IMG/VR virus record: IMGVR_UViG_3300036827_000091
Coordinates: 1 to 64,000 of that record
DNA from: a virus
Length of the DNA: 64,000 bases
Reading direction: 5' to 3' (one strand)
Below are positions 1 through 64,000 of the stretch, piece after piece (positions within the stretch are counted from its first letter, which is position 1; each line of letters begins with the position of its first letter). The notes beneath the pieces are model-generated. The model was not told where the DNA came from. It searched no databases and saw only the letters and a list, made by a program, of their open reading frames with translations. A program made the translations under genes and the position numbers.

Positions 1-170
1 CCGGCCAGGTGGTCCGCAAGATCCTGCGCGAATATCAGCAGCTGGGCGAGCAGCTGGGCCTCGGCGTGGAGCTGGGCACCCCGCTGGACGGTGGCGACGA
101 CGGCGAAACCGAAGCCAGCCAGGAACGCAGCCAGATCGTGGCCGCATACAAGTCGCAGTACCTGGTGTGA
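1..170 (+). CDS. 3' end of an unidentified upstream gene (partial)
   Basis: The reading frame is open from base 3 to a TGA at 168-170, giving the last 55 residues of a protein that begins before the window. The tail is charged and helical (many Gln, Glu and Gly) and ends in YKSQYLV. It lies just ahead of the decoration and capsid genes, where portal, maturation protease or scaffold genes normally sit in actinophages. The fragment alone does not identify which of these it is. Confidence 0.6.
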   Translation, partial: GQVVRKILREYQQLGEQLGLGVELGTPLDGGDDGETEASQERSQIVAAYKSQYLV

Positions 171-176
171 CCTGAC

Positions 177-377
177 ATGGCGCGCATCGTCATCACCAAG
201 ACCACGACAATCGCGGGGTCCGGCTACGCGCAGCCCCCGCGCACCTTGCACGCCGGCGAAATCGTTGAGCTGTCCTCCGCGGAGCAGACAGCCGTCACCG
301 GGGCCGGCGGCACTCTCCGCGCCAGCGTCTACCGCGACCAGCTCGGGCTGGCCGTCGGCGTCACCAACAGCAACTAG
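177..377 (+). CDS. small hypothetical protein, head module
   Basis: A 66-residue protein starting at ATG 177, seven bases after the upstream stop. Its short beta-rich sequence (MARIVITKTTTIAGSG) has no motif I recognise. It sits between the cut upstream gene and the decoration-like protein and is probably cotranscribed with the head genes. A small head accessory role is inference from position only. Confidence 0.65.
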   Translation: MARIVITKTTTIAGSGYAQPPRTLHAGEIVELSSAEQTAVTGAGGTLRASVYRDQLGLAVGVTNSN

Positions 378-389
378 GAGGTCAGCCCG

Positions 390-881
390 ATGACCGCGGT
401 CCTTCCGCACTATCGCCAGGGGCCTGCCAACTTCCAGGTCAGCGCGCTGACATTCGGTGGGCAGCTGGTGGAGAACACCAACCAGACAGCAGGCACCACG
501 GACCTGACGGTCCGTCCCGCCGCTGCCGGGTCCAAGGCCGTGCTCGGCGTGTCCGGCAAGGACGCCAACGTCCTGGCTACCCAGACCGGCACGGTCAACG
601 CTTTCGGCGCGACCGGCATCGACATTTCGGTGCTGGACGATTTCACCTCCGTCTACTTCGGCGGTGTGGACATTTTCGTGTGGTACGCGGGCGCGTGCGC
701 TCCTGGCGTGCTCCTGATCGCAGGTGCAACGGGCACCGTGGTCACCGTCGGCGCGGGCACCTTCGACCAGGTGATCGGGCGCTGCACACAGCCTGGCGGA
801 GTGGCCGCCGGGCAGCTGACTCAGCAGATCGGCGGCCTCGGCGCTTCGTCGTTCTTCCTGGGCCGAGCCCGGATCTTCTAG
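390..881 (+). CDS. head decoration-like protein
   Basis: A 163-residue Gly/Ala/Val-rich beta protein, with AGGAGG seven bases before ATG 390. Its composition, size and position directly before the major capsid gene match the small head-decoration or stabilisation proteins (DUF2190-like) of many siphoviruses, which trimerise on the outside of the capsid. No diagnostic motif is visible, so the call rests on synteny and general appearance. An alternative is a minor head protein of unknown role. Confidence 0.6.
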   Translation: MTAVLPHYRQGPANFQVSALTFGGQLVENTNQTAGTTDLTVRPAAAGSKAVLGVSGKDANVLATQTGTVNAFGATGIDISVLDDFTSVYFGGVDIFVWYAGACAPGVLLIAGATGTVVTVGAGTFDQVIGRCTQPGGVAAGQLTQQIGGLGASSFFLGRARIF

Positions 882-894
882 GGAGGACTGACCG

Positions 895-1806
895 ATGCCG
901 GTTGGTGCACGCGGCTATTCCGATGGCCCGCGGATCACTGTCAACGCGCTGCTGAAGGACCCGCTCACCATCCCAGCGCTCATTCTGGACATGACGCAAA
1001 ACGAGTTCATCGTGGACTCGGTATTGCGCCCCGGCGGCAGCGCTCCTTCGGGCGCGGTGCGTTACTCGGAAAGCACGCCGCTGTACGCGGATGACTTCCC
1101 CGAGGTGCGCCCCGAGTTCGGCGAAGTGCCGGTCGTGCCGACCAGCCTGGGCCTGCCCCGGGTGGTGTTCGCGCACGAGCGCGCCATGGCGATCATGGTG
1201 TCGGACGAGATGCGCCGCCGCCAGACCGTGGACCCGGTGACCAGGCAGCTGATGCAGGTCAAAAACACGATGGTCTACTCCTGGAATGCCGCGTTCTACA
1301 GCGCGGTGGTGGCCAACGCCTCCGTCCAGACCTTGGCCGTCACCAACACCTGGGCTTCGGTTGCGGCCACCATCCGGGCCGACCTGGCACAGGCCATGTT
1401 CCTGCTGGAAAACAGCAACGTGGTCAGCCCGTCCGGGCTCACCCAGTGGTTCGGCTTCGAGGCCGACACCCTGATCATCAACCACGGCACGAAGAACACG
1501 CTGCTGCAAAGCAACACGTTCGCCGCGCCGTACGTCGGCGACATCGCCAGCGAAAACCTGCTGTACACGGGCGTGCTGCCGCAGAAGATCATGAACCTTG
1601 ACGTCATGGTGTCCCGCCAGGTCCCCGCGGGCAACGCGATCGTCATGCAGCGCAAGCGCTGCGGGTTCATCGCCGACGAGCTGCCGTTCATCGCCGGCCC
1701 GCTGTACCGCGACGAGCCGCGGAAGACGTACCGGTCCGACACCCAGCGGGCATCCGCCATCGGCCTGGACCAGCCGCTGGCCATCTGCCTGCTTTCTGGA
1801 GTCTGA
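895..1806 (+). CDS. major capsid protein, HK97 fold
   Basis: A 303-residue protein with the size and layout of actinophage HK97-type capsid proteins that lack a long N-terminal delta domain. An N-terminal arm is followed by a region with FAHERAMAIMVSDEMRRR (about residues 93-110), which fits the spine helix. The C-terminal A-domain strands end near the chain end (LPFIAGPLYRDEPRKTYR). It is preceded by a decoration-like gene and followed by connector genes, the usual order. The stop TGA shares its A with the next ATG. No separate protease is in view; it may lie before base 1. Confidence 0.88.
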   Translation: MPVGARGYSDGPRITVNALLKDPLTIPALILDMTQNEFIVDSVLRPGGSAPSGAVRYSESTPLYADDFPEVRPEFGEVPVVPTSLGLPRVVFAHERAMAIMVSDEMRRRQTVDPVTRQLMQVKNTMVYSWNAAFYSAVVANASVQTLAVTNTWASVAATIRADLAQAMFLLENSNVVSPSGLTQWFGFEADTLIINHGTKNTLLQSNTFAAPYVGDIASENLLYTGVLPQKIMNLDVMVSRQVPAGNAIVMQRKRCGFIADELPFIAGPLYRDEPRKTYRSDTQRASAIGLDQPLAICLLSGV

Positions 1807-2231
1807 TGTCCAAGTACGAGGCGCTGGTCAACCTTTCGGTCCCGCGCAAGAACGACCCGAACAAGGAAACCGACCTGGTCATGGCCGGTGACACGGTCGA
1901 TCTTGACGACGACACGGCGGCTAAGCTCCTGCCCCCGATGCGGCGGCCCGCGCTGGTCCGCAAGGCAGCCGACCGCACCAGCGAGCGCACTGTGCTGCTG
2001 CCCCGGCACCTGTCCGGGGTGGCCATCAACCATCGCACCGGCAAGCGGGTCGGGTACCCCGGCCCGCCTGCCGACGCCCGCCCGGACCCCCCCGGCAGCT
2101 CCCAGGTGCTCGTGCAGGAGCTGCCCGAGGGAAACGAGCCGGTGCCCGAGTCTGAGAACCAGCCGCCTGGCGACGCGGTGGATCTCCCGCCCCGCCACCG
2201 GCAGGGTGCCACGGCGAGATCAGGGAGGTAA
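1806..2231 (+). CDS. hypothetical protein after major capsid gene
   Basis: A 141-residue protein starting at the ATG that overlaps the capsid stop by one base. The first 60 residues look folded (charged, with a VMAGDTVDLDDDTAAKLL stretch); the rest is Pro- and Glu-rich and probably disordered. Many siphoviruses have a small gene here that contributes to head completion, but no family signature is visible. The tight overlap implies translational coupling to the capsid gene. Confidence 0.65.
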   Translation: MSKYEALVNLSVPRKNDPNKETDLVMAGDTVDLDDDTAAKLLPPMRRPALVRKAADRTSERTVLLPRHLSGVAINHRTGKRVGYPGPPADARPDPPGSSQVLVQELPEGNEPVPESENQPPGDAVDLPPRHRQGATARSGR

Positions 2232-2237
2232 CCACCT

Positions 2238-2660
2238 GTGGCTGTAGCCGTGCCGGCAGCGATCCGCCTCACCTGTCCGCGCTGCAGGATTCTGCGTGCG
2301 TTCGCCAACATGGACGGTGGGACGAACTTTCGCTGCTCAGGCTGTGAGCTTCAGTACACGCTGTCAACGGTAGCCCCCACCGGCACCTCGACAGCGACTC
2401 TCGCGGCAGGCGGCACAGCTATCACCGTGGCATCCGGGGGGGCTAGCTTCACCAACGGCATGGTGCTGCTGTACGACACCGGCCAGAACGCTGAGGTGCT
2501 GACCGTCAACGGGGCCGCCACCGGCACCTCGATCCCGGTGACCGCGGCGATCAAAGCGCACAACTCGGGCGCGACGTTCGGCCAGCTGGCCAACACTGTC
2601 TCGTTCACCGGCTACGGGGTGGAGCCCCAGCCGCTGCCGGCCCCGCCGTGGGGGTTCTGA
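2238..2660 (+). CDS. zinc-ribbon plus beta-domain structural protein
   Basis: A 140-residue protein from GTG 2238 with GGGAGG upstream. Residues 12-35 form a zinc ribbon (CPRC, then CSGC about 18 residues on), followed by a Thr/Ala/Gly-rich beta domain (TATLAAGGTAITVASG) of a type seen repeatedly in phage head and tail proteins. A zinc ribbon in a virion gene is uncommon; it could mediate assembly or be a small folding unit. Function is unknown, and position suggests neck or head completion. Confidence 0.7.
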   Translation: MAVAVPAAIRLTCPRCRILRAFANMDGGTNFRCSGCELQYTLSTVAPTGTSTATLAAGGTAITVASGGASFTNGMVLLYDTGQNAEVLTVNGAATGTSIPVTAAIKAHNSGATFGQLANTVSFTGYGVEPQPLPAPPWGF

Positions 2661-2932
2661 TGGCGCTGGCCCGGTTTGTGCTGCAAAACGACGTCACCGT
2701 GGCTGCAGGCGCGGCCACGGCCGGGACCGGGGGGTTCGGCTCAGCCACCACCCCGGGCACTGCCTGGTCCGAGCTGTGGCCGGTGAAGTTCACCAAAGGC
2801 CAGGTCGTCTGGGCCGACTCGGTGGGGGGCAACGGCGCGGCCAGCTTGCTTTACACCGCCATCGGCGCGGGCAACCTGCGCGCTTTCGTGGACGGCCAGG
2901 ATTCCCTGGGCCGGGAAGGGCTGGCGAACTGA
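2660..2932 (+). CDS. hypothetical protein, neck region
   Basis: A 90-residue Gly/Ala-rich protein. The chosen start is ATG 2660, which overlaps the previous stop as TGATG; an in-frame GTG 12 bases upstream is less likely because TGATG coupling recurs in this genome. The predicted beta content and phage-like composition (FVLQNDVTVAAGAAT) suggest a virion component, but no family is recognised. Confidence 0.65.
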   Translation: MALARFVLQNDVTVAAGAATAGTGGFGSATTPGTAWSELWPVKFTKGQVVWADSVGGNGAASLLYTAIGAGNLRAFVDGQDSLGREGLAN

Positions 2933-3132
2933 TGACAGCGCCACAGCACGGATCACGTTACCCGGCGGGGACCTGGGGGCCTGGACACCGGGTGATGATC
3001 ATCGCCGTCGTGTTTTTCACCTTGTCCGCGCTGTCGTTCGCGTTCGCCACGATCCACAGCGACATCGGCAACCCGTACGCCTGGCTGGCCGCCGGCTTCG
3101 CCGCCTGCGCCCTGTCGTGGGCGCTGCCGTAG
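2932..3132 (+). CDS. small membrane protein in head-tail operon
   Basis: A 66-residue protein that starts at the ATG overlapping the preceding TGA. It has two hydrophobic helices, about residues 21-41 (MIIAVVFFTLSALSFAF) and 48-65, with a short polar loop. A two-helix membrane protein inside a morphogenesis operon is unusual. It may act in assembly, lysis timing or superinfection immunity, but nothing in the sequence decides this. Confidence 0.65.
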   Translation: MTAPQHGSRYPAGTWGPGHRVMIIAVVFFTLSALSFAFATIHSDIGNPYAWLAAGFAACALSWALP

Positions 3133-3142
3133 GGAGGCCGTC

Positions 3143-3358
3143 ATGGCACTGAACCCGCGCCGGGTCAACACCGACACCAACGTCACCTGGGACGGTGGGA
3201 CTTTCCGGGTGCTCCGCGGCACAATCATCGACTGCGCTTCCGGCTCAGCACAGGAAACCGCCTACGGCGGCGCGGGCAACCTGACCACCCTGTCCGGCCC
3301 GGACGCCACGGCGGTGAGCAGCGGCGACCTGGCCGTGGGGGCAGGGGGCAGTGGGTAG
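3143..3358 (+). CDS. hypothetical protein, neck region
   Basis: A 71-residue protein with GGGAGG upstream of ATG 3143. It has a short folded-looking N-terminus (TDTNVTWDGGTFRVLRG) and a Gly/Ser-rich tail. It sits directly before the connector gene, and a minor neck role is inferred from location alone. Confidence 0.6.
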   Translation: MALNPRRVNTDTNVTWDGGTFRVLRGTIIDCASGSAQETAYGGAGNLTTLSGPDATAVSSGDLAVGAGGSG

Positions 3359-3361
3359 CGG

Positions 3362-3904
3362 ATGGCGCTGTACAGCGATGTTGACACCTTGCGGCTGGTG
3401 CTTGACAGCACCGACGCGGGCACCGGCACGGCTGCGCAGCTTTCCGACGCCCAGCTGACCCAGGCGCTCACCTACGGCACCGACCGGGTCAGCACCTACG
3501 CGGGCACGGTGTTCGATCCGGCCGCAGCGGCAGGCCAGGCCGGCTACATGCCCGGCATCGTCGCTGACCTGGCTATTGACATCGCTGCCTGGTACGCCAC
3601 CACGATCTACCTGAAGCACAAGGGCCTGGCCGCGGACAGCCCGGTGGCGCTCCGGTACGCCGAGGCCAAGGCCATCCTCGAAGCGGTGCGCAAAGGCGAG
3701 GTCAGCCTGGACGTGGCCACCGAGGCCGCGGCCAGCGCCAAGATCATCAACCGCATCCCCGGCATTTTCACCAACGCCGACACCGACACCGTGTTCGACC
3801 CGTCCACCGGCTACCTGCAAACTGACACCAGCGTGGGCAGCTCCGCCGGCACCCGGCAGCCGGGCGGGCCGTTTGCCGGGCTCCTTGACGCGGAGCTTCC
3901 GTGA
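3362..3904 (+). CDS. head-to-tail connector, DUF1320/gp36-like
   Basis: A 180-residue protein whose layout resembles the DUF1320 (Mu gp36-like) or HK97 gp6-like head-tail joining family. An N-terminal YSDVDTLRLVL segment is followed by a helical body in which an acidic patch and a LAIDIAAWYATTIYL helix are followed by AILEAVRKGEVSL. Such proteins form a ring under the portal. The position, two genes before the tail terminator, agrees. The last 60 residues are low complexity. The stop overlaps the next GTG as GTGA. Confidence 0.7.
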   Translation: MALYSDVDTLRLVLDSTDAGTGTAAQLSDAQLTQALTYGTDRVSTYAGTVFDPAAAAGQAGYMPGIVADLAIDIAAWYATTIYLKHKGLAADSPVALRYAEAKAILEAVRKGEVSLDVATEAAASAKIINRIPGIFTNADTDTVFDPSTGYLQTDTSVGSSAGTRQPGGPFAGLLDAELP

Positions 3905-4416
3905 CCGGCACCGCAGCCCCGCGGCTGCGCGAGCTGGCCCGCCGCACCCACGCGGGCACCGGGCTGCTGTCCGGCTCGGTGGAGATCAACCAGGTGTACG
4001 CCCACTACCAGCATGAGCGGCTGGACCTGCGCCACCCGCGGGGCGGCGGACCCAAATACCTGGAACGCCCGCTGTTCGATCATTTCCCCACCTGGTACGG
4101 CAACATCGCCCGCAGCTTCCTTGACGACGGCGGCGAGCGGGCCATGTGGCACGCCATGGAAGACCTGTCCGATCTGGCCGAGCTGGCCGCGCCGTGGGAG
4201 TTCGGCGACCTGATCCACTCAGGCCACCCGCATGTGGCCCGCGGCACGCGGGACGTGTACGACCGGCCGCCGAAGCGGCACCGGCTCACCGAGGCGGAGC
4301 TGAAAGCCAAGTCCCGGCTTCGCTGGGCCTCGCTGCCGGCGGCGCTCAAAGGCTGGATCTACTGGAACAAGACGGCCCGTGGCCGGGCCGGCCTGCCCCC
4401 GGCCAGGAGGGCATGA
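3901..4416 (+). CDS. neck/minor head protein
   Basis: A 171-residue basic protein starting at GTG 3901, overlapping the previous gene by four bases. It is rich in Arg, Trp and His, with a Pro-rich linker near residue 120. It occupies the slot between connector and tail terminator where HK97 gp10-like neck proteins are found, but the sequence does not clearly match that family. Confidence 0.6.
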   Translation: MTGTAAPRLRELARRTHAGTGLLSGSVEINQVYAHYQHERLDLRHPRGGGPKYLERPLFDHFPTWYGNIARSFLDDGGERAMWHAMEDLSDLAELAAPWEFGDLIHSGHPHVARGTRDVYDRPPKRHRLTEAELKAKSRLRWASLPAALKGWIYWNKTARGRAGLPPARRA

Positions 4417-4826
4417 TGGCAGCGCAGACGCAGGTGATCATGGACTGGATCACCGGGCTCGGCTGGGACACCCGGCAGGAGCTGGGATACCCGGTGCTGC
4501 CGGGGCCGTATGTGCCGCCTTCGCCTGACCGCCTGGTGGTGGTCACCGGGGGCGGCGGCCCCGGCTACCTGACCGAGGAGCCGGCCACCGACGGGTCCAA
4601 TTTCCAGGCGATGCTGCGCGGCGCGGCCGAAGACCCGCTGGGCGCTGAGGCTGCCGCGCAGCTGCTTGATGACCTGATTTTGCGCGCTGGCTTCCCGGTC
4701 ACGGTGGACGGCGCGGTGATCGTGTCGGTGTCCCGGGTCGGCTCCGGGCCGACCCCGCTGCCGTGGGACGAAACCGACCAGCGCGCCTCTTTCACCAGCA
4801 ACTACACGATCATCACGGGAGTCTGA
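4416..4826 (+). CDS. tail terminator / tail completion protein
   Basis: A 136-residue protein. ATG 4416 lies five bases after AGGAGG and is preferred over ATG 4413. The pattern of an N-terminal helix, a PDRLVVVTGGGGPGYLTEEP strand pair, a FQAMLRGAAEDP segment and a late beta strand is typical of the small tail terminator or minor capsid family that caps the tail tube and joins it to the head. Position before the tube protein supports this. Confidence 0.7.
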   Translation: MAAQTQVIMDWITGLGWDTRQELGYPVLPGPYVPPSPDRLVVVTGGGGPGYLTEEPATDGSNFQAMLRGAAEDPLGAEAAAQLLDDLILRAGFPVTVDGAVIVSVSRVGSGPTPLPWDETDQRASFTSNYTIITGV

Positions 4827-4827
4827 C

Positions 4828-5307
4828 ATGGCCGTTGGCGCACGGGTCACCTTGCAGCCCATCCCGCTCAACCTGTCGCCGAACGGCGCGACCTGGCTGG
4901 CTGCGACCAGCCCCGGCTACGACCTGGGCTCGCCGTCGGCGATCACCGCCTGGTCCGGCCAGCTGGGCGTGATGCTCCCCAACCCGGGCGGCAACATCAT
5001 CCTCGCCTACGCCTGCGGCGCTACCGCCGGGGGCGTCACCCAGGTGCTGGTCGGGGATGTGGTGGCCGGAAACCAGGTGCTCCCGGCCACCACCTACCAG
5101 TACACGATCGCCGCCAACAGCTCGGGCTGGCTGGGGCCGTGGTCCCCGGCCACGTTCAACCAGCAAGCGCCCACCAACGTGACCTACGCCGGGGCGATCA
5201 ACACCCAGGCGCTGCTCGCCGCCGCCCAGGGCTGCGTGGTGGTTGACCTGACCACCACCACCACGCTGGCGCTGCGCGCCTATTCCCTGATCCCGATCCA
5301 GCCGTAA
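4828..5307 (+). CDS. hypothetical tail-module protein
   Basis: A 159-residue beta-rich, Ala/Thr/Gly-rich protein with few charges, lying between the tail terminator and a small coiled-coil gene. It looks like a virion structural protein (VLVGDVVAGNQVLPATTYQYT) and could be an additional head-fibre or tail component. No family is recognised. Confidence 0.65.
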   Translation: MAVGARVTLQPIPLNLSPNGATWLAATSPGYDLGSPSAITAWSGQLGVMLPNPGGNIILAYACGATAGGVTQVLVGDVVAGNQVLPATTYQYTIAANSSGWLGPWSPATFNQQAPTNVTYAGAINTQALLAAAQGCVVVDLTTTTTLALRAYSLIPIQP

Positions 5308-5317
5308 AGGAGCTGAC

Positions 5318-5626
5318 GTGCCAGCTACCGATAAGCCAGAGGCTGTGCCGCCGGCGCAGCCTGCGGCCAGCCAGCCGCATGAGCAGCAGGATTCGGCTGC
5401 GCCCAGCCGGGCCGAGCTGGAAACCAGGCTGGCCGAGCTGCAGCAGCAGCTCCGCGGCGAGGACGCCCCCGCCACGGTGACGATGAAGGTGGAAGGCCCG
5501 CACGCCGCCTTCAGCTACGGCGGCGTGACCGTCGGAACCGAACCCACCGAAGTGCCTGCCAGCCACGCCGCCGCCCTCACCGAGGCAGCGGCGGACGCTG
5601 GCGTGACGATCACCCAGGAGAGCTGA
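5318..5626 (+). CDS. hypothetical protein with short coiled coil
   Basis: A 102-residue protein from GTG 5318, with AAAGGAG upstream. It has a Pro/Ala/Gln-rich start, a heptad-like helix at about residues 29-47 (RAELETRLAELQQQLRG) and a folded C-terminal half. It sits between tail genes. Its role is unknown; a scaffold-like or assembly role is only a guess. Confidence 0.6.
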   Translation: MPATDKPEAVPPAQPAASQPHEQQDSAAPSRAELETRLAELQQQLRGEDAPATVTMKVEGPHAAFSYGGVTVGTEPTEVPASHAAALTEAAADAGVTITQES

Positions 5627-5630
5627 AGAC

Positions 5631-6239
5631 ATGGCCGGGCCACCGCTTGTTTACACCCCGCCCAACTACACGACCACCAACGTCTTGTACGGCGTGGGGA
5701 TCTTGTTCACGGCGATCCCCGGCACCGCCGTGCCATCAGACCAGAACCTGGGCGTGGCATCCGCCTGGACCGGGCTCGGCTGGGGATACGTGGGCGCGAC
5801 CGAAGCCGGCGTGACCGTCACGTTCAACCCGAGCACGCAGGATCTGAACATCGAGGAGCAGCCCACCCCGGTGGCTGTGGTGGTGAACACCGCCACGCTG
5901 CAGATCACCTGCTCGCTGTCCGAGGAGACGCTGAGCAACGTCAACCTGTCCTGGGGCAACGGCGGATCGATCTCCACCACGGCTGCAGGCGCTGGCCAGC
6001 CGGGCAAGCAGGTGCTCACCCTGAGCACCAATTTCGCGTCGATGGCGTGCGCGGTGATCGGCAAAAACCAGCTGGGCTTCGCCCGGGTGCTGTCCATTCC
6101 CGCGGTCATGTCCGCTGGCCAGGTGCAAACCGCCTACCGGCGCGCCGCGCAGCAGCGGCTGTACCCGCTCACCCTGAACGCCACCTGCCCGTTCAACCAG
6201 ATCACCTGGACCGACCTGACCGCGATCGCCACCAGCTAG
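5631..6239 (+). CDS. major tail tube protein
   Basis: A 202-residue protein with tail-tube features: an alternating beta pattern, a GWGYVGATEAGVTVTFNP segment followed by an IEEQPTPVAVVV strand, a conserved-looking LSEETLSNV, and a C-terminal strand cluster. It stands immediately before the tail assembly chaperone genes and tape measure, which is the invariant siphovirus order. It should form the hexameric rings of the tail tube. Confidence 0.8.
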   Translation: MAGPPLVYTPPNYTTTNVLYGVGILFTAIPGTAVPSDQNLGVASAWTGLGWGYVGATEAGVTVTFNPSTQDLNIEEQPTPVAVVVNTATLQITCSLSEETLSNVNLSWGNGGSISTTAAGAGQPGKQVLTLSTNFASMACAVIGKNQLGFARVLSIPAVMSAGQVQTAYRRAAQQRLYPLTLNATCPFNQITWTDLTAIATS

Positions 6240-6250
6240 GAGCCCGCTTT

Positions 6251-6685
6251 ATGCCCTCATTCGACGCAGGCGATGTCCTCGAATCCCTCGACTGGGATTT
6301 CACCAGGGCCGGGGTGAAAGCCAAAGGCGTCGTGCCCGAGCCCAGCGACCACGCCATCGGCCAGTTCCTGGATGGGCTGAAGGAGCTGTACACCGAGGCC
6401 AAGGGCATGGACCTTGACCTGCCCGGGGACGCCACGCCCGAGCAGATGATGGACGCGCTCAGCCAGGTGACCGGGGAGAAGTTCGAGAGTTTCATGGCGG
6501 AAACCGCCCGGCTGTTCGCCGAGCTGTGCTCGGGCAAGCCCAGCCAGGAGCAGCTGCTGGCGCTGCCGCTGCGGGTGCGGGTCAAGTTCTACGGATGGGT
6601 GCAGGCCGAGGTGGTGCGCCCGGAAGCCGAAACCGGCGCTGGGAACGTGGTGGCGATGTCTCCGCGGTCCGCAGCCGCCGGGTAA
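6251..6685 (+). CDS. tail assembly chaperone, upstream frame
   Basis: A 144-residue acidic helical protein starting at ATG 6251. Its position between tail tube and tape measure, and the second open frame overlapping its 3' end in the -1 frame, match the lambda G/GT arrangement. Most ribosomes would end at the TAA at 6683-6685. The protein is expected to coat the tape measure during tail assembly. Confidence 0.78.
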   Translation: MPSFDAGDVLESLDWDFTRAGVKAKGVVPEPSDHAIGQFLDGLKELYTEAKGMDLDLPGDATPEQMMDALSQVTGEKFESFMAETARLFAELCSGKPSQEQLLALPLRVRVKFYGWVQAEVVRPEAETGAGNVVAMSPRSAAAG

Positions 6686-6945
6686 TCCTCTACGCCGCCC
6701 GGCGCTATTTCAGCCTCAGCCCGGATGAGTGGGACGCGCTGCCGTGGGGGGTCAGGCGGGCCTACCTGGACGGGCTGGAAGCCGACGGGACAATCAGCTT
6801 CCAGCAAGGCGCTGACGACGAAGACGGGCTGCCGTCCGCTGACCAGGGCGGGCCGGTGCGCCGCGCCGTCAAGGCCAGCAGCGACGTGATTGACATGGCC
6901 GCGATGCGCAAGGAGCTGGAAGCGGCGCGGGGAGGCGCGAAATGA
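6622..6945 (+). CDS. tail assembly chaperone, -1 frame extension (T domain)
   Basis: This frame lies -1 to the upstream chaperone frame and encodes a charged helical domain (RRVILYAARRYFSLSPDEWDAL) of the type found in GT fusion proteins. It has no convincing start of its own; the internal ATG 6595 lacks a ribosome site, so expression by -1 frameshifting is inferred. No canonical slippery heptamer is present. The best slip candidate I see is C-CCG-GAA at 6619-6625. Its TGA overlaps the tape measure ATG. Confidence 0.62.
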   Translation, partial: GSRNRRWERGGDVSAVRSRRVILYAARRYFSLSPDEWDALPWGVRRAYLDGLEADGTISFQQGADDEDGLPSADQGGPVRRAVKASSDVIDMAAMRKELEAARGGAK

Positions 6946-9900
6946 GCTTTGACGCTGGCTCGATCATCGCGCACATGGACCTGGACGACGCCGAGTTCGA
7001 CCGCAAGCTGAAAGCCGACGTCGCCAGGATCGAGGCGTTCGAGCGGCGCACCCACGAGGCGAAGATCAGCGCCGAGCTGGACCCATCGGGGCTGAGCCGC
7101 GCCCGCCAGCAGATGGGACGGTTCGACCAGCAGATCACCCAGGACGCCCAGCAGCGGGCGCGTAATCACGGGTCGGTGCTGGGCGCGCTGATGGGCCTGT
7201 TCGGCGGCGGGCGGGCCGCTGGCGGGCCGGCAGGCGGCAGCGGGGGCAGCGGCCGGTCCCTGCTCGGCGGCTTGCTGGGCGGCGCTGGGCCGGTCCCCAC
7301 CGGGCTGCCGGTGGGTGCCCGGAGCCTGCTGCTGGGCACCGCCGGCGGGGTCGGGCTGGGCGCGCTGCCAGCGCTGCTCGGCGGCATCCTGCCGCTGGGC
7401 GTCGGCGCGATCGGCGCTGGGTTCGCCGGAATCGGCGCGAAGGCGCTGATCGGCACGAAAAACCAGCAGGGGCAAGCGCCCACCCAGGGGCCGCTGTACG
7501 CCGAGGCGCAGGCGGCGATGAAATCGATCAAATCCGCGTTTGACGCGGGCATCCAGCCGCTGATCGGCCCGCTGCGGCAGGCGTTCACCGTGATCCCGCG
7601 CCTGATCCATTCCCTCGGCCCCGACCTGCGGCAGGCGTTCGCCGGGGCGGGCACGCTGATCCTGCCCCTGGTCCGCGGGCTGGGCGACCTGGCGCATGCC
7701 GTGCTGCCGCTGCTCGGGCGGGCGTTCCGGGCCACCGCGCCGCTGATCAGGCCGCTGATCGACGGGTTTGGCAAGCTGCTGGCCGGGCTGCTGCCAGGGG
7801 TGATCGCCCTGCTGCGGGCCGCTTCCCCGGCGGTGCATGCCCTGGCAGGCATACTCGGCGAGCTGGGCTCGGGCATCGGCTTGATGCTGCGCGATTTCGC
7901 GCCGGCCGTCCGGGCCAGCAGCGTCATTTTCAAGGCCCTCGGCGACGTGATCGCCGCCGTTTTCCCGATCATCGGCAAGCTGGCAGCCGTCTTCGCCCGT
8001 TCCCTGGCCCCGGTGTTCGTGATCTTGGCCGGGGTGATCCGCCAGCTGCTGCCTTACCTGACGATCATCGGCAAGGTGTTCGCCTCCCTGGCCGGGGCGG
8101 TGCTGCAGGATCTTGTCGGGGTGTTCGGCTCCCTGGCCAAGCTGCTGGTGCTGATTTCCCCGTCGTTCCGCATCCTGGCCAGCGCCTTGTCGCAGACGTT
8201 CGCCATCCTGGAATCCAGCGGGGTGTTCGGCGTACTGGCCACCGCGCTGGAGAAGATCGTGCCGGTGCTGGCCCGGCTGATCAACCAGGTGGTCCGCGCC
8301 CTGGCCCCGGCGCTGCCGCCGCTGATCGCCTCGGCTGGCCAGCTGGTGCAGGTGCTGGTGCTGATGGCCGCGTCCGGGCTGACCGCGGTGCTGAAAGCGC
8401 TCACCCCCGTGCTGGTCCTTATCGCACAGCTGACCTCTCACCTGGCCACCTGGCTGAACAGCATGCACCTGCTCACGCCGGCGCTAGCGCTGCTGACCGC
8501 TGGGCTGCTGGCAAGCAAGGTGGGCATGATCGCGGGCAAGGCGGCGATTGCGGCATGGTTCGTGGCGTGCAGGATCGCCGCTGTAGCCACCAGGGCGTTC
8601 GCCGCCGCCCAGGCGATCCTGTCCGCAGCCATGGACGCCAACCCGATCATCCTGGTCACCCTGGCGATCATCGCGCTGGGCGTGGCCGCATACGAGCTGT
8701 ACAAGCACTGGAACACGGTGTGGGGGTTCATCAAGCGGATCGCCGAAGACGCCTGGAGCTTCCTCACCCACGGCTGGGGCCAGTTCCTGTTCCCCGGGCT
8801 GACCGCGATCCGGTACGCGGTCGAGTTCGTCCGCGACCACTGGCGGCAGGCGTGGGACGACATCAAAGGCGCGGGCCTGGCCGCCTGGCATTTCATCCAT
8901 GACAACATCGTGTCCCCGCTGGTCAACACCTTCACCCAGACCATCCCGGCTGCTTTCCGTGCTGCAGTCAGGGACATCGGCAACGGATGGGACGCCATCA
9001 AAAACGTGGTCCGGGCACCCGTGGCCTGGGTGGTGGACCACGTGATCGACGGGCTGATCTCCGCGTTCGACTGGATCAGCGGCAAGGTGGGCGGCCCGCA
9101 CATCAACCCGGTGCACCCGTTCGGGCTGGCCACAGGCGGGCGCATCCCCGGGTACGGCGGCGGGGACCGGCACATGGCGCTGCTGGAAGGCGGCGAGGCG
9201 GTTGTCTCGAAAGAAACCACCTCAGCGCATGCGGCCACGCTGGCCAGCTGGGGCGTGCCCGGGTTCCAGCGGGGCGGGGCGGTTGGCCAGGCCGCGCCGA
9301 ACCGCGGCGGCCCGCTGGGGTTCCTTGACCACATCTGGCACGGCATCGCTGACATCGGCAAGATCACCGCCGCGGTGTTCACCGGCAACACCACCGCCTT
9401 GGCCAACGCGATCAAGAGCATGATCCCAGGCGGGCTCGGCGGGGCCACCGCGGACATGGCCGGCCTGCTGGAGTCCACGGTGAAAACCCTGATCGGCGAC
9501 GTGGTGCACGCCCTAGTCGGGTACGGCGGCGGCGCTTCGGCGAACGCGATCGTCAGGGACGCCCTGGGCTGGCTAGGCAAAGTGCCTTATGTGTGGGGAG
9601 GGACTGCTGTTCCTGGTGGCGCGGACTGCAGCGGATTCGTCCAGACGATCTACCGGCGGCACGGGCTGACTGCGCCGCGCACATCGGAAGCGCAGGGCAA
9701 CTGGGTGCGCCGGTCCTCCCCCGCGCCGGGCGGCCTGGCGTTCTACAACTCCCCGGCTGGCGGAGCCCCGCCCGGCCACGTGGCGATCATCCGCACCCCC
9801 ACCCAGGTGATCTCCCAGGGCGGCGGGATGGGGCCGCAGCTGATGGCCTTGCACGGCATGCCGCTGATGTGGACGGGCATCCCGCCCGGCGGGTTCAGGA

Positions 9901-10487
9901 CCGGTGCCCGCGGCCAGTACGGCCTGTCCGGCCTGGAAAGCCTGTGGATGTCCGCCGGCGGGCCTGCGGGGGCCGCGCACGTGGCCGCCGCCATCGCCCT
10001 GGCCGAGTCCGGCGGCAACCCGAGGGCGCACAACCCGTCTGGGGCCTCAGGATTGTGGCAGATTCTCGGGCAAGTGTTCCCCGGCGACATTTTCAGCCCG
10101 TTCATCAACGCCCGCAACGCGGTCCGCAAGTATTACCAGGCAGGCGGATTCTCCCCGTGGGTCACCTACGAAGACGGCCAGTACCGGCGGTTCATGGACC
10201 AGGGCGGGTGGATGCAGCCGGGCGTGGCCTACGCCAACGCCACCGGGCAGCCTGAGGCGGTGCTTACCCCGCGGGAAAGCGAAGCCCACGTGATGCTGGC
10301 CCGCGCCGCCGACCAGATGATGCGCGGCGGCGGCAGCGGCGACCTGCTGGCTGAGCTGAAAGCCATGCGCCGGGAGCTGGCGCAGCTGCTGAAACGGGCA
10401 CCAGCCGCCACCGGGGCAGCGGTCGGCGACGCGATGAACACGGGATCACGGCAGGCCAGCCTGCGCGCCCAGTATTCGGCGAGGTGA
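6942..10487 (+). CDS. tape measure protein with NlpC/P60 and SLT lytic domains
   Basis: A 1181-residue protein that sets tail length. Residues 1-90 are a charged coil, followed by long hydrophobic helical stretches (about 160-570) typical of tape measures. Near residue 865 an NlpC/P60 peptidase domain begins (GWLGKVPYVWGG), with Cys896 in DCSGF and His946 in GHVAII as the likely catalytic pair. A soluble lytic transglycosylase-like domain follows, with Glu1022 in AESGGNP and GASGLWQI. Together they could cut peptide and glycan bonds during DNA entry. The start is the ATGA overlap at 6942. The SLT part closely resembles that of the secreted protein at 57698-58483. Confidence 0.9.
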   Translation: MSFDAGSIIAHMDLDDAEFDRKLKADVARIEAFERRTHEAKISAELDPSGLSRARQQMGRFDQQITQDAQQRARNHGSVLGALMGLFGGGRAAGGPAGGSGGSGRSLLGGLLGGAGPVPTGLPVGARSLLLGTAGGVGLGALPALLGGILPLGVGAIGAGFAGIGAKALIGTKNQQGQAPTQGPLYAEAQAAMKSIKSAFDAGIQPLIGPLRQAFTVIPRLIHSLGPDLRQAFAGAGTLILPLVRGLGDLAHAVLPLLGRAFRATAPLIRPLIDGFGKLLAGLLPGVIALLRAASPAVHALAGILGELGSGIGLMLRDFAPAVRASSVIFKALGDVIAAVFPIIGKLAAVFARSLAPVFVILAGVIRQLLPYLTIIGKVFASLAGAVLQDLVGVFGSLAKLLVLISPSFRILASALSQTFAILESSGVFGVLATALEKIVPVLARLINQVVRALAPALPPLIASAGQLVQVLVLMAASGLTAVLKALTPVLVLIAQLTSHLATWLNSMHLLTPALALLTAGLLASKVGMIAGKAAIAAWFVACRIAAVATRAFAAAQAILSAAMDANPIILVTLAIIALGVAAYELYKHWNTVWGFIKRIAEDAWSFLTHGWGQFLFPGLTAIRYAVEFVRDHWRQAWDDIKGAGLAAWHFIHDNIVSPLVNTFTQTIPAAFRAAVRDIGNGWDAIKNVVRAPVAWVVDHVIDGLISAFDWISGKVGGPHINPVHPFGLATGGRIPGYGGGDRHMALLEGGEAVVSKETTSAHAATLASWGVPGFQRGGAVGQAAPNRGGPLGFLDHIWHGIADIGKITAAVFTGNTTALANAIKSMIPGGLGGATADMAGLLESTVKTLIGDVVHALVGYGGGASANAIVRDALGWLGKVPYVWGGTAVPGGADCSGFVQTIYRRHGLTAPRTSEAQGNWVRRSSPAPGGLAFYNSPAGGAPPGHVAIIRTPTQVISQGGGMGPQLMALHGMPLMWTGIPPGGFRTGARGQYGLSGLESLWMSAGGPAGAAHVAAAIALAESGGNPRAHNPSGASGLWQILGQVFPGDIFSPFINARNAVRKYYQAGGFSPWVTYEDGQYRRFMDQGGWMQPGVAYANATGQPEAVLTPRESEAHVMLARAADQMMRGGGSGDLLAELKAMRRELAQLLKRAPAATGAAVGDAMNTGSRQASLRAQYSAR

Positions 10488-10490
10488 GGA

Positions 10491-13400
10491 GTGGCGCTTG
10501 ACCTGCTGCCGTACCTGGTGGCCTCGGACGCGGCAGGCACCGGGAACACCACCCTGGCGCTGACCGCCGGCGACGGCGGCGGCTGGCCCGCGGTGCCCGG
10601 GGACACGCTGATCGCTTTCGGCGGGTCCGGCACCGCGCAGCCCACCGGCATCACCGACACCGCCGGGAACACGTGGGCCAAAGACGCGGGCACCTCCACC
10701 TCGCCGGCGTCATCGGTGTGGCACACGGTGGCCGGCCAGCAGGCCGACGGGTCCGGGCTGAAAGGCGCTCTCGCCGGCTACACCGCCGACGTCGTCACCA
10801 TCGCCTATTCGAGCACCGGCCAGGCCAAGCAGTGGGTGATCCTCGGCTGCCAGCACCTGGGCGCGCTGGACGTGGCAGCTACGCCAGCCACCGGCACCGG
10901 CACCGCCGTGTCGATCAGCTCCGGGGCGCTGGCGGTGGCCGGGGAGCTGGTGGCGGTGGGCGTGATGCACCAGACCGGCACCACGCTGCCTGCGCCCGCC
11001 GGCTGGCACCCGATCGCCGCCAATGTGACATCCGGGGTCAACGCGGTGGCCGACGTGTTCGTGAAAATAGCCAGCGGCACCGGCTCGGTGACGTTCAGCG
11101 GCACCCTGTCAAGCTCGGTCAGCTGGTCGGCGCAGCTGGTCAGCTATCGCCCGGCCTTGCAAGACCTGCGGGCCAACGTGGGCGCGTCGATCTTCTCCGG
11201 TGCCTATCCGGGGCTGAGCCTGAGCAACCAACAGGCGCACAACCGGTGGAACTCGATCATGGGCGGGCGGCAGTTCAACGCGATCAAACGGTACAGCGCC
11301 GAAGACCGTGGTGCCCCCGCCACCAGCTCGTGGGGCAGCTCGGGAAACGACGTCCAGTCAACGGTGGACTGGACGACCAACCAGGGCTGCACCTGCGTGG
11401 TCAGCATCAAGCCCTACCGTGACCCTGCCCTGGGCAGCAACGCCGCGGCCAGCCTGGCCCGGATGCGGAACGGCCTCACCTACTGGAAAAACAACGGGAT
11501 CACCCCGCTTATCGTCTTGGGCAACGAAGCGAACATCGACGGCAAATCCGGGCCGTTCGGCGACGGGTCCTCCCAGAACTGGGACGGCCCTAAAGGCGGA
11601 CCCAGCCCGTACGGCGCGGTGGGCTCGATCAGCGCTGCCCAGGCCGCTGTCAACTACCTGGCCTGGTACGGGTATTACGCGCCCACCGTGATCAGCGCCG
11701 GCTTGCAAGCCGGGTACAACCCAGCGATCAGCTCGGTGACCCCGTCGAGCACGTTCATGCCAAACCGGCTGGACGCCAGCGGCTGGCCGTTGTGCTGCGG
11801 GATTCACATCGACTACTACTACAGCGGCGATTTCGCGCACAACTCGATCGACATGTCCACCATGATCTCCGCCGCCAACGCGATGTCCCCGCCGTGCCCG
11901 GTGGGCATCGGGGAGATGGGCGCGACCGACGGCAGCGACCGGCCGCTGACAGACACCCCGGCGGGCTCCCGGGCCGGGCTGGTCAGCTGGCTGGACAACC
12001 AGATCACCGCCCCCCTGGTGGCGCAGCTGGCCGCTGGCCATCAGCTGCTGCCGGTGATCTGGTTCGCGGCCGGCACCGGCAACTCGATCGACTTCGGGCA
12101 GCCCGGCGGGGTGATCGCCGCGGTGGAGCGGATGTTCGACGCGCTCAACCCGGGCGGCACCGCCACGATCACCGGGACGGCCACCCTGGCCGCCGGTTTC
12201 GCGGTGTCCGCGGCCCCAAGGGCCACCAAAACCGGGGCGGCGGTGATCAGCCCGTCTTTCCTGGTCAGCACGCCTGCGATACCACCGCCGCCGACATCAA
12301 CCGGGGGCGTGCCTGTCAACGAATGGGGCCTTGCCATGGCTGATTCCCTGGTCCTGGCGGGCCAGATCGAGCTGCTGGGCGGCGGGGTTCCGTCACCCAA
12401 CCCGGACTGCCTGGGGGCGATGTTCCGGCTGCTGCCCGGCTACGACCTGTCCGCCCCGGCGCTGACCGCGGAAATGGCCGCCGGGCTGCTGCTGGACGGG
12501 GAGATGATCACCGGCATGAGGGCGTCCAACAGGACGCCGAAGCTGCCGGTGGCCATCATCGTCCCGCCCACCGGGAACCTGCAAGCCGACCGGGCCACCC
12601 TGGCCGGCGCACGGGAGCTGCTGCTGCGGCTGGCCGCCCAGGAGCACTGGACCCTAACCTGGGCCAGGGAAGGCGGCTACCCGATCACTTTCGACTGCCA
12701 GGGCATGACATCCAGCACGATCACCTACTCAACCAAGCTGGACATGTCGCTGGCTTCCCTGGTGGAAATCGAGTTCAGCGCCTACCCGTACGGCCGGTCC
12801 GAGGACCCCGAGCAGATCCAGATCAACACCCCGTCCCAGATCTGGGACCAGCCGCCAGCCCCGGTGGTGCTGGACAACTTTACCGTGGCCACCAACTACC
12901 TGACCGGCGACGCCGCCGGGTTCGACGCCACCGCAGCCGACTGGACGGGGGCAGGCAACGCCACGGTGGCGTGGACGAACAACCAGTTCCGCACCGGGCC
13001 GGGCGCGCTGGCGGTCACCTCCAGCGCCGCCGGCAACATGCAGGCCGCGTCTGCCCTGGCCGCCGACTACCTGACCAGCATGCTGTCTTGCAAGCACGGC
13101 GACACGATCAGCATCAGCCTGTTCAGCCGGGCTGGCACCGTGGGCCGGTCGGTGAACGTGGCCGCCGAGTATTTCGATTCCCTCGGCAACAACCTGGGCG
13201 TGCCCGCCCGCGGCAGCAACGTCACCAACACCACTTCCGGCTTCACCGCCAACCCGGTGTTCACCGGCACCGCCCCGGCGGGCGCTGCCGCCGTCCGGGT
13301 CAACTTCCAGGTGGTGTCCGCGGGCGGCGCTGGCGAAGTGCATTTCATTGACGACGTCAGCATCAACCGCGGCCCGGTCATGTCCAACGTCAACCCAGAC

Positions 13401-15392
13401 GAGTGGAGCACCAGCACGGTCACCCCGCTGACCGGGCAGCAGTCCGCCTACTGGTCCCGGCAGCCGTCTGAACACCCGATTTACGACCGCACCCTGCCCG
13501 CGCTGGCCGACATCACCGGCCGGGCCAAGTTCAGCTTCTGGGCCGGGTACTCCTCCACCGCCGCCATGTACCACGTCTGGCACAAGGGCACCATCCACTA
13601 CTCGGTCACCCTCACCGACAGCCAGGGTTTCACCCTCAGCTTCGGGGTGAAAATGAAAGGCCAGGCCAGCGCGCTCTCCAATGTCCCGCACTGGCAGCAC
13701 ATCAGCATCCCCATCCCGCAGGTGTCCACCGGGTTCGACTACACCACCATCGCCGCCTACCACATCGAGGCGTGGAACACCTGGGACAACCACAGCCAGG
13801 CCCCGGTGCTGCAGGCGTCCATGTTCCTGGCCGGGGTGCAGGCGCAGGCCACCAGCGCGGGCGCGGCGGCGACCCGGTCGGCGTGGCTGTCCCTGCCCGG
13901 GATCAAAGGAACCGCACGCGCCCCGCTGGCCATGCAGCTGGCCCCGGGCACCAGCTCGTTCAGCTCCACCGCGCTGTTCGGCACGGCCGGCGTCAACACG
14001 TGGGTGGCCCCGGCCGGGCTCACCCAGATTGACAAGGTGGAATGCTGGGGCGGCGGCGGCGGCGGCGCGGCGTCCCGCAGCGACCTCAACAATGGCGGCG
14101 GCGGCGGCGGCGGCGGCGAGTATGCGATGGACCGCAACGTGCCGGTCACCGCGGGCAACACCTATCACCCTGTGGTGGGCGCGGGCGGGCAGAACGGCAC
14201 CATCGCCAGCTCGCCCACCAACGACGCCACCAGCGGCGCAAGCTCCTATTTTGTCGGCGACTCGGGCAATCAGACCACCGCCCACGGCGGGCAGTACGGG
14301 TTCATCAGCGTGATCAACGAAGGAGGCAAAGGCGGGTCTGGGTCCGGCGACTACCTGCACCACCCGGGCGGCCAGGGCTTCCGGGCCAACTTCCGGTGGA
14401 ACGGGACCGGCGGCGGCGGCGGCAGCTCGGGCGGGCCAGGCGCGGACGGCAACGACGCCAGCGCGGAAGCAGGCGCGAGCGCGCCCACCGGGGGCGGCGC
14501 GGGCGGGACCGGCGGGGCGCGGCCCAACAACGACTACAACACCGGGAGGGACGGCGCTAGACCTGGCGGCGGGGCCGGCGGCGGCGGCCTGCGCCTGGAC
14601 GGGACCATCGCCGGCGGCGGCGCGGGCGCGAACGGGCAGATCAAGCTGTCTTACGGCGCGACCGGGATTTTCCCGCTGGGCAGCTTCCTGGTGCACATGC
14701 CGCAGATCGACGCGCCGGCCGCGCTCAACCCGGTGTGCTCGGTGGGCAACGGCGCGGACGCGCCGGACGGGCGCGAATACACATTCCCGGCCGTGTCCAA
14801 CCTGAACGCCCGGTTCGACGGCACGTACACGGTGTTCCTCATCGCCTCGGCGTGGAACACCCCGGCCAGCTCGCGCACGCTCACCGTGCAGCTGCGCCAG
14901 TACCCGTTCTCAGGGGGAACCGGGCTGGCCGCGCCCGCGCTGACCCGCACGGTCACTCCCAACACCGACATCACCAACGGCTACGTGGACATGGGCGCGG
15001 TCACCCTGCCCTTGGCTGACCTGCCGCCGGGCAACACCGACGCCTATTTCACCGTGGGGGTCACCTCGGGCAACGCCGCGGACCGGTTCTACGACATCCT
15101 GCTGGTTGACTCCCAGGGCCAGCTGGTCCTGGTCAACATGCCGGGCACCGCGTTTGTCAACCTGGCCTGGATCGATGAGGCCGACCGGGACCGGGACCTG
15201 GGCCGGGTCAGCGGGTCCGACACCGACCTGAACCGGGCCAGGTCGCTGCTGCAATGGACCGACCGGTTGTCCGGCGGGCCGCTGTCGGTCACCCCCGACC
15301 AGGACAACCGCATCCTCATCTACGCCACCCAGGGCGTGCCCGCGGCCACCGCCTACTACGCACCCCGGTGGTGGACGGAGCGGCTGTCCTGA
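10491..15392 (+). CDS. giant tail protein with glycosidase-like, Dit-like and adhesin-like domains
   Basis: A 1633-residue protein from GTG 10491. Residues 1-220 form a beta-sandwich domain. Residues about 230-560 look like a clan GH-A TIM barrel: Glu346 in GNEAN (Asn-Glu acid/base signature) and Glu475 in GIGEMG about 130 residues on as nucleophile candidate. Residues about 610-770 resemble a distal tail or minor tail core (RTPKLPVAIIVPPTG). A carbohydrate-binding-like sandwich follows (about 790-965), then a Gly-rich adhesin-type segment near 1175-1390 and a final beta domain. This is the likely receptor-binding and surface-glycan-degrading protein of the tail tip. The domain calls are by pattern and need structural confirmation. 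Confidence 0.8.
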   Translation: MALDLLPYLVASDAAGTGNTTLALTAGDGGGWPAVPGDTLIAFGGSGTAQPTGITDTAGNTWAKDAGTSTSPASSVWHTVAGQQADGSGLKGALAGYTADVVTIAYSSTGQAKQWVILGCQHLGALDVAATPATGTGTAVSISSGALAVAGELVAVGVMHQTGTTLPAPAGWHPIAANVTSGVNAVADVFVKIASGTGSVTFSGTLSSSVSWSAQLVSYRPALQDLRANVGASIFSGAYPGLSLSNQQAHNRWNSIMGGRQFNAIKRYSAEDRGAPATSSWGSSGNDVQSTVDWTTNQGCTCVVSIKPYRDPALGSNAAASLARMRNGLTYWKNNGITPLIVLGNEANIDGKSGPFGDGSSQNWDGPKGGPSPYGAVGSISAAQAAVNYLAWYGYYAPTVISAGLQAGYNPAISSVTPSSTFMPNRLDASGWPLCCGIHIDYYYSGDFAHNSIDMSTMISAANAMSPPCPVGIGEMGATDGSDRPLTDTPAGSRAGLVSWLDNQITAPLVAQLAAGHQLLPVIWFAAGTGNSIDFGQPGGVIAAVERMFDALNPGGTATITGTATLAAGFAVSAAPRATKTGAAVISPSFLVSTPAIPPPPTSTGGVPVNEWGLAMADSLVLAGQIELLGGGVPSPNPDCLGAMFRLLPGYDLSAPALTAEMAAGLLLDGEMITGMRASNRTPKLPVAIIVPPTGNLQADRATLAGARELLLRLAAQEHWTLTWAREGGYPITFDCQGMTSSTITYSTKLDMSLASLVEIEFSAYPYGRSEDPEQIQINTPSQIWDQPPAPVVLDNFTVATNYLTGDAAGFDATAADWTGAGNATVAWTNNQFRTGPGALAVTSSAAGNMQAASALAADYLTSMLSCKHGDTISISLFSRAGTVGRSVNVAAEYFDSLGNNLGVPARGSNVTNTTSGFTANPVFTGTAPAGAAAVRVNFQVVSAGGAGEVHFIDDVSINRGPVMSNVNPDEWSTSTVTPLTGQQSAYWSRQPSEHPIYDRTLPALADITGRAKFSFWAGYSSTAAMYHVWHKGTIHYSVTLTDSQGFTLSFGVKMKGQASALSNVPHWQHISIPIPQVSTGFDYTTIAAYHIEAWNTWDNHSQAPVLQASMFLAGVQAQATSAGAAATRSAWLSLPGIKGTARAPLAMQLAPGTSSFSSTALFGTAGVNTWVAPAGLTQIDKVECWGGGGGGAASRSDLNNGGGGGGGGEYAMDRNVPVTAGNTYHPVVGAGGQNGTIASSPTNDATSGASSYFVGDSGNQTTAHGGQYGFISVINEGGKGGSGSGDYLHHPGGQGFRANFRWNGTGGGGGSSGGPGADGNDASAEAGASAPTGGGAGGTGGARPNNDYNTGRDGARPGGGAGGGGLRLDGTIAGGGAGANGQIKLSYGATGIFPLGSFLVHMPQIDAPAALNPVCSVGNGADAPDGREYTFPAVSNLNARFDGTYTVFLIASAWNTPASSRTLTVQLRQYPFSGGTGLAAPALTRTVTPNTDITNGYVDMGAVTLPLADLPPGNTDAYFTVGVTSGNAADRFYDILLVDSQGQLVLVNMPGTAFVNLAWIDEADRDRDLGRVSGSDTDLNRARSLLQWTDRLSGGPLSVTPDQDNRILIYATQGVPAATAYYAPRWWTERLS

Positions 15393-15880
15393 TGGCCAGC
15401 GAAAAAGAATACGACGTCGAGCAGCGGCTGAACAACCACATCGGCACGCACCGGGCCATCCAGACGGCCACCCAGTCCAACAGCCTGGCCACCAGCTTTT
15501 CCGGGGTCGGCTGCGCCATCGACCTGGCCGCGGGGGCCAGCTACCAGTTCCGGGGCCTGTTGCTGTGCACGTTCACCGCGTCCGGCGGCACGATGACCTA
15601 CCGGTTGCACCCCACCAACGGGCTGGCGGCGTCCAGCTTCCGGGCCATCCTGGTCGAGTTTGTCAATGCGCAAGGCCCGGTGACCGACAAAAACAGCGCC
15701 CTGGACGGCACCCTCACCGGCAGCGTCGTGGGAACCGGGCTGTCCGACCGGTACGCCATGCTGGAAGGTTTCATCACCGTCAGCACCGCGGGCACAATGG
15801 CGACGCAGGGGGCGCTGTCCTCAGGGTCCGGCACGATGATCCAGTCCGGCAGCTACCTGGAAGTCACCCAGGTCACGTAA
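15392..15880 (+). CDS. minor tail protein
   Basis: A 162-residue protein whose ATG overlaps the previous stop as TGATG. It has a short charged N-terminus with a helix (KEYDVEQRLNNHIGTHR) and then a beta-rich body with many Gly, Ser and Thr, as in small tail-tip or fibre proteins. Its placement between the giant tail protein and the hub-like protein supports a tail role. Confidence 0.62.
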   Translation: MASEKEYDVEQRLNNHIGTHRAIQTATQSNSLATSFSGVGCAIDLAAGASYQFRGLLLCTFTASGGTMTYRLHPTNGLAASSFRAILVEFVNAQGPVTDKNSALDGTLTGSVVGTGLSDRYAMLEGFITVSTAGTMATQGALSSGSGTMIQSGSYLEVTQVT

Positions 15881-15891
15881 AGGAGCCACCC

Positions 15892-16185
15892 ATGACCGCA
15901 GGCCAGTCGCCGACCCTGGCGCTGTTCAACAACCAGCTCACCAGCTTCGCCATCCAGCTCCGCCACCTGTGCGATCAGATATCTGACATCAACCTGCAGA
16001 TAGCCAAGCAGGGCACGGCCGGGCTGCAGGCGATGGGCGCAAGCCCCGCCGACGCCGCCGACATCATGAACAGGTGGGGGCAGATCAACACGATCGCCTC
16101 GCTGTACTTCGGCACCGCCACCCAGGCATCCGTGTTCAACTTTGACGACGCCCTGTCCAACGTGCGGGGCGGGGCCACCAGCTGA
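15892..16185 (+). CDS. small helical minor tail-module protein
   Basis: A 97-residue mostly helical protein starting at ATG 15892 behind AAAGGAG. It carries amphipathic helices (FNNQLTSFAIQLRHLCDQI) and no recognised domain. It may be an adaptor or chaperone between tail-tip proteins, inferred from its location only. Confidence 0.6.
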   Translation: MTAGQSPTLALFNNQLTSFAIQLRHLCDQISDINLQIAKQGTAGLQAMGASPADAADIMNRWGQINTIASLYFGTATQASVFNFDDALSNVRGGATS

Positions 16186-16186
16186 C

Positions 16187-17335
16187 ATGCGCCCCGGGCT
16201 GACCGCGATCGTCACCTACCGCCCGGACGGGAGCCAGCCGAAGCACCTGTCCGAGCTGGCGCATGTCAGCCCGCCTGTTTACAGCTTCACCACGCCCGGC
16301 GGCTGCCAGGACCTGACCGCCACCGTGTACCGGATGCCCTCCTGGCGCACCGACGCGCTCAGCCCAGGCCGGATCGTCAAGGCGTTCCGCGGCGGGATGC
16401 TCGCCTGGTCCGGCATCCTGGACGAGCCGGTGCCCACCGCTGCCGGGTGGACGCTGAGCGCGCACGGGACAGGCGTGCTCGGCCAGGACTACCGGGCCGT
16501 GTGGACCGGCACCTGGGGCACGTCCACCCCGGACCAGGTGATCAGCAACGCGATCAGCGCCGGGCTGCCGTGGATCAACCCGGGCATCGGCTCCCCGGCG
16601 GGCATGTGGATGGGCCAGCAGACGGACTCGGCCAGCCAGAGCGTCACCGACCTGCTCACCCTGATCTGCAACAAAGGCGGTCTCACCTGGGAGGTGACCA
16701 CCGCCTCCTACGGGAACGTGCTGTCGGTGTTCCCGCTGCCGTCCGCGCCGAACCGGCTGCTGGTGGCCACCGGCCCGGTGCCGCGCAGCGTGGCCGCCGG
16801 GGCGACGATGATCCGCATCCGCTACCAGAACGCCGGGGACAGCGGCAAAAAGCCCGCCACCTACGCCTTGACCAGCGTCACCGACGCTGACCGGGAAACC
16901 GAGCAGGGCCACACCGAGGACTACATGGACTTGTCCTCAGCTGGCGTGCAAACCAGCGGGCAGGCGCAGGCGGTCGGCTCCCAGGTGCTTAAACGGTTCA
17001 CCCGGGCCGCGTTCACCGAGCAGTTCCCCGCTGTCTACGGCCACCTGCTCAACACGGGCGGGGTGCCGGTGGACCCGGGCTGCTTCTACGCCGACGGGAT
17101 CGGCGCGATGGTGTGCCGCCTGCTGCTGGCCGACCTGGGCTACGCGGGCGACATCGCCCGGGGGCCGGTGCAGTTCCTGGTCGGCGAATACGAGTGGAAC
17201 GACGCCACCTGCGTGGCCACGATCACCCCGTTTGAGAGCCTGCGGCACAACTGGTCCAGCCTGCTGTCCGTGGCCGCTCAAACCGCCCCCGTGCACCGGC
17301 ACCGCGCCACGCACAAGCACAAGAAAGGCCGCTAG
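16187..17335 (+). CDS. minor tail protein, baseplate hub-like
   Basis: A 382-residue protein; ATG 16187 lies one base after the previous stop. Beta-rich domains with WTLSAHGTGVLGQDYRAVW, and a middle region on ligand-like VTDLLTLICNKGG, resemble the tail-hub (gp27-like) or tail-associated proteins found after Dit in siphoviruses. The C-terminus is a basic His/Lys tail (HRHRATHKHKKGR). It ends the tail cluster; a non-coding gap and the lysin follow. Confidence 0.65.
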   Translation: MRPGLTAIVTYRPDGSQPKHLSELAHVSPPVYSFTTPGGCQDLTATVYRMPSWRTDALSPGRIVKAFRGGMLAWSGILDEPVPTAAGWTLSAHGTGVLGQDYRAVWTGTWGTSTPDQVISNAISAGLPWINPGIGSPAGMWMGQQTDSASQSVTDLLTLICNKGGLTWEVTTASYGNVLSVFPLPSAPNRLLVATGPVPRSVAAGATMIRIRYQNAGDSGKKPATYALTSVTDADRETEQGHTEDYMDLSSAGVQTSGQAQAVGSQVLKRFTRAAFTEQFPAVYGHLLNTGGVPVDPGCFYADGIGAMVCRLLLADLGYAGDIARGPVQFLVGEYEWNDATCVATITPFESLRHNWSSLLSVAAQTAPVHRHRATHKHKKGR

Positions 17336-17532
17336 GGGCTGTACGTACAGAATGCCCGCGTCCCGCGGCCAGGCAGGCCGCTGCGGGCTTTCTGGCACGG
17401 GAACGGGCACGGGGGCACGCGGCGCTCCCAGGCGCTCCCAGAGCGTTCTGGGGGCTCGGCCAGGCGACGTGTACGCTGAGCCTGACACCCCCGCTCTGAG
17501 CTGTCCCACGCCGCCGACCAAAGCGGGGCTCC
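17336..17532 (+). promoter_or_regulatory. tail-lysis boundary: palindrome, tandem repeat, hairpin
   Basis: This 197-bp gap has no gene. At 17339-17350 lies a perfect 12-bp palindrome, CTGTACGTACAG, matching operator-like sites found elsewhere in the window. At 17421-17440 the decamer GGCGCTCCCA is repeated twice, overlapping a stem-loop (17434-17442 with 17447-17455, loop GCGT). A possible -10, TACGCT, lies at 17472-17477. I read it as the control region for the lysis genes; whether the hairpin terminates transcription is unclear. Confidence 0.5.
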
Positions 17533-18504
17533 ATGTCTGTTTCCCCACCCGGCCCGCCTGACGCGGGCAGCCTGCTGTCCAGGTCCAGGGCCGGCAGCGC
17601 CGCGTTCGCCGCGCACCACGCCGCGCTGCCCTGGACTGGGCGCAGGGGCGTGCCAGGCATCGACTACGCCTGGTCGAAGCCATCGATCCCCGCGCTGAAA
17701 GCCGCGGGCGAGGTGTTCGTCGCCCAGTATTTCTCCCCCGACGAGTCCAAAGACCTGACCCCGGCGCGGGCGCATGATCTGCAGGCCGCCGGCATCAGGA
17801 TCGTCGTCGTGTACGAATACGGCGCGCAAGACGCCCGGCGGGGCCGGGACGGCGGCCGGCGGGACGCGACCGCCGCCGAGGCGCAGGCCAAGGCGTGCCA
17901 CGTAGACGGCATCCCCATCTACTGGGCGATCGACTACGACGCGCCGCCCGGCGACCAGAGCCTGCTCGGCGATTACGCCCGCGGGTGGACCGACGTGCTG
18001 GGCATGGACCGGGGCGGCAACGCCTACGGCGGGTTCTGGCCGTTGTCCCGGCTGAAAGCCGCCGGCCTGGTCAAACGGCTGTGGGGCACCCCGGCATGGT
18101 CGGGGTCCAACTGGGCCACGTCCGGGCTGGTGCCGGACATCATGCAAGGCTCGATGATCACCATCGGCGGGGTGCAGTGCGACCTGGACGCGGGCTTGAC
18201 CGCCGACCCCGGGTGGTGGCCGAGGCCGAAGCCGGCCGCCACCGGGGCCACCTGGCAGTGGCTCGCCACCGACGGGAACCTGTCCCTGGCCGGGGTGGTC
18301 CGCGAGCTGAACCGGAGCCTGCCCGCGGGCAGCCAAATCCGCCCGGCGCAGGTGCTGCGCATGACCGTCGGCAAAAACGGCGGCCAATGGGACGCGCCGG
18401 GCACCAGCATCCTGGGCGACTGGGTGAACAAGGTGCTCGGCGACCCGGGCACCGACCCGCACACGGCCATCCCCAAAGGGGCCAAGCTGTGGGTGCTTCG
18501 GTAA
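17533..18504 (+). CDS. endolysin with DUF1906 glycoside hydrolase-like domain
   Basis: A 323-residue protein. Residues about 40-235 match the DUF1906 (Rv2525c-like) barrel: GIDYAWSKPSIPALKAAG, then FVAQYFSPDESKDLTP, IRIVVVYEYG, and PIYWAIDYDA with acidic residues at strand ends. Residues about 240-323 form a second, LysM-like wall-binding candidate. DUF1906 proteins are common lysins in actinophages and are thought to attack peptidoglycan glycans. No signal peptide is present, consistent with holin-dependent release. Small membrane-protein genes follow. Confidence 0.8.
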   Translation: MSVSPPGPPDAGSLLSRSRAGSAAFAAHHAALPWTGRRGVPGIDYAWSKPSIPALKAAGEVFVAQYFSPDESKDLTPARAHDLQAAGIRIVVVYEYGAQDARRGRDGGRRDATAAEAQAKACHVDGIPIYWAIDYDAPPGDQSLLGDYARGWTDVLGMDRGGNAYGGFWPLSRLKAAGLVKRLWGTPAWSGSNWATSGLVPDIMQGSMITIGGVQCDLDAGLTADPGWWPRPKPAATGATWQWLATDGNLSLAGVVRELNRSLPAGSQIRPAQVLRMTVGKNGGQWDAPGTSILGDWVNKVLGDPGTDPHTAIPKGAKLWVLR

Positions 18505-18767
18505 GCCTGCTGCGGCTGCTGCGGCAGCGGCGCGAAGGCCCGCACAGCTGCCCGGCGCAGCGGCGGGCCGCGGAGCTGGCCGCCGAGCTGTCCGGCATGG
18601 CCCGCAGCGGCCGGGTGTACGTGCGGGTCGGGCACGTGCTGGAAACCCTCGACCCGGAGCGCAAGCTGGCCCCGCCAGCGCCCCCGGCGCTGCCCCCCGA
18701 CGCCGATCCGCTCACCGGCTGCCTGCCGGTGGCCGCTGACCCGCCGGGCGCTGAGCGTGCCACATGA
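18489..18767 (+). CDS. hypothetical protein overlapping lysin end
   Basis: A 92-residue Arg/Ala/Pro-rich protein from GTG 18489, seven bases after an AAAGGGG site inside the lysin gene, so its first 16 bases overlap it. It ends in ATGA with the next gene. The N-terminal 55 residues look helical; the rest is Pro-rich. The coupling on both sides argues that it is translated, but its function is unknown. Confidence 0.5.
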   Translation: MGASVSLLRLLRQRREGPHSCPAQRRAAELAAELSGMARSGRVYVRVGHVLETLDPERKLAPPAPPALPPDADPLTGCLPVAADPPGAERAT

Positions 18768-19015
18768 CCACCTCGTCTGTGCTGCCGTGGCTGACCGGCC
18801 CGGCGGCGGCCCTGGTGGTTCTCATCTGGGTTGTGGTCATGGCCCGGCAAGACATCAGGGACCTGCGGCGGGCGCTGGAAGCCGAGCGCCGCAGGGCCGA
18901 CTCGGCGGAGGAAGCAGCCCGCGCCTCGCTGGCCGTGATCAGCGCGCTCACCGGGCAGCCGATCCCAGCGCCCCCGCGGGCTTATGCGGTTCAGGGACCG
19001 GTGGATGACACATGA
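18764..19015 (+). CDS. holin candidate: one membrane helix plus coiled coil
   Basis: An 83-residue protein with one strong membrane segment (about residues 11-27, AAALVVLIWVVVMA) followed by a charged heptad helix (RQDIRDLRRALEAERRRADS). This one-helix design next to a lysin is common for class III-like holins or lysis accessory proteins in actinophages. It overlaps neighbours on both sides by ATGA. Confidence 0.6.
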   Translation: MTTSSVLPWLTGPAAALVVLIWVVVMARQDIRDLRRALEAERRRADSAEEAARASLAVISALTGQPIPAPPRAYAVQGPVDDT

Positions 19016-19236
19016 AATGGCCTTGGAAGCGGAAAGCGCGAGCCGAGGCGGAGCAGTCTCAGGAGGCAGCCGTGCGAGTGCGCGCCGAGGTGATCATGCC
19101 GCTCCGACAGCTGGCGGCGGAAATAGACGACATGCGGATGGTGGACGCGCTGCCAGACGCGGTGCGGCAGATGATGGCGCGGCAATACAAGGAGGGGCCT
19201 GGTGACCCAGGCGGAAGCAACCCAAATCGGGATTGA
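19012..19236 (+). CDS. small charged protein, DUF7620-like
   Basis: A 74-residue protein starting MKWPWKRKARAEAEQ, a Trp/Lys-Arg-rich start seen in small actinophage proteins placed just after lysis genes. The rest is a helix ending in a low-complexity tail. It starts in the ATGA overlap with the holin candidate and overlaps the next gene by 35 bases. Membrane-surface association is inferred from the amphipathic Trp/Lys start. Confidence 0.6.
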   Translation: MKWPWKRKARAEAEQSQEAAVRVRAEVIMPLRQLAAEIDDMRMVDALPDAVRQMMARQYKEGPGDPGGSNPNRD

Positions 19237-19528
19237 GCTGATCTTCTACACCTCGCTGGCTTTTTGCATCGCCGTGTCCTCGTTCTGGGCGTGGTGGAAA
19301 TCGCAGCTGGGCTGGACGATCATCGCCAAAAGCCTGTGCCTGGCAATCGCCACGCTGCCTGCCATGGTGTTTTTCTGGCTCGGGCACCGGGCACCCACCT
19401 GGCTGGAAGACGTGTCCATCGCCGGCTTGTGGTCGGTGCCGGTGGTGCTCGCCTGGCGGGCGATCGTGCTGTGGCGGGTGCAGCGTGGCTACATGAAAAC
19501 GAAGCCGCCCGACGCTGGCATGGTGTGA
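19202..19528 (+). CDS. three-helix membrane protein, second holin candidate
   Basis: A 108-residue protein from GTG 19202 (AAGGAGGGG upstream). Three hydrophobic helices are visible, roughly residues 10-32, 41-60 and 70-90, with a basic C-terminus. A multi-helix membrane protein at the end of the lysis cluster is a reasonable holin or antiholin. It is the last gene of the rightward morphogenesis block; genes beyond it run leftward. Confidence 0.62.
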   Translation: MTQAEATQIGIELIFYTSLAFCIAVSSFWAWWKSQLGWTIIAKSLCLAIATLPAMVFFWLGHRAPTWLEDVSIAGLWSVPVVLAWRAIVLWRVQRGYMKTKPPDAGMV

Positions 19529-19535
19529 CCGGGCG

Positions 19536-19640
19536 TCACCAACGCTCCGGGCCGCCCAGCGCTATCCAGTCTTCCCAGCTGGCCAGCCCCGAGTGGGATA
19601 TCGCGTCGCAGATGCCCCGCCATTCGGTGTCTATATCCAC
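19536..19640 (-). CDS. 34-residue small protein downstream of HNH gene
   Basis: A short frame from GTG 19640 to 19536, with a strong purine-rich ribosome site (GAGGGGGG) about seven bases before it. The translation begins VDIDTEWRGICDAISHSG and looks protein-like (acidic, Trp-rich). It starts 26 bases after the HNH stop, so it could be the last gene of the transfer operon. Nothing is known of its role. Confidence 0.45.
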   Translation of the reverse strand: MDIDTEWRGICDAISHSGLASWEDWIALGGPERW

Positions 19641-19666
19641 TGCCTTGCCCCCCTCGCCCCGCGCTG

Positions 19667-20179
19667 TTACCAGCCGATCCCGTATGCCCGCAGCCAGCGC
19701 CGCGCCGACCGGCGGGCCGCCAGCTCGGCGGCCAGGATCTGCGCGGCTTCCGGTGGCGGTTTCCGCCTGCCCCGGTAGTACACTTTGCCGCTGGGCGCGA
19801 CCCAGTAGCAGTTTTTCACGCTGTTGCACCGCTTGCACAGCAGCGCCGAGTTCCACAGGCAGGTCAGCCCGCCCATGATCCACGGCGTCATGTGGTCCAC
19901 CGGGAACCGTTCTGCGCCTTTCGCCTGCCGGGCATGGCAGTGGACGCACTGCCCCCGGTCGGCGCGCTCCACCATCCGGCGCAGGTGCGGGGTGATCTTC
20001 GAGGACCGCTGCCTGGACCGCTGCCGTGGCCGGAACCGGCGGTGCGCCAGCCGGTGCCGGTGCTCGTGCCGGGCGCGGCGGGTGACGCACAGCGCCAGCA
20101 GGCCGCCCGGGTTGCTGAACGCGGACCCGAGGAAGCCGGCTGCTGGCAGCAGCGGGGCCAGCAGCAGGCCCGCGTTCAC
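19667..20179 (-). CDS. HNH endonuclease with hydrophobic N-terminus
   Basis: A 170-residue protein. The HNH nuclease core lies at about residues 75-125: CVHCH, VDHMTPWIMGG, then N with LLCKRCN, giving the His-Asn-His metal site and two zinc-binding Cys pairs. The first 30 residues are unusually hydrophobic (NAGLLLAPLLPAAGFLGSAF) and may anchor it to the membrane. It starts at GTG 20179 in a GTGA overlap with the FtsK-like gene, so the two are coupled. A free-standing homing HNH is the alternative. Confidence 0.8.
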   Translation of the reverse strand: MNAGLLLAPLLPAAGFLGSAFSNPGGLLALCVTRRARHEHRHRLAHRRFRPRQRSRQRSSKITPHLRRMVERADRGQCVHCHARQAKGAERFPVDHMTPWIMGGLTCLWNSALLCKRCNSVKNCYWVAPSGKVYYRGRRKPPPEAAQILAAELAARRSARRWLRAYGIGW

Positions 20180-22140
20180 CCCGCCACCGCCTCGACCTTG
20201 TCGTCCCCGGCGTCCCGCACCTTTCCAGTGTCAAACAGAATGTCGATCGCCGAGGCCACCTCGGACACTTTGAACGTGGTGGCGCTGATGATCTGCCCGG
20301 GGGTCATCGCCCCCTGGACCCGCAGCACGCCCAGGATTTCCAGCTGCACCCGGGCCTGGCTGTCGGCTGCCGCCGCGATGCCCGCCAGGATGTCGCCTGC
20401 GGCTTCCACAGACGCGGCCAGCCTGGCCGCCACGCCCTGGTCCGGCGGGCAGCCAGGCAGCTGATTCGCGGCCTCATACGGGTCTTCCAGCCAGTCGGAC
20501 CGCATGGCCACCGACGGGCGCGGGGTCACGTCTCCGGTGGCGGCGAACCCGAGGCCCTCGGTGCGGGTGCCGTTGGGGAACTTTTTGGGCAGCTCGTTCG
20601 GGTTGGCCGGGATGTTGGCCATGCCGTGGCTGACCCGGTCCCCGGTGCGGAAGCAGATGACGTTTCCGCCAACCAGCATGCTGCGCAGCTCGCCCAGGCC
20701 CAGCTCTTTGATCGACGGCACCTGGCAGGCCAGCCGGACCCGGAAACCAACTTTCCGCCCCAGTTTCAGGATGTCCAGCAGCAGCGCGGGCGCGCCTTTG
20801 CACGCCAGCAGGATCGGGGCCTCGTCAATGGTGATTTCGGTGATGGGCAGCGCGAACTCGCGCAGCTGGTCCCCGGCCAGGCGCGCCGCCGCGGCGATGC
20901 CCAGCTGCTTCTCAGCGCGGGCCTTGGCCACCATCCAGTAGTCGTAGAAGCCGAAACCGCGCACCCGGCGGCCGGTCCGCGGGTGCGCCCATTCCAGGCC
21001 GGCCAGCTCCTGCGACCGGTCGAACATGGCGGCGTTCAGGCCGCGCAAGTATGTCATGCACTCGTCGGTGCCGACGGCGTACGGCACCTTGTCCCGCCAT
21101 GCGGGCAGCGCCTGCCCCATCTGCGGGTCCAGGATCACCGGGGCGACGATGCCGGATTGCAGGCTGATGGCCAGGCCCATGTCGATCAGGCCGGTTTTCC
21201 CGCTGCCCGGCGCGCCCGCGATGATCGTGTGCACCGTGCCGCCGCCCAGGCCAGGCCCGAACCACGCCTCGCGGACCGGCTCCCCGTCCGGGTAGCGGCC
21301 GATCACCGCCAGCCCGGTGGCCAGGTCCAGGCCGGCTCCGTCCCAGCGGCGCGGGGTGTCCAGCACGCCGCGGGGCAAGATGGTCAGCAGGCCGCGGGAC
21401 TCGTCGTCAGCGCCGGGGTCCGGCTCGGTGTAGCAGGTGATCACCGACTTGTGGAACGCGGCGGCCACCTCGCGCCGTTTGACGGCGATCTGCCCCATGT
21501 GGGTTTCGATGCCGTCGCACCTGATCGGCCACTGCTGCCCCGCTCCTGCCGGGCGGGCCGCGCCCAGCTCGGCATGCCATTTCTGCTTGGCGCACAGCGC
21601 CGCCCAGATGTCTTCCACCGTGGTGTCCGGCTTCTCGGGCTCGGCTGCCGGGCCGCGCCAGCGGTGCCGGTGCAGCCAGCTGCCGGACGGCACCGCCCAC
21701 CCGGTGACGCCCAGCGCCGACCACGGGCCGTACCGGAACAGGAACAGGGCCAGCGCCCACGCCGCCGCCCACCCGGCCATCGACTGGTTGTACTTGCGGA
21801 CCGCAGCCGGGCGGTGCCGGGTGCCTGCCACCGTGGCCAGCACGGTGACCGCGGCGGCGATGGCCACGGCCAGCAGGTGCACGTGGGAGGCGCGGGCGGC
21901 CAGCCCGGCCATGGCCGCCGCCGCCCAGCACAGCGGCACCAGCTGGAACCGGAACCGGAACGGGCGGCGCGCCGCCGGCGGCCGGCCGGTGGCCTCGCGC
22001 CATTGCGCGTCCACCATCTGCTTGATCTTGCGCTGCGTCTTGGCGTCCAGGTCCGGGGGCAGCGCCACCGAGGGACGCTGCGTTTTGCGCAGCGACCCCC
22101 GGTCAGCCGGACGCCGTCCCATGTGGCTTAGTGCTCCCAT
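20176..22140 (-). CDS. FtsK/TraSA-like DNA translocase
   Basis: A 654-residue protein with two to three membrane helices between residues 65 and 140, then an FtsK/SpoIIIE ATPase: Walker A GAPGSGKTG near residue 310 and Walker B ITIDEA near 433. Its C-terminus carries a winged-helix-like gamma-type segment (GAMTPGQIISATTFKVSEVASAIDIL). In Streptomyces plasmids and AICEs one such protein moves double-stranded DNA between hyphae. The neighbouring Spd-like membrane genes and HutC regulator fit that. Two in-frame ATGs (22140, 22122) arise from an 18-bp tandem duplication. Confidence 0.85.
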   Translation of the reverse strand: MGALSHMGRRPADRGSLRKTQRPSVALPPDLDAKTQRKIKQMVDAQWREATGRPPAARRPFRFRFQLVPLCWAAAAMAGLAARASHVHLLAVAIAAAVTVLATVAGTRHRPAAVRKYNQSMAGWAAAWALALFLFRYGPWSALGVTGWAVPSGSWLHRHRWRGPAAEPEKPDTTVEDIWAALCAKQKWHAELGAARPAGAGQQWPIRCDGIETHMGQIAVKRREVAAAFHKSVITCYTEPDPGADDESRGLLTILPRGVLDTPRRWDGAGLDLATGLAVIGRYPDGEPVREAWFGPGLGGGTVHTIIAGAPGSGKTGLIDMGLAISLQSGIVAPVILDPQMGQALPAWRDKVPYAVGTDECMTYLRGLNAAMFDRSQELAGLEWAHPRTGRRVRGFGFYDYWMVAKARAEKQLGIAAAARLAGDQLREFALPITEITIDEAPILLACKGAPALLLDILKLGRKVGFRVRLACQVPSIKELGLGELRSMLVGGNVICFRTGDRVSHGMANIPANPNELPKKFPNGTRTEGLGFAATGDVTPRPSVAMRSDWLEDPYEAANQLPGCPPDQGVAARLAASVEAAGDILAGIAAAADSQARVQLEILGVLRVQGAMTPGQIISATTFKVSEVASAIDILFDTGKVRDAGDDKVEAVAG

Positions 22141-22155
22141 GTGGCCTAGTGCTCC
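22120..22155. repeat. 18-bp tandem duplication at FtsK-like start
   Basis: Two adjacent 18-bp units (22120-22137 and 22138-22155) differ at one base. Each carries an ATG on the minus strand, so the duplication adds six in-frame residues (MGALSH) ahead of the original start MGRRP and also covers the stop of the upstream gene. Confidence 0.8.
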
Positions 22156-23075
22156 ACGAAGTCGGCTTCGGCGATGCCCTCAGCCGCGTCCTGGGTCTCC
22201 TGCACCGGCCCGTAGTTGGACACGACGTGCTCTTTCAGCCCGGTCAGGGCGTCCATCGCCTGATCCCGCTCTTTTTGCATGGCGGCCAGGTGGGATGCCG
22301 CGTCCACCGCCTTGCCGGCCGCGGTCGAATCATTGCGGATCACCTGGCCCAGCTCGTCGGCCATCGTCGTGATCTTGTTCACCACCTCGCCTGTGTCCAG
22401 GCCCTGCTCGCAGGCGCTGATCGCCTCGTCGCACTGCTCGACGGTGGTGTCGTAGTTCAGGTCTGACACTGCTCCTCCTGTGGTTGACGGGCTGCGCCCG
22501 TTGCTGCTGGCCTGGCCGTTGCTGGCCTTGTGGCCGTTGCTGGCCGGGCCGTTGCCCGGGGTCTGGCCGTCGGCCAGCGGCGGGTCGCTTGCGTGACAGC
22601 TGCAATCCGGGTCGGTGCAGCCTGCTCCTCGTGCCATGTCGTGTTCCCCGTTCCCGGCAGCGATCCGCCGTTTCTCCGCGTCCAGCTGGTCGGTCATGGT
22701 GGGCTCGGCCGCCTGCTTCCGGGCCACTTCCAGCCGGTGCTTGTGGGCGGCCATCTCCGCCCGGACCCGGGCGATCTGGCTTTGGTGGTCAGCGACCGCC
22801 CCGGCGTGGTCCCGCTCTGCTTCCGCCCGGGACAGCTTGTGCTCGTTCCAGCCTTTCGCCCACCCGTGGCGGGCGTGCGGCAGGCCGCGGAAAACCTCGC
22901 CCGCCCAGAACCCGCCCACTGCGGCGCGGGCGGCGCGGGCTTTCGCCCGCTGGGCGGGCGAAGTGCCCTGGCGGGCTTTCTGGTATTTCGCCCACCGGGC
23001 GCTGGCTGGCTTGCGCAGCGCCTCCACTCCCCGGGAGCACGCCCAGGCGAGGCCGATCAGGAACAGCAGCTCCAT
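22146..23075 (-). CDS. membrane-anchored coiled-coil protein of transfer module
   Basis: A 309-residue protein with an N-terminal hydrophobic segment (MELLFLIGLAWACSRG), a basic region, a long coiled coil at about residues 85-125, a Cys/His cluster (CTDPDCSCHA), a low-complexity Asn/Ser linker and an acidic helical C-terminal part. The gene lies upstream of the translocase with only five bases between. Such anchored coiled-coil proteins accompany TraB/TraSA in actinomycete transfer loci, but no specific family is recognised. Confidence 0.65.
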   Translation of the reverse strand: MELLFLIGLAWACSRGVEALRKPASARWAKYQKARQGTSPAQRAKARAARAAVGGFWAGEVFRGLPHARHGWAKGWNEHKLSRAEAERDHAGAVADHQSQIARVRAEMAAHKHRLEVARKQAAEPTMTDQLDAEKRRIAAGNGEHDMARGAGCTDPDCSCHASDPPLADGQTPGNGPASNGHKASNGQASSNGRSPSTTGGAVSDLNYDTTVEQCDEAISACEQGLDTGEVVNKITTMADELGQVIRNDSTAAGKAVDAASHLAAMQKERDQAMDALTGLKEHVVSNYGPVQETQDAAEGIAEADFVEH

Positions 23076-23078
23076 GGC

Positions 23079-23501
23079 CTACCCCTGTGTCTGGCTGATG
23101 CCATGCTGTACGTCGCCAGGCAGTCCGTTGACCGCGGCGAACGGGGTGGCCCCGGCGACAGCCATTATGGCCAGGGCGGCGGCGATCCAGTAGGTGGACT
23201 TTTTCGCTGACCCTTTCGGGTGCACGCCGTGCAGCAGCTCGGCGAACATGAGGATGACGATGATGGCGGTCAGCGTGGCCGCGCTGATGCCCAGCCACTT
23301 GCCGCTGGCCAGCCCGAGCAGGCCGGCGACGAAAGCCAGCGCCCGAGCGATCCAGTGCAGCACCGGCCCGGTGAACCCGAACAGCAAGATGCCGATGAAC
23401 ACCGCCCAGACGCGGGCCTTGGCAAACCGGTTGCGGAAGTACGCCCAGACGGACAGCGCGACCATGATCGCGCCGATGCTGCCTTGTGCCAGTCCTGACA
23501 T
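23079..23501 (-). CDS. multi-pass membrane protein, Spd-like
   Basis: A 140-residue protein with four predicted membrane helices (about residues 5-22, 30-50, 52-80 and 105-125). Its size and location beside an FtsK-like transfer gene recall the Spd (spread) proteins of Streptomyces plasmids, which help intramycelial spread. The match is by layout, not by motif. Confidence 0.6.
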   Translation of the reverse strand: MSGLAQGSIGAIMVALSVWAYFRNRFAKARVWAVFIGILLFGFTGPVLHWIARALAFVAGLLGLASGKWLGISAATLTAIIVILMFAELLHGVHPKGSAKKSTYWIAAALAIMAVAGATPFAAVNGLPGDVQHGISQTQG

Positions 23502-23510
23502 CGCCTGCTC

Positions 23511-23924
23511 CTAGATCACGTGAGTCAGCCACAGCACCAGGGCCACCGTGGCGTAGAAGGCGGCCCGCTTGGGCAGCGAGTCCCCGGCCAGCACAAGCAG
23601 GTACAGGACTGGTGCCTCGATGAAAGCGTGGAACACGCCATAGGCCAGCCGCGGGTATTTCAGCCCGCGGGGCAGGTAGTCCGCTGCGGCCTTGTGCAGC
23701 GCCCAGTAGTCCATGCACGACGGGGGGTTCCCGTGCACCCAGCTGGCCCCGGCGAAAATGGCCCCCACCGCGGCAGCCGATGGCACCCGCCACGACCGCC
23801 GCGGCGCGGGCGCTTCTTCACGCGGGCGCGCAGGCGCGTACTGCGCCTTGGGCTCCTGGCCGGCCCCGGGCTTTTCCGCCTCCGACGGCCGGACCGGGAG
23901 GGCCACCACGTTGCCCGCTGTCAT
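23511..23924 (-). CDS. membrane protein of transfer module
   Basis: A 137-residue protein with a Pro/Glu-rich cytoplasmic start of about 45 residues and then three hydrophobic segments ending at the very C-terminus (AAFYATVALVLWLTHVI). It overlaps the next upstream gene by four bases. It belongs to the same set of small membrane proteins as its neighbours; function is inferred only from context. Confidence 0.6.
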   Translation of the reverse strand: MTAGNVVALPVRPSEAEKPGAGQEPKAQYAPARPREEAPAPRRSWRVPSAAAVGAIFAGASWVHGNPPSCMDYWALHKAAADYLPRGLKYPRLAYGVFHAFIEAPVLYLLVLAGDSLPKRAAFYATVALVLWLTHVI

Positions 23925-24148
23925 GCCGCTGCTCCGTCTAGCTCCAGGGCTCGCTGGTACAAGGCGCTGGCCTCGGCGTGCAGCACCGAGCCACGCTGGG
24001 GGTGCCGGTAGGCCACAGACCGCAGCATGTCGAACGCGGCGGCCAGCTGGGCCTCCCCGGTCGGCGCGCCTTGCACGCGGCTCTTGTGCCGCGCCATGCG
24101 CGCACGAGCCCGGGTCGGCTTGCCGGTGCCCTGCCGCCTGCCAGCCAT
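23921..24148 (-). CDS. small basic protein
   Basis: A 75-residue protein beginning MAGRRQGTGKPTRARARMARHK, strongly basic for the first 25 residues, then a helical domain. It could bind DNA or membrane lipids. The start at 24148 overlaps the upstream stop as TGATG, showing coupling inside the transfer operon. Confidence 0.6.
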   Translation of the reverse strand: MAGRRQGTGKPTRARARMARHKSRVQGAPTGEAQLAAAFDMLRSVAYRHPQRGSVLHAEASALYQRALELDGAAA

Positions 24149-24336
24149 CAGCGGATCACCGCCCACAGCCGCGGGGCGAAATTGGCCAAGGCCACCGGCA
24201 GCGCCATCAGCGCCCACAGCGCCAGCAAGGTGTAAAACGGGGCGACTGCCAGCGCCATGCACATGACAGCGACGGCCCAGGCGCACCAGTAAAGCTTCGG
24301 GTGCGTGCAGTGCCAGCAGCGAGGGTGGTATGTCAT
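24148..24336 (-). CDS. small two-helix membrane protein
   Basis: A 62-residue protein, MTYHPRCWHCTHPKLYW at its start, with a CxxC plus His that could bind metal, then two hydrophobic helices. TGATG overlaps join it to both neighbours. It is another member of the Spd-like membrane group. Confidence 0.6.
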   Translation of the reverse strand: MTYHPRCWHCTHPKLYWCAWAVAVMCMALAVAPFYTLLALWALMALPVALANFAPRLWAVIR

Positions 24337-24530
24337 CAGTAGCGCACCTCCTGCCGGCCGAGGCGGATCGAAAACTCGGCCCACCGGCCCTGGTCCCAGC
24401 GGTTGGCTTCCAGCCACGACTTCAGCAGCTCGCGGGCCTCGCCTTCGTCGTCCCGCAGGTCAGTGATGTTCGCGGTGATCCGGTCCTCGAAGTTGCCTTT
24501 CCGGTGGACCTCCAGCTCGGTGCTGGCCAT
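24336..24530 (-). CDS. first gene of the leftward transfer operon
   Basis: A 64-residue acidic protein with AAGGAGG just before ATG 24530. It is the promoter-proximal gene of the block that runs to the HNH gene, divergent from the HutC regulator. The short beta-then-helix sequence (ANITDLRDDEGEARELLKSW) has no recognised family. Its leader crosses the two GTATA operators, so it should be controlled by the regulator. Confidence 0.6.
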   Translation of the reverse strand: MASTELEVHRKGNFEDRITANITDLRDDEGEARELLKSWLEANRWDQGRWAEFSIRLGRQEVRY

Positions 24531-24569
24531 GGCTGCCTCCTTCCGCCGTGAGCGCGTATGCCTACGAAT

Positions 24570-24587
24570 GTATATACCGGTATAGAC
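24570..24587. promoter_or_regulatory. paired HutC/GntR-type operators GTATATAC and GTATAGAC
   Basis: Two octamers, GTATATAC (24570-24577) and GTATAGAC (24580-24587), both fit GT-N-TA-N-AC, the half-site pattern known for HutC-type GntR regulators. They are spaced 10 bp, one helical turn, and lie between the divergent regulator gene and transfer operon. Binding there would control both directions. Confidence 0.68.
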
Positions 24588-24606
24588 CGTTGTCCACTCC
24601 CCCGGA

Positions 24607-24612
24607 TACCCT
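24607..24612 (+). promoter_or_regulatory. -10 TACCCT of leaderless HutC gene promoter
   Basis: TACCCT ends six bases before ATG 24619 and there is no ribosome site, the layout of leaderless actinobacterial messages in which transcription starts at the A of the ATG. Confidence 0.55.
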
Positions 24613-24618
24613 GAGCGC

Positions 24619-25356
24619 ATGATCACATCCGTGAAGTGGCGGCAGATCGCCCGCGACCTGCGTAACCGGATCGCCCGGGGTGAGCTTCGCCCAGGTGACC
24701 CGCTGCCGTCCGAGCGGGAGCTGGAGGCCCGTCACGGAGTCGCCCGCGGCACCGCCCGGGTGGCGCTGCAGCACCTGGTGCAAACCGGCGCGGCGGTGGA
24801 CGGCAGCCCGCGCCGGGTGGCACACGCCGAGCTGCTGACCGTGCATATCACCCGCACCGCGGACCGCACCTCGCCCGGCGAATCGCCTACCCTGGGCGCG
24901 GACTCCTGGCTGGGCGACATGCGGGCGGCCGGGCGAGAGCCCGCCCACGAGCTGGACGTGATCACCCGGCAGGCCAGCCGCGAGCTGGCCCAGCGGCTGG
25001 AAGTAGGCGAAGGCTCAGCGGTGGTGGCCCGGCGGCAGCTGCGGCGCGCCGGCGAGCGCCCGCACAATGAGATCACCTACTGGTACCCGGCGGGCGTGGC
25101 CCGCGGGACTCCGCTGGCTAGCCCGGCCAGCATCATCGAAGGGGCGCTGGCATGGCTGGAAACCAACCGGGGGCAGCTGCTGCACGAGGTGGAGATCACC
25201 GCGAGGATGCCCGGCGAAGACGAGGCGGGCCGGCTGCAGATCCCCGGCGGGGTGCCGGTGGCTGTGGTGTGGCGGACGTCGCGGACCCTGGCCGGGGTGC
25301 CGATGGTGACGTCGATGGCCGTGTACCCTGCGGACCGGACCAGGCTGGCCCTCTGA
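24619..25356 (+). CDS. GntR family regulator, HutC subfamily (KorSA/TraR-like)
   Basis: A 245-residue repressor. The N-terminal winged helix (about residues 5-70) has the GntR signature: RIARGELRPGDPLPSERELEARHGVARGTARVALQ, read in parts. Residues 85-240 form a UTRA ligand domain (an LLHEVEIT-type strand and a VWRTSRT strand). HutC members such as KorSA and TraR repress transfer genes and themselves in Streptomyces plasmids and AICEs. The operators just upstream and the divergent membrane-protein operon fit the same job here. It appears to be translated from a leaderless message. Confidence 0.88.
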   Translation: MITSVKWRQIARDLRNRIARGELRPGDPLPSERELEARHGVARGTARVALQHLVQTGAAVDGSPRRVAHAELLTVHITRTADRTSPGESPTLGADSWLGDMRAAGREPAHELDVITRQASRELAQRLEVGEGSAVVARRQLRRAGERPHNEITYWYPAGVARGTPLASPASIIEGALAWLETNRGQLLHEVEITARMPGEDEAGRLQIPGGVPVAVVWRTSRTLAGVPMVTSMAVYPADRTRLAL

Positions 25357-25453
25357 TCCACGGCGACGCCTCGATGGGGGAGGTGCCGCTGGCCGCGCAT
25401 CACGGCGCTGGCAGCTGGCCGCCGATGGCCCCGGCCGGGGAAGGCTGCGATCG

Positions 25454-25726
25454 CTAGGGCGTGTTTTGCCCCGGAACCGAGGAGCCGGGCGACCTCGCGG
25501 GGGGTGAGCGGCTCCACCGGGTACCGCCGCTTAGGCTTACCCTTCGGTCACGGGGATAGTAACCCTCTAGCTGTGGCTGCCTGCTGTCGTCATCCTCCAG
25601 CAGCGCAGCGGCCCTGTAAGCGGTTTCGCAGTCGGCGGCCTCGCCCACCACCCGGGCAAGCTCACCATCCTGCGGGTCACGGACGACCAGCCAAGGACCC
25701 TCGACCGCGCTGTACCGGCCGCTCAC
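25454..25726 (-). CDS. hypothetical protein
   Basis: A 90-residue protein from GTG 25726, overlapping the previous stop as GTGA. The first 60 residues look folded (VSGRYSAVEGPWLVVRDPQDG, with acidic helix); the last 30 are Ser/Arg/Pro-rich. It converges on the HutC gene across a 97-bp gap that holds only the GC-rich palindrome CCCCGGCCGGGG. Confidence 0.5.
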   Translation of the reverse strand: MSGRYSAVEGPWLVVRDPQDGELARVVGEAADCETAYRAAALLEDDDSRQPQLEGYYPRDRRVSLSGGTRWSRSPPARSPGSSVPGQNTP

Positions 25727-25920
25727 CGGCTGTCCCCGGTATCGGATTGCCCCGGAACCGATACCCACCGCTTGGCGGCAGCCATCTGGGTTTCGTGCTT
25801 CTCGCGGGCCGTCCGGTAATACTCGGCGGCAGGAACGAGGTCGGCCTCCCCGCAGGAGCACACGTACTCATCACACCCGCAGTTGCGGCACACGCCGTCA
25901 TAGTCAGGTGGTCCCGGCAC
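25723..25920 (-). CDS. small zinc-ribbon protein
   Basis: A 65-residue protein. GTG 25920 is six bases after a perfect AGGAGG and is preferred over an ATG farther upstream. CRNCGCDEYVCSCG near the N-terminus provides a four-Cys metal site, followed by an amphipathic helix. It overlaps both neighbours. Related CxxCGC motifs recur in other accessory proteins of this window. Confidence 0.6.
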   Translation of the reverse strand: MPGPPDYDGVCRNCGCDEYVCSCGEADLVPAAEYYRTAREKHETQMAAAKRWVSVPGQSDTGDSR

Positions 25921-26347
25921 TGTCAGCCTCCTGGGTTGTGTTTTTCTCTCCAACCGATACTGACGGGGACGGCTCAGCGGAGTAGATGATCTCCAGCAGG
26001 CAGTAACGCCCCTTCTGCGACCGCAGTTCCCCTAGCAGGTCATGGCCGCCGACGTTGATGTCCTCGTCAGTCCACAGGTAGCCGGTGATCTCCGTATAGG
26101 CGTGCCGGAATGTGGCGTCGCCCGCGCCGAGCAGTTCCCGGAGCGCACCGTCGATCATGTCCTCATCGCTGCGGGGCTCAGCCGCAGTCCAATACCGCAC
26201 CGTCAGATACCGGCCGAACCGGTCCAGATCCCCGCTGATCATTTCAGCCAGTGGCTCATCGCCGGGGTCAAGGAACAAGATGTCCATCCCCTCGCCGCGG
26301 TCATGCTCGGCGAGGGTGCCTCTGTAGCGCCGTGCCTCGTCTGTCAC
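25904..26347 (-). CDS. hypothetical acidic protein
   Basis: A 147-residue acidic protein starting at GTG 26347 (GTGA overlap with the DUF2637 gene). It has alternating helices and strands (MDILFLDPGDEPLAEMISGD; VRYWTAAEPRSDEDMIDG) and looks like a single compact domain. Many such proteins sit beside SpdA-like genes, but I recognise no family. Confidence 0.6.
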   Translation of the reverse strand: MTDEARRYRGTLAEHDRGEGMDILFLDPGDEPLAEMISGDLDRFGRYLTVRYWTAAEPRSDEDMIDGALRELLGAGDATFRHAYTEITGYLWTDEDINVGGHDLLGELRSQKGRYCLLEIIYSAEPSPSVSVGEKNTTQEADSAGTT

Positions 26348-27018
26348 TTGCCGCCCCCGTTCTGCTGGCTGGCCAGGAACACCCGGGCCTGGTGCTGGCT
26401 GATGCCGTGCCGGGCGGCGAACGACCGGCGTCCCATCGGCTTGCGCTTCTGCTCGTCTTGCGCGGCCAGCGCGGCCAGCTGCGCGTACGACGGAACGTCG
26501 TTCGCAGGCTGCCTGCGCGCCTTGCTCTTGCCCGGCTGCCGGGCTGGGCTCGTGCTGAGGCCATCTTCCGTCCCGGGCTCCCGCCCGTCCGTCTTCCCGG
26601 CGTTCAGCTTTGCGATGCCCAGCCCGGTGCCCAGGCTCGCGGCAGCCGCCAGCGGGGCAGCAGCTGCAGCGAGTTTCGCAGCCCATGGCGCGGCAGGGCC
26701 GACGTGGGCTATGTTCCCAGCTAGCGAGGCAAACAGTCCGGCTGCGGTCAGCGCCCACGCCCACACTTTCACGTAAACCTGTTCGTGACGCCTGACCGCG
26801 CTGTACAGGCGAAGCTCGCCCACCACCAGGAACGAGTCGAGCAGCAGGGGGAAGCCAACGGCCACCCAGCCGGGCATCTGCGCCCGCTGGGTGGCGAAGT
26901 CATACAGGCCCCGGTAAGACATGGCCAGCGCGGCGGCCGAGGCTGCCCAGGTGACGATCGCCACCCCGCGGTCCGCCAGCCAGATAGAGTCCCGCTGTTC
27001 TGCCTGCTTGGCTGCCAT
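26344..27018 (-). CDS. DUF2637 membrane protein (SpdA-like)
   Basis: A 224-residue protein. Residues 15-135 hold four hydrophobic helices in the DUF2637 pattern (SYRGLYDFATQ, then GFPLLLDSFLVVGELRLY). DUF2637 is found in actinomycete plasmid and AICE transfer regions. The C-terminal 60 residues are soluble, with a helix-turn-helix-like end (MGRRSFAARHGISQHQARVFL). It supports the reading of this block as a conjugative transfer module. Its leader carries the TGTACTTACA site shared with the divergent gene. Confidence 0.75.
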   Translation of the reverse strand: MAAKQAEQRDSIWLADRGVAIVTWAASAAALAMSYRGLYDFATQRAQMPGWVAVGFPLLLDSFLVVGELRLYSAVRRHEQVYVKVWAWALTAAGLFASLAGNIAHVGPAAPWAAKLAAAAAPLAAAASLGTGLGIAKLNAGKTDGREPGTEDGLSTSPARQPGKSKARRQPANDVPSYAQLAALAAQDEQKRKPMGRRSFAARHGISQHQARVFLASQQNGGGK

Positions 27019-27034
27019 CTGCCTCGCCTCCTGG

Positions 27035-27044
27035 TGTACTTACA
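27035..27044. promoter_or_regulatory. TGTACTTACA operator-like dyad in divergent promoter
   Basis: The decamer TGTACTTACA lies in the 61-bp gap between divergent genes starting at 27018 (-) and 27080 (+). It is one of at least six near-palindromic copies in intergenic DNA of this window and is well placed to control both genes. Confidence 0.55.
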
Positions 27045-27079
27045 TTGGTGAGTGTACGACCACGGAAGGACAGCCCGCC

Positions 27080-27295
27080 ATGACCCAGCCGGACCGGCCC
27101 GTCACCCCCAACCGCAGCGCCGGCCGGATCGAGGACGCCCTGTGGCAGCCGTTCCTGGCCAAAGCCCGCGCCGAGGGCCTGACCAACACCGATGCGTTCC
27201 GGCTGCTGATCCGCGAGTGGACCAGCTCGCCGGATGGCCCTGCCCGCAGGGGGCAGGGCCGCCGGTCACGCTTGCGTGGTGCCCGTCCTGGTTAG
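27080..27295 (+). CDS. small ribbon-helix-helix-like DNA-binding protein
   Basis: A 71-residue protein with a core at residues 12-48 (RIEDALWQPFLAKARAEG, then TNTDAFRLLIREW) that resembles the strand-helix-helix of CopG/RHH proteins, and a basic C-terminal tail. It is the only rightward gene between the HutC gene and 47.7 kb. Its divergent position and the dyad in its promoter suggest an autoregulated repressor. It ends in a four-base convergent overlap with the next gene. Confidence 0.6.
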   Translation: MTQPDRPVTPNRSAGRIEDALWQPFLAKARAEGLTNTDAFRLLIREWTSSPDGPARRGQGRRSRLRGARPG

Positions 27296-27750
27296 CGCGA
27301 TGACGCTCGCCCTGCCTTCAAGGCCGGGTACGGGCAGTAAGTCGAAATCCCAAAGCCCGGCCCCTTCCGCCACTGCTCGCACCCCTGCACCAGAACATAG
27401 GGGCTATAGCATGTGGACCTTGATCGGTCCTTGTACGCCGTTTTGAAATTGCCGTAATTGTAGTGAGCACTGCCGCTAGCCCGGTCCACGCAGCGCGCCC
27501 GCGCTCGTAGCTGCCAGCCGTTTGCATTGATCGTCCACCAGTCCTGGAAGGTTGCGCTTGTCGTTGTCGGGTCGGCCTTCGTCCAGCTGATGCACTCCGT
27601 GGTGGAGCTACACGACTTGCGATTAGGGGCGTGGTTCCGGGCGATCATCGCCCCGTGCCCGGACGCGGTAGCCGGGGCGGCGAACGCCACGGCGGCGACT
27701 AGCAGCACGGCAGCGCCAAGGACGCTGGCCATCCATTTTCTTGCGATCAT
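27292..27750 (-). CDS. secreted Cys-containing protein
   Basis: A 152-residue protein. ATG 27750 begins a clear signal peptide (MIARKWMASVLGAAVLLVAAVAFA, read in parts, cleavage near APATA). The mature part is basic and aromatic with six Cys (KSCSSTTECISW; RCVDR; STCYSPYVLVQGCEQW) that could form disulfides. It lies next to the Ltp-type lipoprotein gene and may act with it at the host surface, perhaps in superinfection exclusion. That link is inference. Confidence 0.72.
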   Translation of the reverse strand: MIARKWMASVLGAAVLLVAAVAFAAPATASGHGAMIARNHAPNRKSCSSTTECISWTKADPTTTSATFQDWWTINANGWQLRARARCVDRASGSAHYNYGNFKTAYKDRSRSTCYSPYVLVQGCEQWRKGPGFGISTYCPYPALKAGRASSR

Positions 27751-27812
27751 GTGCGATCCTTCCTGTAAGCCCGGCTCAGCTGATCGGGCCGGGCGGTCTG
27801 ATGATCCCAGCT

Positions 27813-27842
27813 GGCGGGCGCTCACGGGAACGAGCGCCCGTC
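27813..27842 (-). terminator. stem-loop after lipoprotein gene
   Basis: A perfect 9-bp inverted repeat, CGGGCGCTC (27815-27823) with GAGCGCCCG (27832-27840), extendable with a wobble pair, sits 10-40 bases past the stop of the gene ending at 27852. There is no U-run, as is usual in actinobacterial intrinsic terminators. Confidence 0.5.
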
Positions 27843-27851
27843 AGCCGGGCG

Positions 27852-28355
27852 TCACATTCCCCGCATCGCCGCCCTGGCCCCGTAGCGGGCCTGCGCCGGG
27901 GTGAACTGATTGCCATACGGCGATTCCAGCTGCTGCACCAGGCCGCTGTAGGAGAACCCCTGCCCGTCGCGCAGGTACCCTTTGGCGCTGATCACGGCCT
28001 GCTTGTTCCAGTTGACCCTGATATGCGCCAGCGCCCACGTGGCCAGCCGACGAGAAAACCCTTCCCCGTAGGACGATGTCAGCTGGTCCAGCAGCCCGCG
28101 CCGGGAAAACCCCTGCCCGTCGGACAAGTACGACTTGGCTGAGTCGAGCGCCTGCTGCTGTGCGGTGGTCAGCTTCGGGGCAGCCGGTGCTGTCGTGGCC
28201 GGGGCTGACGTGCACGGCCAGCATTTCGCGGCCGGGGTGACAGCCCTCCCCGAGGCGGCAGGATGGGCGGGCGGCGTGCTGCCCCCGCAGGCTGCCGCGC
28301 CGGCGAGCAAGCCGGTGACGATGGCCGCTGCCGCGGCTTTACGGATGATTCGCAT
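27852..28355 (-). CDS. Ltp-type superinfection exclusion lipoprotein
   Basis: A 167-residue lipoprotein: basic start, hydrophobic run and lipobox Cys23 (GLLAGAAAC), then a Pro/Ala linker. Two tandem Ltp repeats follow (about residues 65-110 and 113-155), each with the AKSYL...GFS..GL..QL.S.YG..F pattern of PF07553. In Streptococcus phage TP-J34 such a prophage lipoprotein blocks DNA injection by related phages, apparently by acting on the tape measure. Expected role: host-surface exclusion of competing phages during lysogeny. Confidence 0.85.
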   Translation of the reverse strand: MRIIRKAAAAAIVTGLLAGAAACGGSTPPAHPAASGRAVTPAAKCWPCTSAPATTAPAAPKLTTAQQQALDSAKSYLSDGQGFSRRGLLDQLTSSYGEGFSRRLATWALAHIRVNWNKQAVISAKGYLRDGQGFSYSGLVQQLESPYGNQFTPAQARYGARAAMRGM

Positions 28356-28391
28356 ATCTGGTCCTTTCCTCTGTCTTGTGTCTTTTGCCTG

Positions 28392-29294
28392 TTAGCTGTA
28401 GTTGCACACGTCGCAGATGTCGTCATGATCACCGGGGGAGCGCGGGTCTTCCCGAGTGCCTGCAGCGCCCGCGTGCTCGGCGGGGGAGTCGGCACCGTAC
28501 GCGGTGTTGATGATCGCGCCGCAGCGCCTGCAGTCGGTCAGCTCGCCGGCCTGCTCCGGGCACCCGCAGCTGCTGCAGGTGCCCGCGCCGCTGCGCGCCA
28601 GCCGCTCGGCCTCGTGCCAGAATGCAGCCGACACCTCGCTGTTGTACTGGGCAGCCAGGTCGTCGCGCAGGTCTGTGCCGTCATGCGGCACCCACCCGGC
28701 GTCAGCCATCAGCTGGTCTTCGGAGTAGTCGCCTGCGAACTCACCGGACAGATCCGGCTCGCGGTAGGCGTCCATGACCTCGGGGTCGCCGTCCTCGATG
28801 CCCTTCAGCACTCGGGCGTACTCCGCCTGCGTCGTGTTGCCGTCGAAAATCCAGCTGGCGGCGGCCTTGCCGTTCTCCTGCGCCTTGGCCCACACCCGGT
28901 GCTCCGGGGTGAATTGGGCGTACGGGTTGCCGTCGGCGTTGTCCTCAGGCATGCGCCCGCCCTGCGGGGCAGATCCTGTGATTTCCCAGCCCTCGTGCTT
29001 GACCGCCCAGTCCACGCTCTGGCTCTGGTGCCCCAGCAGCCAGGCGAAGGCGTCGTTGCTGTTCTTGACCGGATCGTCGCTGTCGAATGTCGCCTGCACA
29101 GCCCCGTCACGCTTGACCTGCACGGCCCCGGCAGTCTCCTGCCTGGTGACCTTCCGCTGCAGCCAGTCGAGGCTGACTGCGCGAGGGAACCTTCCATCCG
29201 GCCGGCGAATCCAGGCTTGCCCGTTGTGGATCTTCTTGACGACGACTTGTGCCCCAGTTGTCAGGGTAAGTGTCTCGCCTTCTCGGATTTCCAT
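28392..29294 (-). CDS. hypothetical protein with C-terminal zinc fingers
   Basis: A 300-residue acidic protein. Residues 1-70 contain a small beta barrel-like segment; the middle is helical with WAKAQENGKAAASWIFDG. The C-terminal 70 residues carry CSSCGCPEQ, CRRCG and a final ICDVCNYS, enough for two zinc sites. It is the first gene behind promoter P1 and is followed 36 bases on by the Ltp gene, which probably shares its message. Function unknown. Confidence 0.65.
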   Translation of the reverse strand: MEIREGETLTLTTGAQVVVKKIHNGQAWIRRPDGRFPRAVSLDWLQRKVTRQETAGAVQVKRDGAVQATFDSDDPVKNSNDAFAWLLGHQSQSVDWAVKHEGWEITGSAPQGGRMPEDNADGNPYAQFTPEHRVWAKAQENGKAAASWIFDGNTTQAEYARVLKGIEDGDPEVMDAYREPDLSGEFAGDYSEDQLMADAGWVPHDGTDLRDDLAAQYNSEVSAAFWHEAERLARSGAGTCSSCGCPEQAGELTDCRRCGAIINTAYGADSPAEHAGAAGTREDPRSPGDHDDICDVCNYS

Positions 29295-29316
29295 GTCCCG
29301 CTCCCTTGCCTGTGCC

Positions 29317-29370
29317 TGTGCTTACAGCTTACCGGCTGGCCTGCATTCTGTCAACAGTGCAGGCCAGCCG
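29317..29370 (-). promoter_or_regulatory. promoter P1 with operator dyad and 13-bp inverted repeat
   Basis: On the minus strand: TTGACA (29354-29349), 17 bp, TAAGCT (29331-29326), overlapping TGTAAGCACA (29326-29317) at the expected start point. A perfect 13-bp inverted repeat (29333-29345 with 29358-29370) flanks the -35. It drives the gene starting at 29294. Confidence 0.82.
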
Positions 29371-29376
29371 CTTAAA

Positions 29377-29616
29377 TCAGGTCGTCACCCACATCAGGTC
29401 GTCTAGGGCACGCCAGTCGCTGCCCAGCTCTAGCAGCTGGCGCGCGGTCAGGCCCTTCTTCTGCGCGCCCTCGAACACCAGCCTCGGCGCGAGGCCGGGG
29501 TGAAGGTGCTGCAGCGCCTGCGCCGCGGCGGCCAGCGCCGACGTCTCGTCGGCGTGCTTCCAGCCCTTGCCGCCCTTGGCGGTCGGCGCGGCCAGCGCTT
29601 CCTCGTAGGTCGTCAT
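29377..29616 (-). CDS. hypothetical helical protein
   Basis: A 79-residue helical protein (MTTYEEALAAPTAKGGKGW) ending seven bases before the P1 inverted repeat. Its ATG 29616 overlaps the upstream stop. It is the third gene of the unit driven by P2. No family recognised. Confidence 0.6.
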   Translation of the reverse strand: MTTYEEALAAPTAKGGKGWKHADETSALAAAAQALQHLHPGLAPRLVFEGAQKKGLTARQLLELGSDWRALDDLMWVTT

Positions 29617-29852
29617 CAGCCCTCAGTCCCTTCAGCCAGCTGGAATACGCCCCCGTCGCCGAAGGTGACAAACCCCTCGGCTCCGGTGTCTTCGCGCCGT
29701 GCCCACACTGCGTTGAGCACCCGGCCGAACAGGTCGGGCGGGGGGAGCGCCCCGGTCCGCAGCACGGTGGTGCGGACGTCGCGGCGGCCCTGGTCACCCA
29801 TCAGGATGACGTCGCCGTTCTTCAGGTCCAGCCCCTTCACGATCTTGCTCAT
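29616..29852 (-). CDS. hypothetical protein
   Basis: A 78-residue protein. ATG 29852 is chosen because it forms an ATGA overlap with the upstream stop; an in-frame ATG at 29867 would extend it by five residues. The sequence (MSKIVKGLDLKNGDVILMGD) looks like a compact beta fold. No family recognised. Confidence 0.6.
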   Translation of the reverse strand: MSKIVKGLDLKNGDVILMGDQGRRDVRTTVLRTGALPPPDLFGRVLNAVWARREDTGAEGFVTFGDGGVFQLAEGTEG

Positions 29853-30199
29853 GACTGCACCGTCCACTCGGACTCGTCGTAGCTGCGGAAACAGCTTGCG
29901 TAGTAGGCGGCCTGGCCCACTTCTTCGCAGTACACGTTGGCGCGCTCGCCTTTGATCCAGGCTTTCATCCCGCGGAACATGATTCGCCGCACCGTGTAGG
30001 TGTCGTTGCCGGCCAGGTCCACGGTCACCTTGTAGCCGGACGACACGGGCAGGATCACCCCGTGGCCGCTGTCGATCACCCGGCCGCCCGAGATGGCCAT
30101 GACGTTCATCCGCCCGATCTGCGCGACCAGCGTGGCTGCGTCACATTCGGCGAACTGCTCGCGGTCTGCCTGCGCCTGGGCTTCGTCGTAAACCTGCAT
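29849..30199 (-). CDS. hypothetical protein, first gene behind P2
   Basis: A 116-residue protein with an N-terminal helix (YDEAQAQADREQFAECD) and a beta-rich body (GVILPVSSGYKVTVDLAGND). GGGAG precedes ATG 30199. It heads a three-gene unit. Function unknown. Confidence 0.62.
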   Translation of the reverse strand: MQVYDEAQAQADREQFAECDAATLVAQIGRMNVMAISGGRVIDSGHGVILPVSSGYKVTVDLAGNDTYTVRRIMFRGMKAWIKGERANVYCEEVGQAAYYASCFRSYDESEWTVQS

Positions 30200-30222
30200 G
30201 TCCCTGTCTCCCTGCCTGTGTC

Positions 30223-30273
30223 TGTGCCTACAGTCTAGTGACTGGCCTGGAATCTGTCAACACCTCAGGCCAG
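30223..30273 (-). promoter_or_regulatory. promoter P2 with operator dyad
   Basis: Minus strand: TTGACA (30260-30255), 17 bp, TAGACT (30237-30232), overlapping TGTAGGCACA (30232-30223). A 7-bp inverted repeat, CTGGCCT with AGGCCAG (30242-30248, 30267-30273), flanks the -35. Confidence 0.8.
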
Positions 30274-30299
30274 CCCCGCTCCGTCAGGTCGTTAGGTCA

Positions 30300-30650
30300 T
30301 TACTGTCCTCGCATTTCAGCCGCCTCGGCGGCACTGGGGACTCGCTGCCCGTACCGGATGCTGGCCGGGTAGAACTCCCAGGTTTCCGGGTCGATCCCGG
30401 TCGCGTGGGACCGGCGCTCCCAAAGGAAGTAGACATCAACCCACCGGTTCCGGTCCTTCTGTACGGCCCTCGCGTCATCGGTGAAATCTGTCCCGGTGGC
30501 CAGCAGCGCGGCCCTGGCCTCAACGGCAAACCGCTTCTGCCGCAGGCCGGTCACTGCGGCCAGGCCGCTGGTGGTATGCCAGACGCCCCAGCCGTGGCAG
30601 TCCTTGCCTATCCGCAGCCCGCCCTCAGTCTCGGGCGCACGGGCGGTCAT
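30300..30650 (-). CDS. hypothetical protein
   Basis: A 116-residue protein starting in an ATGA overlap at 30650. It is aromatic and charged (GWGVWHTTSGLAAVTGLRQK; RWVDVYFLWERRSHA) and looks globular. It is the second gene behind P3. No family recognised. Confidence 0.6.
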   Translation of the reverse strand: MTARAPETEGGLRIGKDCHGWGVWHTTSGLAAVTGLRQKRFAVEARAALLATGTDFTDDARAVQKDRNRWVDVYFLWERRSHATGIDPETWEFYPASIRYGQRVPSAAEAAEMRGQ

Positions 30651-31138
30651 GACTGGCACCCGCAATTCTCGCAGCTCCGGGTCAGGGCATCCCATTCGGC
30701 CTCGATCTGCTCGCGGGTCTTGCCGCACCACTGGCATTTCCTGCCGGGCGTGTAGTGCGGGCCGTCCAGCGGGTAGCTGACGCAGTTCCACCGGGGCGCG
30801 GTGCGGGCAAACAGCTCCGGGTCGGCTGGCCGCAGGTCGGCCCGCTTGATGCCGGTGTAGCCGCCCCAGTACCAGTCGCCGGCGGTGTCCAGGGTGCCGT
30901 AGCGGTGGCCCCGGTGAATCCGGCCGTAGCCTTTGATGCCGAAAATCTCACCGGTCTCGTTGACCACCATGTACTTGCCGGACATGTTGCCTTTGGGGCC
31001 GATGTCCACCTTGGTGTACTTCGGGCCGGGCACCACCTGCACCTGCTCCCACTCCCACTGCGGGCTGGTCGGGTAGCTGGCCTTCAGCCGGGCCTGCGTC
31101 TGCTCCAGCACCGCCTGCGCGAACTCGTTGACGTCCAT
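30647..31138 (-). CDS. hypothetical protein with C-terminal CxxC pairs
   Basis: A 163-residue protein, first behind P3. The N-terminal helix is followed by a Gly/Tyr-rich beta segment (GKYMVVNETGEIFGIKGYGR). The C-terminal 50 residues hold CQWC and a terminal SCENCGCQS, probably a zinc ribbon. The CxxCGC ending is shared with the proteins at 31224-31748 and 34186-34608. Confidence 0.65.
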   Translation of the reverse strand: MDVNEFAQAVLEQTQARLKASYPTSPQWEWEQVQVVPGPKYTKVDIGPKGNMSGKYMVVNETGEIFGIKGYGRIHRGHRYGTLDTAGDWYWGGYTGIKRADLRPADPELFARTAPRWNCVSYPLDGPHYTPGRKCQWCGKTREQIEAEWDALTRSCENCGCQS

Positions 31139-31162
31139 TCCTGTCTCCCTGCCTCGCTGCCT

Positions 31163-31215
31163 TGTGACTACAGTCTACCGGCTGGCCCGCATTCTGTCAA
31201 CACCCCAGGCCAGCC
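31163..31215 (-). promoter_or_regulatory. promoter P3 with operator dyad and inverted repeat
   Basis: Minus strand: TTGACA (31200-31195), 17 bp, TAGACT (31177-31172), overlapping TGTAGTCACA (31172-31163). GGCTGGCC (31180-31187) and GGCCAGCC (31208-31215) flank the -35. Confidence 0.8.
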
Positions 31216-31223
31216 CTGGTCTG

Positions 31224-31748
31224 TTACTGCGGGCACCCACAGTCGCCGCAGTCGGAGGGCACGATCTCCACGTCCCGGGAGAACCCGCCATCGGCGCGCA
31301 GCACCGCCACGTAGGCGCTCGCCGCGCCTGACAGGCCCGTGCCGGACCCGGCGATGACCGCCTTGGCCGGGGCGCGCACCCGGCCGACCTGGTATCCCTT
31401 GGCCGCGTCGGCAGCCTTGCGCCGCTGCGGGTTCTCAGCCTTGGACGGGCTGAACCAACCGGTGAACCGGCCGCTCGGGTTGTCATCGGGCAGCAGGCCC
31501 CACGCCATCCCGTACCGAGTCTCGACCAGCTTGGCGGCCACCAGGTTCCCGGCAGTGTCGAACAGGGCGGGGAATTCGGCCCGCCCGTCGGCGTCAGCCA
31601 GGTCAGCCTTGGCGCGGCACAGCCTGGCGGTGATCCCCGAGGCCCACTGCGACAGGAATCCGTCCGTGTCGCTGCGCTCGAACGAATCGGCGGCGGCCCG
31701 GTCGGCGTCGATTGCTTTAGCCCTGAGCTGGGCTGCGGTTTCGGTCAT
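31224..31748 (-). CDS. hypothetical protein with CxxCGC tail
   Basis: A 174-residue protein. An N-terminal helical half (AAQLRAKAIDADRAAADSFERS) is followed by a mixed fold with FDTAGNLVAAKLVETRYG and GRFTGWFSPSKA. It ends DCGDCGCPQ, the recurring CxxCGC tail. It is a single-gene unit behind P4. Function unknown. Confidence 0.65.
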   Translation of the reverse strand: MTETAAQLRAKAIDADRAAADSFERSDTDGFLSQWASGITARLCRAKADLADADGRAEFPALFDTAGNLVAAKLVETRYGMAWGLLPDDNPSGRFTGWFSPSKAENPQRRKAADAAKGYQVGRVRAPAKAVIAGSGTGLSGAASAYVAVLRADGGFSRDVEIVPSDCGDCGCPQ

Positions 31749-31773
31749 CTGCCTGCTCCCTGCTTGCCTGTTG

Positions 31774-31825
31774 TCTGCTGACAGCTTACAGCCCTGCAGC
31801 GCATTCTGTCAACACTGCAGGGCTG
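31774..31825 (-). promoter_or_regulatory. promoter P4 with 10-bp inverted repeat
   Basis: Minus strand: TTGACA (31812-31807), 18 bp, TAAGCT (31788-31783). The dyad at the start point is degenerate (TGTCAGCAGA). A perfect inverted repeat, CAGCCCTGCA with TGCAGGGCTG (31789-31798, 31816-31825), flanks the -35. Confidence 0.75.
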
Positions 31826-31829
31826 CAGC

Positions 31830-32147
31830 TCACCGCGTGCTACGGTCACCCAGGTGGGATGTACCGCCCTGGGCGGTGTCGATGTACTGCTGCAGCTGAG
31901 CCAGGCTGGCCCGGACCACGGCCAGTTCGAGCGTGACGTGATGCCAGTCCGGGTGATCACCTATCACGTGAGTGCGCAACTCAGCCAGTGTTTGCCCGGC
32001 GTACAAGCAGACGTGCCGGACTTCCGCCGTGGCCGAGCGAGTCATGCTCTTGTCCGCTTGCGCGCCCCACAGGTCGCCAAGCGCGATCAGCAGCTCATGC
32101 TCGGTGGCTTCGCCGACCGGCTTGGACCGGTCTATGTCCCGGCTCAC
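31830..32147 (-). CDS. hypothetical helical protein
   Basis: A 105-residue protein from GTG 32147 (GTGA overlap). Mostly helical with a His-rich middle (THVIGDHPDWHHVTLELAVV) and a basic end. It closes the operon that starts at 33275. No family recognised. Confidence 0.6.
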   Translation of the reverse strand: MSRDIDRSKPVGEATEHELLIALGDLWGAQADKSMTRSATAEVRHVCLYAGQTLAELRTHVIGDHPDWHHVTLELAVVRASLAQLQQYIDTAQGGTSHLGDRSTR

Positions 32148-32533
32148 ACCAGCTCACCCTTCCAGTTGACCGGGCCGCCCAGGGCGGAAGCCAGCTGGGC
32201 TTGCGCAACTGCGCCCGCGGCAGCCTTGGCGGCCAGCTGGAACGCCTTGCTGTCAATGCTGACCATGCCCATGTCGTGGGCGGCGTCGTGCACCAGCCAG
32301 GCGTAGCCGAGCGCGGTCAGCCACCACCGGGTCGGTGCCCGGCCGGGGGCGGCGTTGGTGGTGACTTCGCCGCGCATCACCAGGGTGCGCAGCACGCCCT
32401 CGGTGTTGCGGTCGGCAGCCCCCGCGCCCCAGCCGCAGCCGGGTGACCATACGCCGTGGCTGCCCAGCCCGCGGAGCATGCTCCGCTGCCGCTTGCCCGC
32501 CTGCCTGCGGTCCCGGCCGCTGCGGTCAGTCAT
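32144..32533 (-). CDS. small winged-helix-like protein
   Basis: A 129-residue protein. ATG 32533 (seven bases after AAAGGGG, TGATG overlap) is preferred over the adjacent GTG. A basic N-terminus is followed by NTEGVLRTLVMRGEV and APTRWWLTALGYAWL, which recall a winged-helix recognition pattern, then an Ala-rich helix. DNA binding is plausible but unproven. Confidence 0.58.
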   Translation of the reverse strand: MTDRSGRDRRQAGKRQRSMLRGLGSHGVWSPGCGWGAGAADRNTEGVLRTLVMRGEVTTNAAPGRAPTRWWLTALGYAWLVHDAAHDMGMVSIDSKAFQLAAKAAAGAVAQAQLASALGGPVNWKGELV

Positions 32534-33036
32534 CACGCATCCCCTTTCCGGCGGTCGGTGACCGCTGCCGCGCCCACATACTTGCCCGGGGGCAGCGGCT
32601 GGCTGCCGAGCACTAGCACCTCGGCGCGGCCGGCGCGCACCCGCACCACCAGCCGCCGGGGCTCGGTGGCCTGCGCCTGCTGGCCTGCGGCCGGCGCAGC
32701 GTCATCGCCTGGCACGCCGGGCGCGTCGTGGATGGTGAACCGGCAGTTAGGGTGCCGGGTGCGGAACCGGCGCAGCTGGACATACGCGGCTTTCAGCCGC
32801 TTCGCAGCGTCCTGGGGGGCTGGCTCCCTGCCTTCCCTGGCCAGCTGCTGGGCGTCGGTGAGCAGCTGCTGCAGCGGCGCTGAGGCCCGCCTGGGGGCCG
32901 ACCAGTACGGCCAGCCGTCGCTGCATGCGTTCACCCCGCGCACCAGGCTGTCCAGCGTGTAAGCGGCCGATCCCAGGACGCTGTGCTGGCCGAGCTGGGC
33001 CAGCGCCTGCTCCACGTCGTGCTCGTTCATCCACAC
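32533..33036 (-). CDS. hypothetical protein
   Basis: A 167-residue protein with a helical N-terminal half and a beta C-terminal part (RRLVVRVRAGRAEVLVLGS) joined by an Ala/Gln linker. Starts GTG 33042, GTG 33036 and ATG 33030 are all in frame; GTG 33036 has the best spacing (eight bases) from GGGAGG. Function unknown. Confidence 0.58.
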   Translation of the reverse strand: MWMNEHDVEQALAQLGQHSVLGSAAYTLDSLVRGVNACSDGWPYWSAPRRASAPLQQLLTDAQQLAREGREPAPQDAAKRLKAAYVQLRRFRTRHPNCRFTIHDAPGVPGDDAAPAAGQQAQATEPRRLVVRVRAGRAEVLVLGSQPLPPGKYVGAAAVTDRRKGDA

Positions 33037-33038
33037 GG

Positions 33039-33275
33039 TCACCGCCTCCCGCCGAACTTTGCGCCCGGGGAGGCGATCCGCTGCTCCAGCTCCGCCGGGG
33101 CCAGCGTCAGGCTCTCGTTGCTCACCACCGGGCACAGCCGCTCCACGTTGGCCACGCTGGCCAATGCGGCGGCAGCCATCCGCACCGGGTCGCCCGGGTA
33201 CATAGCCTGCGCGGCTGCCACGATCATGTCTGCGGCGTGCTCGGCGAACGCCTCCTGCTCGGGCGTGATGTCCAT
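33039..33275 (-). CDS. small hypothetical protein
   Basis: A 78-residue protein starting MDITPEQEAFAEHAADMI, helical, with GGGAG upstream of ATG 33275. Its leader has the common AGGCACAGGCAGAG composition, but I see no clear TTGACA; TATCCT near 33310 may be a weak -10. It heads a four-gene operon. Confidence 0.6.
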   Translation of the reverse strand: MDITPEQEAFAEHAADMIVAAAQAMYPGDPVRMAAAALASVANVERLCPVVSNESLTLAPAELEQRIASPGAKFGGRR

Positions 33276-33336
33276 GTCCTTCTCCCTGTCTCTGCCTGTG
33301 CCTGTTGCCAGGATAGCGCCCTGCTCTGACAGCCAT

Positions 33337-33813
33337 CTATCTCTTGCAAGCGTCGTGCTCGGGGCCGTCCATCGAATGCTCGGCGCAACGTCCCGTCGGC
33401 GGCGTGCCAACTAGCCGGTACCGGGGGCCGGCGAACTCCACTTCGCCATCGTCCCGCATCCGGGCCAGCTCGGCGATCAGCACGCGCCGCTCTGTGTCCA
33501 GGTGGAAGATTTCCAGCTCGGCCAGGGTGGCCATGCGGCCGGGGCGGCGGGCCAGCTCGGCGCGCAGCGCCTTGCGCAGCGGGCTAGGAAAGCCCTTGCC
33601 CGCCCAGTCCGGGGTGTTCCAGTCTTCCTGCCCGGGGGCTTCCAGCTCGCCGTGGTAGTCGCCGTCGTCCGGCGCGCCTGGCCCGCCGTGGTCGCATGTG
33701 ACGTGCACGCCATCCTCGTGGTGCTGGAAGTATGTGTGGTCCCGGTCGCCGCCGGGGTGGTCATGAGTGAGCACCTGCCCGCTGGTCCGGTGAGTGTGCC
33801 TGGTGGTGGTCAT
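33337..33813 (-). CDS. hypothetical His-rich protein
   Basis: A 158-residue protein. The first 65 residues are rich in His and Asp (HTHRTSGQVLTHDHPGGD), as if for metal binding. The C-terminal part is a helical domain with LAELEIFHLDTERRVLIAELA that resembles a winged-helix fold. It ends GRCAEHSMDGPEHDACKR with further Cys and His. Driven by P5. Confidence 0.62.
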   Translation of the reverse strand: MTTTRHTHRTSGQVLTHDHPGGDRDHTYFQHHEDGVHVTCDHGGPGAPDDGDYHGELEAPGQEDWNTPDWAGKGFPSPLRKALRAELARRPGRMATLAELEIFHLDTERRVLIAELARMRDDGEVEFAGPRYRLVGTPPTGRCAEHSMDGPEHDACKR

Positions 33814-33837
33814 GCCTGCTCCCTCTGCCTGTTGTCT

Positions 33838-33876
33838 TGTGATCACAAGCTTAACCGGCGTCCGGCATTCTGTCAA
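33838..33876 (-). promoter_or_regulatory. promoter P5 with palindromic operator
   Basis: Minus strand: TTGACA (33876-33871), 17 bp, TAAGCT (33853-33848), followed directly by the perfect palindrome TGTGATCACA (33847-33838). The first three bases of the -10 are also the TAA stop of the upstream gene. Confidence 0.8.
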
Positions 33877-34189
33877 CACCCCTGGTGATCCGCTTGTTCT
33901 GTTCCACAGACTGGTACGCCTCATACAGCGAGGTGGTCAGCCCGCTGTGCAGCACCCGGCCGGTGCCGTAGTCGCGGGTCCGCCAGGCGAAGCCGGTGCG
34001 CTCGATCTCCACCGAGCCGGCCCAGGTGCCGAAGTTCCAGAACACCCACTGCCAGTGGCCGGGCGCGCCGTGCAGCTGCCAGCGCAACGGCGCGTCCCGC
34101 CCGGCGTGCACCCGGGCCATCGACTCGGCCCAGGCCGCCGCGGCGGCTGAGCGGTCCCAGTTCTCCCCGGTTAGCGGGTCATATGTCAT
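33851..34189 (-). CDS. hypothetical protein whose end overlaps promoter P5
   Basis: A 112-residue aromatic protein (APGHWQWVFWNFGTWAGSVE). Its last 10 residues, including GVDRM, are encoded by the -35 region of P5, and its TAA is part of the P5 -10. It is the last gene of a four-gene run (35136 to 33851). Function unknown. Confidence 0.62.
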   Translation of the reverse strand: MTYDPLTGENWDRSAAAAAWAESMARVHAGRDAPLRWQLHGAPGHWQWVFWNFGTWAGSVEIERTGFAWRTRDYGTGRVLHSGLTTSLYEAYQSVEQNKRITRGVDRMPDAG

Positions 34190-34608
34190 GACTTGCTCCC
34201 TTCGCAGCCACAGTCATGGCAGCGTGCCAGCGCAGCCCGGACATCGGCAGCCGCCTGCCGGTCTTCCTCGGTTTCCGGGCGCTGGCGGGTGGCAACCCGG
34301 CCGATGCGCCCGTTCTTGTCGTGGGGGTAGTGGCTGTGGTCCCAGTCCGGCCGGGCCAGCTTGTCGGGGGTCATGTAGCGCTCGGGCAGCGCCCGGTACC
34401 ACCGGTCAGCTGTGGCGTTGTCCCACGGCAGCATGGCCTCGTGCGTGGCGCACACTGACGGGGACCACCCAAGGCTGAGGATCAGCGACTCCTCGTCCAG
34501 CCGGTGTGACAGAGCCTGACGGTCAGCAAGGTAGCGGTCCAGGTCACCTGCCGATCCGTCCCAGGAGCGGATGTCTTTGGCCCGGGGGTCCGGTCCCGCG
34601 CCGCTCAC
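34186..34608 (-). CDS. hypothetical protein with CxxCGC tail
   Basis: A 140-residue protein from GTG 34608 (GTGA overlap). A charged helical start and a Trp/His/Tyr-rich middle (WDHSHYPHDKNGRIGR) lead to an ending of CHDCGCEGSKS. It shares the C-terminal CxxCGC motif with two other accessory proteins. No family recognised. Confidence 0.62.
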   Translation of the reverse strand: MSGAGPDPRAKDIRSWDGSAGDLDRYLADRQALSHRLDEESLILSLGWSPSVCATHEAMLPWDNATADRWYRALPERYMTPDKLARPDWDHSHYPHDKNGRIGRVATRQRPETEEDRQAAADVRAALARCHDCGCEGSKS

Positions 34609-34964
34609 GGCTTCACCTGCCGCCAGCTGGGCGCGCCGTGGCCTTTGGGTGACACGTCTTCGATCACATGCTGCGCCCGGAGGCTGGCCACGATGTCGCG
34701 CACCGCGGTGCGGCTGACGCCGGACGCGGCGGCGAGCTGGCTGTTGTTGCAGGACCGGCCGGCCAGCGCGCCGATCGCCTGGTACACGGACACGGTCTTC
34801 CAGTCGGCCAGCCACACCTTCACGTAGCTGCCCATGTCCCGGGCGAACGCGGCCATCTCATCGGCGTGCGGCTTAGCCGAGTACACGCCCACCGCCTCCA
34901 CCTTGCCGCCGTCCGCGGGGGCCTTGTCCATGATTTTCACGAACCACCCGTTGCCGATCTTCAT
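34605..34964 (-). CDS. winged-helix DNA-binding protein
   Basis: A 119-residue protein. The N-terminal half is a mixed alpha/beta segment (VKIMDKAPADGGKVEAVGVY). Residues about 70-110 form a helix-turn-helix (CNNSQLAAASGVSRTAVRDIVASL) with a wing (HVIEDV). It is a plausible regulator of this accessory region and could be a reader of the repeated operators, though nothing links it to them directly. Confidence 0.65.
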   Translation of the reverse strand: MKIGNGWFVKIMDKAPADGGKVEAVGVYSAKPHADEMAAFARDMGSYVKVWLADWKTVSVYQAIGALAGRSCNNSQLAAASGVSRTAVRDIVASLRAQHVIEDVSPKGHGAPSWRQVKP

Positions 34965-34971
34965 GACTAAA

Positions 34972-35136
34972 TCAGTCCCTGTCCACGTATCCAGTGGGCA
35001 CGATGTAGGCGATCACGGTTCCCTCGCGGGTGACCGGGGTGGTCACGTATGCGCCGTCGGTGGCTGCCTCAGCGGCCTCGGCAAACCGCTCACCAAGCCC
35101 GGCCAGGTCCATGTCAGTGATCTCGATCGGGTCCAT
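34972..35136 (-). CDS. small acidic protein, first gene after structured leader
   Basis: A 54-residue protein beginning MDPIEITDMDLAGLGERF, with a beta-helix-beta look reminiscent of small Phd-like antitoxins, but no toxin partner is evident. It follows the long non-coding leader 35137-35509 and is the first coding sequence downstream of P6. GAGGAAGG precedes the ATG. Confidence 0.55.
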   Translation of the reverse strand: MDPIEITDMDLAGLGERFAEAAEAATDGAYVTTPVTREGTVIAYIVPTGYVDRD

Positions 35137-35509
35137 GTCCTGCCTTCCTCTGCCTAGTGTCTTGCTTGTGTGGTGCTGCACTCCCACAGGCTCCGGTAGT
35201 CCGGGGCGGTGTCGTCGGGGTTTGGCTGTCCCGCTGAGCCGCTCACCCGCTTGCCGGGGCTGTGGTAAGACGTGCTTTCCAGGTCCCGGCGTGGGGTTGA
35301 CGGGGCACCCGACCAGCCCACCCGGGACCTGCTGGCCGTCCAGACTCGCGCAGGGGCTTCCTGCGCACCTCATAATCACTCACCGGATCGCCATCTGTGC
35401 TCACCGGCTACTCGGCGCGGAGCCCGGGTCCGGGGGGTTCCTACGGCGACAGATCGCCGCGGCTGGTCCCTGGCCCGGGTTGTCCCGGGCTCCGCTGTCT
35501 TGCTGTTGT
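35137..35509 (-). ncRNA. structured non-coding leader or small RNA
   Basis: This 373-nt stretch has no credible gene but lies just downstream of strong promoter P6. It contains several exact inverted repeats: 12 bp (35417-35428 with 35484-35495), 6 bp (35444-35449 with 35454-35459), 7 bp (35348-35354 with 35360-35366), and a 14-bp helix with one bulge (35281-35295 with 35317-35330). A local hairpin, CCCGGG 35474-35479 with 35484-35489, competes with the 12-bp helix, so two folds are possible. It could be an independent RNA or a regulatory 5' leader of the 54-residue gene. I recognise no known riboswitch or tRNA. Confidence 0.5.
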
Positions 35510-35544
35510 ACTTACAGCTTAGCGCCTAGTGTCTATTCTGTCAA
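35507..35544 (-). promoter_or_regulatory. promoter P6 with TGTAAGTACA operator
   Basis: Minus strand: TTGACA (35544-35539), 17 bp, TAAGCT (35521-35516), overlapping TGTAAGTACA (35516-35507). The TAA of the -10 is also the stop of the upstream membrane-protein gene. A hairpin CCCCTG/CAGGGG (35547-35552, 35560-35565) sits just upstream. Confidence 0.82.
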
Positions 35545-35749
35545 CACCCCTGGCCTGCTCAGGGGTTGCGGCCCACAGCCAGATGGCCCGTGCCATCGCG
35601 CCCATGCCGGTCACGACGAAAATCAGCAGAACAGCCAGCCAGGCGTAGGCGCGGGCATTCCATGCGTGGCCGATGAAGATCACCGGCACCAGGCACAGTG
35701 TCATGGCCGCCCAGGACGCTGCCATCCAGCGGACCACGTTGTCAGGCAT
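35519..35749 (-). CDS. two-helix membrane protein overlapping promoter P6
   Basis: A 76-residue protein with membrane helices at about residues 10-28 and 36-58. Its C-terminus (ARGVDRIDTRR) is encoded by the P6 -35 and spacer, and its TAA lies in the -10. The same GVDR sequence ends the protein at 33851-34189 because both read through a TGTTGACAG box. Possibly an exclusion or membrane-stress protein; no family. Confidence 0.62.
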   Translation of the reverse strand: MPDNVVRWMAASWAAMTLCLVPVIFIGHAWNARAYAWLAVLLIFVVTGMGAMARAIWLWAATPEQARGVDRIDTRR

Positions 35750-35954
35750 GCGGGATCACCAGCCCCGGGTCAGTCGGCCCGGTCAGCTCCCGCATGCCCT
35801 CCATGATCTCGTCCCGCAGGCGCATGGCCTCGTCGTAGTGGTCCTGGTCGCGGTAGCGGACGTGGCTGCCTGCCCGGCCGTCGCGCACGTGCCCGGCGAT
35901 CTCCGCCGTGGCCCCGTCGATCCGGTGGTTGCCGGTGACCCTGATGCCGGCCAT
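35742..35954 (-). CDS. small hypothetical protein
   Basis: A 70-residue charged protein (AGIRVTGNHRIDGATAEIAG; DHYDEAMRLRDEIMEGM), starting at ATG 35954 in a TGATG overlap. It is helical at the C-terminus. Second gene behind P7. Confidence 0.58.
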   Translation of the reverse strand: MAGIRVTGNHRIDGATAEIAGHVRDGRAGSHVRYRDQDHYDEAMRLRDEIMEGMRELTGPTDPGLVIPHA

Positions 35955-36265
35955 CACGCGGCCCGCCGTACCGCGGGCAGCACCCAGTCGTGGCCGCCCA
36001 GGCCGGGCACGCCGGACAGCGCCCAGCCCATCCAGGCGCGGGTGTCCCACACCTGGCGCGGCGTGGTGCGCTTCGGCTCGCTAATGTCTTTCACCGGGTC
36101 CGGCGGGGGCTCGCCCGCCATGTTCAGGGTGGCCCGCCTTGCCCAGATGTCCACCTGCTGCCGGGTGACCTGCCGGCCGTCCGGCCAGGACAGCCGCTGG
36201 TTCAGCACCGTGGCCACCACCGCGTATCCGCCGAGTGGCGCTGCTTTCCTTGGCCTGCCGCTCAT
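35954..36265 (-). CDS. small helix-turn-helix protein, AlpA/MerR-like
   Basis: A 103-residue protein. Residues 10-50 (GGYAVVATVLNQRL; GRQVTRQQVDIWARRAT) resemble the short helix-turn-helix of phage AlpA or excisionase-type proteins, followed by a Pro-rich linker and an aromatic C-terminus. First gene behind P7. It may regulate or assist recombination; DNA binding is inferred. Confidence 0.6.
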   Translation of the reverse strand: MSGRPRKAAPLGGYAVVATVLNQRLSWPDGRQVTRQQVDIWARRATLNMAGEPPPDPVKDISEPKRTTPRQVWDTRAWMGWALSGVPGLGGHDWVLPAVRRAA

Positions 36266-36309
36266 CGTCCTGCCTCCTGCCTGTTGCCTTCTGCTCGCCT
36301 GTCTACGCC

Positions 36310-36347
36310 AGTATCAGCGGCGATTCGTATTCTGTCAACATCGCCGG
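36310..36347 (-). promoter_or_regulatory. promoter P7
   Basis: Minus strand: TTGACA (36338-36333), 17 bp, GATACT (36315-36310). CGGCGAT and ATCGCCG form a 7-bp inverted repeat around the -35. The start-point dyad is poorly conserved here. It follows directly after the terminator of the ArdC gene. Confidence 0.72.
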
Positions 36348-36348
36348 T

Positions 36349-36381
36349 AGGCCCGGCCCCCCCGTGAGGGGAGCCGGGCCT
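36349..36381 (-). terminator. terminator of the ArdC-like gene
   Basis: AGGCCCGGC (36349-36357) pairs perfectly with GCCGGGCCT (36373-36381), with further C:G pairs inside, seven bases after the ArdC stop. No U-run follows. Promoter P7 begins within a few bases, making a terminator-promoter boundary. Confidence 0.7.
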
Positions 36382-36387
36382 CAGCGG

Positions 36388-37257
36388 TCAGGCGGCTACG
36401 GCTGCCAGCTCCCGCTCGCTGCCGTCCGCGGCAGCGGCCTTGCCCAGCTCGCCCAGGATGGCGGTGACCGCCTTCTGGATGCGGCCCGCGCTGGCCCGGA
36501 TGCCGTCCTTGGCCTTCTCCGCGTCCTCGGCCCAGCCGGCCACGTAGCCGAAGCTGTAGTCACCGGAGTCGAAACCCAGCGAGCCCATCACCGCGTAGGC
36601 CACCGACTCGGCTTCCAGCTCGCACAGCCCGCGCCCGGACTTGTTGCCATCGGCCAGATGGCCGAGCTGCCAGTGCGCGATCTCGTGCGCCAGGGTCTTG
36701 GCCCGGTGCAGCGGGCTGCGGTCCGGGTGGATCTCGATCCGCCCGTCCTTGTGGGTGACGCCGTTGGCCTGGCCCAGGTCGGCGTCGGCCACCGAGGCGA
36801 CGCCCAGCGCCAGCGCTGCGTCAGCCAGCTGGCCGAACAGCCCGTCCGGGTCCTGGCCGTCCAGGCAGCGGGTCACCTCGGGCAGCGGCGCGCCCTCGGT
36901 CTGGGACACGTCGAACACCGGCACCGTCTTCCAGCCGAACACGACCTGGCTTTTGGCACCCGTGTCCTCGTCTGTCTCGGACCGGGTCATCGGGGCCAGA
37001 ATCCAGATGGCGTGCTCGCCTTTTTTGACGCTGCGGCCCAGCGACTTCCACCCGCTGGTGCCCGCCTTGTTGCCGAAGCCCATCACCTGGGTGGCGTCCG
37101 GGTTCTGGAACAGGATCAGCATGACGTTGCCGAAGCTGTACCGGTGAAACTTGGCCATGGTGGCCAGGTAGCGCTGCCACTCGCCTGAGTCGGCCAGCTT
37201 GCTGATGCCGTCTTCCAGGCTGGCCAGCATTTCCTTGGTCCGGTCGTTCATCGCCAC
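36388..37257 (-). CDS. ArdC-like antirestriction protein with metalloprotease motif
   Basis: A 289-residue protein. GTG 37257, six bases after GGGAGG, is preferred to ATG 37251. Residues about 10-125 match the ArdC N-terminal ssDNA-binding domain (WQRYLATMAKFHRYSFGN; ILFQNPDATQVMGF; WKSLGRSVKKGEHAIWILAP). The C-terminal part has a zinc metallopeptidase motif, HEIAHWQLGH (His191, Glu192, His195). ArdC proteins from conjugative plasmids shield incoming DNA from restriction. Here it would protect phage or plasmid DNA on entry. It stands alone behind P8 with its own terminator. Confidence 0.85.
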   Translation of the reverse strand: MAMNDRTKEMLASLEDGISKLADSGEWQRYLATMAKFHRYSFGNVMLILFQNPDATQVMGFGNKAGTSGWKSLGRSVKKGEHAIWILAPMTRSETDEDTGAKSQVVFGWKTVPVFDVSQTEGAPLPEVTRCLDGQDPDGLFGQLADAALALGVASVADADLGQANGVTHKDGRIEIHPDRSPLHRAKTLAHEIAHWQLGHLADGNKSGRGLCELEAESVAYAVMGSLGFDSGDYSFGYVAGWAEDAEKAKDGIRASAGRIQKAVTAILGELGKAAAADGSERELAAVAA

Positions 37258-37281
37258 GGTGGGCCTCCCTTGCCTCTGCCT

Positions 37282-37320
37282 TGTGTAACAGAGCCTACCG
37301 ACATTTTCCCATTCTGTCAA
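37282..37320 (-). promoter_or_regulatory. promoter P8
   Basis: Minus strand: TTGACA (37320-37315), 17 bp, TAGGCT (37297-37292), with a loose dyad CTGTTACACA at the start point. Only half of the flanking inverted repeat (TGCAGGC) is kept. Drives the ArdC-like gene. Confidence 0.78.
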
Positions 37321-37342
37321 CACTGCAGGCGGAGAGCAGCAA

Positions 37343-37383
37343 AGAGCCCCGGCCTGGCGCAATCCCGTGCAGGCCGGGGCTCT
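37343..37383. terminator. 14-bp perfect stem-loop between recombination operon and P8
   Basis: AGAGCCCCGGCCTG (37343-37356) and CAGGCCGGGGCTCT (37370-37383) are perfectly complementary with a 13-nt loop. It lies 49 bases after the stop of the gene ending at 37432; leftward RNA continues with a short TTTG. It should end the recombination operon before promoter P8. Confidence 0.82.
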
Positions 37384-37431
37384 CGCTCCCTTGGCGGTCT
37401 GGCCTGTGGAGCTAAGCCATGCCGCCGGGCC

Positions 37432-38451
37432 TCACCGCGCCCAGGGCGGGGCGTCGGGGGCTCCGCCCATCCCCGGCTGCGGCTGGCCCTGGGGCGGTCC
37501 CTGCGGGGGCGGGCCTGCAGGGGCCTGGCCCTGGGCGGGCGCGCCGTTCTGACCCCACGGGGACTGTCCCGGGGCTCCCTGCGGGGCGAACTCGCCGCCC
37601 CCGCCCGGGTGGCCCTGGGGAGCGGCCTGAGCCTGCTGGGCAGCCTGCCACGGCTGCGGCGGGGTGGGGCCTACGGCCCCTGCAGGTCCCATCTGCTGTC
37701 CTGAAACTCCTCCGCCCCCAGGCTGGGGATAACCCTGTGGACCGCCGCCCGGCTGGTTGTACGGGCCGTAGGCAGGGCCGGGCTTATCGTAGGCGGGCTG
37801 CTGCTGAGCCTGCGCGGGGACGCCGCCGTGGCCGGGGCGGACCGGGCGCAGGTTTTTGATTTTCGCGCCGTAGTCGTCGTTGTACTGCTCGGCGCTGAAC
37901 GGCTTGCCCACCATGGTCTGCGCGGCGGCGTGGCCGCCGCCCTGCTGGGCGAAAAACGGCACGGTGCCCGGCGGGTCGCCGTACTTCTCGCCCACCGGCA
38001 CGCCGAGGATGGCCAGCTCGCGGAACAGGATGCCCATGCCCACGGTGTTCGGCGTCTGGTCGTTCTTGTACTCGCTGATCGCCATGTTGTGGCTGACCGT
38101 CTTGCCGGCGTGCGGGCCGTCGGTGAACTGGGCTTTCAGCTTCCAGCCCCACTTGGTGCCGTCGCTGAAATGCGCCCCGTACTCCGATTCGGTGACCACC
38201 ATCGGGAACCGGCCTGCCGGCTCCAGCGGCATGCCGCCGCTGCGCACCTCGCCCTGCTCGTACATCTGCCCCCAGTTCGGCTCCCCGCCCATCTGGCCGT
38301 AGCCCTGCTGCGGGGACGGCCCGTAGCCTTGCGGGCCGTAACCGGGGGGCGCGCCGTACTGCCCGCCCTGTGGCTGCTGGGGCTGGCCGTAACCCTGCTG
38401 CGGTTGCTGGGGCTGGCCCCACGGGGACTGCTGCTGTCCGGGGTATCCCAT
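37432..38451 (-). CDS. DUF669-like ssDNA-binding protein with Gln/Pro/Gly tails
   Basis: A 339-residue protein. A central folded domain (about residues 75-205) has the DUF669 look: GRFPMVVTESEYGAHFSDG, WKLKAQFTDGPHAGKTVSHN, then GMGILFRELAILGVP. It is flanked by long low-complexity Gln/Gly/Pro segments that recall the flexible tails of SSB proteins. DUF669 genes travel with phage recombinases, and the next genes are a Sak4-like ATPase and an exonuclease, so a role in strand annealing or SSB function is likely. Confidence 0.7.
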   Translation of the reverse strand: MGYPGQQQSPWGQPQQPQQGYGQPQQPQGGQYGAPPGYGPQGYGPSPQQGYGQMGGEPNWGQMYEQGEVRSGGMPLEPAGRFPMVVTESEYGAHFSDGTKWGWKLKAQFTDGPHAGKTVSHNMAISEYKNDQTPNTVGMGILFRELAILGVPVGEKYGDPPGTVPFFAQQGGGHAAAQTMVGKPFSAEQYNDDYGAKIKNLRPVRPGHGGVPAQAQQQPAYDKPGPAYGPYNQPGGGPQGYPQPGGGGVSGQQMGPAGAVGPTPPQPWQAAQQAQAAPQGHPGGGGEFAPQGAPGQSPWGQNGAPAQGQAPAGPPPQGPPQGQPQPGMGGAPDAPPWAR

Positions 38452-38466
38452 GACGATTTCCTTTCC

Positions 38467-39258
38467 CTATCCCTGCTGTGTTGAGATCACGTGCCGGACG
38501 GCCATGTCGAGCGTCCAGCCTTCCACCATCCCCGGGTAGCCGAGCTGCATATCCCAGGGCAGCCTGCCCCACAGCCGGTTCCCGGTCTCGAACTGCTTGC
38601 TGGGGCCGGTCCACATGTGGTGGGTGCCGTCTTCGGCGATCCACAGCCAGCCCTCGTAGTCCGGCGCGTACGGCACCAGATCCTGTGACTGCCCGGCAAG
38701 CCAGGGCCGCCATTTGCCTGTCTTGTAATCCAGGTGGGTGCCGCACACGAACGTCACCGCGCCCACCGGGCGGGTCGGATGGGTGAGCAGCCCCTTGTAG
38801 TCGCTGACCAGCTTGGTGACGTGGCGGAGCAGCATGCCCCACTGGTCCCGCTCCATTTTCCGCAGGCCGGCCATGGACAGCATCACCTGGTTGACCACCG
38901 AGCCCACCGAGTCCACGCTGACCGAGTTGAACGGGTGCTGCCCGCTGGCCAGGATCTGGTGCGTGCGGTGCAGCGTGTCCACGTCGTGCACCACCACGAT
39001 GCAGGTGTCCCAGCTGCCGTCGGCGGCCGGCACGGTTTCCCGGGCCGGATTCCAGTAGATTTTTCTCGACGGCGTCCAGAACGCGGCCTGCTCCACGTCC
39101 AGCACCAGCACCGGCCTCGGCCCTGAGTCGGCCCAGCTGGATTTCCCGTGCTTCTGCGGCGCGTGCACCAGCCCGCACAGCCCCTGCGCCAGGTGGCGCT
39201 GGCCCTGCTGGTAGTGCCCGTTCGGCGTTGCGCCGTACACGGTGGCGACTTGTGTCAC
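38467..39258 (-). CDS. Sak4-like RecA-family ATPase
   Basis: A 263-residue protein with a P-loop at residues 33-41 (APQKHGKSS, an atypical first residue) and a Walker B-like SVSVDSVGS strand near residue 115. Size and position next to the DUF669-like protein and PD-(D/E)XK nuclease fit the Sak4 single-strand annealing ATPases of phages. It probably drives homologous recombination with those partners. It is preceded by the TGTACGTACA site at 39277. Confidence 0.75.
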   Translation of the reverse strand: MTQVATVYGATPNGHYQQGQRHLAQGLCGLVHAPQKHGKSSWADSGPRPVLVLDVEQAAFWTPSRKIYWNPARETVPAADGSWDTCIVVVHDVDTLHRTHQILASGQHPFNSVSVDSVGSVVNQVMLSMAGLRKMERDQWGMLLRHVTKLVSDYKGLLTHPTRPVGAVTFVCGTHLDYKTGKWRPWLAGQSQDLVPYAPDYEGWLWIAEDGTHHMWTGPSKQFETGNRLWGRLPWDMQLGYPGMVEGWTLDMAVRHVISTQQG

Positions 39259-39276
39259 TGCCTCTCCCCTGTGCCT

Positions 39277-39289
39277 TGTACGTACACTA
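39277..39289 (-). promoter_or_regulatory. operator TGTACGTACA with nested -10 TAGTGT
   Basis: The 10-bp palindrome TGTACGTACA (39277-39286) overlaps a -10-like TAGTGT (39289-39284 on the minus strand), whose TAG is the stop of the upstream nuclease gene. No good -35 is visible. It would give the Sak4 and DUF669 genes their own regulated promoter. Confidence 0.55.
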
Positions 39290-40300
39290 CCCGACGGGGG
39301 CCAGCTGCGCAGCTATCTCGCGTGCCCCCGGCCGGTCATAGTAGGAGTACGGGTCAGCCTGAACATATCGCCCGGTGCCGACAAGAGCGTCCATCCAGGC
39401 GGTGCCCGAGTCCATCAGCTGGCACAGCCCCTTGGAAAACGGGCAGGACCAGTCGCAGTCGCGCAGCATCTTGTTCGGCCGCAGCGCGGTCAGCTGGACG
39501 CGCTGCAGCGCCCGGGGGTCACCGCCAGCCTGGTCCAGGCGCTGCCGGGCGGCCAGGATCTCGGCCACCGTCGCCTGGGTGGTGGCCAGGTGGCTGGCCA
39601 TCTGCTCCTGGTCGAACCGGAACTCGGCCTGGTCGTAGAACGGCGGCCTGGCGTTGGCGGTTCGTTTCACCCGGCGGGCGGTGCGGACAATCCCCCCGTT
39701 GACCAGCGGCACGTCGTCGCGCAGCTCCTGAGGGAAACCGATCTCGGGCACTGGCTGCCCGCTGGCCAGCCACTGGATCAGGCTGTACCGCAGCATCTGC
39801 TGGTCCATGGCCAGCAGGTCGTGCCGCTTGAAATCGCCGGTCTTGTGGTCCAGGAACGACAGCAGGCCGGTCTCGGTGTTGCGGACTACCATGTCCATTT
39901 TGGCGCGCAAATCCACGATGCCCTCGAAGCCGGGCAGCGGCACCCGCACCTCTTGCTCCACCGTGACCACTTCCAGGTTGGCGTCTTTGCCTTCGGCGGC
40001 CACCCATTCCGGGTAGCCGTCGGCCATGATCCTGGCCATGTCCCAGTCTTTGCGCAGCTCAGGCTCGTAGTCGGGGTAGGCGGCGATGTCAGCGGCGTAC
40101 AGGTGGTCAAGCACCCTGTTCAAGTCCAGGCCCAGCCCGTAGAAGCATTCCATGGCGGTGTGCCAGCGGATGCCGAAATTAGCGGTGCCCGTGGGGCTGG
40201 GGTCGGCGGGCTGGATGCCCAGGTAATACTTCAGGTACCCCTGCCGGTGGCAGCGCTCGAACACGCTGGTCTCAGTGGAGCTGATGCCTGTCGGTGCCAT
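39287..40300 (-). CDS. PD-(D/E)XK exonuclease with Fe-S-type Cys cluster
   Basis: A 337-residue RecB/Cas4-like nuclease. His47 (RWHTAME), Asp136 (AKMDMVV) and Asp151-x-Lys153 (LDHKTG) supply the PD-(D/E)XK active site. Cys17 (ERCHRQGYL) and a C-terminal CDWSCPFSKGLC give the four-Cys pattern that holds an iron-sulfur cluster in AddB- and Cas4-type nucleases. It likely resects DNA ends for the Sak4/DUF669 system. Its 5' end overlaps the helicase gene by 29 bases. Confidence 0.85.
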   Translation of the reverse strand: MAPTGISSTETSVFERCHRQGYLKYYLGIQPADPSPTGTANFGIRWHTAMECFYGLGLDLNRVLDHLYAADIAAYPDYEPELRKDWDMARIMADGYPEWVAAEGKDANLEVVTVEQEVRVPLPGFEGIVDLRAKMDMVVRNTETGLLSFLDHKTGDFKRHDLLAMDQQMLRYSLIQWLASGQPVPEIGFPQELRDDVPLVNGGIVRTARRVKRTANARPPFYDQAEFRFDQEQMASHLATTQATVAEILAARQRLDQAGGDPRALQRVQLTALRPNKMLRDCDWSCPFSKGLCQLMDSGTAWMDALVGTGRYVQADPYSYYDRPGAREIAAQLAPVG

Positions 40301-42161
40301 CGCCTGTGCCTTCTTCCATGATCTGGCCGGGCTCGATGCCCATGATCTGCCTCAGCAGCCCGGCGTCCCGCACGATCTGCTGGTGCTGTTCTTCCTTGCT
40401 GGTGCCCAGCTCGTACAGCCCGATGTCCACGGTGCCCGGGGACAAGCACCACACCTGGCGGAACTCCCTGGCCTGCCCCCACCGGTCCCCGCGGCCGGTC
40501 ATCTGCTCCCGGTAGGCGAACGACGGGCTGGGCTGCAACCAGAACACCCCGGCCGCCGCCTGCAGGTCGATCGCCTCGTTGCCGGCGCTGTTGACGAAAA
40601 TGATCCGGTGCTCGCCCCGCTGGAACGCCTGCTGGGCGGCGTCTTTGGCAGCGTACGACATGCCGCCGACAATCGCCGTCCAGCTGATTTTGGCCGCTTT
40701 CAGCCGCGCCGACGCCAGGTCCAGCATGGCCGGGCTGTTCACCGCGATGATCCACTGGTCCGGCTCGGTGTCAAGGAAGTCGAGCAGGTCGCTGATCTTG
40801 TTGCTGGGCAGGACCAGCTTGGTGCTCCACGAGGTGAAGCCCGCGGTGTTTTCCCCTTCGGACACGTCCACCATGGCGCTGGCCAGCTGGCACAGCCGGG
40901 CGAACTGCACCGCGGAATTGTCCGGCACCATGTCCGGCTTGCCCTCATCGAACTCCAGCAGCCCCTGTTTGCGCACCGCCCGGTAGGCCCGGTCTTGCGC
41001 GGGGGTGAGCGGCGGGAACCGGAACTCGGGCTCGGCCAGGCCCGGCTGCCCGGCGCGGGCGATCGCCTTGGGGATGCGGCGGAACATCGGGTCCACGATG
41101 ACGTGGAAAGCGTCGGCGGTGTCCGGGCGCAGCCCGAGGATGACGCTGCCTTTGCCGGCGAACGCATAGTCCTGCTGGGCCATCAGGTCGTTCCACCGGC
41201 CCCGGCCGGGGAACCCCCGCGGGCTGAGCCCGTGCTTCACCGGCCACAGCGTGCCCACGTCCTGGGTGGACAGGGTGCCGGTGAGCGCGAACACGTTTTC
41301 GGCCCGGTGCATCAGGTGCCAGACAGCGCGGGTCTGCTTGGACTTGGGGTCGGCCATCCGGTGGCATTCGTCGGCGATCACCAGGCCCAGCCTGATGTCG
41401 TTCAAGTCTTTCGGGTGCACCTCGCACCGGCCGGGAGTGATTTTGTCGTCCTGGCCGCCATGGCTGGCGCACCGCACGAATGCCTGCCCCGGGTAAGCGG
41501 CCAGCCTGGTGTGGTACCGGACGTTCTGCCAGCAGATGATCCCGGCGTCGGCTTCGCCGCCGGCCAGCTGCCCGATCGCCTTGGCCCGCGCCCCGGCGGC
41601 CCCGCCGATGATCACCGTGCGCAGCTCCGGTGCCCATCGGCGCAGCTTCCGCGCCCATTCGACCGGCGCGCTGTCCGGGCAGACGATCAGCGCGGGCAGC
41701 ACGTCGCCGCCGATCAGCTGCATGGCCCGGATCGCCGGGGGGGTTTTGCCGGACCCGCGGTCGCTGCCCAGGATCACCCGCCGCCAGCGGGCCAGCCATT
41801 CGGCGTCGGCGCGCTGCGGCCCGGACAGGAACCCGTCAGCTTGCCCTTCCTCGATCTCGTCAAGCAGCATGCCAGCCTCCGGGCTGGCGTCCAGCGCCTG
41901 GCGCATGCGCAGCCGCTCCTGGATTTCCTTCCACTGCCCCGCGGCCCAGTTCTCCAGCTCCGGGTAGACGGCAAGCGGCTGAGACTGCCAGACGGTCATC
42001 ATGCAGGCGTACGTGGGCCAGGTCAGCGGCAGCCGCCACAGCTGGTCTTTGCCGATGTTGCACCCGGGGATCTGCCGGGCCAGCACGTGCTCGGCCTTGC
42101 TGCACCCGATGGCGATCACCGGGGGGTCGATGCCTGGCTCGATCTCTGCCCATGCGGTCAT
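40272..42161 (-). CDS. SNF2-type DEAD/H helicase
   Basis: A 629-residue SF2 protein; ATG 42161 forms an ATGA overlap with the RuvC-like gene. Motif I is GSDRGSGKT (residues 132-140), motif II is ADECHRM, motif III LTGTLS, and motif VI MTGRGDRWGQ near the C-terminus. These fit SNF2/HARP-like dsDNA translocases often carried by actinophages. It may remodel replication forks or assist recombination together with the nuclease and resolvase encoded on each side. Confidence 0.85.
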   Translation of the reverse strand: MTAWAEIEPGIDPPVIAIGCSKAEHVLARQIPGCNIGKDQLWRLPLTWPTYACMMTVWQSQPLAVYPELENWAAGQWKEIQERLRMRQALDASPEAGMLLDEIEEGQADGFLSGPQRADAEWLARWRRVILGSDRGSGKTPPAIRAMQLIGGDVLPALIVCPDSAPVEWARKLRRWAPELRTVIIGGAAGARAKAIGQLAGGEADAGIICWQNVRYHTRLAAYPGQAFVRCASHGGQDDKITPGRCEVHPKDLNDIRLGLVIADECHRMADPKSKQTRAVWHLMHRAENVFALTGTLSTQDVGTLWPVKHGLSPRGFPGRGRWNDLMAQQDYAFAGKGSVILGLRPDTADAFHVIVDPMFRRIPKAIARAGQPGLAEPEFRFPPLTPAQDRAYRAVRKQGLLEFDEGKPDMVPDNSAVQFARLCQLASAMVDVSEGENTAGFTSWSTKLVLPSNKISDLLDFLDTEPDQWIIAVNSPAMLDLASARLKAAKISWTAIVGGMSYAAKDAAQQAFQRGEHRIIFVNSAGNEAIDLQAAAGVFWLQPSPSFAYREQMTGRGDRWGQAREFRQVWCLSPGTVDIGLYELGTSKEEQHQQIVRDAGLLRQIMGIEPGQIMEEGTGDGTDRHQLH

Positions 42162-42643
42162 GTCTTCTGCCTCCTGCCTGCTGCCAATGTAGCCACCGCC
42201 TCGGACACTCTGCCCGTCACCCCGGGCGGCATCTGCCCGGACCGCAGCAGCCACCGGTACATGTGGCAGGCGGCGGACTGGGCGTCATCCTTGCCTCTCA
42301 CCCACCAGCCGGCCGCCTGCAGCCATTCCCGCTCGTGCGGCTTCGGGGTGTGCCGTGGGGCCTCAGGAAGCACCAGGCAGCCATGCTTGCCCGCCAGGTA
42401 CCGGGCAGCTCCGATCGGCTCGATCGCGTCCCGTGCGTTGGTCTGCGGCTCGCGGCGGGTCACCTGGTAGGTTTCCCAGCCGATAGCCAGCGTGTTCTGG
42501 TACCGGTGGCAGGTGTCTTCGATCCGGGCGCACGCGGTCTGGAAGTCGTGCTCGTCACACCAGAACGCCCGGCCGGTGTCATACAACCAGGCCAGGCCGG
42601 TCATCCCGCCCGGGTCGATCCACAGCACGCATGGCGGCAGCAT
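42158..42643 (-). CDS. RuvC-like Holliday junction resolvase
   Basis: A 161-residue protein with the RNase H-type acidic tetrad: Asp10 in LWIDPGG, Glu57 in IGWETY, and Asp119-Asp120 in KDDAQSA. Length and motif order match phage RuvC-like resolvases. It would process recombination junctions or branched DNA before packaging. Overlaps link it to the ParB-like gene upstream and helicase downstream. Confidence 0.82.
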   Translation of the reverse strand: MLPPCVLWIDPGGMTGLAWLYDTGRAFWCDEHDFQTACARIEDTCHRYQNTLAIGWETYQVTRREPQTNARDAIEPIGAARYLAGKHGCLVLPEAPRHTPKPHEREWLQAAGWWVRGKDDAQSAACHMYRWLLRSGQMPPGVTGRVSEAVATLAAGRRQKT

Positions 42644-43398
42644 CAGACGAACAGGTCTAGTCGGTTTGCCCTCTTATTCCTGTTGTACCGGGCGATCATC
42701 GCGTTGGCGTACTTGTTCCGCCTCGACTGCTTGATAGCCTGCGCCTCGGCCTCCCGGCGAAGGGTTTCCGGGTCTATCTCACGCAGGACTTTGATCAGCC
42801 GTTGGTAATCAAGATCCCTCTTGCGGAGAAGCAGGCCCAGCCCGGCTACGATGCGCGCATGAGCGCCCTGTGGGTTGGTTCCCCAGGCGTGGGTGATCGT
42901 CTCGATCACCTGCTTTGCCACGTCCAGGCCATTTTCTCCCTGCATGGCAACGATCCGAAGCGTGGCGACCGCGGCGAATGTGTTCTGCCCCCCGGACTTG
43001 GCGATCCGCCAGCCGTGGTGCTCTAGGGCCTGAGCCAGCGCCAGGTGCGGCTGCCGTTCCGCCTTGACGCACTGAAGGAACAAGGTGATGGGCTGCTTCG
43101 CCTTGTGGGTGTTGAGAGCGACGAACAAGTCGGATTCTTCTGCGAAGGTAAGCCCGGTGTGGACATCCGCCCAGACGCCGTCCTCGCCACAAGCGCGCCG
43201 CACGGCTATCTGGTGCTGGCCGTCCACGATGTGATACAGGTCGGTGCCACGCACAGACAGGTGCGGAACCTGCGCCTTGTCTTCGTCCCAGATTTTGAGC
43301 AGTGTTTTGACCCAGTTCTCATCCAGCGGGCACTGGTGCTCTATGTCAACGAAAGTCTGGTCGAGCCGCACCCACCTGTGTTCCTTCTTCTTCTCCAT
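42643..43398 (-). CDS. ParB-like domain protein (DUF6551-like)
   Basis: A 251-residue protein. Residues about 20-100 follow the ParB/sulfiredoxin fold: VDIEHQCPLDENWV, then YHIVDGQHQIAVRRACG, where the DGQHQ replaces the usual GxxR box, and a LFVALNTHKAKQP helix. The C-terminal part is helical and basic. Such proteins in actinophages may bind DNA or act as CTP-dependent clamps; a plasmid partition role is possible in a phage-plasmid, but no ParA is seen. ATG 43398 (TGATG) is used; GTG 43401 is an alternative. Confidence 0.72.
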   Translation of the reverse strand: MEKKKEHRWVRLDQTFVDIEHQCPLDENWVKTLLKIWDEDKAQVPHLSVRGTDLYHIVDGQHQIAVRRACGEDGVWADVHTGLTFAEESDLFVALNTHKAKQPITLFLQCVKAERQPHLALAQALEHHGWRIAKSGGQNTFAAVATLRIVAMQGENGLDVAKQVIETITHAWGTNPQGAHARIVAGLGLLLRKRDLDYQRLIKVLREIDPETLRREAEAQAIKQSRRNKYANAMIARYNRNKRANRLDLFV

Positions 43399-44123
43399 CA
43401 CTCGTTCATCTCCCTTGCCGTGATGAATCTGCTGATCATGGTTCTTGCTTGCTTCATGTCTTTCAGGACCGCAGCCCGCTCCTCCGCTGGCATGTCGGCG
43501 GGGAAACTGCCTGCCTGCTCCAGCTGGGCCGCGTTGACCCGCACAGCGGCCACCATGTTGAGCATGCTGCTGCGCTCACGGGACGGCCGGGCGGCTGGCT
43601 GTCGGAACACCGGGGCGCTGACCGCCTCGGGCGGAGCTGCGCTTGCGGCAGGCTGGCTAGGCGGGGCCTGCTGGGAGCGCAGCCACTCCTGGGCTGCTTT
43701 CACCGCCGTGCCCTGGGTGACCGGCTTGCCCTGCTCCCGCGCCGCTGCCTTGATCTTCTCGTACCGGTCTTCAGGCAGCCGGGCGATGAGCTGCCAGCGT
43801 TCCGCAATTCCTGGTGTGCTGCTGTCTTTTCGCTGGTTGAATCCTGCTTCACTGAGTGCGGTTTGCAACGGAGTACTTCGTCCCTCTGTGGTCCGAACTC
43901 CGCGTTGCGGAAGCAGTGAAAGCAGGTACTTCCCCGCCGCTCGCTCAGCGTCCAGCTTGACATCAGCCCACTCGATCAGCTCCTCCACTGGCATCCGTAG
44001 TCGTTTAATCGCCTCCAGGCCGACCGCTGAGCCATCGATCACCTGCTTGATCTCGGGCAGAGTCTGCGCACGGGCCAGGGCGGCCCTGGCGACAGATGGC
44101 ACTGCCAGATCGGTGCTAGTCAT
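43398..44123 (-). CDS. phage DNA-binding regulatory protein
   Basis: A 241-residue protein of a type common near phage ParB-like genes. A helical N-terminus (ARAQTLPEIKQVIDGSAVGLEAI) is followed by DVKLDAERAAGKYLL, a helix-turn-helix-like middle (TALSEAGFNQRKDSSTPGIAERWQLIARLPED, read in parts), a Pro/Ala linker and a helical C-terminus. It probably binds DNA and works with the ParB-like protein. Exact function unknown. Confidence 0.62.
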   Translation of the reverse strand: MTSTDLAVPSVARAALARAQTLPEIKQVIDGSAVGLEAIKRLRMPVEELIEWADVKLDAERAAGKYLLSLLPQRGVRTTEGRSTPLQTALSEAGFNQRKDSSTPGIAERWQLIARLPEDRYEKIKAAAREQGKPVTQGTAVKAAQEWLRSQQAPPSQPAASAAPPEAVSAPVFRQPAARPSRERSSMLNMVAAVRVNAAQLEQAGSFPADMPAEERAAVLKDMKQARTMISRFITAREMNE

Positions 44124-44172
44124 TGATCATTTCCTCTCGTTTACCAAACCACCGTCAACTCGTCGTGGGAGA

Positions 44173-45966
44173 TCACGTTTTCACCCACCGCTCAGGAAGG
44201 ATCTCGCCGCTCCAGGTCAAAGGCACCGGGAAGTTGTCGCGGTCGGTGAGGATCTGGGTCCAGTGCCGCTTGATGTCCTCAGCGTGCTCCCGGGGCACCT
44301 CGCCCAGCAGCTCGTCGTGGATGGTCAGGCGCAGCATGTCTTCGTAGCCGGCGGCGGCCACCGCCACCGCGCCGTGTTTCAAGATTTCCGCGGCGCTGCC
44401 CTGAATCCTGTAGTCGATGGCGCTGTAGGCGCGGTGCCGGTCCACCACCAGCTCGCGTCCGGTGATCGTTTTCACCCGCGGCTGGCCTTTCATCCGCTTC
44501 ATCCGCTCCACCAGGCGGCGCGAGTCTTTGGCCAGCACCGGGTACATGGTTTTGAAGCCCTGGTAGATGGGCTCCAGCTGGTCCACGGACACCCCGGCGG
44601 TGACCGCGGCGGTGTCCATCCCGCTGCCGTAGATGGTGGCGTACACCGTGTTTTTGGTCATGGTGTAACGCGGGTCTTTCTTAGCGATCTTCTCACCGTA
44701 GATCCGGCCGGCCATGTTGAGGAAAAACGACTGGCCGGTGCGGTCGCACTCGTTGAAATCGGCGATCATCTTCGGGTCGCCGCTGGTGATCGCGCACAGC
44801 CGGGCCTCGATCTGGTCGGCGTCGATGGTGATGAACACCATGCCGTCCCGTGGCCGGAAGCTGCCGCGCACGATCGGGATGTCCCGGTCAAACGTCTGCA
44901 TCGGCGGGTCGGTGACGCTGTTGCGACCGGTGCGCTGCGCCCCGGTGCTATGAATCGAATAGTGCACGATTCCGTCAACAGCCATGGCCAGGAACTTGGC
45001 CAGGTACCGGTTCTGGATGCCGTCAGCTTTTTTGACAAACCTGAGCGCGTCCAGCAGCGGTTTCGCCTCCGGGTGCCGGGCGGCGTACCAGTCCATGGCC
45101 GCCTTGTCCACCTGCGGCATCCCGGTTCCGGTGCGCGGGCCGATTTCGATGCCCGCCTTTTCCAGGGCAGCGCCCACCGAGCCGTTGCCCATGTTGGCAA
45201 CCCCCCACTGGTCCCGCAGCCAGCGCTGCGCGCCCGCCTCCCATTCGGCGATCAGCGACTGCCAGCGCTTGATGTACGGGATGTCGATCATCATCCCGGC
45301 GGACATCATTTTCGCGCACAGCCGGGCATAGGACATCTCCAGGTCGTAGGAGCGCGGCCAGCGCGACCGCGCTGCCGGCAGGTGCTTGCCCAGTAGGTGG
45401 CTGGTGAGCACCGGGTCCAGCGCCGCGTAAATCCAGTATTCGGGCAGGGTGCCGGGCACCGTGGCCCAGGTCCAGTGGCCGGCGCGCATCGCCTCGGACA
45501 GCGCCTTCTCCCCGGCCATGGCCGCCGGGTCGATGTCCCTGGCGCAGCGCGGCTTCAGCTTGCCCACTGCGGCGGAGTCGGCCAGGTGACACACCAGCTG
45601 GGCGTCGTCGGCCTGAGCCCAGTTCAGCCTCACCCCGGACTGGTGCTCAAACACCCGCATGTCGTACGGGCTGTTGAACATGCCCACCCGCCCGCGGTAA
45701 CCAGCCAGCAGCTCATGCGCCGCGCCCATCCACTCCGGGGGGAACGCCCATCCCCGGCTGCCGTCGCCCAGCTGGGTCATGCGGTGAGCGTCCCGGTGGC
45801 AGTTCAGCCCCGCCGACTCGGTGTCGGCGCACAGCTGGCCGTTCAGCTGGCCGCTCAGCCAGCGCCGGCAGTCATCCAGCGCGGCCAGGCTGGTCACATG
45901 GCGCAGCACTGCCCCGTCCAGCGCGCCGCCACGGGCCGGCATCACATAGGTGTCAGACGACGTCAT
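44173..45966 (-). CDS. family A DNA polymerase
   Basis: A 597-residue polymerase I-like enzyme lacking a 5'-nuclease. The 3'-5' exonuclease domain starts with Asp48 and Glu50 (CADTESAGL) and includes FNSPYDMRVF. In the polymerase domain, motif A reads TIDADQIEARL, motif B has the K-to-YG pattern (TKNTVYATIYGSG), and motif C is IHDELL. Motif A has Ala-Asp where most have Tyr-Ser. It should replicate the phage genome with the Prim-Pol and helicases encoded at 48-53 kb. Confidence 0.92.
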   Translation of the reverse strand: MTSSDTYVMPARGGALDGAVLRHVTSLAALDDCRRWLSGQLNGQLCADTESAGLNCHRDAHRMTQLGDGSRGWAFPPEWMGAAHELLAGYRGRVGMFNSPYDMRVFEHQSGVRLNWAQADDAQLVCHLADSAAVGKLKPRCARDIDPAAMAGEKALSEAMRAGHWTWATVPGTLPEYWIYAALDPVLTSHLLGKHLPAARSRWPRSYDLEMSYARLCAKMMSAGMMIDIPYIKRWQSLIAEWEAGAQRWLRDQWGVANMGNGSVGAALEKAGIEIGPRTGTGMPQVDKAAMDWYAARHPEAKPLLDALRFVKKADGIQNRYLAKFLAMAVDGIVHYSIHSTGAQRTGRNSVTDPPMQTFDRDIPIVRGSFRPRDGMVFITIDADQIEARLCAITSGDPKMIADFNECDRTGQSFFLNMAGRIYGEKIAKKDPRYTMTKNTVYATIYGSGMDTAAVTAGVSVDQLEPIYQGFKTMYPVLAKDSRRLVERMKRMKGQPRVKTITGRELVVDRHRAYSAIDYRIQGSAAEILKHGAVAVAAAGYEDMLRLTIHDELLGEVPREHAEDIKRHWTQILTDRDNFPVPLTWSGEILPERWVKT

Positions 45967-46183
45967 GGCCGCAGGCCCCCATTCTGCAGTCGGCCACCAT
46001 GGCCGCGTTCTGCTCGTGCCAGGCCAGGATCGCTTCCACGTCGGACAGCTCAGGCTCGCGCTCGGGCCGCATGCGCCGGGCGCGGTGCACTCGCTCGATG
46101 GCCCCGGTGATCGGCTCCCGGTAGTCGGCCACCACCTCGCGCCCGCGCAGATGCACGCGCAGATGCCAGCGCCCCGTGCTCAC
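45953..46183 (-). CDS. small hypothetical protein upstream of polymerase
   Basis: A 76-residue protein from GTG 46183 (GTGA overlap). Beta-rich start (WHLRVHLRGREVVADYRE), then a helix, ending in CRMGACGHDVV with a possible metal site. Its 3' end overlaps the polymerase start by 14 bases. No family recognised. Confidence 0.58.
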   Translation of the reverse strand: MSTGRWHLRVHLRGREVVADYREPITGAIERVHRARRMRPEREPELSDVEAILAWHEQNAAMVADCRMGACGHDVV

Positions 46184-46410
46184 TGCGCCATCGCCTCGTT
46201 CAGCAGCTGCTGCGCGTAGCCGGGGTCTTTCACCAGGCATCCGTTGAGTGTGGCTGACTGGCCGTTGCACACCTCGGCCACCGGCTCGAACCATTCGTCG
46301 GCAAGCACCTGGTAGTAGAAGGCAAACAGCACGTGCCCGTCGGCAACGTCAGCCTCGGCGACCGATACCGACCCGCCGGTGATGGGCCTGCGGTCCCATT
46401 GGAGTGTCAT
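46180..46410 (-). CDS. small hypothetical protein
   Basis: A 76-residue acidic protein (TLQWDRRPITGGSVSVAEAD) starting in an ATGA overlap at 46410. It looks like a small beta domain with a C-terminal helix. Part of the polymerase operon. Confidence 0.58.
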   Translation of the reverse strand: MTLQWDRRPITGGSVSVAEADVADGHVLFAFYYQVLADEWFEPVAEVCNGQSATLNGCLVKDPGYAQQLLNEAMAQ

Positions 46411-46613
46411 TCTGGCAGCACTCCCCCCTGGCTGCCTTGCTTGTCCGTCGGGGGCCACCAGCTCCAGGTCCAGTGATAGGACCCGTCGGCGAGCAGCCTG
46501 GCCCTGACGGTGTACTCCCCGGGACGGCTGCCGCCCAGTTCCCGCACTGCCCGCAGCAGCTCCTGAGCGGCAGTCTCCGCCACTTTCATCTGGTCAATCC
46601 TGATGTCACCCAT
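46407..46613 (-). CDS. small hypothetical protein
   Basis: A 68-residue protein (MGDIRIDQMKVAETAAQELL) with an N-terminal helix and a Trp-rich strand pair (SYHWTWSWWPP). Overlaps join it to both neighbours. Function unknown. Confidence 0.58.
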   Translation of the reverse strand: MGDIRIDQMKVAETAAQELLRAVRELGGSRPGEYTVRARLLADGSYHWTWSWWPPTDKQGSQGGVLPE

Positions 46614-47011
46614 CAGCCATCACGTTCCTCGCTTGCCATGAAAGCCACCACCAGCACCATCAGCCGCCAGCGGCGCTTGCGGTCCCGGGGCAGGGTTTCC
46701 CAGTCGTGCCCGGGGTCCGGGCGCAGCGCGTACAGCTGGGGCAGGTCTTTGCCCTGCCGGATCTGCTCCACCAGCATGATCATCAGGGCTTTCCGGCTGG
46801 GATGGCATATCTGCCATGACGGCGCAGGCTGGCTGCCCTCGGCGATGTCCAGCCCGGTCAGGGCCTGGTGCGCCACGCAGGCGATCTGCGGATCAGTGAA
46901 ATAACGGTTCCCGCCTGGAGCGCTCAAAGTCCCCATCCATGGTGGCTGTCCTGCGCGGGGAACCGGGGCAGCCTGCTTCTGCCCCATGGTCGCTGGTTTC
47001 ATGTCGCTCAT
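46613..47011 (-). CDS. hypothetical protein
   Basis: A 132-residue basic protein with an unstructured N-terminal 30 residues and a helical rest (RKALMIMLVEQIRQGKDLPQ; RRWRLMVLVVAFMASE). Its leader has the AGGCATAGGCAGG composition typical of this strand. No family recognised. Confidence 0.6.
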   Translation of the reverse strand: MSDMKPATMGQKQAAPVPRAGQPPWMGTLSAPGGNRYFTDPQIACVAHQALTGLDIAEGSQPAPSWQICHPSRKALMIMLVEQIRQGKDLPQLYALRPDPGHDWETLPRDRKRRWRLMVLVVAFMASEERDG

Positions 47012-47044
47012 GCCTGCCTGCCTATGCCTGTGCTGGGTGTGACG

Positions 47045-47581
47045 TTACCCGATTTTCACCACCCGGTTGCATGCTTCCCAGAAGTCGTCGTCGTTTGCCT
47101 GCAGCTGCTCGATCAGGCTGCGCACCGGGGCCGACACGCTGCCGTCGGCCCGCTTCATGCCCCGCAGGTGGCTCAACAGGTCCACAGCGGTTCGCAGCTG
47201 AAACACCTCCGACCATGGGAACTCGAACCTGATCTCCTCGTCATCGTCCAGGTCTCCAGGAGGGGGAGGGTCGCACTGCAGGCACGGGAAAGCGTCGTCG
47301 GGCAGGTCTTCCCTGTCCGCGGGGCTGCCCATTTGCACGCCACGGGAGGTACGGCAGTGACTGCCCGCGGAGTGGTACACGACGCTCAGCGACTCAACGA
47401 TCAGCACGTACCTGCCGTTGCGCAGCTTCACCACCCGGTTGCGGCCCCAGCGCTCCCGTTCCGGCCCGCGGCCGGACGCGCCGCGGCGGGTGGACACATC
47501 GCCGATCAGGTACCCAACCACTTCCACAGTGCCGTTGGCCTGGTCCTGCGTGGTCACTGTCTGCAGCGTGTCGCTGTCCAT
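47045..47581 (-). CDS. hypothetical acidic protein, first leftward gene
   Basis: A 178-residue protein. The N-terminal half is beta-rich with a basic Arg patch (STRRGASGRGPERERWGRNR) and YVLIVESLSVVYHS; a CLQCDPPPP segment precedes an acidic helical C-terminus. It is divergent from the methyltransferase gene, so the long leftward replication block starts here. Function unknown. Confidence 0.62.
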   Translation of the reverse strand: MDSDTLQTVTTQDQANGTVEVVGYLIGDVSTRRGASGRGPERERWGRNRVVKLRNGRYVLIVESLSVVYHSAGSHCRTSRGVQMGSPADREDLPDDAFPCLQCDPPPPGDLDDDEEIRFEFPWSEVFQLRTAVDLLSHLRGMKRADGSVSAPVRSLIEQLQANDDDFWEACNRVVKIG

Positions 47582-47705
47582 GCCTGTTTTCCTCCGTCTG
47601 CCTTCTGCTTAGCGTAACTGCCCAGCCGCCTTGTTCCTTCCCCGCTGTCTCACGCTCAGGGTACGATGCGATCAGGCAAAGGCATAGGACCGAAGGGCGG
47701 CAGCC

Positions 47706-47759
47706 ATGGACATCAGCAAGATCGCTGAACAGCACGAGCGGCACGTGCTCGCGCCATGA
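47706..47759 (+). CDS. 17-residue upstream reading frame coupled to methyltransferase
   Basis: ATG 47706 opens a short frame, MDISKIAEQHERHVLAP, whose TGA overlaps the methyltransferase ATG as ATGA. GAAGGGCGG lies before it, and the methyltransferase has no separate ribosome site, so it may be translated by coupling. It could be a regulatory leader peptide. Confidence 0.5.
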   Translation: MDISKIAEQHERHVLAP

Positions 47760-48439
47760 TCGGGCTGGACGGGTGCTGCGGCGCGGGCGGCGCGACCCGC
47801 GGCTACGCAGACGCCGGGCACGTGATGATCGGGATAGACAACGTCCCGCAGCCCCATTACCTGAAATCCGGCGCGGTCGAGTTCAGGCAGCTGGACATCC
47901 TGGACTACCTGTCTTCTCTCACCTACCGCCGGGAGGTGCTGCGTGACTACGACTTCATCCACGTGTCGCCGCCATGCCAGCGGGGCTCGAAAATGACCAA
48001 CTGCCGCCCCGGGCTGGCTGCCAGCTACCCGGACATGGTGGGGAAGGTGCGCGAGCTGCTGGAACGCACCGGGCTGCCGTACATCATCGAGCAGCCCGAG
48101 CACGGCACCCCGCTGCGCAATCCGGTCACCTTGTGCGGCTGGATGTTCGGCTACGAGACCTACCGGCACCGCTGCTTCGAGGCCGGTGGTGGGTTCGCCC
48201 TGGCCGCGCCGCCAGCGCCCCGGGGGGACATGCCGGGGCGGCGCAGGTCATGTGGCTGGCCGCACCCGGTGCCCGCGGCCAAGGCGGGCCACTGGGTGCC
48301 GGGCAAGTTCGTGTCCGTCGCCGGGCATGAGCGGGTCGGGCTGACGCGCAAGGTGATGGCCATCGACTGGACCAACCGCGAGGAGCTGGCCGAAGCCATC
48401 CCGCCGTACATGACCCGGTGGATCGGGGAACAGCTGTGA
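47756..48439 (+). CDS. C5 cytosine DNA methyltransferase
   Basis: A 227-residue protein. Motif I is LDGCCGAGGATRGY with VMIGIDN after it. The catalytic Pro-Cys motif is HVSPPCQ (Cys74), followed by an ENV-like IIEQPEHG and a C-terminal SVAGHERVG segment. It is small but has the usual C5-methylase order. Phages use such enzymes to hide from restriction; no cognate endonuclease gene is visible. It heads the rightward replication block. Confidence 0.85.
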   Translation: MIGLDGCCGAGGATRGYADAGHVMIGIDNVPQPHYLKSGAVEFRQLDILDYLSSLTYRREVLRDYDFIHVSPPCQRGSKMTNCRPGLAASYPDMVGKVRELLERTGLPYIIEQPEHGTPLRNPVTLCGWMFGYETYRHRCFEAGGGFALAAPPAPRGDMPGRRRSCGWPHPVPAAKAGHWVPGKFVSVAGHERVGLTRKVMAIDWTNREELAEAIPPYMTRWIGEQL

Positions 48440-48455
48440 ACAGAAGGCCGCACCC

Positions 48456-49397
48456 ATGACCGACTGCCTTACCAGCGGATACAGCCAAGCTGACCTGAAC
48501 CGCCTGGGCTTGGGTGCTGCAGCCCTGAAATGGCAGCGCCTCGGGTTTAGCGTGCTCGCGCTCGCGCCGGGCACCAAGCGCCCGCACCGGCTGTTCGCCA
48601 GCAACGGCACTGAAACTCTCGCCGGGGTGCACTGGGCTACCACTGACCCGCGGATGGTTGAGCACGTATGGAGCCGGGACAAGCTGGCGGGCGTCGGCAT
48701 CAGGACTAACAGGCTGGTAGTCGTTGACCTGGACACCCATCACGGCAACCATGGTGAAGCTGAGCTGGCATCGTTCACTGACGCATGGTCGCTGCCGTTG
48801 CCGCCCACTTTTTGCCAGTTCACGCCCAGCGGTGGCAAGCATCTGTGGTACAGGCTGCCAGCGGGGGTGCAGTTGCCCAGCCGCACCTCGATCCTGCCCG
48901 GAGTGGACATCAAAGCCGGCGGCGGGTACGTGGCAGCCGCCCCCACCATGATCTGGCAGGAGTCGATGGACGGCGGCCGGGTCCTGGTCCCGTACCGGAT
49001 GCACGGCTGCCCGTGCGCGCTGGCATGGCTGCCAGGCTGGATGGCCGACTGGGTGCTGCACGCGGCAGGCGAGCCCCAGGGCGCGGGCGGGCCAGGCGGC
49101 GGCGATCAGGATGAGCTGCCCGACCTTTCCCAGTTCCAGGCACACGGCCTGCCCCGCGGCGAGCGGAACGTCACCGCGCACCGGCTGGCCTGCCGGTTGT
49201 TCCGCCGGTTCGGCGTCACGCCATCAGGGGTGGCCGCGGTGCGCGGCCAGCTGCAGCACGTGTTCGACGCCACCGACATGCGCGGTTTCAGCGAGCACGA
49301 GGTGGCCACCATGCTGGAATCGGCGCGCCGGTACATCGCCAGGCAGATGGACAAGGAGGCGGAAGCATGGCAGGACTACCAGCAGACAGCGAAATGA
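48456..49397 (+). CDS. Prim-Pol (bifunctional DNA primase/polymerase)
   Basis: A 313-residue protein of the archaeo-eukaryotic primase class. The Prim-Pol N-terminal domain shows ALKWQRLGFSVLALAPGTKRP, the metal-binding Asp91-x-Asp93 (VVVDLDTHHG), His129 in TPSGGKHLWYR, and DIKAGGGYVAAAP. The C-terminal third is a helical region. With the separate D5-like helicase gene it should make primers at the fork; in many phages these two are fused. Confidence 0.85.
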   Translation: MTDCLTSGYSQADLNRLGLGAAALKWQRLGFSVLALAPGTKRPHRLFASNGTETLAGVHWATTDPRMVEHVWSRDKLAGVGIRTNRLVVVDLDTHHGNHGEAELASFTDAWSLPLPPTFCQFTPSGGKHLWYRLPAGVQLPSRTSILPGVDIKAGGGYVAAAPTMIWQESMDGGRVLVPYRMHGCPCALAWLPGWMADWVLHAAGEPQGAGGPGGGDQDELPDLSQFQAHGLPRGERNVTAHRLACRLFRRFGVTPSGVAAVRGQLQHVFDATDMRGFSEHEVATMLESARRYIARQMDKEAEAWQDYQQTAK

Positions 49398-49441
49398 TCA
49401 TCGAGCACGGGGTCCTCATGAAGACTGGGAGGAGGTCCGCG

Positions 49442-49549
49442 ATGGCTGAGCGCCAGTGTCCTGTGTGCGGCAAGGCCATCCCCCGGTCGCTGGGATTTTT
49501 CGCTGTGTACTGCTCGCGGCGGTGCGCGAAAAAAGACGGGGCTGTGTGA
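49442..49549 (+). CDS. small zinc-finger protein
   Basis: A 35-residue protein; ATG 49442 is seven bases after GGGAGGAGG. CPVCGKAI and YCSRRCA form a four-Cys zinc site of the FCS/MYM look. ATG 49394, overlapping the Prim-Pol stop, would give a 51-residue version in the same frame. Confidence 0.6.
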   Translation: MAERQCPVCGKAIPRSLGFFAVYCSRRCAKKDGAV

Positions 49550-49737
49550 TGGCTGAAACTGAGGAACACCGCGTGTTCATCCTCGGCACCTGGCAGGGCA
49601 AGCCATGGCGCGAGTACCTGGACTGCGTGTGCCGGTGCCCGATCGGCCGCGACCATGAGCATGGCGAAGGACAGCCGCGCTGCCCGGTGTGCGGCACGCC
49701 GCAGCCGGTGGTCACGGTGGCGCGGCGCGATGGCTGA
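49549..49737 (+). CDS. small zinc-binding protein
   Basis: A 62-residue protein beginning in a TGATG overlap. DCVCRCPIGRDHEHGEG and CPVCG supply several Cys and His for metal binding. One of four consecutive small Cys-rich proteins between the primase and helicase genes. Confidence 0.62.
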   Translation: MAETEEHRVFILGTWQGKPWREYLDCVCRCPIGRDHEHGEGQPRCPVCGTPQPVVTVARRDG

Positions 49738-50014
49738 GGAGGGGGCGTACTGCCATCGCCATCAGCTGCCCGCGGCGGTGTGCGGGTGCCCGGCCAGCCG
49801 GGGGCAGCTGCGCGCCGCCGAGCTGGCCATCGCCGACTGGGAGCGGCTGGAACAGCTAGCCGACCAGGCGGCGAACAGCGACAGCGCGCCGTTCGCGGCG
49901 CAGTGGGACGGGACCTGCCAAGGGTGCGGGCAAAGATGGACGGCCGGGGATATGGTGGCCTGGTCGGCTGATGACGGCAAGGTGATGCACGCAGCCTGCG
50001 TGCACGGATTCTGA
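49730..50014 (+). CDS. zinc-binding protein with central helix
   Basis: A 94-residue protein: CHRH and CGCP at the N-terminus, a helical middle (RAAELAIADWERLEQLADQA), and CQGCGQRW with a final HAACVHGF. It overlaps the previous gene by eight bases. Function unknown; nucleic acid binding is plausible. Confidence 0.6.
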   Translation: MAEEGAYCHRHQLPAAVCGCPASRGQLRAAELAIADWERLEQLADQAANSDSAPFAAQWDGTCQGCGQRWTAGDMVAWSADDGKVMHAACVHGF

Positions 50015-50040
50015 CCAGGCATAAGGCAAGGGGAGCGACC

Positions 50041-50193
50041 ATGAAACAGCGGTTCAGGATTTCGGCGGGCGAATGGGTGTGCGGCAGCTGCGGCGTGCCC
50101 ATGACCGAGGCTGGCGACGGCGAAGGGGGCGTGATCATGGCACACAAGGATGGCTGCGCCGCGGTGGCTGCGCTCCGCGGGGCCAGCGGCTAG
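50041..50193 (+). CDS. 50-residue zinc-binding protein
   Basis: ATG 50041, six bases after GGGGAG, opens a 50-residue frame with WVCGSCGVPM and later MAHKDGC, enough for a Cys2-His-Cys zinc site. It is the fourth small Cys-rich protein in the run. No known family. Confidence 0.55.
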   Translation: MKQRFRISAGEWVCGSCGVPMTEAGDGEGGVIMAHKDGCAAVAALRGASG

Positions 50194-50336
50194 GGTCAGT
50201 CCTGCCGCTGCCCCCGCTGGCGGCTTTCCCGGGGCACCCCGCGCTGCTGATGGTGGCGACCGTTTCAGGCGCTGGGCGCTCCCCTGCTAGCGGGAGGCGC
50301 TACCGATGGCGATGCTAACAGACACAGGCAGAAGGC

Positions 50337-51875
50337 ATGACGATGACTGAACCACAGCGCGGCCAGCCCGGCACCTGGCGCTACCTGGCATTCTGGCGCG
50401 GCGATGGCGACATGGACCTGAAAGCCACCTTGGCCGGGCTGCCGTGCAACGACATGCACGCCGCGCACTTGGTCGCCGGGGAAATCTGGCCAGGCGAGCT
50501 GCACCACGCCACCGACCTGGGCCGCTGGCACGTGTGGGACGGGCGCTGCCACCGGCCGGACGACTGTGCGCTGATCGACCGGAAAATCAACCAGCTCACC
50601 TGGTGGTGTGAGGCGGTGATCGGCCAGGCCCGGCAGCAGGTGGCTGCGCAAGTCACCGCCGCCAACCCGGGAGCGGACACCAAAACGGTCGGCCAGGCGA
50701 TCAAAACAGCATGGGCACCGTGGGGGGAAGCAGAAAAATACGCGGCCGGGCTGCGGCGCACCGCCGGGCTCACCGCGCTGCGCACCCGGCTGGCCGGGGT
50801 GTGCGGGGTGAACGAGGCATGGCTCGAAGACGGCCTGCCCGACTACCTGAACGTGGCCAACGGCATCCTGCACCTGCCCACACTGACCTTGCACCCGCAC
50901 GACCCGCGGGCCAGGATCACCTACTGCGTGCCCGTGGCCTGGAACCCGCAAGCCAGCTGCCCATGGTTCAATGCGATGGCGCTGCGCGCCTGCGACGGCA
51001 GCCAGGTGGTGGCCGACTACCTGATCCGGGTGCTTGGGTACTGCCTGATCGGCGACAACCGGGAGCAGAAGATCTTTTTCCTGTCCGGCGACACCGGGTC
51101 CGGCAAATCCCAGGTGCTGGGCGCAATCGCCGAGGTGCTGGGCACGCTGCACCACAGCTCCCAGAACTCGCTGATCAGCGTGGAACGCAACGGGCGCAAC
51201 GCCCGGGTCGAATGGTCCTGCGCGGGCGCACGGATCGTGACCATCACCGAGACGTCCGGGCACAACACCACCGACGAGGCCCAGGTGAAACGGCTTACCG
51301 GGGAGGCATACATCAGCGTGGACCGGCACTATTCCAAGACGGAGGTGAAAGTGAAAGTGACGTTCACCATCATCCAGTCCACCAACGAGATGCAGACCCT
51401 CACCAATTTCGACAGCGCCATGGGCCGCCGGGTCGAAGTGCTGCCCATGTCAAAAATCGAAATCCCGTCCGAGCAGCAGGTGAAAGGTCTGGGCAAGCTG
51501 GTGGCTGACCGCGAGGCCGAAGGCATCCTGGCGCTGCTGGCGTCGGCAGCGCAGGCATATTACGCCGAGGGGCTGCACCCGCCAGCCGAAGTGCTGGCTG
51601 AGACAGCGCGGTACCGCGCCCAGCAGAACACGCTGGAAGATTTCATGGCTGAATGCGTCACCATCGTCCCCTCCCTGAACGGGAGCCGCCCGGCGTGGGC
51701 CGGCCAGTCGGCGGTGTGGCGCGCCTACCTGGACCATTCGGCGGGCGGGCCACGGCTGCGCAAAAGCCAGTTTCTCGGCCAGCTCCGCGACCACCCGGCG
51801 GTCACCTACAACGAGGGCTCCCGCCGGTTCGAGGGCATCTCGCTGATCGAAGGGATCGAAGCCCATGAACGATGA
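50337..51875 (+). CDS. D5-like SF3 helicase
   Basis: A 512-residue protein with the D5 N-terminal region (NVANGILHLPTLTLHPHDP is the hallmark segment, residues about 178-196) and an SF3 ATPase: Walker A GDTGSGKSQ near residue 250, ITETSG as the B motif area, and IIQSTNEMQT as motif C. It is the replicative helicase, working with the separate Prim-Pol. A 143-bp gap upstream holds an imperfect hairpin (GCGCTCCC/GGGAGGCGC near 50277-50301). Confidence 0.88.
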   Translation: MTMTEPQRGQPGTWRYLAFWRGDGDMDLKATLAGLPCNDMHAAHLVAGEIWPGELHHATDLGRWHVWDGRCHRPDDCALIDRKINQLTWWCEAVIGQARQQVAAQVTAANPGADTKTVGQAIKTAWAPWGEAEKYAAGLRRTAGLTALRTRLAGVCGVNEAWLEDGLPDYLNVANGILHLPTLTLHPHDPRARITYCVPVAWNPQASCPWFNAMALRACDGSQVVADYLIRVLGYCLIGDNREQKIFFLSGDTGSGKSQVLGAIAEVLGTLHHSSQNSLISVERNGRNARVEWSCAGARIVTITETSGHNTTDEAQVKRLTGEAYISVDRHYSKTEVKVKVTFTIIQSTNEMQTLTNFDSAMGRRVEVLPMSKIEIPSEQQVKGLGKLVADREAEGILALLASAAQAYYAEGLHPPAEVLAETARYRAQQNTLEDFMAECVTIVPSLNGSRPAWAGQSAVWRAYLDHSAGGPRLRKSQFLGQLRDHPAVTYNEGSRRFEGISLIEGIEAHER

Positions 51876-53103
51876 CATTCTCACGCCCGAGCAGGAAGCC
51901 GTCCTGCATGCTGCTGTCAGCTGGTTTGGCCACGCCGGGCCGGGCAGCCTGCTCACCGTCGGCGGGTTCGCGGGCACCGGCAAGACGTTCACCATCGCGC
52001 ACCTGCCTGAACGGCTGCCTGGAGTGGTCATCCAGTTCTGCGCGCCCACCGGCAAAGCGGCCGAGCAGCTGCGGCGCAAACTGCCCGCTGGCGCTGCTGT
52101 GCGGACCATCCACTCCCTTCTGTACCACCGGGTGGAATGCGAAAGATGCGGCTGCGGCAGCTGTGGCGAGCTGCCATGGTCGCTGGTGCCCCCGGGGACC
52201 TGCAAAAGGCCGGTTCTCAACGCTCGCGGCGTGCCGGCCGAGGAAGCCACCTGGCTCTACGACCCGGCATGGGAGCGTGCTGGGGCAGGCGAAGACGGCG
52301 ATCCGCGAGCGCCAGCGCCTGGCCTGCTGGTCGCGGACGAGGCATCCATGATCAACGAGATCATGTTTGCTGACCTGCAGCGCACCGGCATCCCCCTGAT
52401 CGCCGTTGGCGACCATGGCCAGCTGAAACCGGTCAAATCCGGCTTCTCCCTGATGGCCAGCCCGGACCTGCGGCTGGAAACCATCGTCCGCCAGCGGGCC
52501 GGCGACCCGATCATCCAGATGTCGGCGCAGGCCCGCGCGACCGGGGACATCAGCTACGGCCGGCAGGGGCCGCAAGCCGTGAAAATCTACCGCAGCCAGT
52601 GGTCCTGGTCCATGTGGGCACCGGGCACCATGATGGTGGTGGCCAGGCGCAAAACCCGGCGGGCCAACAACCTGGCCATCCGGGCCTGGCAGCTCGGCCC
52701 GGCCGGGGCCGGGGAGGTGATCACAGCCGGGGAGCCGGTGATCTGCCTGAAAAACAGCCGGCAAGCCGGGGTGTTCAACGGGGAGACGTTCGTCGCCGAC
52801 GAAGTAGGCCAGGTGGGCGAGCTGTCAGTGATGCTGCGGTGCGGGGACCGCTGGCTCAACGCCGCCATCGCCCAGTTCGGCTGCGAAGACACCCTCACCT
52901 CGCGGGAAACGCCGCCAGGCACGGTGCTGCTCGACTACGCCTACGCCATCACCTGCCACAAGGCGCAAGGCTCCGAGGCGGAACGGGTGATCGTGGTCGA
53001 AGAAAACTGGCCGCCGCGGGGCAGGGGCGATGAAAGGCAGCGATGGCTGTACACGGCGGTCACCCGGGCCAGGACTGAGCTGATCGTGGTGGGCACCAGT
53101 TGA
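51865..53103 (+). CDS. RecD/Dda-like SF1 helicase
   Basis: A 412-residue SF1B helicase. Walker A is GFAGTGKT at about residue 34; motif Ia FCAPTGKAAEQL; Walker B VADEASMI; motif III GDHGQLKPV; and the C-terminal motifs YAITCHKAQGSE and YTAVTRART. A CERCGCGSCG insert near residue 95 could bind zinc. Likely a replication or recombination helicase with 5'-3' polarity. It overlaps the D5-like gene by 11 bases and is followed by the AT-rich segment. Confidence 0.88.
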   Translation: MNDDILTPEQEAVLHAAVSWFGHAGPGSLLTVGGFAGTGKTFTIAHLPERLPGVVIQFCAPTGKAAEQLRRKLPAGAAVRTIHSLLYHRVECERCGCGSCGELPWSLVPPGTCKRPVLNARGVPAEEATWLYDPAWERAGAGEDGDPRAPAPGLLVADEASMINEIMFADLQRTGIPLIAVGDHGQLKPVKSGFSLMASPDLRLETIVRQRAGDPIIQMSAQARATGDISYGRQGPQAVKIYRSQWSWSMWAPGTMMVVARRKTRRANNLAIRAWQLGPAGAGEVITAGEPVICLKNSRQAGVFNGETFVADEVGQVGELSVMLRCGDRWLNAAIAQFGCEDTLTSRETPPGTVLLDYAYAITCHKAQGSEAERVIVVEENWPPRGRGDERQRWLYTAVTRARTELIVVGTS

Positions 53104-53400
53104 GAATCGCACCTCAAAAACGGGATGATCATGAAACGAGGTAGTCATGGTGAGACTACAGGGTTCAAAGGATTTGGGAGGATTCTGGAAGATTCTAGGG
53201 GATTCTAGGATCAGTGAGAGCATGTTGCGACCAAAGTGCGAAAACGGGATGATCATGGTTAAAAAGTGCGAAGCTCTGACCTGCGGTTATGCCCCTATTT
53301 CACACTTTTACACTTTTAACATCCTCTCCGCGTAAGAGAGAGAGAGAGAGAGTATAGGAGTAAGGGGTAGGGGAAACTGCGAAAACGTGAAATGAGGGCA
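53104..53400. other. candidate replication origin: AT-rich DNA with iterons
   Basis: This gene-free stretch has much lower GC than its surroundings and a dense set of repeats. There are three perfect-frame 10-bp units starting GATTCT (53181-53210) plus a degenerate fourth at 53171-53180. AAAACGGGATGATCATG occurs at 53117-53133 and 53241-53257, AAAGTGCGAA at 53233 and 53263, ACACTTTT twice in tandem at 53302-53317, and (AG)9 at 53335-53352. Iterons in helical phase beside AT-rich DNA, directly after the replication genes, is the usual appearance of an origin. Confidence 0.6.
53335..53352 (+). repeat. (AG)9 dinucleotide repeat
   Basis: Eighteen bases of alternating A and G at the edge of the AT-rich segment; all-purine on one strand, so it may form unusual DNA structure or be slippage-prone. 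Confidence 0.9.
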
Positions 53401-53438
53401 TGAGCTGAGGATGGATAAGGAATGATGGTAGGCTGCTG

Positions 53439-53450
53439 GTGTACGTACAC
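53439..53450. promoter_or_regulatory. GTGTACGTACAC palindrome
   Basis: A perfect 12-bp palindrome, one of the TGTACGTACA family, 136 bases before the gene at 53587. A -10-like TAGGCT lies just upstream (53429-53434). The rest of 53401-53586 shows no gene I can support, only two AGGCAGGAGGCAG stretches near the next start. Confidence 0.55.
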
Positions 53451-53586
53451 GAGCAGGATCGCAGGCAAACCATGGCGATGACCATGGCTGGCAAGGGGGA
53501 ACTCGGCGCGCCGTGCCGAGGCCCATCAGGCAGGAGGCAGGGCTGTGACAACTTTCGGGTCCAGGTTCTGAGGCAGGAGGCAGCAG

Positions 53587-54537
53587 ATGGCTACGTTCGG
53601 ACAGTGGTTTCTCGCCCAGTCAGGGCGCGGTGACCAGGTAGGATACGCCGCCAAGGCATGGCGCGACGCGAAGCGCAAGCCGCGGGCCAGCGCGCCCCAG
53701 ACGATCACCAATTTCCTGCTGGCCGACCCGGATCAGGTCCCTGAGCTGGGAAAAGACGAGATCGAGGCGGCCATGGCCGCCGCGGTCGGCCAGTACCATG
53801 AGGGCAACCACCATGTCGGTCCCGCCGTTCCCCGCCCCCCGCTGGCGTCCGTGCCGGACTCGCCTGTTTCCGCAGGTGAGAAGCCTGCAGAGGCCGCTGA
53901 TGGCGGCCAGGTGATGGCGGCCATGGACGAGCGTTTGGCAGGCATCCAGGAGCTGGTCGCTGAGCGTCACGACGTATTGCATGAGGCTATCGGCCGGGTG
54001 GAAAAGCGGGTGGCCGACCTGCACGAGCTGTATTTCGCGTTTCTGCAGGCCAGCCAGCCGCTGCTGCAGCTGGCCGCGGAGCTGCAGGAAGGCGGCGAGA
54101 AGATCGGCTCGATGCGGGCCGAAGCCACTGATGGTGACGCTCCGCAGTCGTTGAGCGATCAACTAGGCTTTGCCGACGCGGACCTGGCTGACAGCCGCCC
54201 GCCCATGGCCACCCCTGCTCAGCTCGCCGCCCAGCAGGTGGCGCAGCGTAACGGCTGGCTGCCCGGTGACGGGGAACTGGTCGGCCCGGACACCCCTGCA
54301 GGACAGGTTTTGGCTGCCCAGCAGTTCGAGGCCCCCGGACGCAAGCCGCCCAACTGGGCGGGCGGGCTGTGCGAGATCCACTGCCGGGAGGACCGCTGCG
54401 CATACGGCTGCGACTGCCCAGGCCACAAGCCTGATGGCACGCATGTCACGCAGTCCCGGCCGGGCCTGTACGGCGCGCACGCAGCGCCCGAGCCCACTCA
54501 GGCGCAGTGGCGCGCCTGGCACGAGGCAGGCGAATGA
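53587..54537 (+). CDS. YozE-like N-terminal domain protein with zinc-binding C-terminus
   Basis: A 316-residue protein. Residues 3-55 (FGQWFLAQSGRGDQVGYAAKAWRDA) match the small YozE SAM-like helical domain. The middle is a coiled coil (about residues 115-180). The C-terminal part has CEIHCREDRCAYGCDCPGH, a dense Cys/His metal site. The combination suggests a DNA-associated or regulatory protein. AGGAGG lies six bases before ATG 53587. Confidence 0.68.
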   Translation: MATFGQWFLAQSGRGDQVGYAAKAWRDAKRKPRASAPQTITNFLLADPDQVPELGKDEIEAAMAAAVGQYHEGNHHVGPAVPRPPLASVPDSPVSAGEKPAEAADGGQVMAAMDERLAGIQELVAERHDVLHEAIGRVEKRVADLHELYFAFLQASQPLLQLAAELQEGGEKIGSMRAEATDGDAPQSLSDQLGFADADLADSRPPMATPAQLAAQQVAQRNGWLPGDGELVGPDTPAGQVLAAQQFEAPGRKPPNWAGGLCEIHCREDRCAYGCDCPGHKPDGTHVTQSRPGLYGAHAAPEPTQAQWRAWHEAGE

Positions 54538-54737
54538 TCATGGCTGAGCACGGCGCTGCCCAGCGCCTGCTGGCTGAGCTTGGCCGCTCAGGCGGCACCA
54601 GCAGGCAGCTGGCTAAGCGGGCAGGGGTCAGCCCCGGCTACGCCCGGGAGCTGCTGTACGGGCTGATGGCGGCTGGCCGCGCCCGGCGCTGGAAGCAGCC
54701 GGGCACCAGGGCGTTCATCTGGGAGGCGCGCCAGTGA
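54534..54737 (+). CDS. small winged-helix protein
   Basis: A 67-residue protein starting in an ATGA overlap. SGGTSRQLAKRAGVSPGYARELLYGLMAAGRARRW, read in parts, is a helix-turn-helix with wing. Likely a small DNA-binding regulator. Confidence 0.62.
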   Translation: MIMAEHGAAQRLLAELGRSGGTSRQLAKRAGVSPGYARELLYGLMAAGRARRWKQPGTRAFIWEARQ

Positions 54738-54868
54738 GGCTGTCGCGGCGCTGCCGCTGCGGGCATCCCCGGGCCTTCCACCGGCACTACCGGGACGGCA
54801 CCGACTGCAGCTCGTGCTACTGCTGGCGTTTCCGCTGGCTGTGGTGGCGCTGGAAGCTGGTCTCATGA
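54734..54868 (+). CDS. 44-residue Cys/Trp/Arg-rich protein
   Basis: GTG 54734 overlaps the previous stop as GTGA. The product has CRCGH, CSSCYCWRF and a Trp/Arg-rich end, suggesting a small zinc site beside a membrane- or nucleic-acid-binding helix. Coupled on both sides by four-base overlaps. Confidence 0.5.
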   Translation: MRLSRRCRCGHPRAFHRHYRDGTDCSSCYCWRFRWLWWRWKLVS

Positions 54869-54978
54869 GCTGGCAGGCGGTCGCGCTGATCGCGGCAGGC
54901 AGCGCCCTGCTGGGCGGCTGCGCTGGCTATGCGATCGCCGCGATCCAGGTCAGCTCGTTCTTCCGGCGGTCGCTGTGA
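54865..54978 (+). CDS. 37-residue single-helix membrane protein
   Basis: ATG 54865 (ATGA overlap) opens a frame whose residues 5-28 form one membrane helix (VALIAAGSALLGGCAGYAIA), with a basic C-terminus. A phage membrane microprotein of unknown role. Confidence 0.5.
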   Translation: MSWQAVALIAAGSALLGGCAGYAIAAIQVSSFFRRSL

Positions 54979-54988
54979 TGCCTGGCGC

Positions 54989-54994
54989 TAGGCT
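54989..54994 (+). promoter_or_regulatory. -10 TAGGCT of leaderless promoter
   Basis: TAGGCT ends six bases before ATG 55001 and no ribosome site is present, the leaderless spacing. No clear -35 is visible. Confidence 0.45.
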
Positions 54995-55000
54995 GGCCTG

Positions 55001-55270
55001 ATGCGCCTGCCCCGGCAGATCGCCCGCCTGGCCCGCCGGCTGCCCTGGCAGCTTGCCCCGTGGCAGGCGTGCCGGGCCAGCCAGGCTCGTGTCCGCTACC
55101 TGGAGCAGCTGGCTGCCCAGTACCGGACGGCGAACGGCCAGCTGCTGCGCCGCAACGAGGAGCTGGACCGGCGGGTCACAGCGCTGCGCGGCCCGCTGGA
55201 GCGCGATGTGACCGGCATGCAGGCCGAGCGCCCTGGACAGCGCCCTGCCGCGGAGTTACCCTCCCGGTGA
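55001..55270 (+). CDS. basic coiled-coil protein
   Basis: An 89-residue protein with a very basic, Trp-containing N-terminus (RLPRQIARLARRLPWQL) that could lie on membrane, then a heptad helix (YLEQLAAQYRTANGQLLRRN). Possibly translated from a leaderless message. Function unknown. Confidence 0.58.
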   Translation: MRLPRQIARLARRLPWQLAPWQACRASQARVRYLEQLAAQYRTANGQLLRRNEELDRRVTALRGPLERDVTGMQAERPGQRPAAELPSR

Positions 55271-55302
55271 AAGCGCGTGCTTACGCGAAAGGAGTGGTGC
55301 TT

Positions 55303-55455
55303 ATGCGCGCCACGGTCCTGCCCAGCCCCCGCCTGCTGACCCTGGCGCTGCTCGCAGCCCTCGCCGCCCTGGCCACAGCCTTGCTGATGGCCCGCGGCCA
55401 CCCCGTTCACCTGCTGCTGATGCACTACCACGGCAGGATGCGCTACCACGGCTGA
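55303..55455 (+). CDS. 50-residue membrane protein with His-rich tail
   Basis: AAAGGAG lies nine bases before ATG 55303. One long hydrophobic segment (LLTLALLAALAALATALLMA) is followed by a His-rich end (HPVHLLLMHYHGRMRYHG). Unknown role. Confidence 0.52.
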   Translation: MRATVLPSPRLLTLALLAALAALATALLMARGHPVHLLLMHYHGRMRYHG

Positions 55456-55549
55456 GAAGGTGATCGCCCCCTAACCCAGGTCAAGCACAAGCCCCGCGTG
55501 ACCGTGCCTGCTGGTAGCCTGCCGGCAGGCACAGTCATCAGGAGGCAGC

Positions 55550-55972
55550 ATGGAAGCGCCCAGCCCGCACGAAGGCTCCAAGCCCCGCAGCATCCACCTG
55601 ACCGACACCGCCCAGGACCGCCCTGGCCAGATCGCCCGCGCCCAGGCGTGGTCAGAATCGGCCGGCAAGCCCGTGCCCCCGCGGATGCGCTTCCGCCGCC
55701 CGCTGGACCCGGCCGCCCCGCTCAGCTCCCGCCAGCGGCTGGCCGCCTACCGGAACCGGCCCGGCGCGGGGACAGTGGCCCCGGAGGGCCGCCTCACCCC
55801 GGCCCAGGCCCGGCGGCTGCGGCACAAGCACGGGCGGCCCGAGGCCAGGATGCTCGGCCTGCCCCCGCCGCCTGCCCCCGGCCCGCGGGCTCCCCGGACT
55901 CCAGCTCAGCGAGCCCGTTTCCGTAAGAACGCAGCCCAGCAGGACCGTTGCCAGAATAGGCTGCCCCGGTGA
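55550..55972 (+). CDS. basic Pro/Arg-rich protein
   Basis: A 140-residue protein rich in Arg, Pro and Ala with few hydrophobic residues, mostly disordered. AGGAGG precedes ATG 55550. The 94-bp gap before it contains an inverted repeat GTGCCTGC/GCAGGCAC around a -10-like TAGCCT. Function unknown. Confidence 0.55.
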   Translation: MEAPSPHEGSKPRSIHLTDTAQDRPGQIARAQAWSESAGKPVPPRMRFRRPLDPAAPLSSRQRLAAYRNRPGAGTVAPEGRLTPAQARRLRHKHGRPEARMLGLPPPPAPGPRAPRTPAQRARFRKNAAQQDRCQNRLPR

Positions 55973-56535
55973 CCGCCCCGGCCGCGCACCAGTTCAGCAT
56001 CGGCCGGGGCGACGTGATCGTCGTCCAGGGCGCTTCGGCCACCAGCAAGCTGATCGAGGCGGGCGAAGTGGCCGCCGGGCTGCCCCCGTACAGCCACGTG
56101 GCCGGGTTTGATCACTGGGATGCCAACGGCACCCCGTGGGGGCTGGAAGGACGGCCGGGCGGGGTCGGCTGGGCGGATGTGTCCCGGTACCTGGCGGACC
56201 CGCGCACCCTGACCAACGCGGCCCAGGCGAAAACGGCGGATCAGCGCTCCGTGCTGTGCAAGCTGAACCAGGCCATGATCGGCACCGCCTACGCCTGGGT
56301 GACCGGCATCCTGGCCGACGCCTACCGGGACCTGGGCGGCGGCCAGCTGTGGAAGCCGGACCCGGTGGCCAAAGTTGTCCCCGGCCACGTGGTGTGCAGC
56401 AGCTACTACGCCTACACCTACGCCCGGATCGGGCTGGCCTCGCCGCGCCCGCAGGACTGGGCCACCACCGAGCCGGGCGACTGGGCGCTGTTCATCGAGT
56501 CGAAAGGCTGGGAGCATGGCAGCGCCCCCGCTTAG
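55969..56535 (+). CDS. permuted NlpC/P60 (YiiX/LRAT-like) protein
   Basis: A 188-residue protein from GTG 55969 (GTGA overlap). It reads GRGDVIVVQGAS, YSHVAGFDHW, then VVCSSYYAYTYARIG: a His-before-Cys order as in permuted papain-like YiiX/LRAT enzymes. Such enzymes cut or transfer on amide or ester bonds; in phages they may act on the cell wall or lipids. No signal peptide. A structural call, not a function. Confidence 0.65.
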   Translation: MTAPAAHQFSIGRGDVIVVQGASATSKLIEAGEVAAGLPPYSHVAGFDHWDANGTPWGLEGRPGGVGWADVSRYLADPRTLTNAAQAKTADQRSVLCKLNQAMIGTAYAWVTGILADAYRDLGGGQLWKPDPVAKVVPGHVVCSSYYAYTYARIGLASPRPQDWATTEPGDWALFIESKGWEHGSAPA

Positions 56536-56731
56536 CCAGCGCCTGCTGTCCCAGCTGCGGTCCATGCCCGCCGGGGCCAGGCGCACCGCGGCGCAGCTGC
56601 GCGCCGGGCTGTCCGTCCCTGAGCCCCAGTCTGCGGTGGAAGACGCGCTGGCCCATCTGGCCGCCGGGCAGCAGGTGGCCCGGCACCAGCCCGGCAAAAA
56701 GCGCGAGCACGCTGCCTGGAGCCTGCGGTGA
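56516..56731 (+). CDS. small winged-helix-like protein
   Basis: A 71-residue protein: QRLLSQLRSMPAGARRTAAQLRAGL and SVEDALAHLA-type helices with a basic wing (HQPGKKREHAAW). Resembles the 67-residue protein at 54534-54737 in layout. Overlaps the previous gene by 20 bases. Confidence 0.55.
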   Translation: MAAPPLSQRLLSQLRSMPAGARRTAAQLRAGLSVPEPQSAVEDALAHLAAGQQVARHQPGKKREHAAWSLR

Positions 56732-56862
56732 GCGCGGGCAGGCCGCTGGCTGCGGTGGGCATGGCGGGCATTGTGCTGTGCTGGAACACCTGGCCGGTGG
56801 TTGTCGCCTCGGCGCTGGTGGCCGCGGGGATTTTCCTGACCGCCCGCGGCGTCCGGCTGTAG
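56728..56862 (+). CDS. 44-residue two-helix membrane protein
   Basis: GTG 56728 (GTGA overlap) opens a frame with two hydrophobic stretches (LAAVGMAGIVLCW and VVVASALVAAGIFLT). Its TAG stop forms the first three bases of the next gene's -10 TAGCCT. Confidence 0.5.
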   Translation: MSAGRPLAAVGMAGIVLCWNTWPVVVASALVAAGIFLTARGVRL

Positions 56863-56865
56863 CCT
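56860..56865 (+). promoter_or_regulatory. -10 TAGCCT of leaderless promoter
   Basis: TAGCCT includes the stop codon of the membrane protein and ends seven bases before ATG 56873, which has no ribosome site. This is the leaderless arrangement. Confidence 0.5.
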
Positions 56866-56872
56866 GGCCGTC

Positions 56873-57211
56873 ATGGGCGAAGTGATCTTGACAGGGCCGC
56901 TGCCTGCCGGCCCGCTGGGGTTTTGCATGGTGTGCGCCGGGGCGGCCAAGCACGAGGCGATCATGGGCGTGGCGGATGATATCCGCCGGCACGAGGCCAG
57001 CGGCCAAGGGCTCAGGCGGTACCCGGTGCGCGGGCAGCCGCAGCCCGCGGTGGCCTGGGGCCAGGTGCCGGGCACGGCGATGCTGGCCCCGCTGTGCTGG
57101 ACGCACATGACCCCTATCGAGGTGACCACCTCGGGCCTGCTGCGCGCATCCGGGCCGCTGCCGCCGCCGCCCCGGCAAGGCCCGGTGCTGCTGGACGGCA
57201 GCCGTGGCTGA
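56873..57211 (+). CDS. hypothetical protein with Cys/His
   Basis: A 112-residue protein: LGFCMVCAGAAKHEA near the start and LCWTHMTPIE later could form one metal site. Pro-rich C-terminus. It overlaps the next GTG by eight bases. No family recognised. Confidence 0.58.
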   Translation: MGEVILTGPLPAGPLGFCMVCAGAAKHEAIMGVADDIRRHEASGQGLRRYPVRGQPQPAVAWGQVPGTAMLAPLCWTHMTPIEVTTSGLLRASGPLPPPPRQGPVLLDGSRG

Positions 57212-57530
57212 CCTTCAGGCGCAGTGGCGGGAGTTCACCGACGCCCGCCTGGCTGACCTGCTGGCCGATTCGCTGGCGTACGCGGTGGCGCGGGCGGCCA
57301 CCCAGGCGCTGACCGCGCAGCAGTCCGAGATCGCCCGGCTGCGCGCCCAGCTGGACCGCTACCAGGGCCGGACCGTGTTCCACGCCACCGACGCCAACCT
57401 GGACGCCGTCGCACGCGGGCTCCCAGATGACCGCCCGGACGCCCGGCTGGGGGACATCTTGCGGGCCACTGACACCGGCCGGGAGCTGGAATACCGCGGG
57501 CCGGACGCCGGCTGGCAGCCCCGGGCATAA
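57204..57530 (+). CDS. hypothetical helical protein
   Basis: A 108-residue protein from GTG 57204. An Ala-rich helix and a coiled coil (QQSEIARLRAQLDRYQGR) are followed by a charged C-terminal region. It ends one codon before the terminator at 57531. Unknown function. Confidence 0.58.
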   Translation: MADLQAQWREFTDARLADLLADSLAYAVARAATQALTAQQSEIARLRAQLDRYQGRTVFHATDANLDAVARGLPDDRPDARLGDILRATDTGRELEYRGPDAGWQPRA

Positions 57531-57581
57531 AGCAGGACCAGGGGCACCGCGCTCACGATAGGCCCCTGGCCTGCTTGTTTT
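57531..57581 (+). terminator. intrinsic terminator with U-run
   Basis: AGCAGG-A-CCAGGGGC (57531-57545) pairs with GCCCCTGG-CCTGCT (57562-57575), with one bulged A, followed by TGTTTT. It is the clearest intrinsic terminator in the window and ends the small-gene operon. Confidence 0.88.
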
Positions 57582-57615
57582 CCGCAAACTGGTGACTGAC
57601 CGGTGAGCAGCCTGT

Positions 57616-57621
57616 TAGGTT
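57616..57621 (+). promoter_or_regulatory. -10 TAGGTT upstream of secreted LysM gene
   Basis: TAGGTT with a weak GTGACT-like -35 18 bp upstream (57592-57597). Transcription would start near 57629, giving a ~69-nt leader. An in-frame TTG at 57629 could be a leaderless alternative start. Confidence 0.4.
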
Positions 57622-57697
57622 CGCGGGGTTGAGTGCGAAGGCCCCACCGTTTGCCGCGCCGGGGCTCGCGCACGTTCGCCAAGCAAAGGATAACCGC

Positions 57698-58483
<786 letters not shown>

Positions 58484-58561
58484 CTGCCGTCTGGGCTTGT
58501 CCTGCGGTAGCATCCGCCTAGCAGCATCCCCCGCAGCTGCGCGCTGAAGGGGAGCCGCTGT

Positions 58562-59074
58562 ATGGCCTTGCTCGCTTACCAGGTGCACTGCCCCAACTCG
58601 GGGCAGACTGTCCTGGCCGGATGCGCCTGCGAAGACGCGGGCCACGACGCGGCTGCCGCCGGCCGCCATCACGACCGCTGCCAGATGGCCAGCCTGACCG
58701 CCAACCTGGCGTGCGCCGGGTCGGCTGAATGCTGCGGCAGCGTCGGTGAGGACCACGACTGCGAAGCGATCTCCAACGCCTGCCCAGGCGGGCACGGGGA
58801 CTGCCCGGTGCCAGATGACTGCGCGCTGCACGAGTCGGTGAAAGCGCACTACAAGCAGATGGCCGCCGGGCTGGGCCAGCACAAGGCCAATGTGGCCGCC
58901 GGGCTGGCTGAGGACGTGCCCCATTTCGCCGAGGCAGCGCAGGAGCCACCGGAACAATGCCCCGGCGGGCATTGCCACAAGCTGATCGAAGACTGCGCGG
59001 TGCACCACCCGGTGACCATCATCGCGGGCCAGGGCACCGCGTACCTGCGGCCGGTTGCGCAGGCCGCGTCATGA
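58562..59074 (+). CDS. Cys/His-rich protein
   Basis: A 170-residue protein with about 16 Cys and many His in clusters (GCACEDAGHD; CQMASLTANLACAGSAECCG; CPGGHGDCPV; CPGGHCHKL). It probably binds several zinc ions. TAGCAT (58508-58513) may be its -10. It precedes the tail-fibre-like genes. Function unknown. Confidence 0.6.
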   Translation: MALLAYQVHCPNSGQTVLAGCACEDAGHDAAAAGRHHDRCQMASLTANLACAGSAECCGSVGEDHDCEAISNACPGGHGDCPVPDDCALHESVKAHYKQMAAGLGQHKANVAAGLAEDVPHFAEAAQEPPEQCPGGHCHKLIEDCAVHHPVTIIAGQGTAYLRPVAQAAS

Positions 59075-59574
59075 GGCGGGCGGCCAGGCAGCTGATCGCT
59101 TCGGTGACGCTGGGCACGTTCGGGCTGGCCTTGTGGATGTGGGTGCTGCTCGGCGCGGCCCTGGACCAGGCGATGGCGCAGAAGATCATGAACTCGATCA
59201 CCAGCGCCACCGCGTTCGCCACGCTGACCACCGGGTTCCGCATCCGGCTGGACTCGGGCACCTCGACGGCAGCGGCGGCGGGCACGGAGATCACCGGCAG
59301 CGGCTACACCGCGGGCGGGCAGACCAGCTCCGCGCCGTTCGCCACCACCGCCACCCTGGCCAGCCCCAGCGTGGTCACCATCCCGCACACCGCGGTGCTC
59401 ACCTGGACCAACGGGTCCGGCTCGGGCTGGTCCATCCAGTCCCTGGACTTGAACGACGGCGCGGGCACCCCGGTGCGCACCATGTTCGGCAACTGGAACG
59501 GCGCGCCCATCGCGGTGGCCAACGGCAACACCTTCCAGGTGGCGCTGGACGCGATCAGCGCCCAGGGGTCCTGA
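59071..59574 (+). CDS. membrane-anchored or virion beta protein
   Basis: A 167-residue protein starting in an ATGA overlap. One hydrophobic segment near residues 9-30 (IASVTLGTFGLALWMWVLL) is followed by a phage-virion-like beta domain (GSGYTAGGQTSSAPFATTAT; IPVANGNTFQ-type ending). A similar beta domain occurs in phage tail accessory proteins. The N-terminal helix is odd for a virion protein. Confidence 0.6.
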   Translation: MRRAARQLIASVTLGTFGLALWMWVLLGAALDQAMAQKIMNSITSATAFATLTTGFRIRLDSGTSTAAAAGTEITGSGYTAGGQTSSAPFATTATLASPSVVTIPHTAVLTWTNGSGSGWSIQSLDLNDGAGTPVRTMFGNWNGAPIAVANGNTFQVALDAISAQGS

Positions 59575-59577
59575 CCG

Positions 59578-59655
59578 GTGTCCGGCTACACCCCGGCCAA
59601 GGTTGATGTCCGGCAAGGCGGCGGGCATCCAAGTTTCCCTGACCTGAGGGGCTGA
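59578..59655 (+). CDS. possible 25-residue protein
   Basis: GTG 59578 opens a short frame (VSGYTPAKVDVRQGGGHPSF) ending at a TGA that overlaps the CTG proposed as start of the next gene. It may be a real microprotein or only a translational bridge. Confidence 0.35.
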   Translation: MSGYTPAKVDVRQGGGHPSFPDLRG

Positions 59656-60251
59656 GTCCGATCTCGTTTTACACGGGCACCCAGACGGAGGTGCTGTCGG
59701 CGTCGATCGCCGCTGGCACCCAGCTGGCCACGTTCACCACCGAAGCCAGCCTCATGGGCGGCATCGTCCTGCCGAAGATCCCCGCCGGGTATTTCCTAAA
59801 CAACCAGTCAACGGGCCGCACGCTGCGGTTCAAGGCGTACGGCAAAATGGGCTCCACCACCACCGGCCCGAACTTCACCATCACCCCCCGGCTGTTCACG
59901 CACGGCACGGCGTTCTCCGCCGGCGGCGGCGTCCTGCTGGGCACGTTCGCCGTGGTGCAGATGGCCGCGTCGCAAACCCTGGCCATGTGGGACATGGAGC
60001 TGGACATGTGGATGGACAACCCGAACGAGGGCGCGACCACCAACATGTCCGTGTTCGGGAGGATTCATTCGCCCAAGGGGTTCGTGTCGCCGTTCGCGGC
60101 GACGCTGCCCGACAACAACGTCACCACCAACCTGGTCACCACCTTCGACGCGTGGGCGACGTATGACCTGCACATCGGCGTGGCGTGCAACACTTCCAAC
60201 GCCGCGAACCTGATCAACCTGCAGCGGTACAAATTGTACGGCGAGAATTAA
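59652..60251 (+). CDS. tail-fibre-like structural protein, start uncertain
   Basis: A beta-rich protein (IHSPKGFVSPFAATLPDNN; VTTFDAWATYDLHIGV) typical of phage head or tail fibres. Coding appearance continues upstream of the first standard start (GTG 59691) to a CTG at 59652 that overlaps the previous stop as CTGA, in the same way ATGA and GTGA are used elsewhere. The extra residues, SPISFYTGTQTE, look genuine. From 59652 it is 199 residues, from 59691 186. Confidence 0.65.
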   Translation: MSPISFYTGTQTEVLSASIAAGTQLATFTTEASLMGGIVLPKIPAGYFLNNQSTGRTLRFKAYGKMGSTTTGPNFTITPRLFTHGTAFSAGGGVLLGTFAVVQMAASQTLAMWDMELDMWMDNPNEGATTNMSVFGRIHSPKGFVSPFAATLPDNNVTTNLVTTFDAWATYDLHIGVACNTSNAANLINLQRYKLYGEN

Positions 60252-60649
60252 TGGCAGGCACGCTTACCATCCCGCTGACCCGGCTTAGTGTTGGGACTAC
60301 GCATTTCCCTGCCACTGGCGGCCAGCCGGTCGCGGACACAGATACGCTGATCGTCCTGACCATCGACCGGACCGTGTCGCAGGGGCAGACCCAGGGGTTC
60401 AACGGGCAGCCCGCCACCACCACCGCGAACATTCTCGCCGAGCAGTCCAATGACGGCGGCGTGACGTGGCAGCCGCTGGCATCAGCCGGGTTTTCCGGCG
60501 GAATCACCGTCATCCCCCGGACCGGGCAGACGGTGACTTCCAACGATGTTGGCGTCTGGCTGCTGCCCGGGACTGGGCGGCTGGCTCGGGCCACGGTGAC
60601 CATCGCCGGCGCTACCGTCGCTGTGCAAGGAACCCTGGTCATCTCATAA
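60251..60649 (+). CDS. small structural (tail accessory) protein
   Basis: A 132-residue beta protein whose ATG overlaps the previous TAA. Repeating Thr/Gly-rich strands (TLIVLTIDRTVSQGQTQGF; SNDGGVTWQPLASAGFSGG) suggest a virion fold such as a jelly roll. Its position among fibre-like genes supports that. Confidence 0.62.
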   Translation: MAGTLTIPLTRLSVGTTHFPATGGQPVADTDTLIVLTIDRTVSQGQTQGFNGQPATTTANILAEQSNDGGVTWQPLASAGFSGGITVIPRTGQTVTSNDVGVWLLPGTGRLARATVTIAGATVAVQGTLVIS

Positions 60650-60665
60650 CCGGGAGGTGACCGTC

Positions 60666-60695
60666 ATGGCCGCAGCGGTCACCGCAGGCGGCTGA
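60666..60695 (+). CDS. 9-residue leader frame before repeat protein
   Basis: ATG 60666 has GGGAGGTGACC just upstream and encodes MAAAVTAGG, ending one base before ATG 60697. The large gene that follows has no ribosome site of its own, so it may be translated by re-initiation. Confidence 0.35.
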   Translation: MAAAVTAGG

Positions 60696-60696
60696 C

Positions 60697-62751
60697 ATGG
60701 CTGTAGCGTTCGATGCGGTCGGCCCAGCTGGCGGCGGCGGCGCGCTGACCACTGGCGCGGGGCCGCTCACCTGGGCGCACATCAACTCCGCGGCCGGGAA
60801 CGCGATCCTGGTCGGGGTCAACTACCGGGACCACACTACTCCCGAGGCGACCGCCGTCACCTACGGCGCGGTGTCGCTGTCGCGGATCGGCACTGTCCCG
60901 GCCAATAACGTCGGCACCGGCGGCATCGACCTGTGGGGCGTCATCGGCGGCCTGCCGACCGGCTCGAACACGGTGTCGGTCACATTCACTGGCGGCGCGG
61001 GGTTCAACACCACTGGCGGGTCGGTCAGCCTGACCGGCGCGGCCACGTTCGGGTCCGCAGTCACGGCGTTCGCCAGCAGCACATCGATCAGCGTCAACGT
61101 CACCGGCACCACCAGCGGCAACATGATCTTCGTTGTCGGTGGCTTCGGCAGCAACCAGGGCACATTCTCCACCACGTCGCCGGGGACGCAGCGGTGGGCG
61201 GTCCTCGGCGACGGCAACAGCGGCGCTGACAACACGGTCGGCGGCACGTGGGCGTCGCCGGGCGGCACGCAGGCTGTCGGTTTCTCCAACACGGTGTCGG
61301 ACTTCTGGAGCCTGGTCGCCGTTGAAGTCCAGGCGGGCGGCGGGGCGGCAGCGCCCGCCGCTGTCGCGGTGGCGGAGCCGGGGAACACGTGGCTGCGCCG
61401 GTTCCACCGCCGGCAGATTCTGCCGCCGCCGCCGGCCGCCGCCGCGGTCACCGCCACCGCGAACCTGGCCGCTGCCGCCTCGGTCACCGCCCCGGTTTCC
61501 GCGCAGCTGGCCCCCGCTGTCCTCCAGGCCGCTGCTGTGCTAGCCAGCCCGGCCGCCGTCCAGCTCGCGCCTGTCACGCTGGCCGTGGCCACCGTGGCCG
61601 CCGGGCCGGTCAGCACGCAGCTTGCCCCCGTCGCGCTGTCCGCCGCCTGGTCGGCTGCCGCGCCGTCGGCGCTGGTCGAAAACGTGGCTGCCACGCTGGC
61701 CGCCAGCTGGGCGCTGGCTTCTCCTGCGGTCCAGCTGGCCCCGGCCGTGCTGCAGGCGAGCTTCGCTGTCTCCCCGCCGCTTGCCCTGCAGATGGCCCCG
61801 GCCGCGCTGGCTGCCGGGTTCGTGGTCAGCAGCCCATCTGCCATGCTGCTTGCCCCGGCTGCTATGGCCGCCAACTGGTCACTGGCCGCCCCGTCGGTCC
61901 AGCTGGCCCCGGCTGTCCTGCAGTCTGCCTTCGCAGTCACATCGCCCCCGGCCCTGCAGCTTGCCCCGGCTGCCCTGGCTGCCGGGCTCACGATCAGCAG
62001 CCCGGCCGCTGCGCTGATCGCCCCGGCTGCTATGTCCGCTGCCTGGTCGATGACGGCTGTCGCAGTCCAGCTGGCCCCGGCCAGCCTGGCCGCCGCGTTT
62101 GCCGTGGTTTCGCCAGATGCCAGGCTGGCCGCGCCCGCGCCGATGATCATCACCGGGTCGCTGTCCGGCAGCGCTGGACAGGGCGCGTCCCTGGCTGCCG
62201 GGTTCAGCCTGGCCAGCCCCGCCGTGCAGCTGGCCGGGGCCAGCCTGGCGGCTGCCCTGGCGATCAGCGGCAGCGCGATCCAGGGTGCCCCCGCGATCCT
62301 GGCAGCCGGCCTGGCGGTGGCAGCTCCGGGCGTGAGCTTGCGCGCACCCGCCACTCTTGCCGCCGCCACCAGCCTGGCCGGCCCGGGGGCCATCCTCGCA
62401 CCCGCAGCTCTGTCCGCGCAGTCGGTTCTGGCAGCTGCCGCCGGGCAGCTGGCCCCCGTATCGCTGGCTGCCCAGGTTTCTGTCAACAGCCCCGTCACAG
62501 CGCAGCTGGCGGCGGCTGTGCTGGCCGCGGCAGCCGTGCTCGGCACCGCCGCCCCGCCGGCCGCGGGCGCAGCCGTCTTGCCAGCGCAGTGGGCGCTGGC
62601 CGCTTCCGGCATCATGATCCCCGCCCAGATCATCTCGGGCCTGCGCGCCGGGGAGCCGCACCTTGCCTGGGCCGCTGCCGAGCCGCACGGCACCGGCTAC
62701 GCTGCTGGTAACCCGCACAGCGCGTGGGCCGCTGGCGAGCCGCACAGCTAG
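60697..62751 (+). CDS. tail-fibre-like protein with ~19 copies of a 19-residue repeat
   Basis: A 684-residue protein. Residues 1-215 form a beta-sandwich (DFWSLVAVEVQAG at its end) related in style to the N-terminal domain of the giant tail protein at 10491. After a Pro linker, residues about 250-630 consist of roughly nineteen 19-residue units of the form LAPAxLxAxFxVxSPxxxQ, a regular amphipathic repeat likely to make a long solenoid or fibre shaft. The end has four EPH/NPH motifs (AGEPHLAWAAAEPH). A fibre or spike is the best guess. Confidence 0.72.
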   Translation: MAVAFDAVGPAGGGGALTTGAGPLTWAHINSAAGNAILVGVNYRDHTTPEATAVTYGAVSLSRIGTVPANNVGTGGIDLWGVIGGLPTGSNTVSVTFTGGAGFNTTGGSVSLTGAATFGSAVTAFASSTSISVNVTGTTSGNMIFVVGGFGSNQGTFSTTSPGTQRWAVLGDGNSGADNTVGGTWASPGGTQAVGFSNTVSDFWSLVAVEVQAGGGAAAPAAVAVAEPGNTWLRRFHRRQILPPPPAAAAVTATANLAAAASVTAPVSAQLAPAVLQAAAVLASPAAVQLAPVTLAVATVAAGPVSTQLAPVALSAAWSAAAPSALVENVAATLAASWALASPAVQLAPAVLQASFAVSPPLALQMAPAALAAGFVVSSPSAMLLAPAAMAANWSLAAPSVQLAPAVLQSAFAVTSPPALQLAPAALAAGLTISSPAAALIAPAAMSAAWSMTAVAVQLAPASLAAAFAVVSPDARLAAPAPMIITGSLSGSAGQGASLAAGFSLASPAVQLAGASLAAALAISGSAIQGAPAILAAGLAVAAPGVSLRAPATLAAATSLAGPGAILAPAALSAQSVLAAAAGQLAPVSLAAQVSVNSPVTAQLAAAVLAAAAVLGTAAPPAAGAAVLPAQWALAASGIMIPAQIISGLRAGEPHLAWAAAEPHGTGYAAGNPHSAWAAGEPHS
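61450..62590 (+). repeat. 57-bp coding repeat array
   Basis: The DNA for the 19-residue units of the fibre-like protein; units are diverged and a few are one or two codons shorter or longer, so the array is old rather than a recent slippage product. Confidence 0.75.
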
Positions 62752-62760
62752 GAGGGGCCG

Positions 62761-63060
62761 GTGCAGATCCTGTCCGGCGGCACCCCGTACATTTTCGTGT
62801 CGCTCACCGGCCCGCTGGCGGACCTGACCGGATTTCCGGTGAAAATGGCGCTGGTGCCCCGGGGCAGCTACCCGGCCAGCGGCGACTGGAAGGCCGCTGC
62901 GTGGCTGGCCCCGTTCCCGGGGGCGGCCAAGGAGATCGCCGTGCAGCGTGACCCGGCTGTCTGGCCGGACGGCGACTACTCCTGCTACGTGCAGGTCACC
63001 GCCTCCCCCGAGCTGGTGCCGCTGCGCGCCGGCCGGGTCACCATCGGGCAGGAGCTGTGA
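62761..63060 (+). CDS. small structural protein
   Basis: A 99-residue protein from GTG 62761 with AGGAGGGG upstream. A single beta domain (SGGTPYIFVSLTGPLADLTG; PDGDYSCYVQVTASPEL) like the Ig-like or tail-spike accessory folds of phages. GTGA overlap with the next gene. Confidence 0.6.
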   Translation: MQILSGGTPYIFVSLTGPLADLTGFPVKMALVPRGSYPASGDWKAAAWLAPFPGAAKEIAVQRDPAVWPDGDYSCYVQVTASPELVPLRAGRVTIGQEL

Positions 63061-63254
63061 TCATCGCCGCGCTGGCTGCCTTGCCCGGCTTGTTCGCCGT
63101 GTACCTGGCCGCGGGCATCCTGCTGGACAAGGCAGGCGAGGCGCAGTGGGCTGCGATCCAGCGGGCCTGGGACGCCACGGGCGTCACCGTGACTGGTGCC
63201 TACCGCGCTGTGGAGCTTAAAGAAGTGCTCGACCGGTCACAGCACCTGCTGTAG
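63057..63254 (+). CDS. small single-helix membrane protein
   Basis: A 65-residue protein from GTG 63057 (GTGA overlap): one N-terminal membrane helix (IIAALAALPGLFAVYLAAGILL) and a soluble helical tail. Could be a holin-like or virion-associated membrane protein. Confidence 0.6.
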   Translation: MIIAALAALPGLFAVYLAAGILLDKAGEAQWAAIQRAWDATGVTVTGAYRAVELKEVLDRSQHLL

Positions 63255-63463
63255 CGTGATGGCAGGGGGCTGATGGACACACACCCGGGTGCCTGGCCCC
63301 TTGCCCCGGCGGCAGGGGGCTGCTACCCCCCCCGGCGGCTCCCTGCCCCGCTGGGAGCCCCGCTGCCAAAACAAGTCACTGTAAGTACACTGTGTCACAC
63401 GCGATCCTGCGGCCACCTCGTGTACCTTTGACGCCATCACGTTGTTCTAAGCCAGCGGGGTGA
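63255..63463. promoter_or_regulatory. intergenic region with hairpin and TGTAAGTACA site
   Basis: No gene is seen in these 209 bases. They contain GGCAGGGGGCTG twice (63264, 63311), a run of nine C, a 7-bp hairpin GGCTCCC/GGGAGCC (63337-63343, 63353-63359), and TGTAAGTACA (63380-63389), the same dyad as in the accessory promoters. Likely a transcription boundary before the last genes. Confidence 0.5.
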
Positions 63464-63769
63464 ATGCACGTGGCTGAGCGCAAGCGCGCCAGCGCCGAAC
63501 CGGTGACCGACCCCCATCCTGCGCAGCCGTACCCGGCTGAGCCCCCGCCCGGCCAGGTGCAGAGCAGGGGCGCGGCCAACCAGACCGGCCAGCTCCCGCA
63601 CAGCGCCGCCGCCGGGTGCGCCCGCGCCAGCGCCTACTTCGAGCAGATCGCTGCCGACAGCAGCGACCCTGCCGAGGTGCGGCGGCTGGCTCAGGCCGCG
63701 CTGGAGGACGTGGGCCGGTTCGTGCCAGACCCGATGCGCCAGGCCGCCCGCGACGAGGTGGCCCGCTAG
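63464..63769 (+). CDS. hypothetical protein, possibly packaging-adjacent
   Basis: A 101-residue protein with a disordered Pro/Ala/Gln-rich first half and a helical second half (ASAYFEQIAADSSDPAEVRR). ATG 63464 is used; a GTG two codons on is also possible. It is the first gene after the regulatory gap and may belong to the packaging operon lying beyond the window. Confidence 0.58.
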   Translation: MHVAERKRASAEPVTDPHPAQPYPAEPPPGQVQSRGAANQTGQLPHSAAAGCARASAYFEQIAADSSDPAEVRRLAQAALEDVGRFVPDPMRQAARDEVAR

Positions 63770-63844
63770 ACCGGGGCGGCGTCCCGGGAGCTGGGCAAAG
63801 CGGGGACTCAGCACCGGGGCGCTGTCCCACATACGAGGTGCCGC

Positions 63845-64000
63845 ATGCCTGTCAACCTGATCCTCCCCGGCAGTGGCCACGGCCAGTGCCCGCACATCGC
63901 CAGCGGAACAGGCAAGCAGTGCAGCAAGCCGGACATCGACGGGCTCGAATACTGCCTGTGGCACATGCCCGCCGACCTGCTGGCGGAAGCTGAGCAGATC
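63845..64000 (+). CDS. zinc-binding protein, 3' end outside window (partial)
   Basis: ATG 63845 opens a frame that runs off the window. CPHIASGTGKQCSKPDIDG followed by YCLWHMP gives a Cys-Cys-Cys-His metal site. Small proteins with this pattern occur near HNH and terminase genes of actinophages. Its length and role cannot be judged. Confidence 0.6.
   Translation, partial: MPVNLILPGSGHGQCPHIASGTGKQCSKPDIDGLEYCLWHMPADLLAEAEQI

What the first reader, a model, noticed from the sequence alone, without database searches (positions are those of the whole stretch)
17339..63389. TGTAC(G/T)TACA dyads at six scattered intergenic sites
TGTACGTACA occurs at 17340-17349, 39277-39286 and 53440-53449; TGTACTTACA or its complement at 27035, 35507 and 63380. 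All six are in intergenic control regions in front of different modules: lysis, transfer, accessory, recombination, post-origin and distal genes. The accessory-promoter dyads are degenerate versions. One regulator may therefore coordinate most modules of this genome.
Basis: seen in the sequence. Interest (0 to 1): 0.75.

Follow-up and report, generated by a model that had tools for sequence, protein, structure and literature searches.

The report
Genome-wide operators for one phage repressor
An uncultivated soil phage and its relatives carry the same ten-letter palindrome in front of many separate gene blocks and never inside genes, and the likely switch protein that reads it is a tiny ribbon-helix-helix regulator encoded right beside one of the sites.

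Summary
Six TGTAC(G/T)TACA dyads lie at the stated places, all in non-coding DNA (9.3% of the record), against 0.04 expected; they are the top-ranked intergenic dyad words of the genome. The operator recurs in relatives: G011 has 9 sites (counting TGTCAGTACA), G001 has 2, and seven contigs found only by their capsid gene carry it in front of a head-gene operon. The best candidate regulator is inside the window: g37 (27080-27295, +), a 71-aa Arc-like ribbon-helix-helix (RHH) protein. Its gene is divergent from a DUF2637 gene, with TGTACTTACA between them. All three genomes with this RHH keep the arrangement, even where the pair is inverted. Seven other sizeable relatives have neither; an eighth has a different RHH and no operator. 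At 35507, and at its G011 counterpart, the operator abuts the -10 of a strong sigma70-type promoter, which fits repression by occlusion. Most likely an autoregulated RHH repressor controls several modules together. Binding, direction of control and a role in lysogeny are inferred, and the GntR regulator g34 is the main rival. New variant of a known kind.

The parts
17340..17349 (.). operator TGTACGTACA, 4 bp after the stop of tail gene g21, ahead of a terminator-like hairpin and the endolysin gene g22 (17533)
   Evidence: endolysin phrog_13480
27035..27044 (.). operator TGTACTTACA in the divergent gap between g36 (DUF2637) and g37 (RHH); same arrangement in G001 and G011
35507..35516 (.). operator TGTAAGTACA (minus strand) abutting the -10 TAAGCT of a minus-strand promoter; same promoter plus operator in G011 at 60537
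35517..35546 (-). sigma70-type promoter TGTTGACAGAAT-N-TAAGCT (-35 TTGACA, 17-bp spacer, -10 whose last base is the first base of the operator)
39277..39286 (.). operator TGTACGTACA in the 28-bp gap between exonuclease g61 and Sak4-like g60; G011 has a weak TGTCCCTACA in the matching place
53440..53449 (.). operator TGTACGTACA ahead of g79, downstream of an AT-richer repeat-bearing stretch (possible origin)
63380..63389 (.). operator TGTAAGTACA ahead of g98; G011 has sites 3829 and 4182 in the similar neighbourhood
29317..29326 (.). degenerate operator TGTGCTTACA after the -10 of the promoter of g39; the only degenerate accessory dyad above background
27080..27295 (+). g37, 71-aa Arc-like ribbon-helix-helix protein, candidate regulator
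   Evidence: phrog_6506 E 1.1e-5; 3 of 3 homologs match; VapB26 profile match E 0.0013
26344..27018 (-). g36, DUF2637 membrane protein with an HTH-like C-terminus, divergent partner of g37
   Evidence: PF10935 E 1.1e-8; conserved pair
24619..25356 (+). g34, GntR/UTRA (HutC-type) regulator, rival candidate
   Evidence: own promoter has GTATATAC and GTATAGAC and no decamer
20176..22122 (-). g27, TraB-like plasmid transfer ATPase
   Evidence: NF041214 E 2.7e-11, below the family cut-off; 29-35% identity to Streptomyces and other actinomycete plasmid proteins
27852..28355 (-). g38, superinfection-exclusion-type lipoprotein, near g37
   Evidence: phrog_4980 E 2.6e-31
35140..35512 (-). about 370 nt without a called gene downstream of the operator-linked promoter, folding somewhat better than shuffles (z -2.6); possible RNA or leader
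   Evidence: G011 counterpart

Best explanation
The decamers are operators of one phage-encoded, autoregulated ribbon-helix-helix repressor, g37. A g37 dimer would read the palindrome TGTAC(G/T)TACA with its two-stranded ribbon. At its own divergent promoter (27035) it sets its own level and that of the DUF2637 gene. At 35507 it covers the -10 and start region of a sigma70-type promoter and shuts it by occlusion. The other sites bring recombination genes, origin-proximal genes, lysis genes and distal genes, and in relatives the head-gene operon, under the same control, so that modules are silent while the protein is present and rise together when it is lost. Shown: the sites, their intergenic placement, their recurrence and conserved positions, the RHH family assignment, the gene-site adjacency in all three RHH-bearing genomes, the co-occurrence. 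Inferred: that g37 binds them, that it represses, and that this serves lysogeny or an early-to-late switch.
For: Six of six sites non-coding, P about 6e-7, and top-ranked dyad words. g37 is Arc-like RHH (weak structural support). RHH, TGTACTTACA and DUF2637 are together in window, G001 and G011, with the pair inverted in G011. Relatives without this RHH (G003, G005-G010; shared polymerase, capsid 85-88% identical where present) have no operator. G037 has a TraB-like gene, GntR-type HTH proteins and a different RHH, and no operator. The ribbon segment NRSAGRI is invariant among the three RHH proteins. The promoter-plus-operator at 35507 is kept in G011. The head-operon site is kept in seven contigs retrieved by capsid alone.
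Against: No binding data. GntR g34 and DUF2637 g36 co-occur with the operator just as g37 does in the three genomes. Only three genomes carry this RHH; the relatives are not independent, and G011 was fetched by a promoter pattern overlapping the first bases of the operator, so the co-occurrence statistic is optimistic. Operator-bearing fragments such as G015 and G038 lack the early region, so their regulator is unseen. For most sites no clear promoter is recognisable; the average enrichment is modest and partly circular.
Confidence: 0.68

Rival explanations
1. The operators belong to the GntR/UTRA (HutC-type) regulator g34 of the same module, a plasmid-style transfer repressor whose regulon has spread over the phage.
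For: g34 is a clear GntR/UTRA protein and is well conserved in the three operator-bearing genomes. GntR-family sites are often short palindromes with GT and AC arms (established knowledge). In G001 the g34 promoter has a loose TGTCGGTACA.
Against: The exact operator is absent from the g34 promoter in all three genomes; in the window that promoter has GTATATAC and GTATAGAC, which fit the HutC-type consensus recalled from general knowledge and differ from the decamer in their centre. Weak GntR homologs occur in G006 and G010 and GntR-type proteins in G037, without operators.
Confidence: 0.15
2. The operators are read by another protein: the HTH-like C-terminus of the DUF2637 protein g36, an uncalled phage regulator in the missing 15 kb, or a host regulator.
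For: g36 is the other gene flanking the site at 27035 and has an HTH-like tail by inspection; the record is incomplete.
Against: A host regulator would not explain why sizeable relatives with 85-88% identical capsids lack all sites. DUF2637 proteins are not known to me as global regulators.
Confidence: 0.12
3. The decamers are not transcription operators but sites for DNA partition, packaging or transfer, for example for the TraB-like translocase.
For: RHH proteins also serve in plasmid partition and relaxosomes (established knowledge); several sites follow stop codons with no clear promoter; a TraB-like protein is encoded.
Against: Sites are dispersed, single or paired, rather than clustered; one lies on a -10 in two genomes; positions track operon starts; G037 has TraB-like but no sites.
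Confidence: 0.05

Closest known systems
ArtA of staphylococcal plasmid pSK41 (PMC6540685)
   Same: Small RHH master regulator, gene divergent from transfer genes, six binding sites including its own promoter, represses several modules.
   Different: Plasmid of Firmicutes; no sequence relation found; here the sites also stand before lysis, recombination and head genes of a phage.
Stoperator system of cluster A mycobacteriophages, L5-type repressor (PMC9283540)
   Same: One phage regulator with sites dispersed through short intergenic gaps of the whole genome.
   Different: There more than 20 asymmetric 13-bp sites and a 183-aa repressor with two HTH-type domains bound as a monomer; here 6-9 palindromic 10-bp sites and a 71-aa RHH candidate.
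SvtR and AvtR of archaeal viruses (PMC5569661)
   Same: Small viral RHH proteins that repress their own promoter and a few other viral promoters.
   Different: Archaeal transcription; different and longer operators; AvtR is a tandem RHH.
Arc/Mnt of phage P22 (established knowledge)
   Same: Phage RHH repressors; phrog_6506 is annotated Arc-like.
   Different: Arc and Mnt act at one immunity region; here the operators are genome-wide.

Membership tests
Ribbon-helix-helix (Arc/CopG) regulators, for g37 | sequence profile of strand-helix-helix | tested here: met
   phrog_6506 3 of 3; VapB26 by profile E 0.0013; Pfam RHH_1 only weak in 2 of 3, best E 0.056
Ribbon-helix-helix (Arc/CopG) regulators, for g37 | fold: one strand then two helices, dimer through the ribbon | tested here: inconclusive
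   monomer model pLDDT 69 shows helices 12-31 and 36-49, strand not formed; top Foldseek matches VapB26, CopG, AvtR but E above 1
Ribbon-helix-helix (Arc/CopG) regulators, for g37 | binds a short palindromic operator and autoregulates | not testable with these tools
   only the position of the site beside the gene in three genomes supports it
ArtA-type plasmid master regulator | RHH gene divergent from its neighbour with operators there and at several other modules | tested here: met
   arrangement of g37, g36 and the six sites; likeness of design only
ArtA-type plasmid master regulator | sequence relation to ArtA | tested here: not met
   a profile of the three RHH proteins found VapB26 and two unrelated chains, no ArtA, in the PDB at E up to 10
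Cluster A mycobacteriophage stoperator system | asymmetric 13-bp sites oriented with transcription | tested here: not met
   the site is a 10-bp palindrome; three window copies are perfectly symmetric; a slight orientation bias, 13 to 4, P 0.05, was seen in the asymmetric copies
Cluster A mycobacteriophage stoperator system | about 180-aa two-domain HTH repressor | not tested
   no such protein was noticed among the genes searched, but not every gene was searched and the record is a fragment
HutC-type GntR operator (g34) | the decamer stands at the regulator's own promoter | tested here: not met
   no exact decamer in the g34 promoter in window, G001 or G011
phiC31 repressor operators | same decamer in phiC31 | tested here: not met
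   no TGTAC(G/T)TACA in AJ006589; its own conserved repeats are not annotated in the record and were not compared

The most novel reading that the evidence does not exclude
A 71-aa RHH protein is the immunity master repressor of a group of uncultivated actinophage-like phages that carry a plasmid-type transfer module (TraB-like ATPase, DUF2637, GntR), silencing early, recombination, lysis and head genes at once through dispersed 10-bp operators: an RHH counterpart of the mycobacteriophage stoperator system.
Probability: 0.4. Interest if true: 0.7.

Novelty: new variant of a known kind. Interest (0 to 1): 0.55.

Why it matters
The regulator-operator pair is small enough to test in a standard laboratory strain.

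Tried and rejected
The phiC31 operator system was suspected from memory: phiC31 holds no such decamer. Rfam gave nothing convincing for the window or the RNA region at 35140-35512 nor for its G011 counterpart. Single-protein searches for relatives of g37 and g36 found none, nor did g37's alignment in genome contigs; in viral contigs the three-member alignment found only G001 and G011. Six other viral contigs with a promoter-operator match have 37-46% GC and are probably chance. The capsid scan of genome contigs gave no prophage, hence no host. Enrichment of sigma70-type promoters at all sites is modest and partly circular because the motif itself can score as a -10. The 370-nt region is little conserved between window and G011 beyond the promoter.

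Full report
Observation. They are all the sites within one mismatch of TGTACGTACA in the window, with 0.28 expected by shuffles and 0.037 under an order-3 Markov model. My gene calls leave 9.3% of the record non-coding and all six sites fall there. Ranking every near-palindromic 10-mer by intergenic and coding counts puts TGTACGTACA and TGTAAGTACA first and second. The gene caller was an ad hoc script, so exact starts are uncertain.

Relatives. Polymerase and capsid searches place the window in a large group of uncultivated phages found in IMG/VR and not in the GTDB genomes. Their capsid is 36-42% identical to the best isolated phages listed. G011 (75 kb) and G001 (35 kb) share many genes with the window at roughly 25-90% identity. 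G011 has five exact sites and four of the form TGTCAGTACA; eight are non-coding and one overlaps a stop codon. G001 has two, both non-coding. A matrix from these 17 sites separates them cleanly: true sites score 16.7 or more, coding background reaches 8.8 in the window and 9.7 in G011, with one coding outlier at 15.9 in G001. Seven further relatives of 39-84 kb have none. Among 48 capsid-bearing contigs eight have the site, and in seven of them it stands in front of the homolog of G011 20074-21519 at the start of the head-gene operon, in tandem in some. G029 matches G011 and G016 resembles G017, so these are about five lineages. They were retrieved by capsid alone, without reference to the motif.

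Regulator. The site at 27035 lies between the divergent genes g36 (DUF2637) and g37. g37 matches the Arc-like repressor family phrog_6506, as do its homologs in G001 and G011. A profile of the three finds the RHH antitoxin VapB26. The structure model is weak, but its two helices fit and several top matches are RHH proteins. In G001 and G011 the same two genes are divergent across TGTACTTACA, the pair being inverted in G011 relative to the window. Among 12 records with the polymerase, the three with this RHH are the three with the operator. This is supportive rather than conclusive: the relatives are not independent, and G011 was fetched with a promoter pattern that overlaps the first bases of the operator. 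G037 has a TraB-like gene, GntR-type HTH proteins and a differently built RHH, and no operator. The GntR regulator g34 is the main rival: it co-occurs too, but the exact operator is absent from its own promoter in all three genomes, and in the window that promoter carries GTATATAC and GTATAGAC instead.

Mechanism. At 35507 the operator begins with the last base of a -10 (TAAGCT) that has a TTGACA -35 17 bp upstream; G011 keeps the same promoter and operator with an 18-bp spacer. Binding there should block RNA polymerase. The divergent site suggests autoregulation. For the other sites the promoter is not evident, and several follow a stop codon directly, so occlusion of an unrecognised promoter and a roadblock are both open. 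The copies that are not perfectly symmetric show a slight bias to (A/C)AGTACA in the direction of transcription, 13 to 4, P 0.05, too weak to rest on. A superinfection-exclusion-type lipoprotein gene lies next to g37, which fits an immunity region, but no integrase was noticed among the genes searched and lysogeny was not shown.

Degenerate sites. Eight minus-strand promoters with TGTTGACAGAAT stand in the window. About five have TGTNNNNACA after the -10, but only 29317 scores above background, and the comparable G011 promoters, except the one at 60577, lack the dyad. They may be weak operators or copies of one promoter.

Placement. By design this resembles ArtA of pSK41 (PMC6540685), SvtR and AvtR (PMC5569661) and, in its genome-wide reach, the stoperator system of cluster A mycobacteriophages (PMC9283540); but site shape and protein differ from the last, and no sequence relation to ArtA was found. 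I rate it a new variant of a known kind. Shown: sites, placement, conservation, family, adjacency, co-occurrence. Inferred: binding, repression, role.

Noticed in passing
G008: 1233, 8414, 10269, 62473, 68415, 74865, 75568, 80919 (loci L058-L062): Relative G008 lacks the decamer but has another dyad, GTGTTTACAC or one mismatch from it, at eight intergenic places; a gene between two of them (74902-75564) encodes an HTH-like protein. Perhaps a parallel operator system with a different regulator.
   Followed up: partly
window 35140-35512 (-); L032 150-541 (-): About 370 nt without a called gene follow the operator-linked promoter in window and G011; both fold somewhat better than shuffles (z -2.6 and -2.3) with a long closing stem near the 5' end, no Rfam match, little sequence conservation. 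Possible regulatory RNA.
   Followed up: partly
window 20176-27295; G001 2241-9449; G011 44526-51236: A plasmid-type module (TraB-like ATPase, DUF2637, GntR/UTRA, several small membrane proteins) sits inside a tailed-phage genome; the TraB-like protein has no match in the isolated-phage collection but matches actinomycete plasmids.
   Followed up: partly
window 29354, 30260, 31200, 31812, 33876, 35544, 36338, 37320 (-): A family of early promoters shares an extended -35 block TGTTGACAGAAT, itself a dyad (CTGTCAACAG is the top intergenic dyad word of G011), also in G001; the conservation goes beyond a plain -35 and may mark an activator or a second regulator.
   Followed up: partly
window 53104-53440: AT-richer stretch with repeats of AAAACGGGATGATCATG and a GA run between a RecD-like helicase gene and g79; possible replication origin.
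   Followed up: no
window 24560-24600: GTATATAC and GTATAGAC boxes in front of the GntR gene g34, probably its own operator.
   Followed up: partly

Follow-up and report, generated by a model that had tools for sequence, protein, structure and literature searches.

A candidate TraB-type DNA transfer cassette of the actinomycete-plasmid kind in a tailed actinophage

Does a tailed phage carry the equipment with which actinomycete plasmids pass double-stranded DNA from one hypha to the next? The question is raised by a cassette at 19.67-27.3 kb, flanked by lysis genes on one side and early genes on the other, in IMG/VR record IMGVR_UViG_3300036827_000091 (64,576 b), of which positions 1 to 64,000 form the window, the whole stretch of DNA analysed here. 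Its gene content, layout and relatives suggest that the region from 19.7 to 27.3 kb is likely a cassette of the actinomycete-plasmid kind for TraB-type transfer and spreading of double-stranded DNA, residing in a tailed actinophage.

The phage nature of the record is evident from its structural genes, which encode the capsid, scaffold, head-tail adaptor and tape measure proteins, and from an endolysin. The initial annotation had spoken of complete tail genes; since the record lacks a terminal overlap and apparently also the genes for the portal and the large terminase subunit, with some 13 kb seemingly absent, the contig is incomplete and the word can cover the tail genes at most. Replication and partition-type genes comprise those for a prim-pol, a D5 helicase, DNA polymerase A (PolA) and a ParB-like protein (DUF6551, phrog_1033). 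Prim-pol proteins are known from phages and AICEs alike. Profile matches bear out both the ParB-like protein and ArdC noted earlier, and neither gene is diagnostic of a plasmid. Near-identity DNA searches with the window in phages and plasmids gave no match. The backbone features referred to below are the following.

895..1806, plus strand: major capsid protein, the query for finding relatives (phrog_1650, 8e-70)
6942..10487, plus strand: tape measure protein (phrog_4197, 7e-30)
17533..18504, plus strand: endolysin close to the cassette's left edge, with an Rv2525c-like glycoside hydrolase fold (PF08924, 3.5e-17; phrog_13480, 1.6e-19)
27852..28355, minus strand: small secreted protein, right of the cassette (58% identity to a protein of capsid relative G010 at 57264, where the homologue adjoins the lysis genes)
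44173..45966, minus strand: DNA polymerase A, replication-core marker common to the cassette-free relatives (PF00476, 7.6e-35)

The cassette and its immediate borders contain the following features.

19667..20179, minus strand: HNH/endonuclease VII-like nuclease overlapping the 3' end of the translocase gene, cassette membership uncertain (PF01844, 4.7e-6; phrog_1035, 1.2e-7)
20176..22140, minus strand: TraB/FtsK-like DNA translocase, 654 aa, with N-terminal TM region, P-loop motor and C-terminal winged helix (Walker A/B motifs, NF041214, plasmid relatives, tree)
22146..23075, minus strand: Spd-like accessory protein, 309 aa, with a short hydrophobic N-terminus (BLASTP: G003 equivalent E 3e-7, Kitasatospora plasmid E 2e-5)
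23079..23501, minus strand: Spd-like membrane protein, 140 aa, about 4 TM (hydropathy; G003 homologue in the same place, E 1e-4)
23511..23924, minus strand: Spd-like membrane protein, 137 aa, 1 TM (hydropathy; weak G003 homologue in the same place, E 0.018)
24148..24336, minus strand: membrane protein, 62 aa from an internal ATG of an 89-aa ORF, 1-2 TM, Spd-like by size and TM only (hydropathy)
24336..24530, minus strand: 64-aa protein from an internal ATG of a 96-aa ORF, opening the leftward operon (ORF and position only)
24573..24584, no strand: perfect 12-bp palindrome TATACCGGTATA, candidate GntR operator in the gap that separates the start of the operon from that of the divergent GntR gene
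24619..25356, plus strand: GntR/UTRA (HutC-type) regulator, oriented away from the operon (Pfam GntR 9.2e-14, UTRA 2e-14)
26344..27018, minus strand: DUF2637 protein, 224 aa, 3-4 TM, with a C-terminal helix-turn-helix-like end, SpdB2-like by context (PF10935, E 1.1e-8)
27080..27295, plus strand: Arc-like ribbon-helix-helix protein, 71 aa, cassette membership uncertain (phrog_6506, E 3.6e-5)

The membrane-anchored FtsK/TraSA-like translocase described earlier is present. It contains a hydrophobic stretch (residues 63-109), a Walker A motif GAPGSGKT (309-316), a Walker B motif ITIDEA and the stretch GRKVG...CQVPS, and unites a P-loop, a membrane anchor and a C-terminal winged helix in a single FtsK-type motor, the combination taken here as the mark of membership. 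It nevertheless stays below every curated cut-off and does not reach equivalog-level membership: the NCBIfam plasmid TraB model (NF041214) covers residues 72-489 at E 2.8e-11 with 42.6 bits, far under its equivalog cut-off of 800 bits, and Pfam FtsK_SpoIIIE (PF01580) gives 13.5 bits against a cut-off of 24 bits (E 0.049, or 3.8e-4 as a one-genome search). Because of this distance from the cut-off, and because NF041214 also matches in control genomes, the match is read at superfamily level only and was rejected as proof of TraB by itself. Failing the cut-off is not decisive either, since the pIJ101 Tra protein itself gives no match to this model. A profile of the plasmid relatives searched against PDB sequences had FtsK motors at the top (2e-8) and matched winged helix-turn-helix sequences as well. 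An AlphaFold2 model made from two sequences had a mean pLDDT of 35; its C-terminal helix-turn-helix region alone was confident, and the rest was unusable.

Similarity searches point towards plasmids. The translocase found 20 tblastn matches in actinomycete plasmids, at 28-35% identity, and zero relatives in 50,697 phage records. An alignment of seven relatives was too divergent for a conserved-stretch scan; a scan from the alignment of a pair recovered only G003, a relative with an 86% identical capsid protein, among viral contigs, and no match came from 84,980 genomes. In the motor-region tree, the proteins of the window, of G003 and of the plasmid-phage PhiNon1 form one clade with nine plasmid proteins (SH-aLRT 99), far from pIJ101 TraB, which falls in a separate clade. 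The window protein lies outside the cellular FtsK clade, and its origin as a captured cellular FtsK was therefore rejected; the translocases of two other capsid relatives, G007 and G008, lie inside that clade. A terminase or packaging role was also considered and rejected. The initial annotation had held that a grouping with phage-only proteins or the presence of an integrase would speak against a transfer module. As the translocase groups with plasmid proteins and neither PF00589 nor PF00239 has a match in the 64.6-kb record, seemingly some 13 kb short of complete, neither objection arises; a site-specific integrase, the hallmark of AICEs and integrating conjugative elements, is thus not among the genes found.

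Linked spd-type membrane-protein genes, as expected of a TraB-type system, accompany the translocase. At least four small Spd-like membrane proteins had been proposed; those of 140, 137 and 62 aa have TM segments, but the 309-aa protein has a short hydrophobic N-terminus only. Homologues of the latter in G003 and on the Kitasatospora plasmid occupy a similar position upstream of the translocase, and a homologue search with the 62-aa protein returned nothing. The DUF2637 assignment stands above cut-off, and on the 7-kb Streptomyces plasmid p7 the genes for traB, a 98-aa protein and DUF2637 are consecutive, with the DUF2637 gene adjoining traB.

The HutC/GntR regulator is likewise secure, both of its profiles being above cut-off, and its relatives are found on plasmids, on pZL12 and on the Saccharopolyspora pogona plasmid described below; a KorA/TraR-like role is inferred. 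As for the operators ascribed to it in the plural, a single candidate was found, the perfect palindrome TATACCGGTATA, for which 0.17 matches with up to 2 mismatches are expected and which overlaps a minus-strand stretch resembling a promoter (24596-24567); no second copy turned up.

In TraB systems, clt consists of 8-bp TRS repeats. Such repeats, which had been suggested as a check, did not appear as a cluster in the record: searches for tandem repeats, clustered 8-10-mers, over-represented 8-mers and approximate repeats in non-coding gaps yielded nothing beyond composition or coding repeats, in a record that seems to lack about 13 kb and by methods that a repeat-free site would escape. Near-matches to the SpdA site sps (CGTCACGTGACG) were fewer than expected by chance. 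The proposal of a conjugative-transfer-like module in a phage-plasmid is supported in part, by cassette homology, layout, tree grouping and a circular-plasmid relative; neither a clt/TRS cluster nor a ParA was found in the record.

As judged from sequence, the cassette shares both homology and layout with those of actinomycete plasmids, PhiNon1 and pZL12. On the actinomycete plasmids read, the order is mostly GntR, DUF2637, proteins of about 90, 155, 400 and 130 aa, and translocase. Large plasmids of Streptomyces, Kitasatospora, Micromonospora and others (58-713 kb) share the translocase clade and a similar gene order with the window but, unlike it, show no phage structural genes in the stretches read, and some carry relaxases (MOBF, MOBP); we know of no experimentally tested member of this clade. 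Like the window, the small Streptomyces plasmids and AICEs pIJ101, pSVH1 and pSAM2 encode one FtsK-type motor that ends in a winged helix, together with small Spd proteins and an adjacent GntR-type repressor. Their system transfers double-stranded DNA; they differ in that their motor belongs to a separate clade, whereas in the window no clt was found and the host element is a phage.

Such cassettes also occur on three plasmid-phages. The nearest cultured capsid relative is the closed circular, 86-kb plasmid unnamed1 of S. pogona NRRL30141 (NZ_CP031143), which shares with the window a capsid protein (55% identical), four further head/tail genes, a 657-aa protein of the TraB/FtsK-like type and a GntR gene divergent from DUF2637. 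It differs by its ParA, tyrosine integrase, RecT-type recombination and divergent translocase, and has no match to the PolA core. Nonomuraea gerenzanensis PhiNon1 (NZ_LT559120, plasmid III) is a complete plasmid-phage, reported as 59 kb with a copy number of 17 (PMC5431353); it encodes a DUF2637 protein and, behind small proteins and one of 396 aa, a translocase of 654 aa from the same clade, but no GntR match was found, its head module is different, and its tyrosine integrase serves integration at a tRNA-Val gene. A term search of the main text of that paper found no discussion of a transfer module (PMC5431353). Finally, pZL12/phage ZL12 (GQ919031) is kept as a circular plasmid and combines tailed-phage genes with the FtsK-like 71c, accessory genes 72c-79c and the divergent GntR gene 80. 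Unlike the window, it possesses ParA, ParB and an integrase, lacks a DUF2637 match, has a different size and backbone, and its translocase cannot be aligned with that of the window by BLAST (no match at E 1). Conjugal transfer has been reported for pZL12, with a major tra gene and two adjacent genes required (PMC3583192); tra is not equated with 71c here. By analogy with these three elements, the phage is probably kept as a plasmid, at least at times.

The capsid relatives fall into two sets. Four (G002, G004, G005, G010) have the replication core of the window, with DNA polymerase A at 45-49% identity, and all four are without matches to the GntR, DUF2637 and TraB/FtsK profiles; none of the searched lysogeny genes was found in this set, which could be strictly lytic. 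In G010 and G002, the lysis genes are followed directly by the early genes, an empty site. The other five (G003, G006, G007, G008, G012) lack this core and carry cassettes, in unlike places, in which the three profiles mostly occur together and the translocases differ. G003 has ordered homologues of the translocase (38%), the 309-aa protein (381 aa, E 3e-7) and the 140-aa protein (141 aa, E 1e-4). A search with the capsid protein in genome contigs gave no match. The cassette thus appears exchangeable within the phage lineage, swapped in and out.

The most serious alternative, although an unlikely one, is maintenance only, with the translocase and Spd-like proteins carrying genomes across the septa of a single mycelium or into prespore compartments; this would keep an extrachromosomal prophage from being lost, and there would be no inter-mycelium transfer. 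Spd functions, namely intramycelial spreading, have been proposed as a stability function (PMC4170104), the G007 and G008 translocases are close to cellular FtsK, and the window has a ParB-like protein, with no ParA found in the 64.6-kb record (about 13 kb seemingly missing). Nevertheless, the TraB motor of characterised plasmids is described as moving DNA between mycelia (PMC12857230), and pZL12, with its similar layout, is reported to be conjugally transferred (PMC3583192).

The alternative given in the initial annotation, a phage-internal function such as segregation, is weakened by the existence of capsid relatives without the cassette, and survives chiefly as maintenance or segregation across septa. 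Other phage functions, such as superinfection exclusion, membrane modification at lysis, or help with packaging or DNA ejection, are improbable: the cassette does abut lysis genes and includes several small membrane proteins with an adjacent HNH nuclease, but it is absent from relatives with overlapping ends that share structural and replication genes with the window, similar ordered genes occur on plasmids without phage genes in the stretches read, and the capsid relatives have a terminase-like P-loop gene upstream of their capsid genes.

A decayed or passenger insertion from a plasmid, useless to the phage, is very improbable; cassette content does vary among relatives, and neither a second operator nor a clt was found, but the main ORFs are unbroken and have coding-type GC3, the catalytic motifs are kept, and distinct translocase types recur in unlike places of the same lineage, which fits repeated selection. 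An assembly chimera of plasmid and phage, conceivable for a single metagenomic contig whose joins are seen in the assembly alone, is scarcely credible given that five independent contigs of the capsid lineage and the closed S. pogona plasmid also carry cassettes.

If the cassette is indeed of the TraB type, the GntR/UTRA protein would bind the palindrome and keep the leftward operon and its own gene off. On release, the small membrane proteins and the DUF2637 protein would join the translocase in the membrane or septum, a TraB/Spd assembly of the type described in Streptomyces. A translocase hexamer might then bind phage DNA via its C-terminal winged helix and pump this DNA, double-stranded and intact, across septa or into an adjoining hypha. 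Besides spreading as virions, the phage would thus travel through the mycelium for as long as its DNA exists as an extrachromosomal circle. A broader proposal, whose chances we consider about even, is that a soil actinophage lineage recurrently acquires and swaps TraB-type cassettes and so has two modes of spread, one in capsids and the other by conjugation of double-stranded DNA through the mycelium, the cassette of the window having been added to a backbone whose nearest relatives show no searched lysogeny or plasmid genes. A few hybrids of phages and transfer plasmids were already known; here, swapping appears to extend across a whole virus lineage.

For P1-like phage-plasmids, conjugation has been described as relaxases or oriT gained by elements that are losing phage functions (PMC10879196). 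A phage lineage with intact structural genes and recurrent TraB-type cassettes would have two horizontal routes at once and would be missed by MOB-type typing. This typing returns 'non-mobilizable' for most actinomycete plasmids with this translocase, for PhiNon1 and for the S. pogona phage-plasmid, since TraB-type transfer uses no relaxase. Such a phage genome could pass through a mycelium with no need for lysis and despite the loss of receptors, and chromosomal DNA would perhaps be mobilised too, as by TraB. With S. pogona plasmid 1, dual spread is testable in a collection strain.

The cassette at about 19.67-27.3 kb of the window follows the head and tail block, and all parts of the transfer-like module noted in the initial annotation were found in it, namely a translocase, small membrane proteins, a GntR/UTRA regulator and a DUF2637 protein. 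The genes around it are arranged as follows:

First 18 kb, rightward: the head and tail block, with genes for scaffold, capsid, head-tail adaptor, tape measure and endolysin
27.8-47.6 kb, leftward: early genes, including ArdC, a PD-(D/E)XK nuclease, an SNF2-type helicase, a ParB-like protein and DNA polymerase A
47.8 kb onward, rightward: among others, a methyltransferase, a prim-pol and two helicases, one of D5/VapE type and one of Dda type

The translocase combines FtsK/TraB motor-family motifs with a hydrophobic region at the N-terminus and a winged helix at the C-terminus, and is remote from all curated models. Upstream of it, the operon encodes proteins of 309, 140, 137, 62 and 64 amino acids, three of the five with predicted transmembrane helices. 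The GntR/UTRA gene is divergent from the operon start, with a perfect palindrome in the gap between them, and the DUF2637 gene is situated past it. At least one small plasmid has DUF2637 in its transfer region: in p7, a 7-kb plasmid from Streptomyces, an FtsK/TraB-like gene is followed by a gene for a 98-amino-acid protein and then by a DUF2637 gene with a helix-turn-helix end. These features agree with the published description of SpdB2, a double-stranded-DNA-binding membrane protein that interacts with TraB (PMC4170104), and the DUF2637 protein may be an SpdB2 equivalent.

Searches with tblastn identified no relative of the translocase among 50,697 phage records and 20 relatives in plasmids, all of actinomycete origin. 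The gene order at the plasmid translocases (GntR, DUF2637, proteins of about 90, 155, 400 and 130 amino acids, translocase) is near that of the window. In a tree of the motor region (313 columns, built by a quick method, with some long branches, including that of pZL12, unsure), one clade (SH-aLRT 99) comprised the translocases of the window, the capsid-related viral contig G003, the Nonomuraea plasmid-phage PhiNon1 and nine plasmids, separate from pIJ101-type TraB and from FtsK. By the phylogeny proposed in the initial annotation, the translocase therefore belongs with plasmid proteins rather than with those found only in phages or in cells. On the IMG/VR contig L127, a relative of the window translocase (5523-7595; 28%, E 3e-20) and an FtsK-type motor (from 10001) form a tandem, possibly a two-motor system; the Micromonospora plasmids pVMKU and NBC_00821 show the same arrangement. 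On the actinomycete plasmid stretches L015 (14780-17392) and L016 (13249-15717), a full FtsK motor lies right or soon after a window-like translocase, two ATPases from different families adjoining there.

A search with the window capsid protein identified 47 related viral contigs, of which nine long ones were compared. Four of them (G002, G004, G005 and G010) have their replication core in common with the window (PolA 45-49%) and gave no match to FtsK, DUF2637, TraB or GntR profiles; some of the related records are fragments, and the absences in G004 weigh less than those in the other three. In G010 and G002, early genes come directly after the lysis genes, at the place where the window has the cassette of about 7.5 kb, and this junction is an empty site for the cassette. 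The other five (G003, G006, G007, G008 and G012) have structural genes in common with the window (capsid 77-86%) and gave no match to the PolA core. All five carry cassettes, with three kinds of translocase: window-like (G003), cellular-FtsK-like (G007, G008) and a third clade (G006, G012). The DUF2637 profile gave clear matches in G003, G006 and G007 and a weak one in G008, with none in G012. A GntR gene is present in all cassette carriers except G006 and PhiNon1; it does not always adjoin the cassette, and in G007 it is far from it. The window is therefore a mosaic, combining the replication core of the cassette-free set with a cassette resembling those of the other five. The searchable literature yielded no account of a phage lineage in which such a cassette is interchangeable and its site empty in close relatives. 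Sixty-five IMG/VR contigs (L120-L184), many between 50 and 120 kb long, also carry a translocase that, like the one in G007, resembles cellular FtsK; a DUF2637-like ORF lies within reach at 10 of these loci, and some of the contigs may be plasmids misfiled as viruses.

Plasmid-phages with such a cassette are an already known kind, exemplified by pZL12 and PhiNon1. The best-covered plasmid match to the translocase was Nonomuraea plasmid III, which has terminase, portal, capsid and tail genes and is the published PhiNon1, a plasmid-phage with a copy number of 17 that integrates as well (PMC5431353). The classical Streptomyces plasmid-phage pZL12 has eight genes bracketed by an FtsK-like gene and a divergently oriented GntR gene, and its conjugal transfer reportedly requires a major tra gene together with two neighbouring genes (PMC3583192). 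Only one plasmid record had a related capsid protein (55% identity), namely plasmid 1 of Saccharopolyspora pogona, a closed molecule of 86 kb. Further head and tail genes of this plasmid match as well, and it encodes ParA, an integrase and a GntR regulator whose gene diverges from those for a DUF2637 protein and for a 657-amino-acid protein with motor motifs. The wider capsid lineage thus has a member that persists as a circle with the same kind of cassette. This plasmid (unnamed1, NZ_CP031143.1), mostly annotated as hypothetical proteins, also carries RecT, and its gene content, including the transfer-like cassette, suggests a phage-plasmid that has gone unrecognised. One of its gene runs (L118:3723-13308) recurs in direct orientation with identical protein accessions (L119:24118-33703), and part of it is repeated a third time, inverted (L119:34607-41050), which points either to an extensive duplication or to an error in the assembly.

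Streptomyces TraB transports double-stranded DNA without further secretion parts, starting from the 8-bp repeats of clt, and Spd proteins serve intramycelial spread (PMC12857230; PMC4170104; PMC3218068). Judging from homology and layout, the cassette would move the phage genome as double-stranded DNA in a TraB/Spd-like manner, and most likely does for this genome what TraB and Spd proteins do for plasmids. The DNA site is the weakest element of this reading: the search for clt/TRS-like repeats that the initial annotation had suggested revealed no clt-like repeat in the record, from which part of the genome seems to be missing. Neither ParA nor an integrase was found in the 64.6-kb record, and a persistent state of the phage is putative; its interpretation as a phage-plasmid with a transfer module is likely, and partly unproven.

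The window covers most of the 64,576-base IMG/VR record, which has no terminal overlap between its ends; three relatives of 75-84 kb have overlapping ends. In G010, about 14 kb separates the capsid gene from a preceding P-loop gene that was interpreted, solely from its motif and position, as the large terminase subunit; the window record therefore seems to be broken near this position, with about 13 kb absent. The last, cut gene (window 63845-64000, continuing to record position 64576) resembles by eye the protein preceding the GGRGSGKT (terminase-like) gene in G012, and the break seems to fall just ahead of the large terminase subunit. A minor-tail-like gene (60697-62751) contains a 168-base tandem repeat (61697-62082; two copies, 78% matches). 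At 48456-51875, the prim-pol and D5/VapE helicase parts, which form a single protein in many phage primases, are two separate ORFs.
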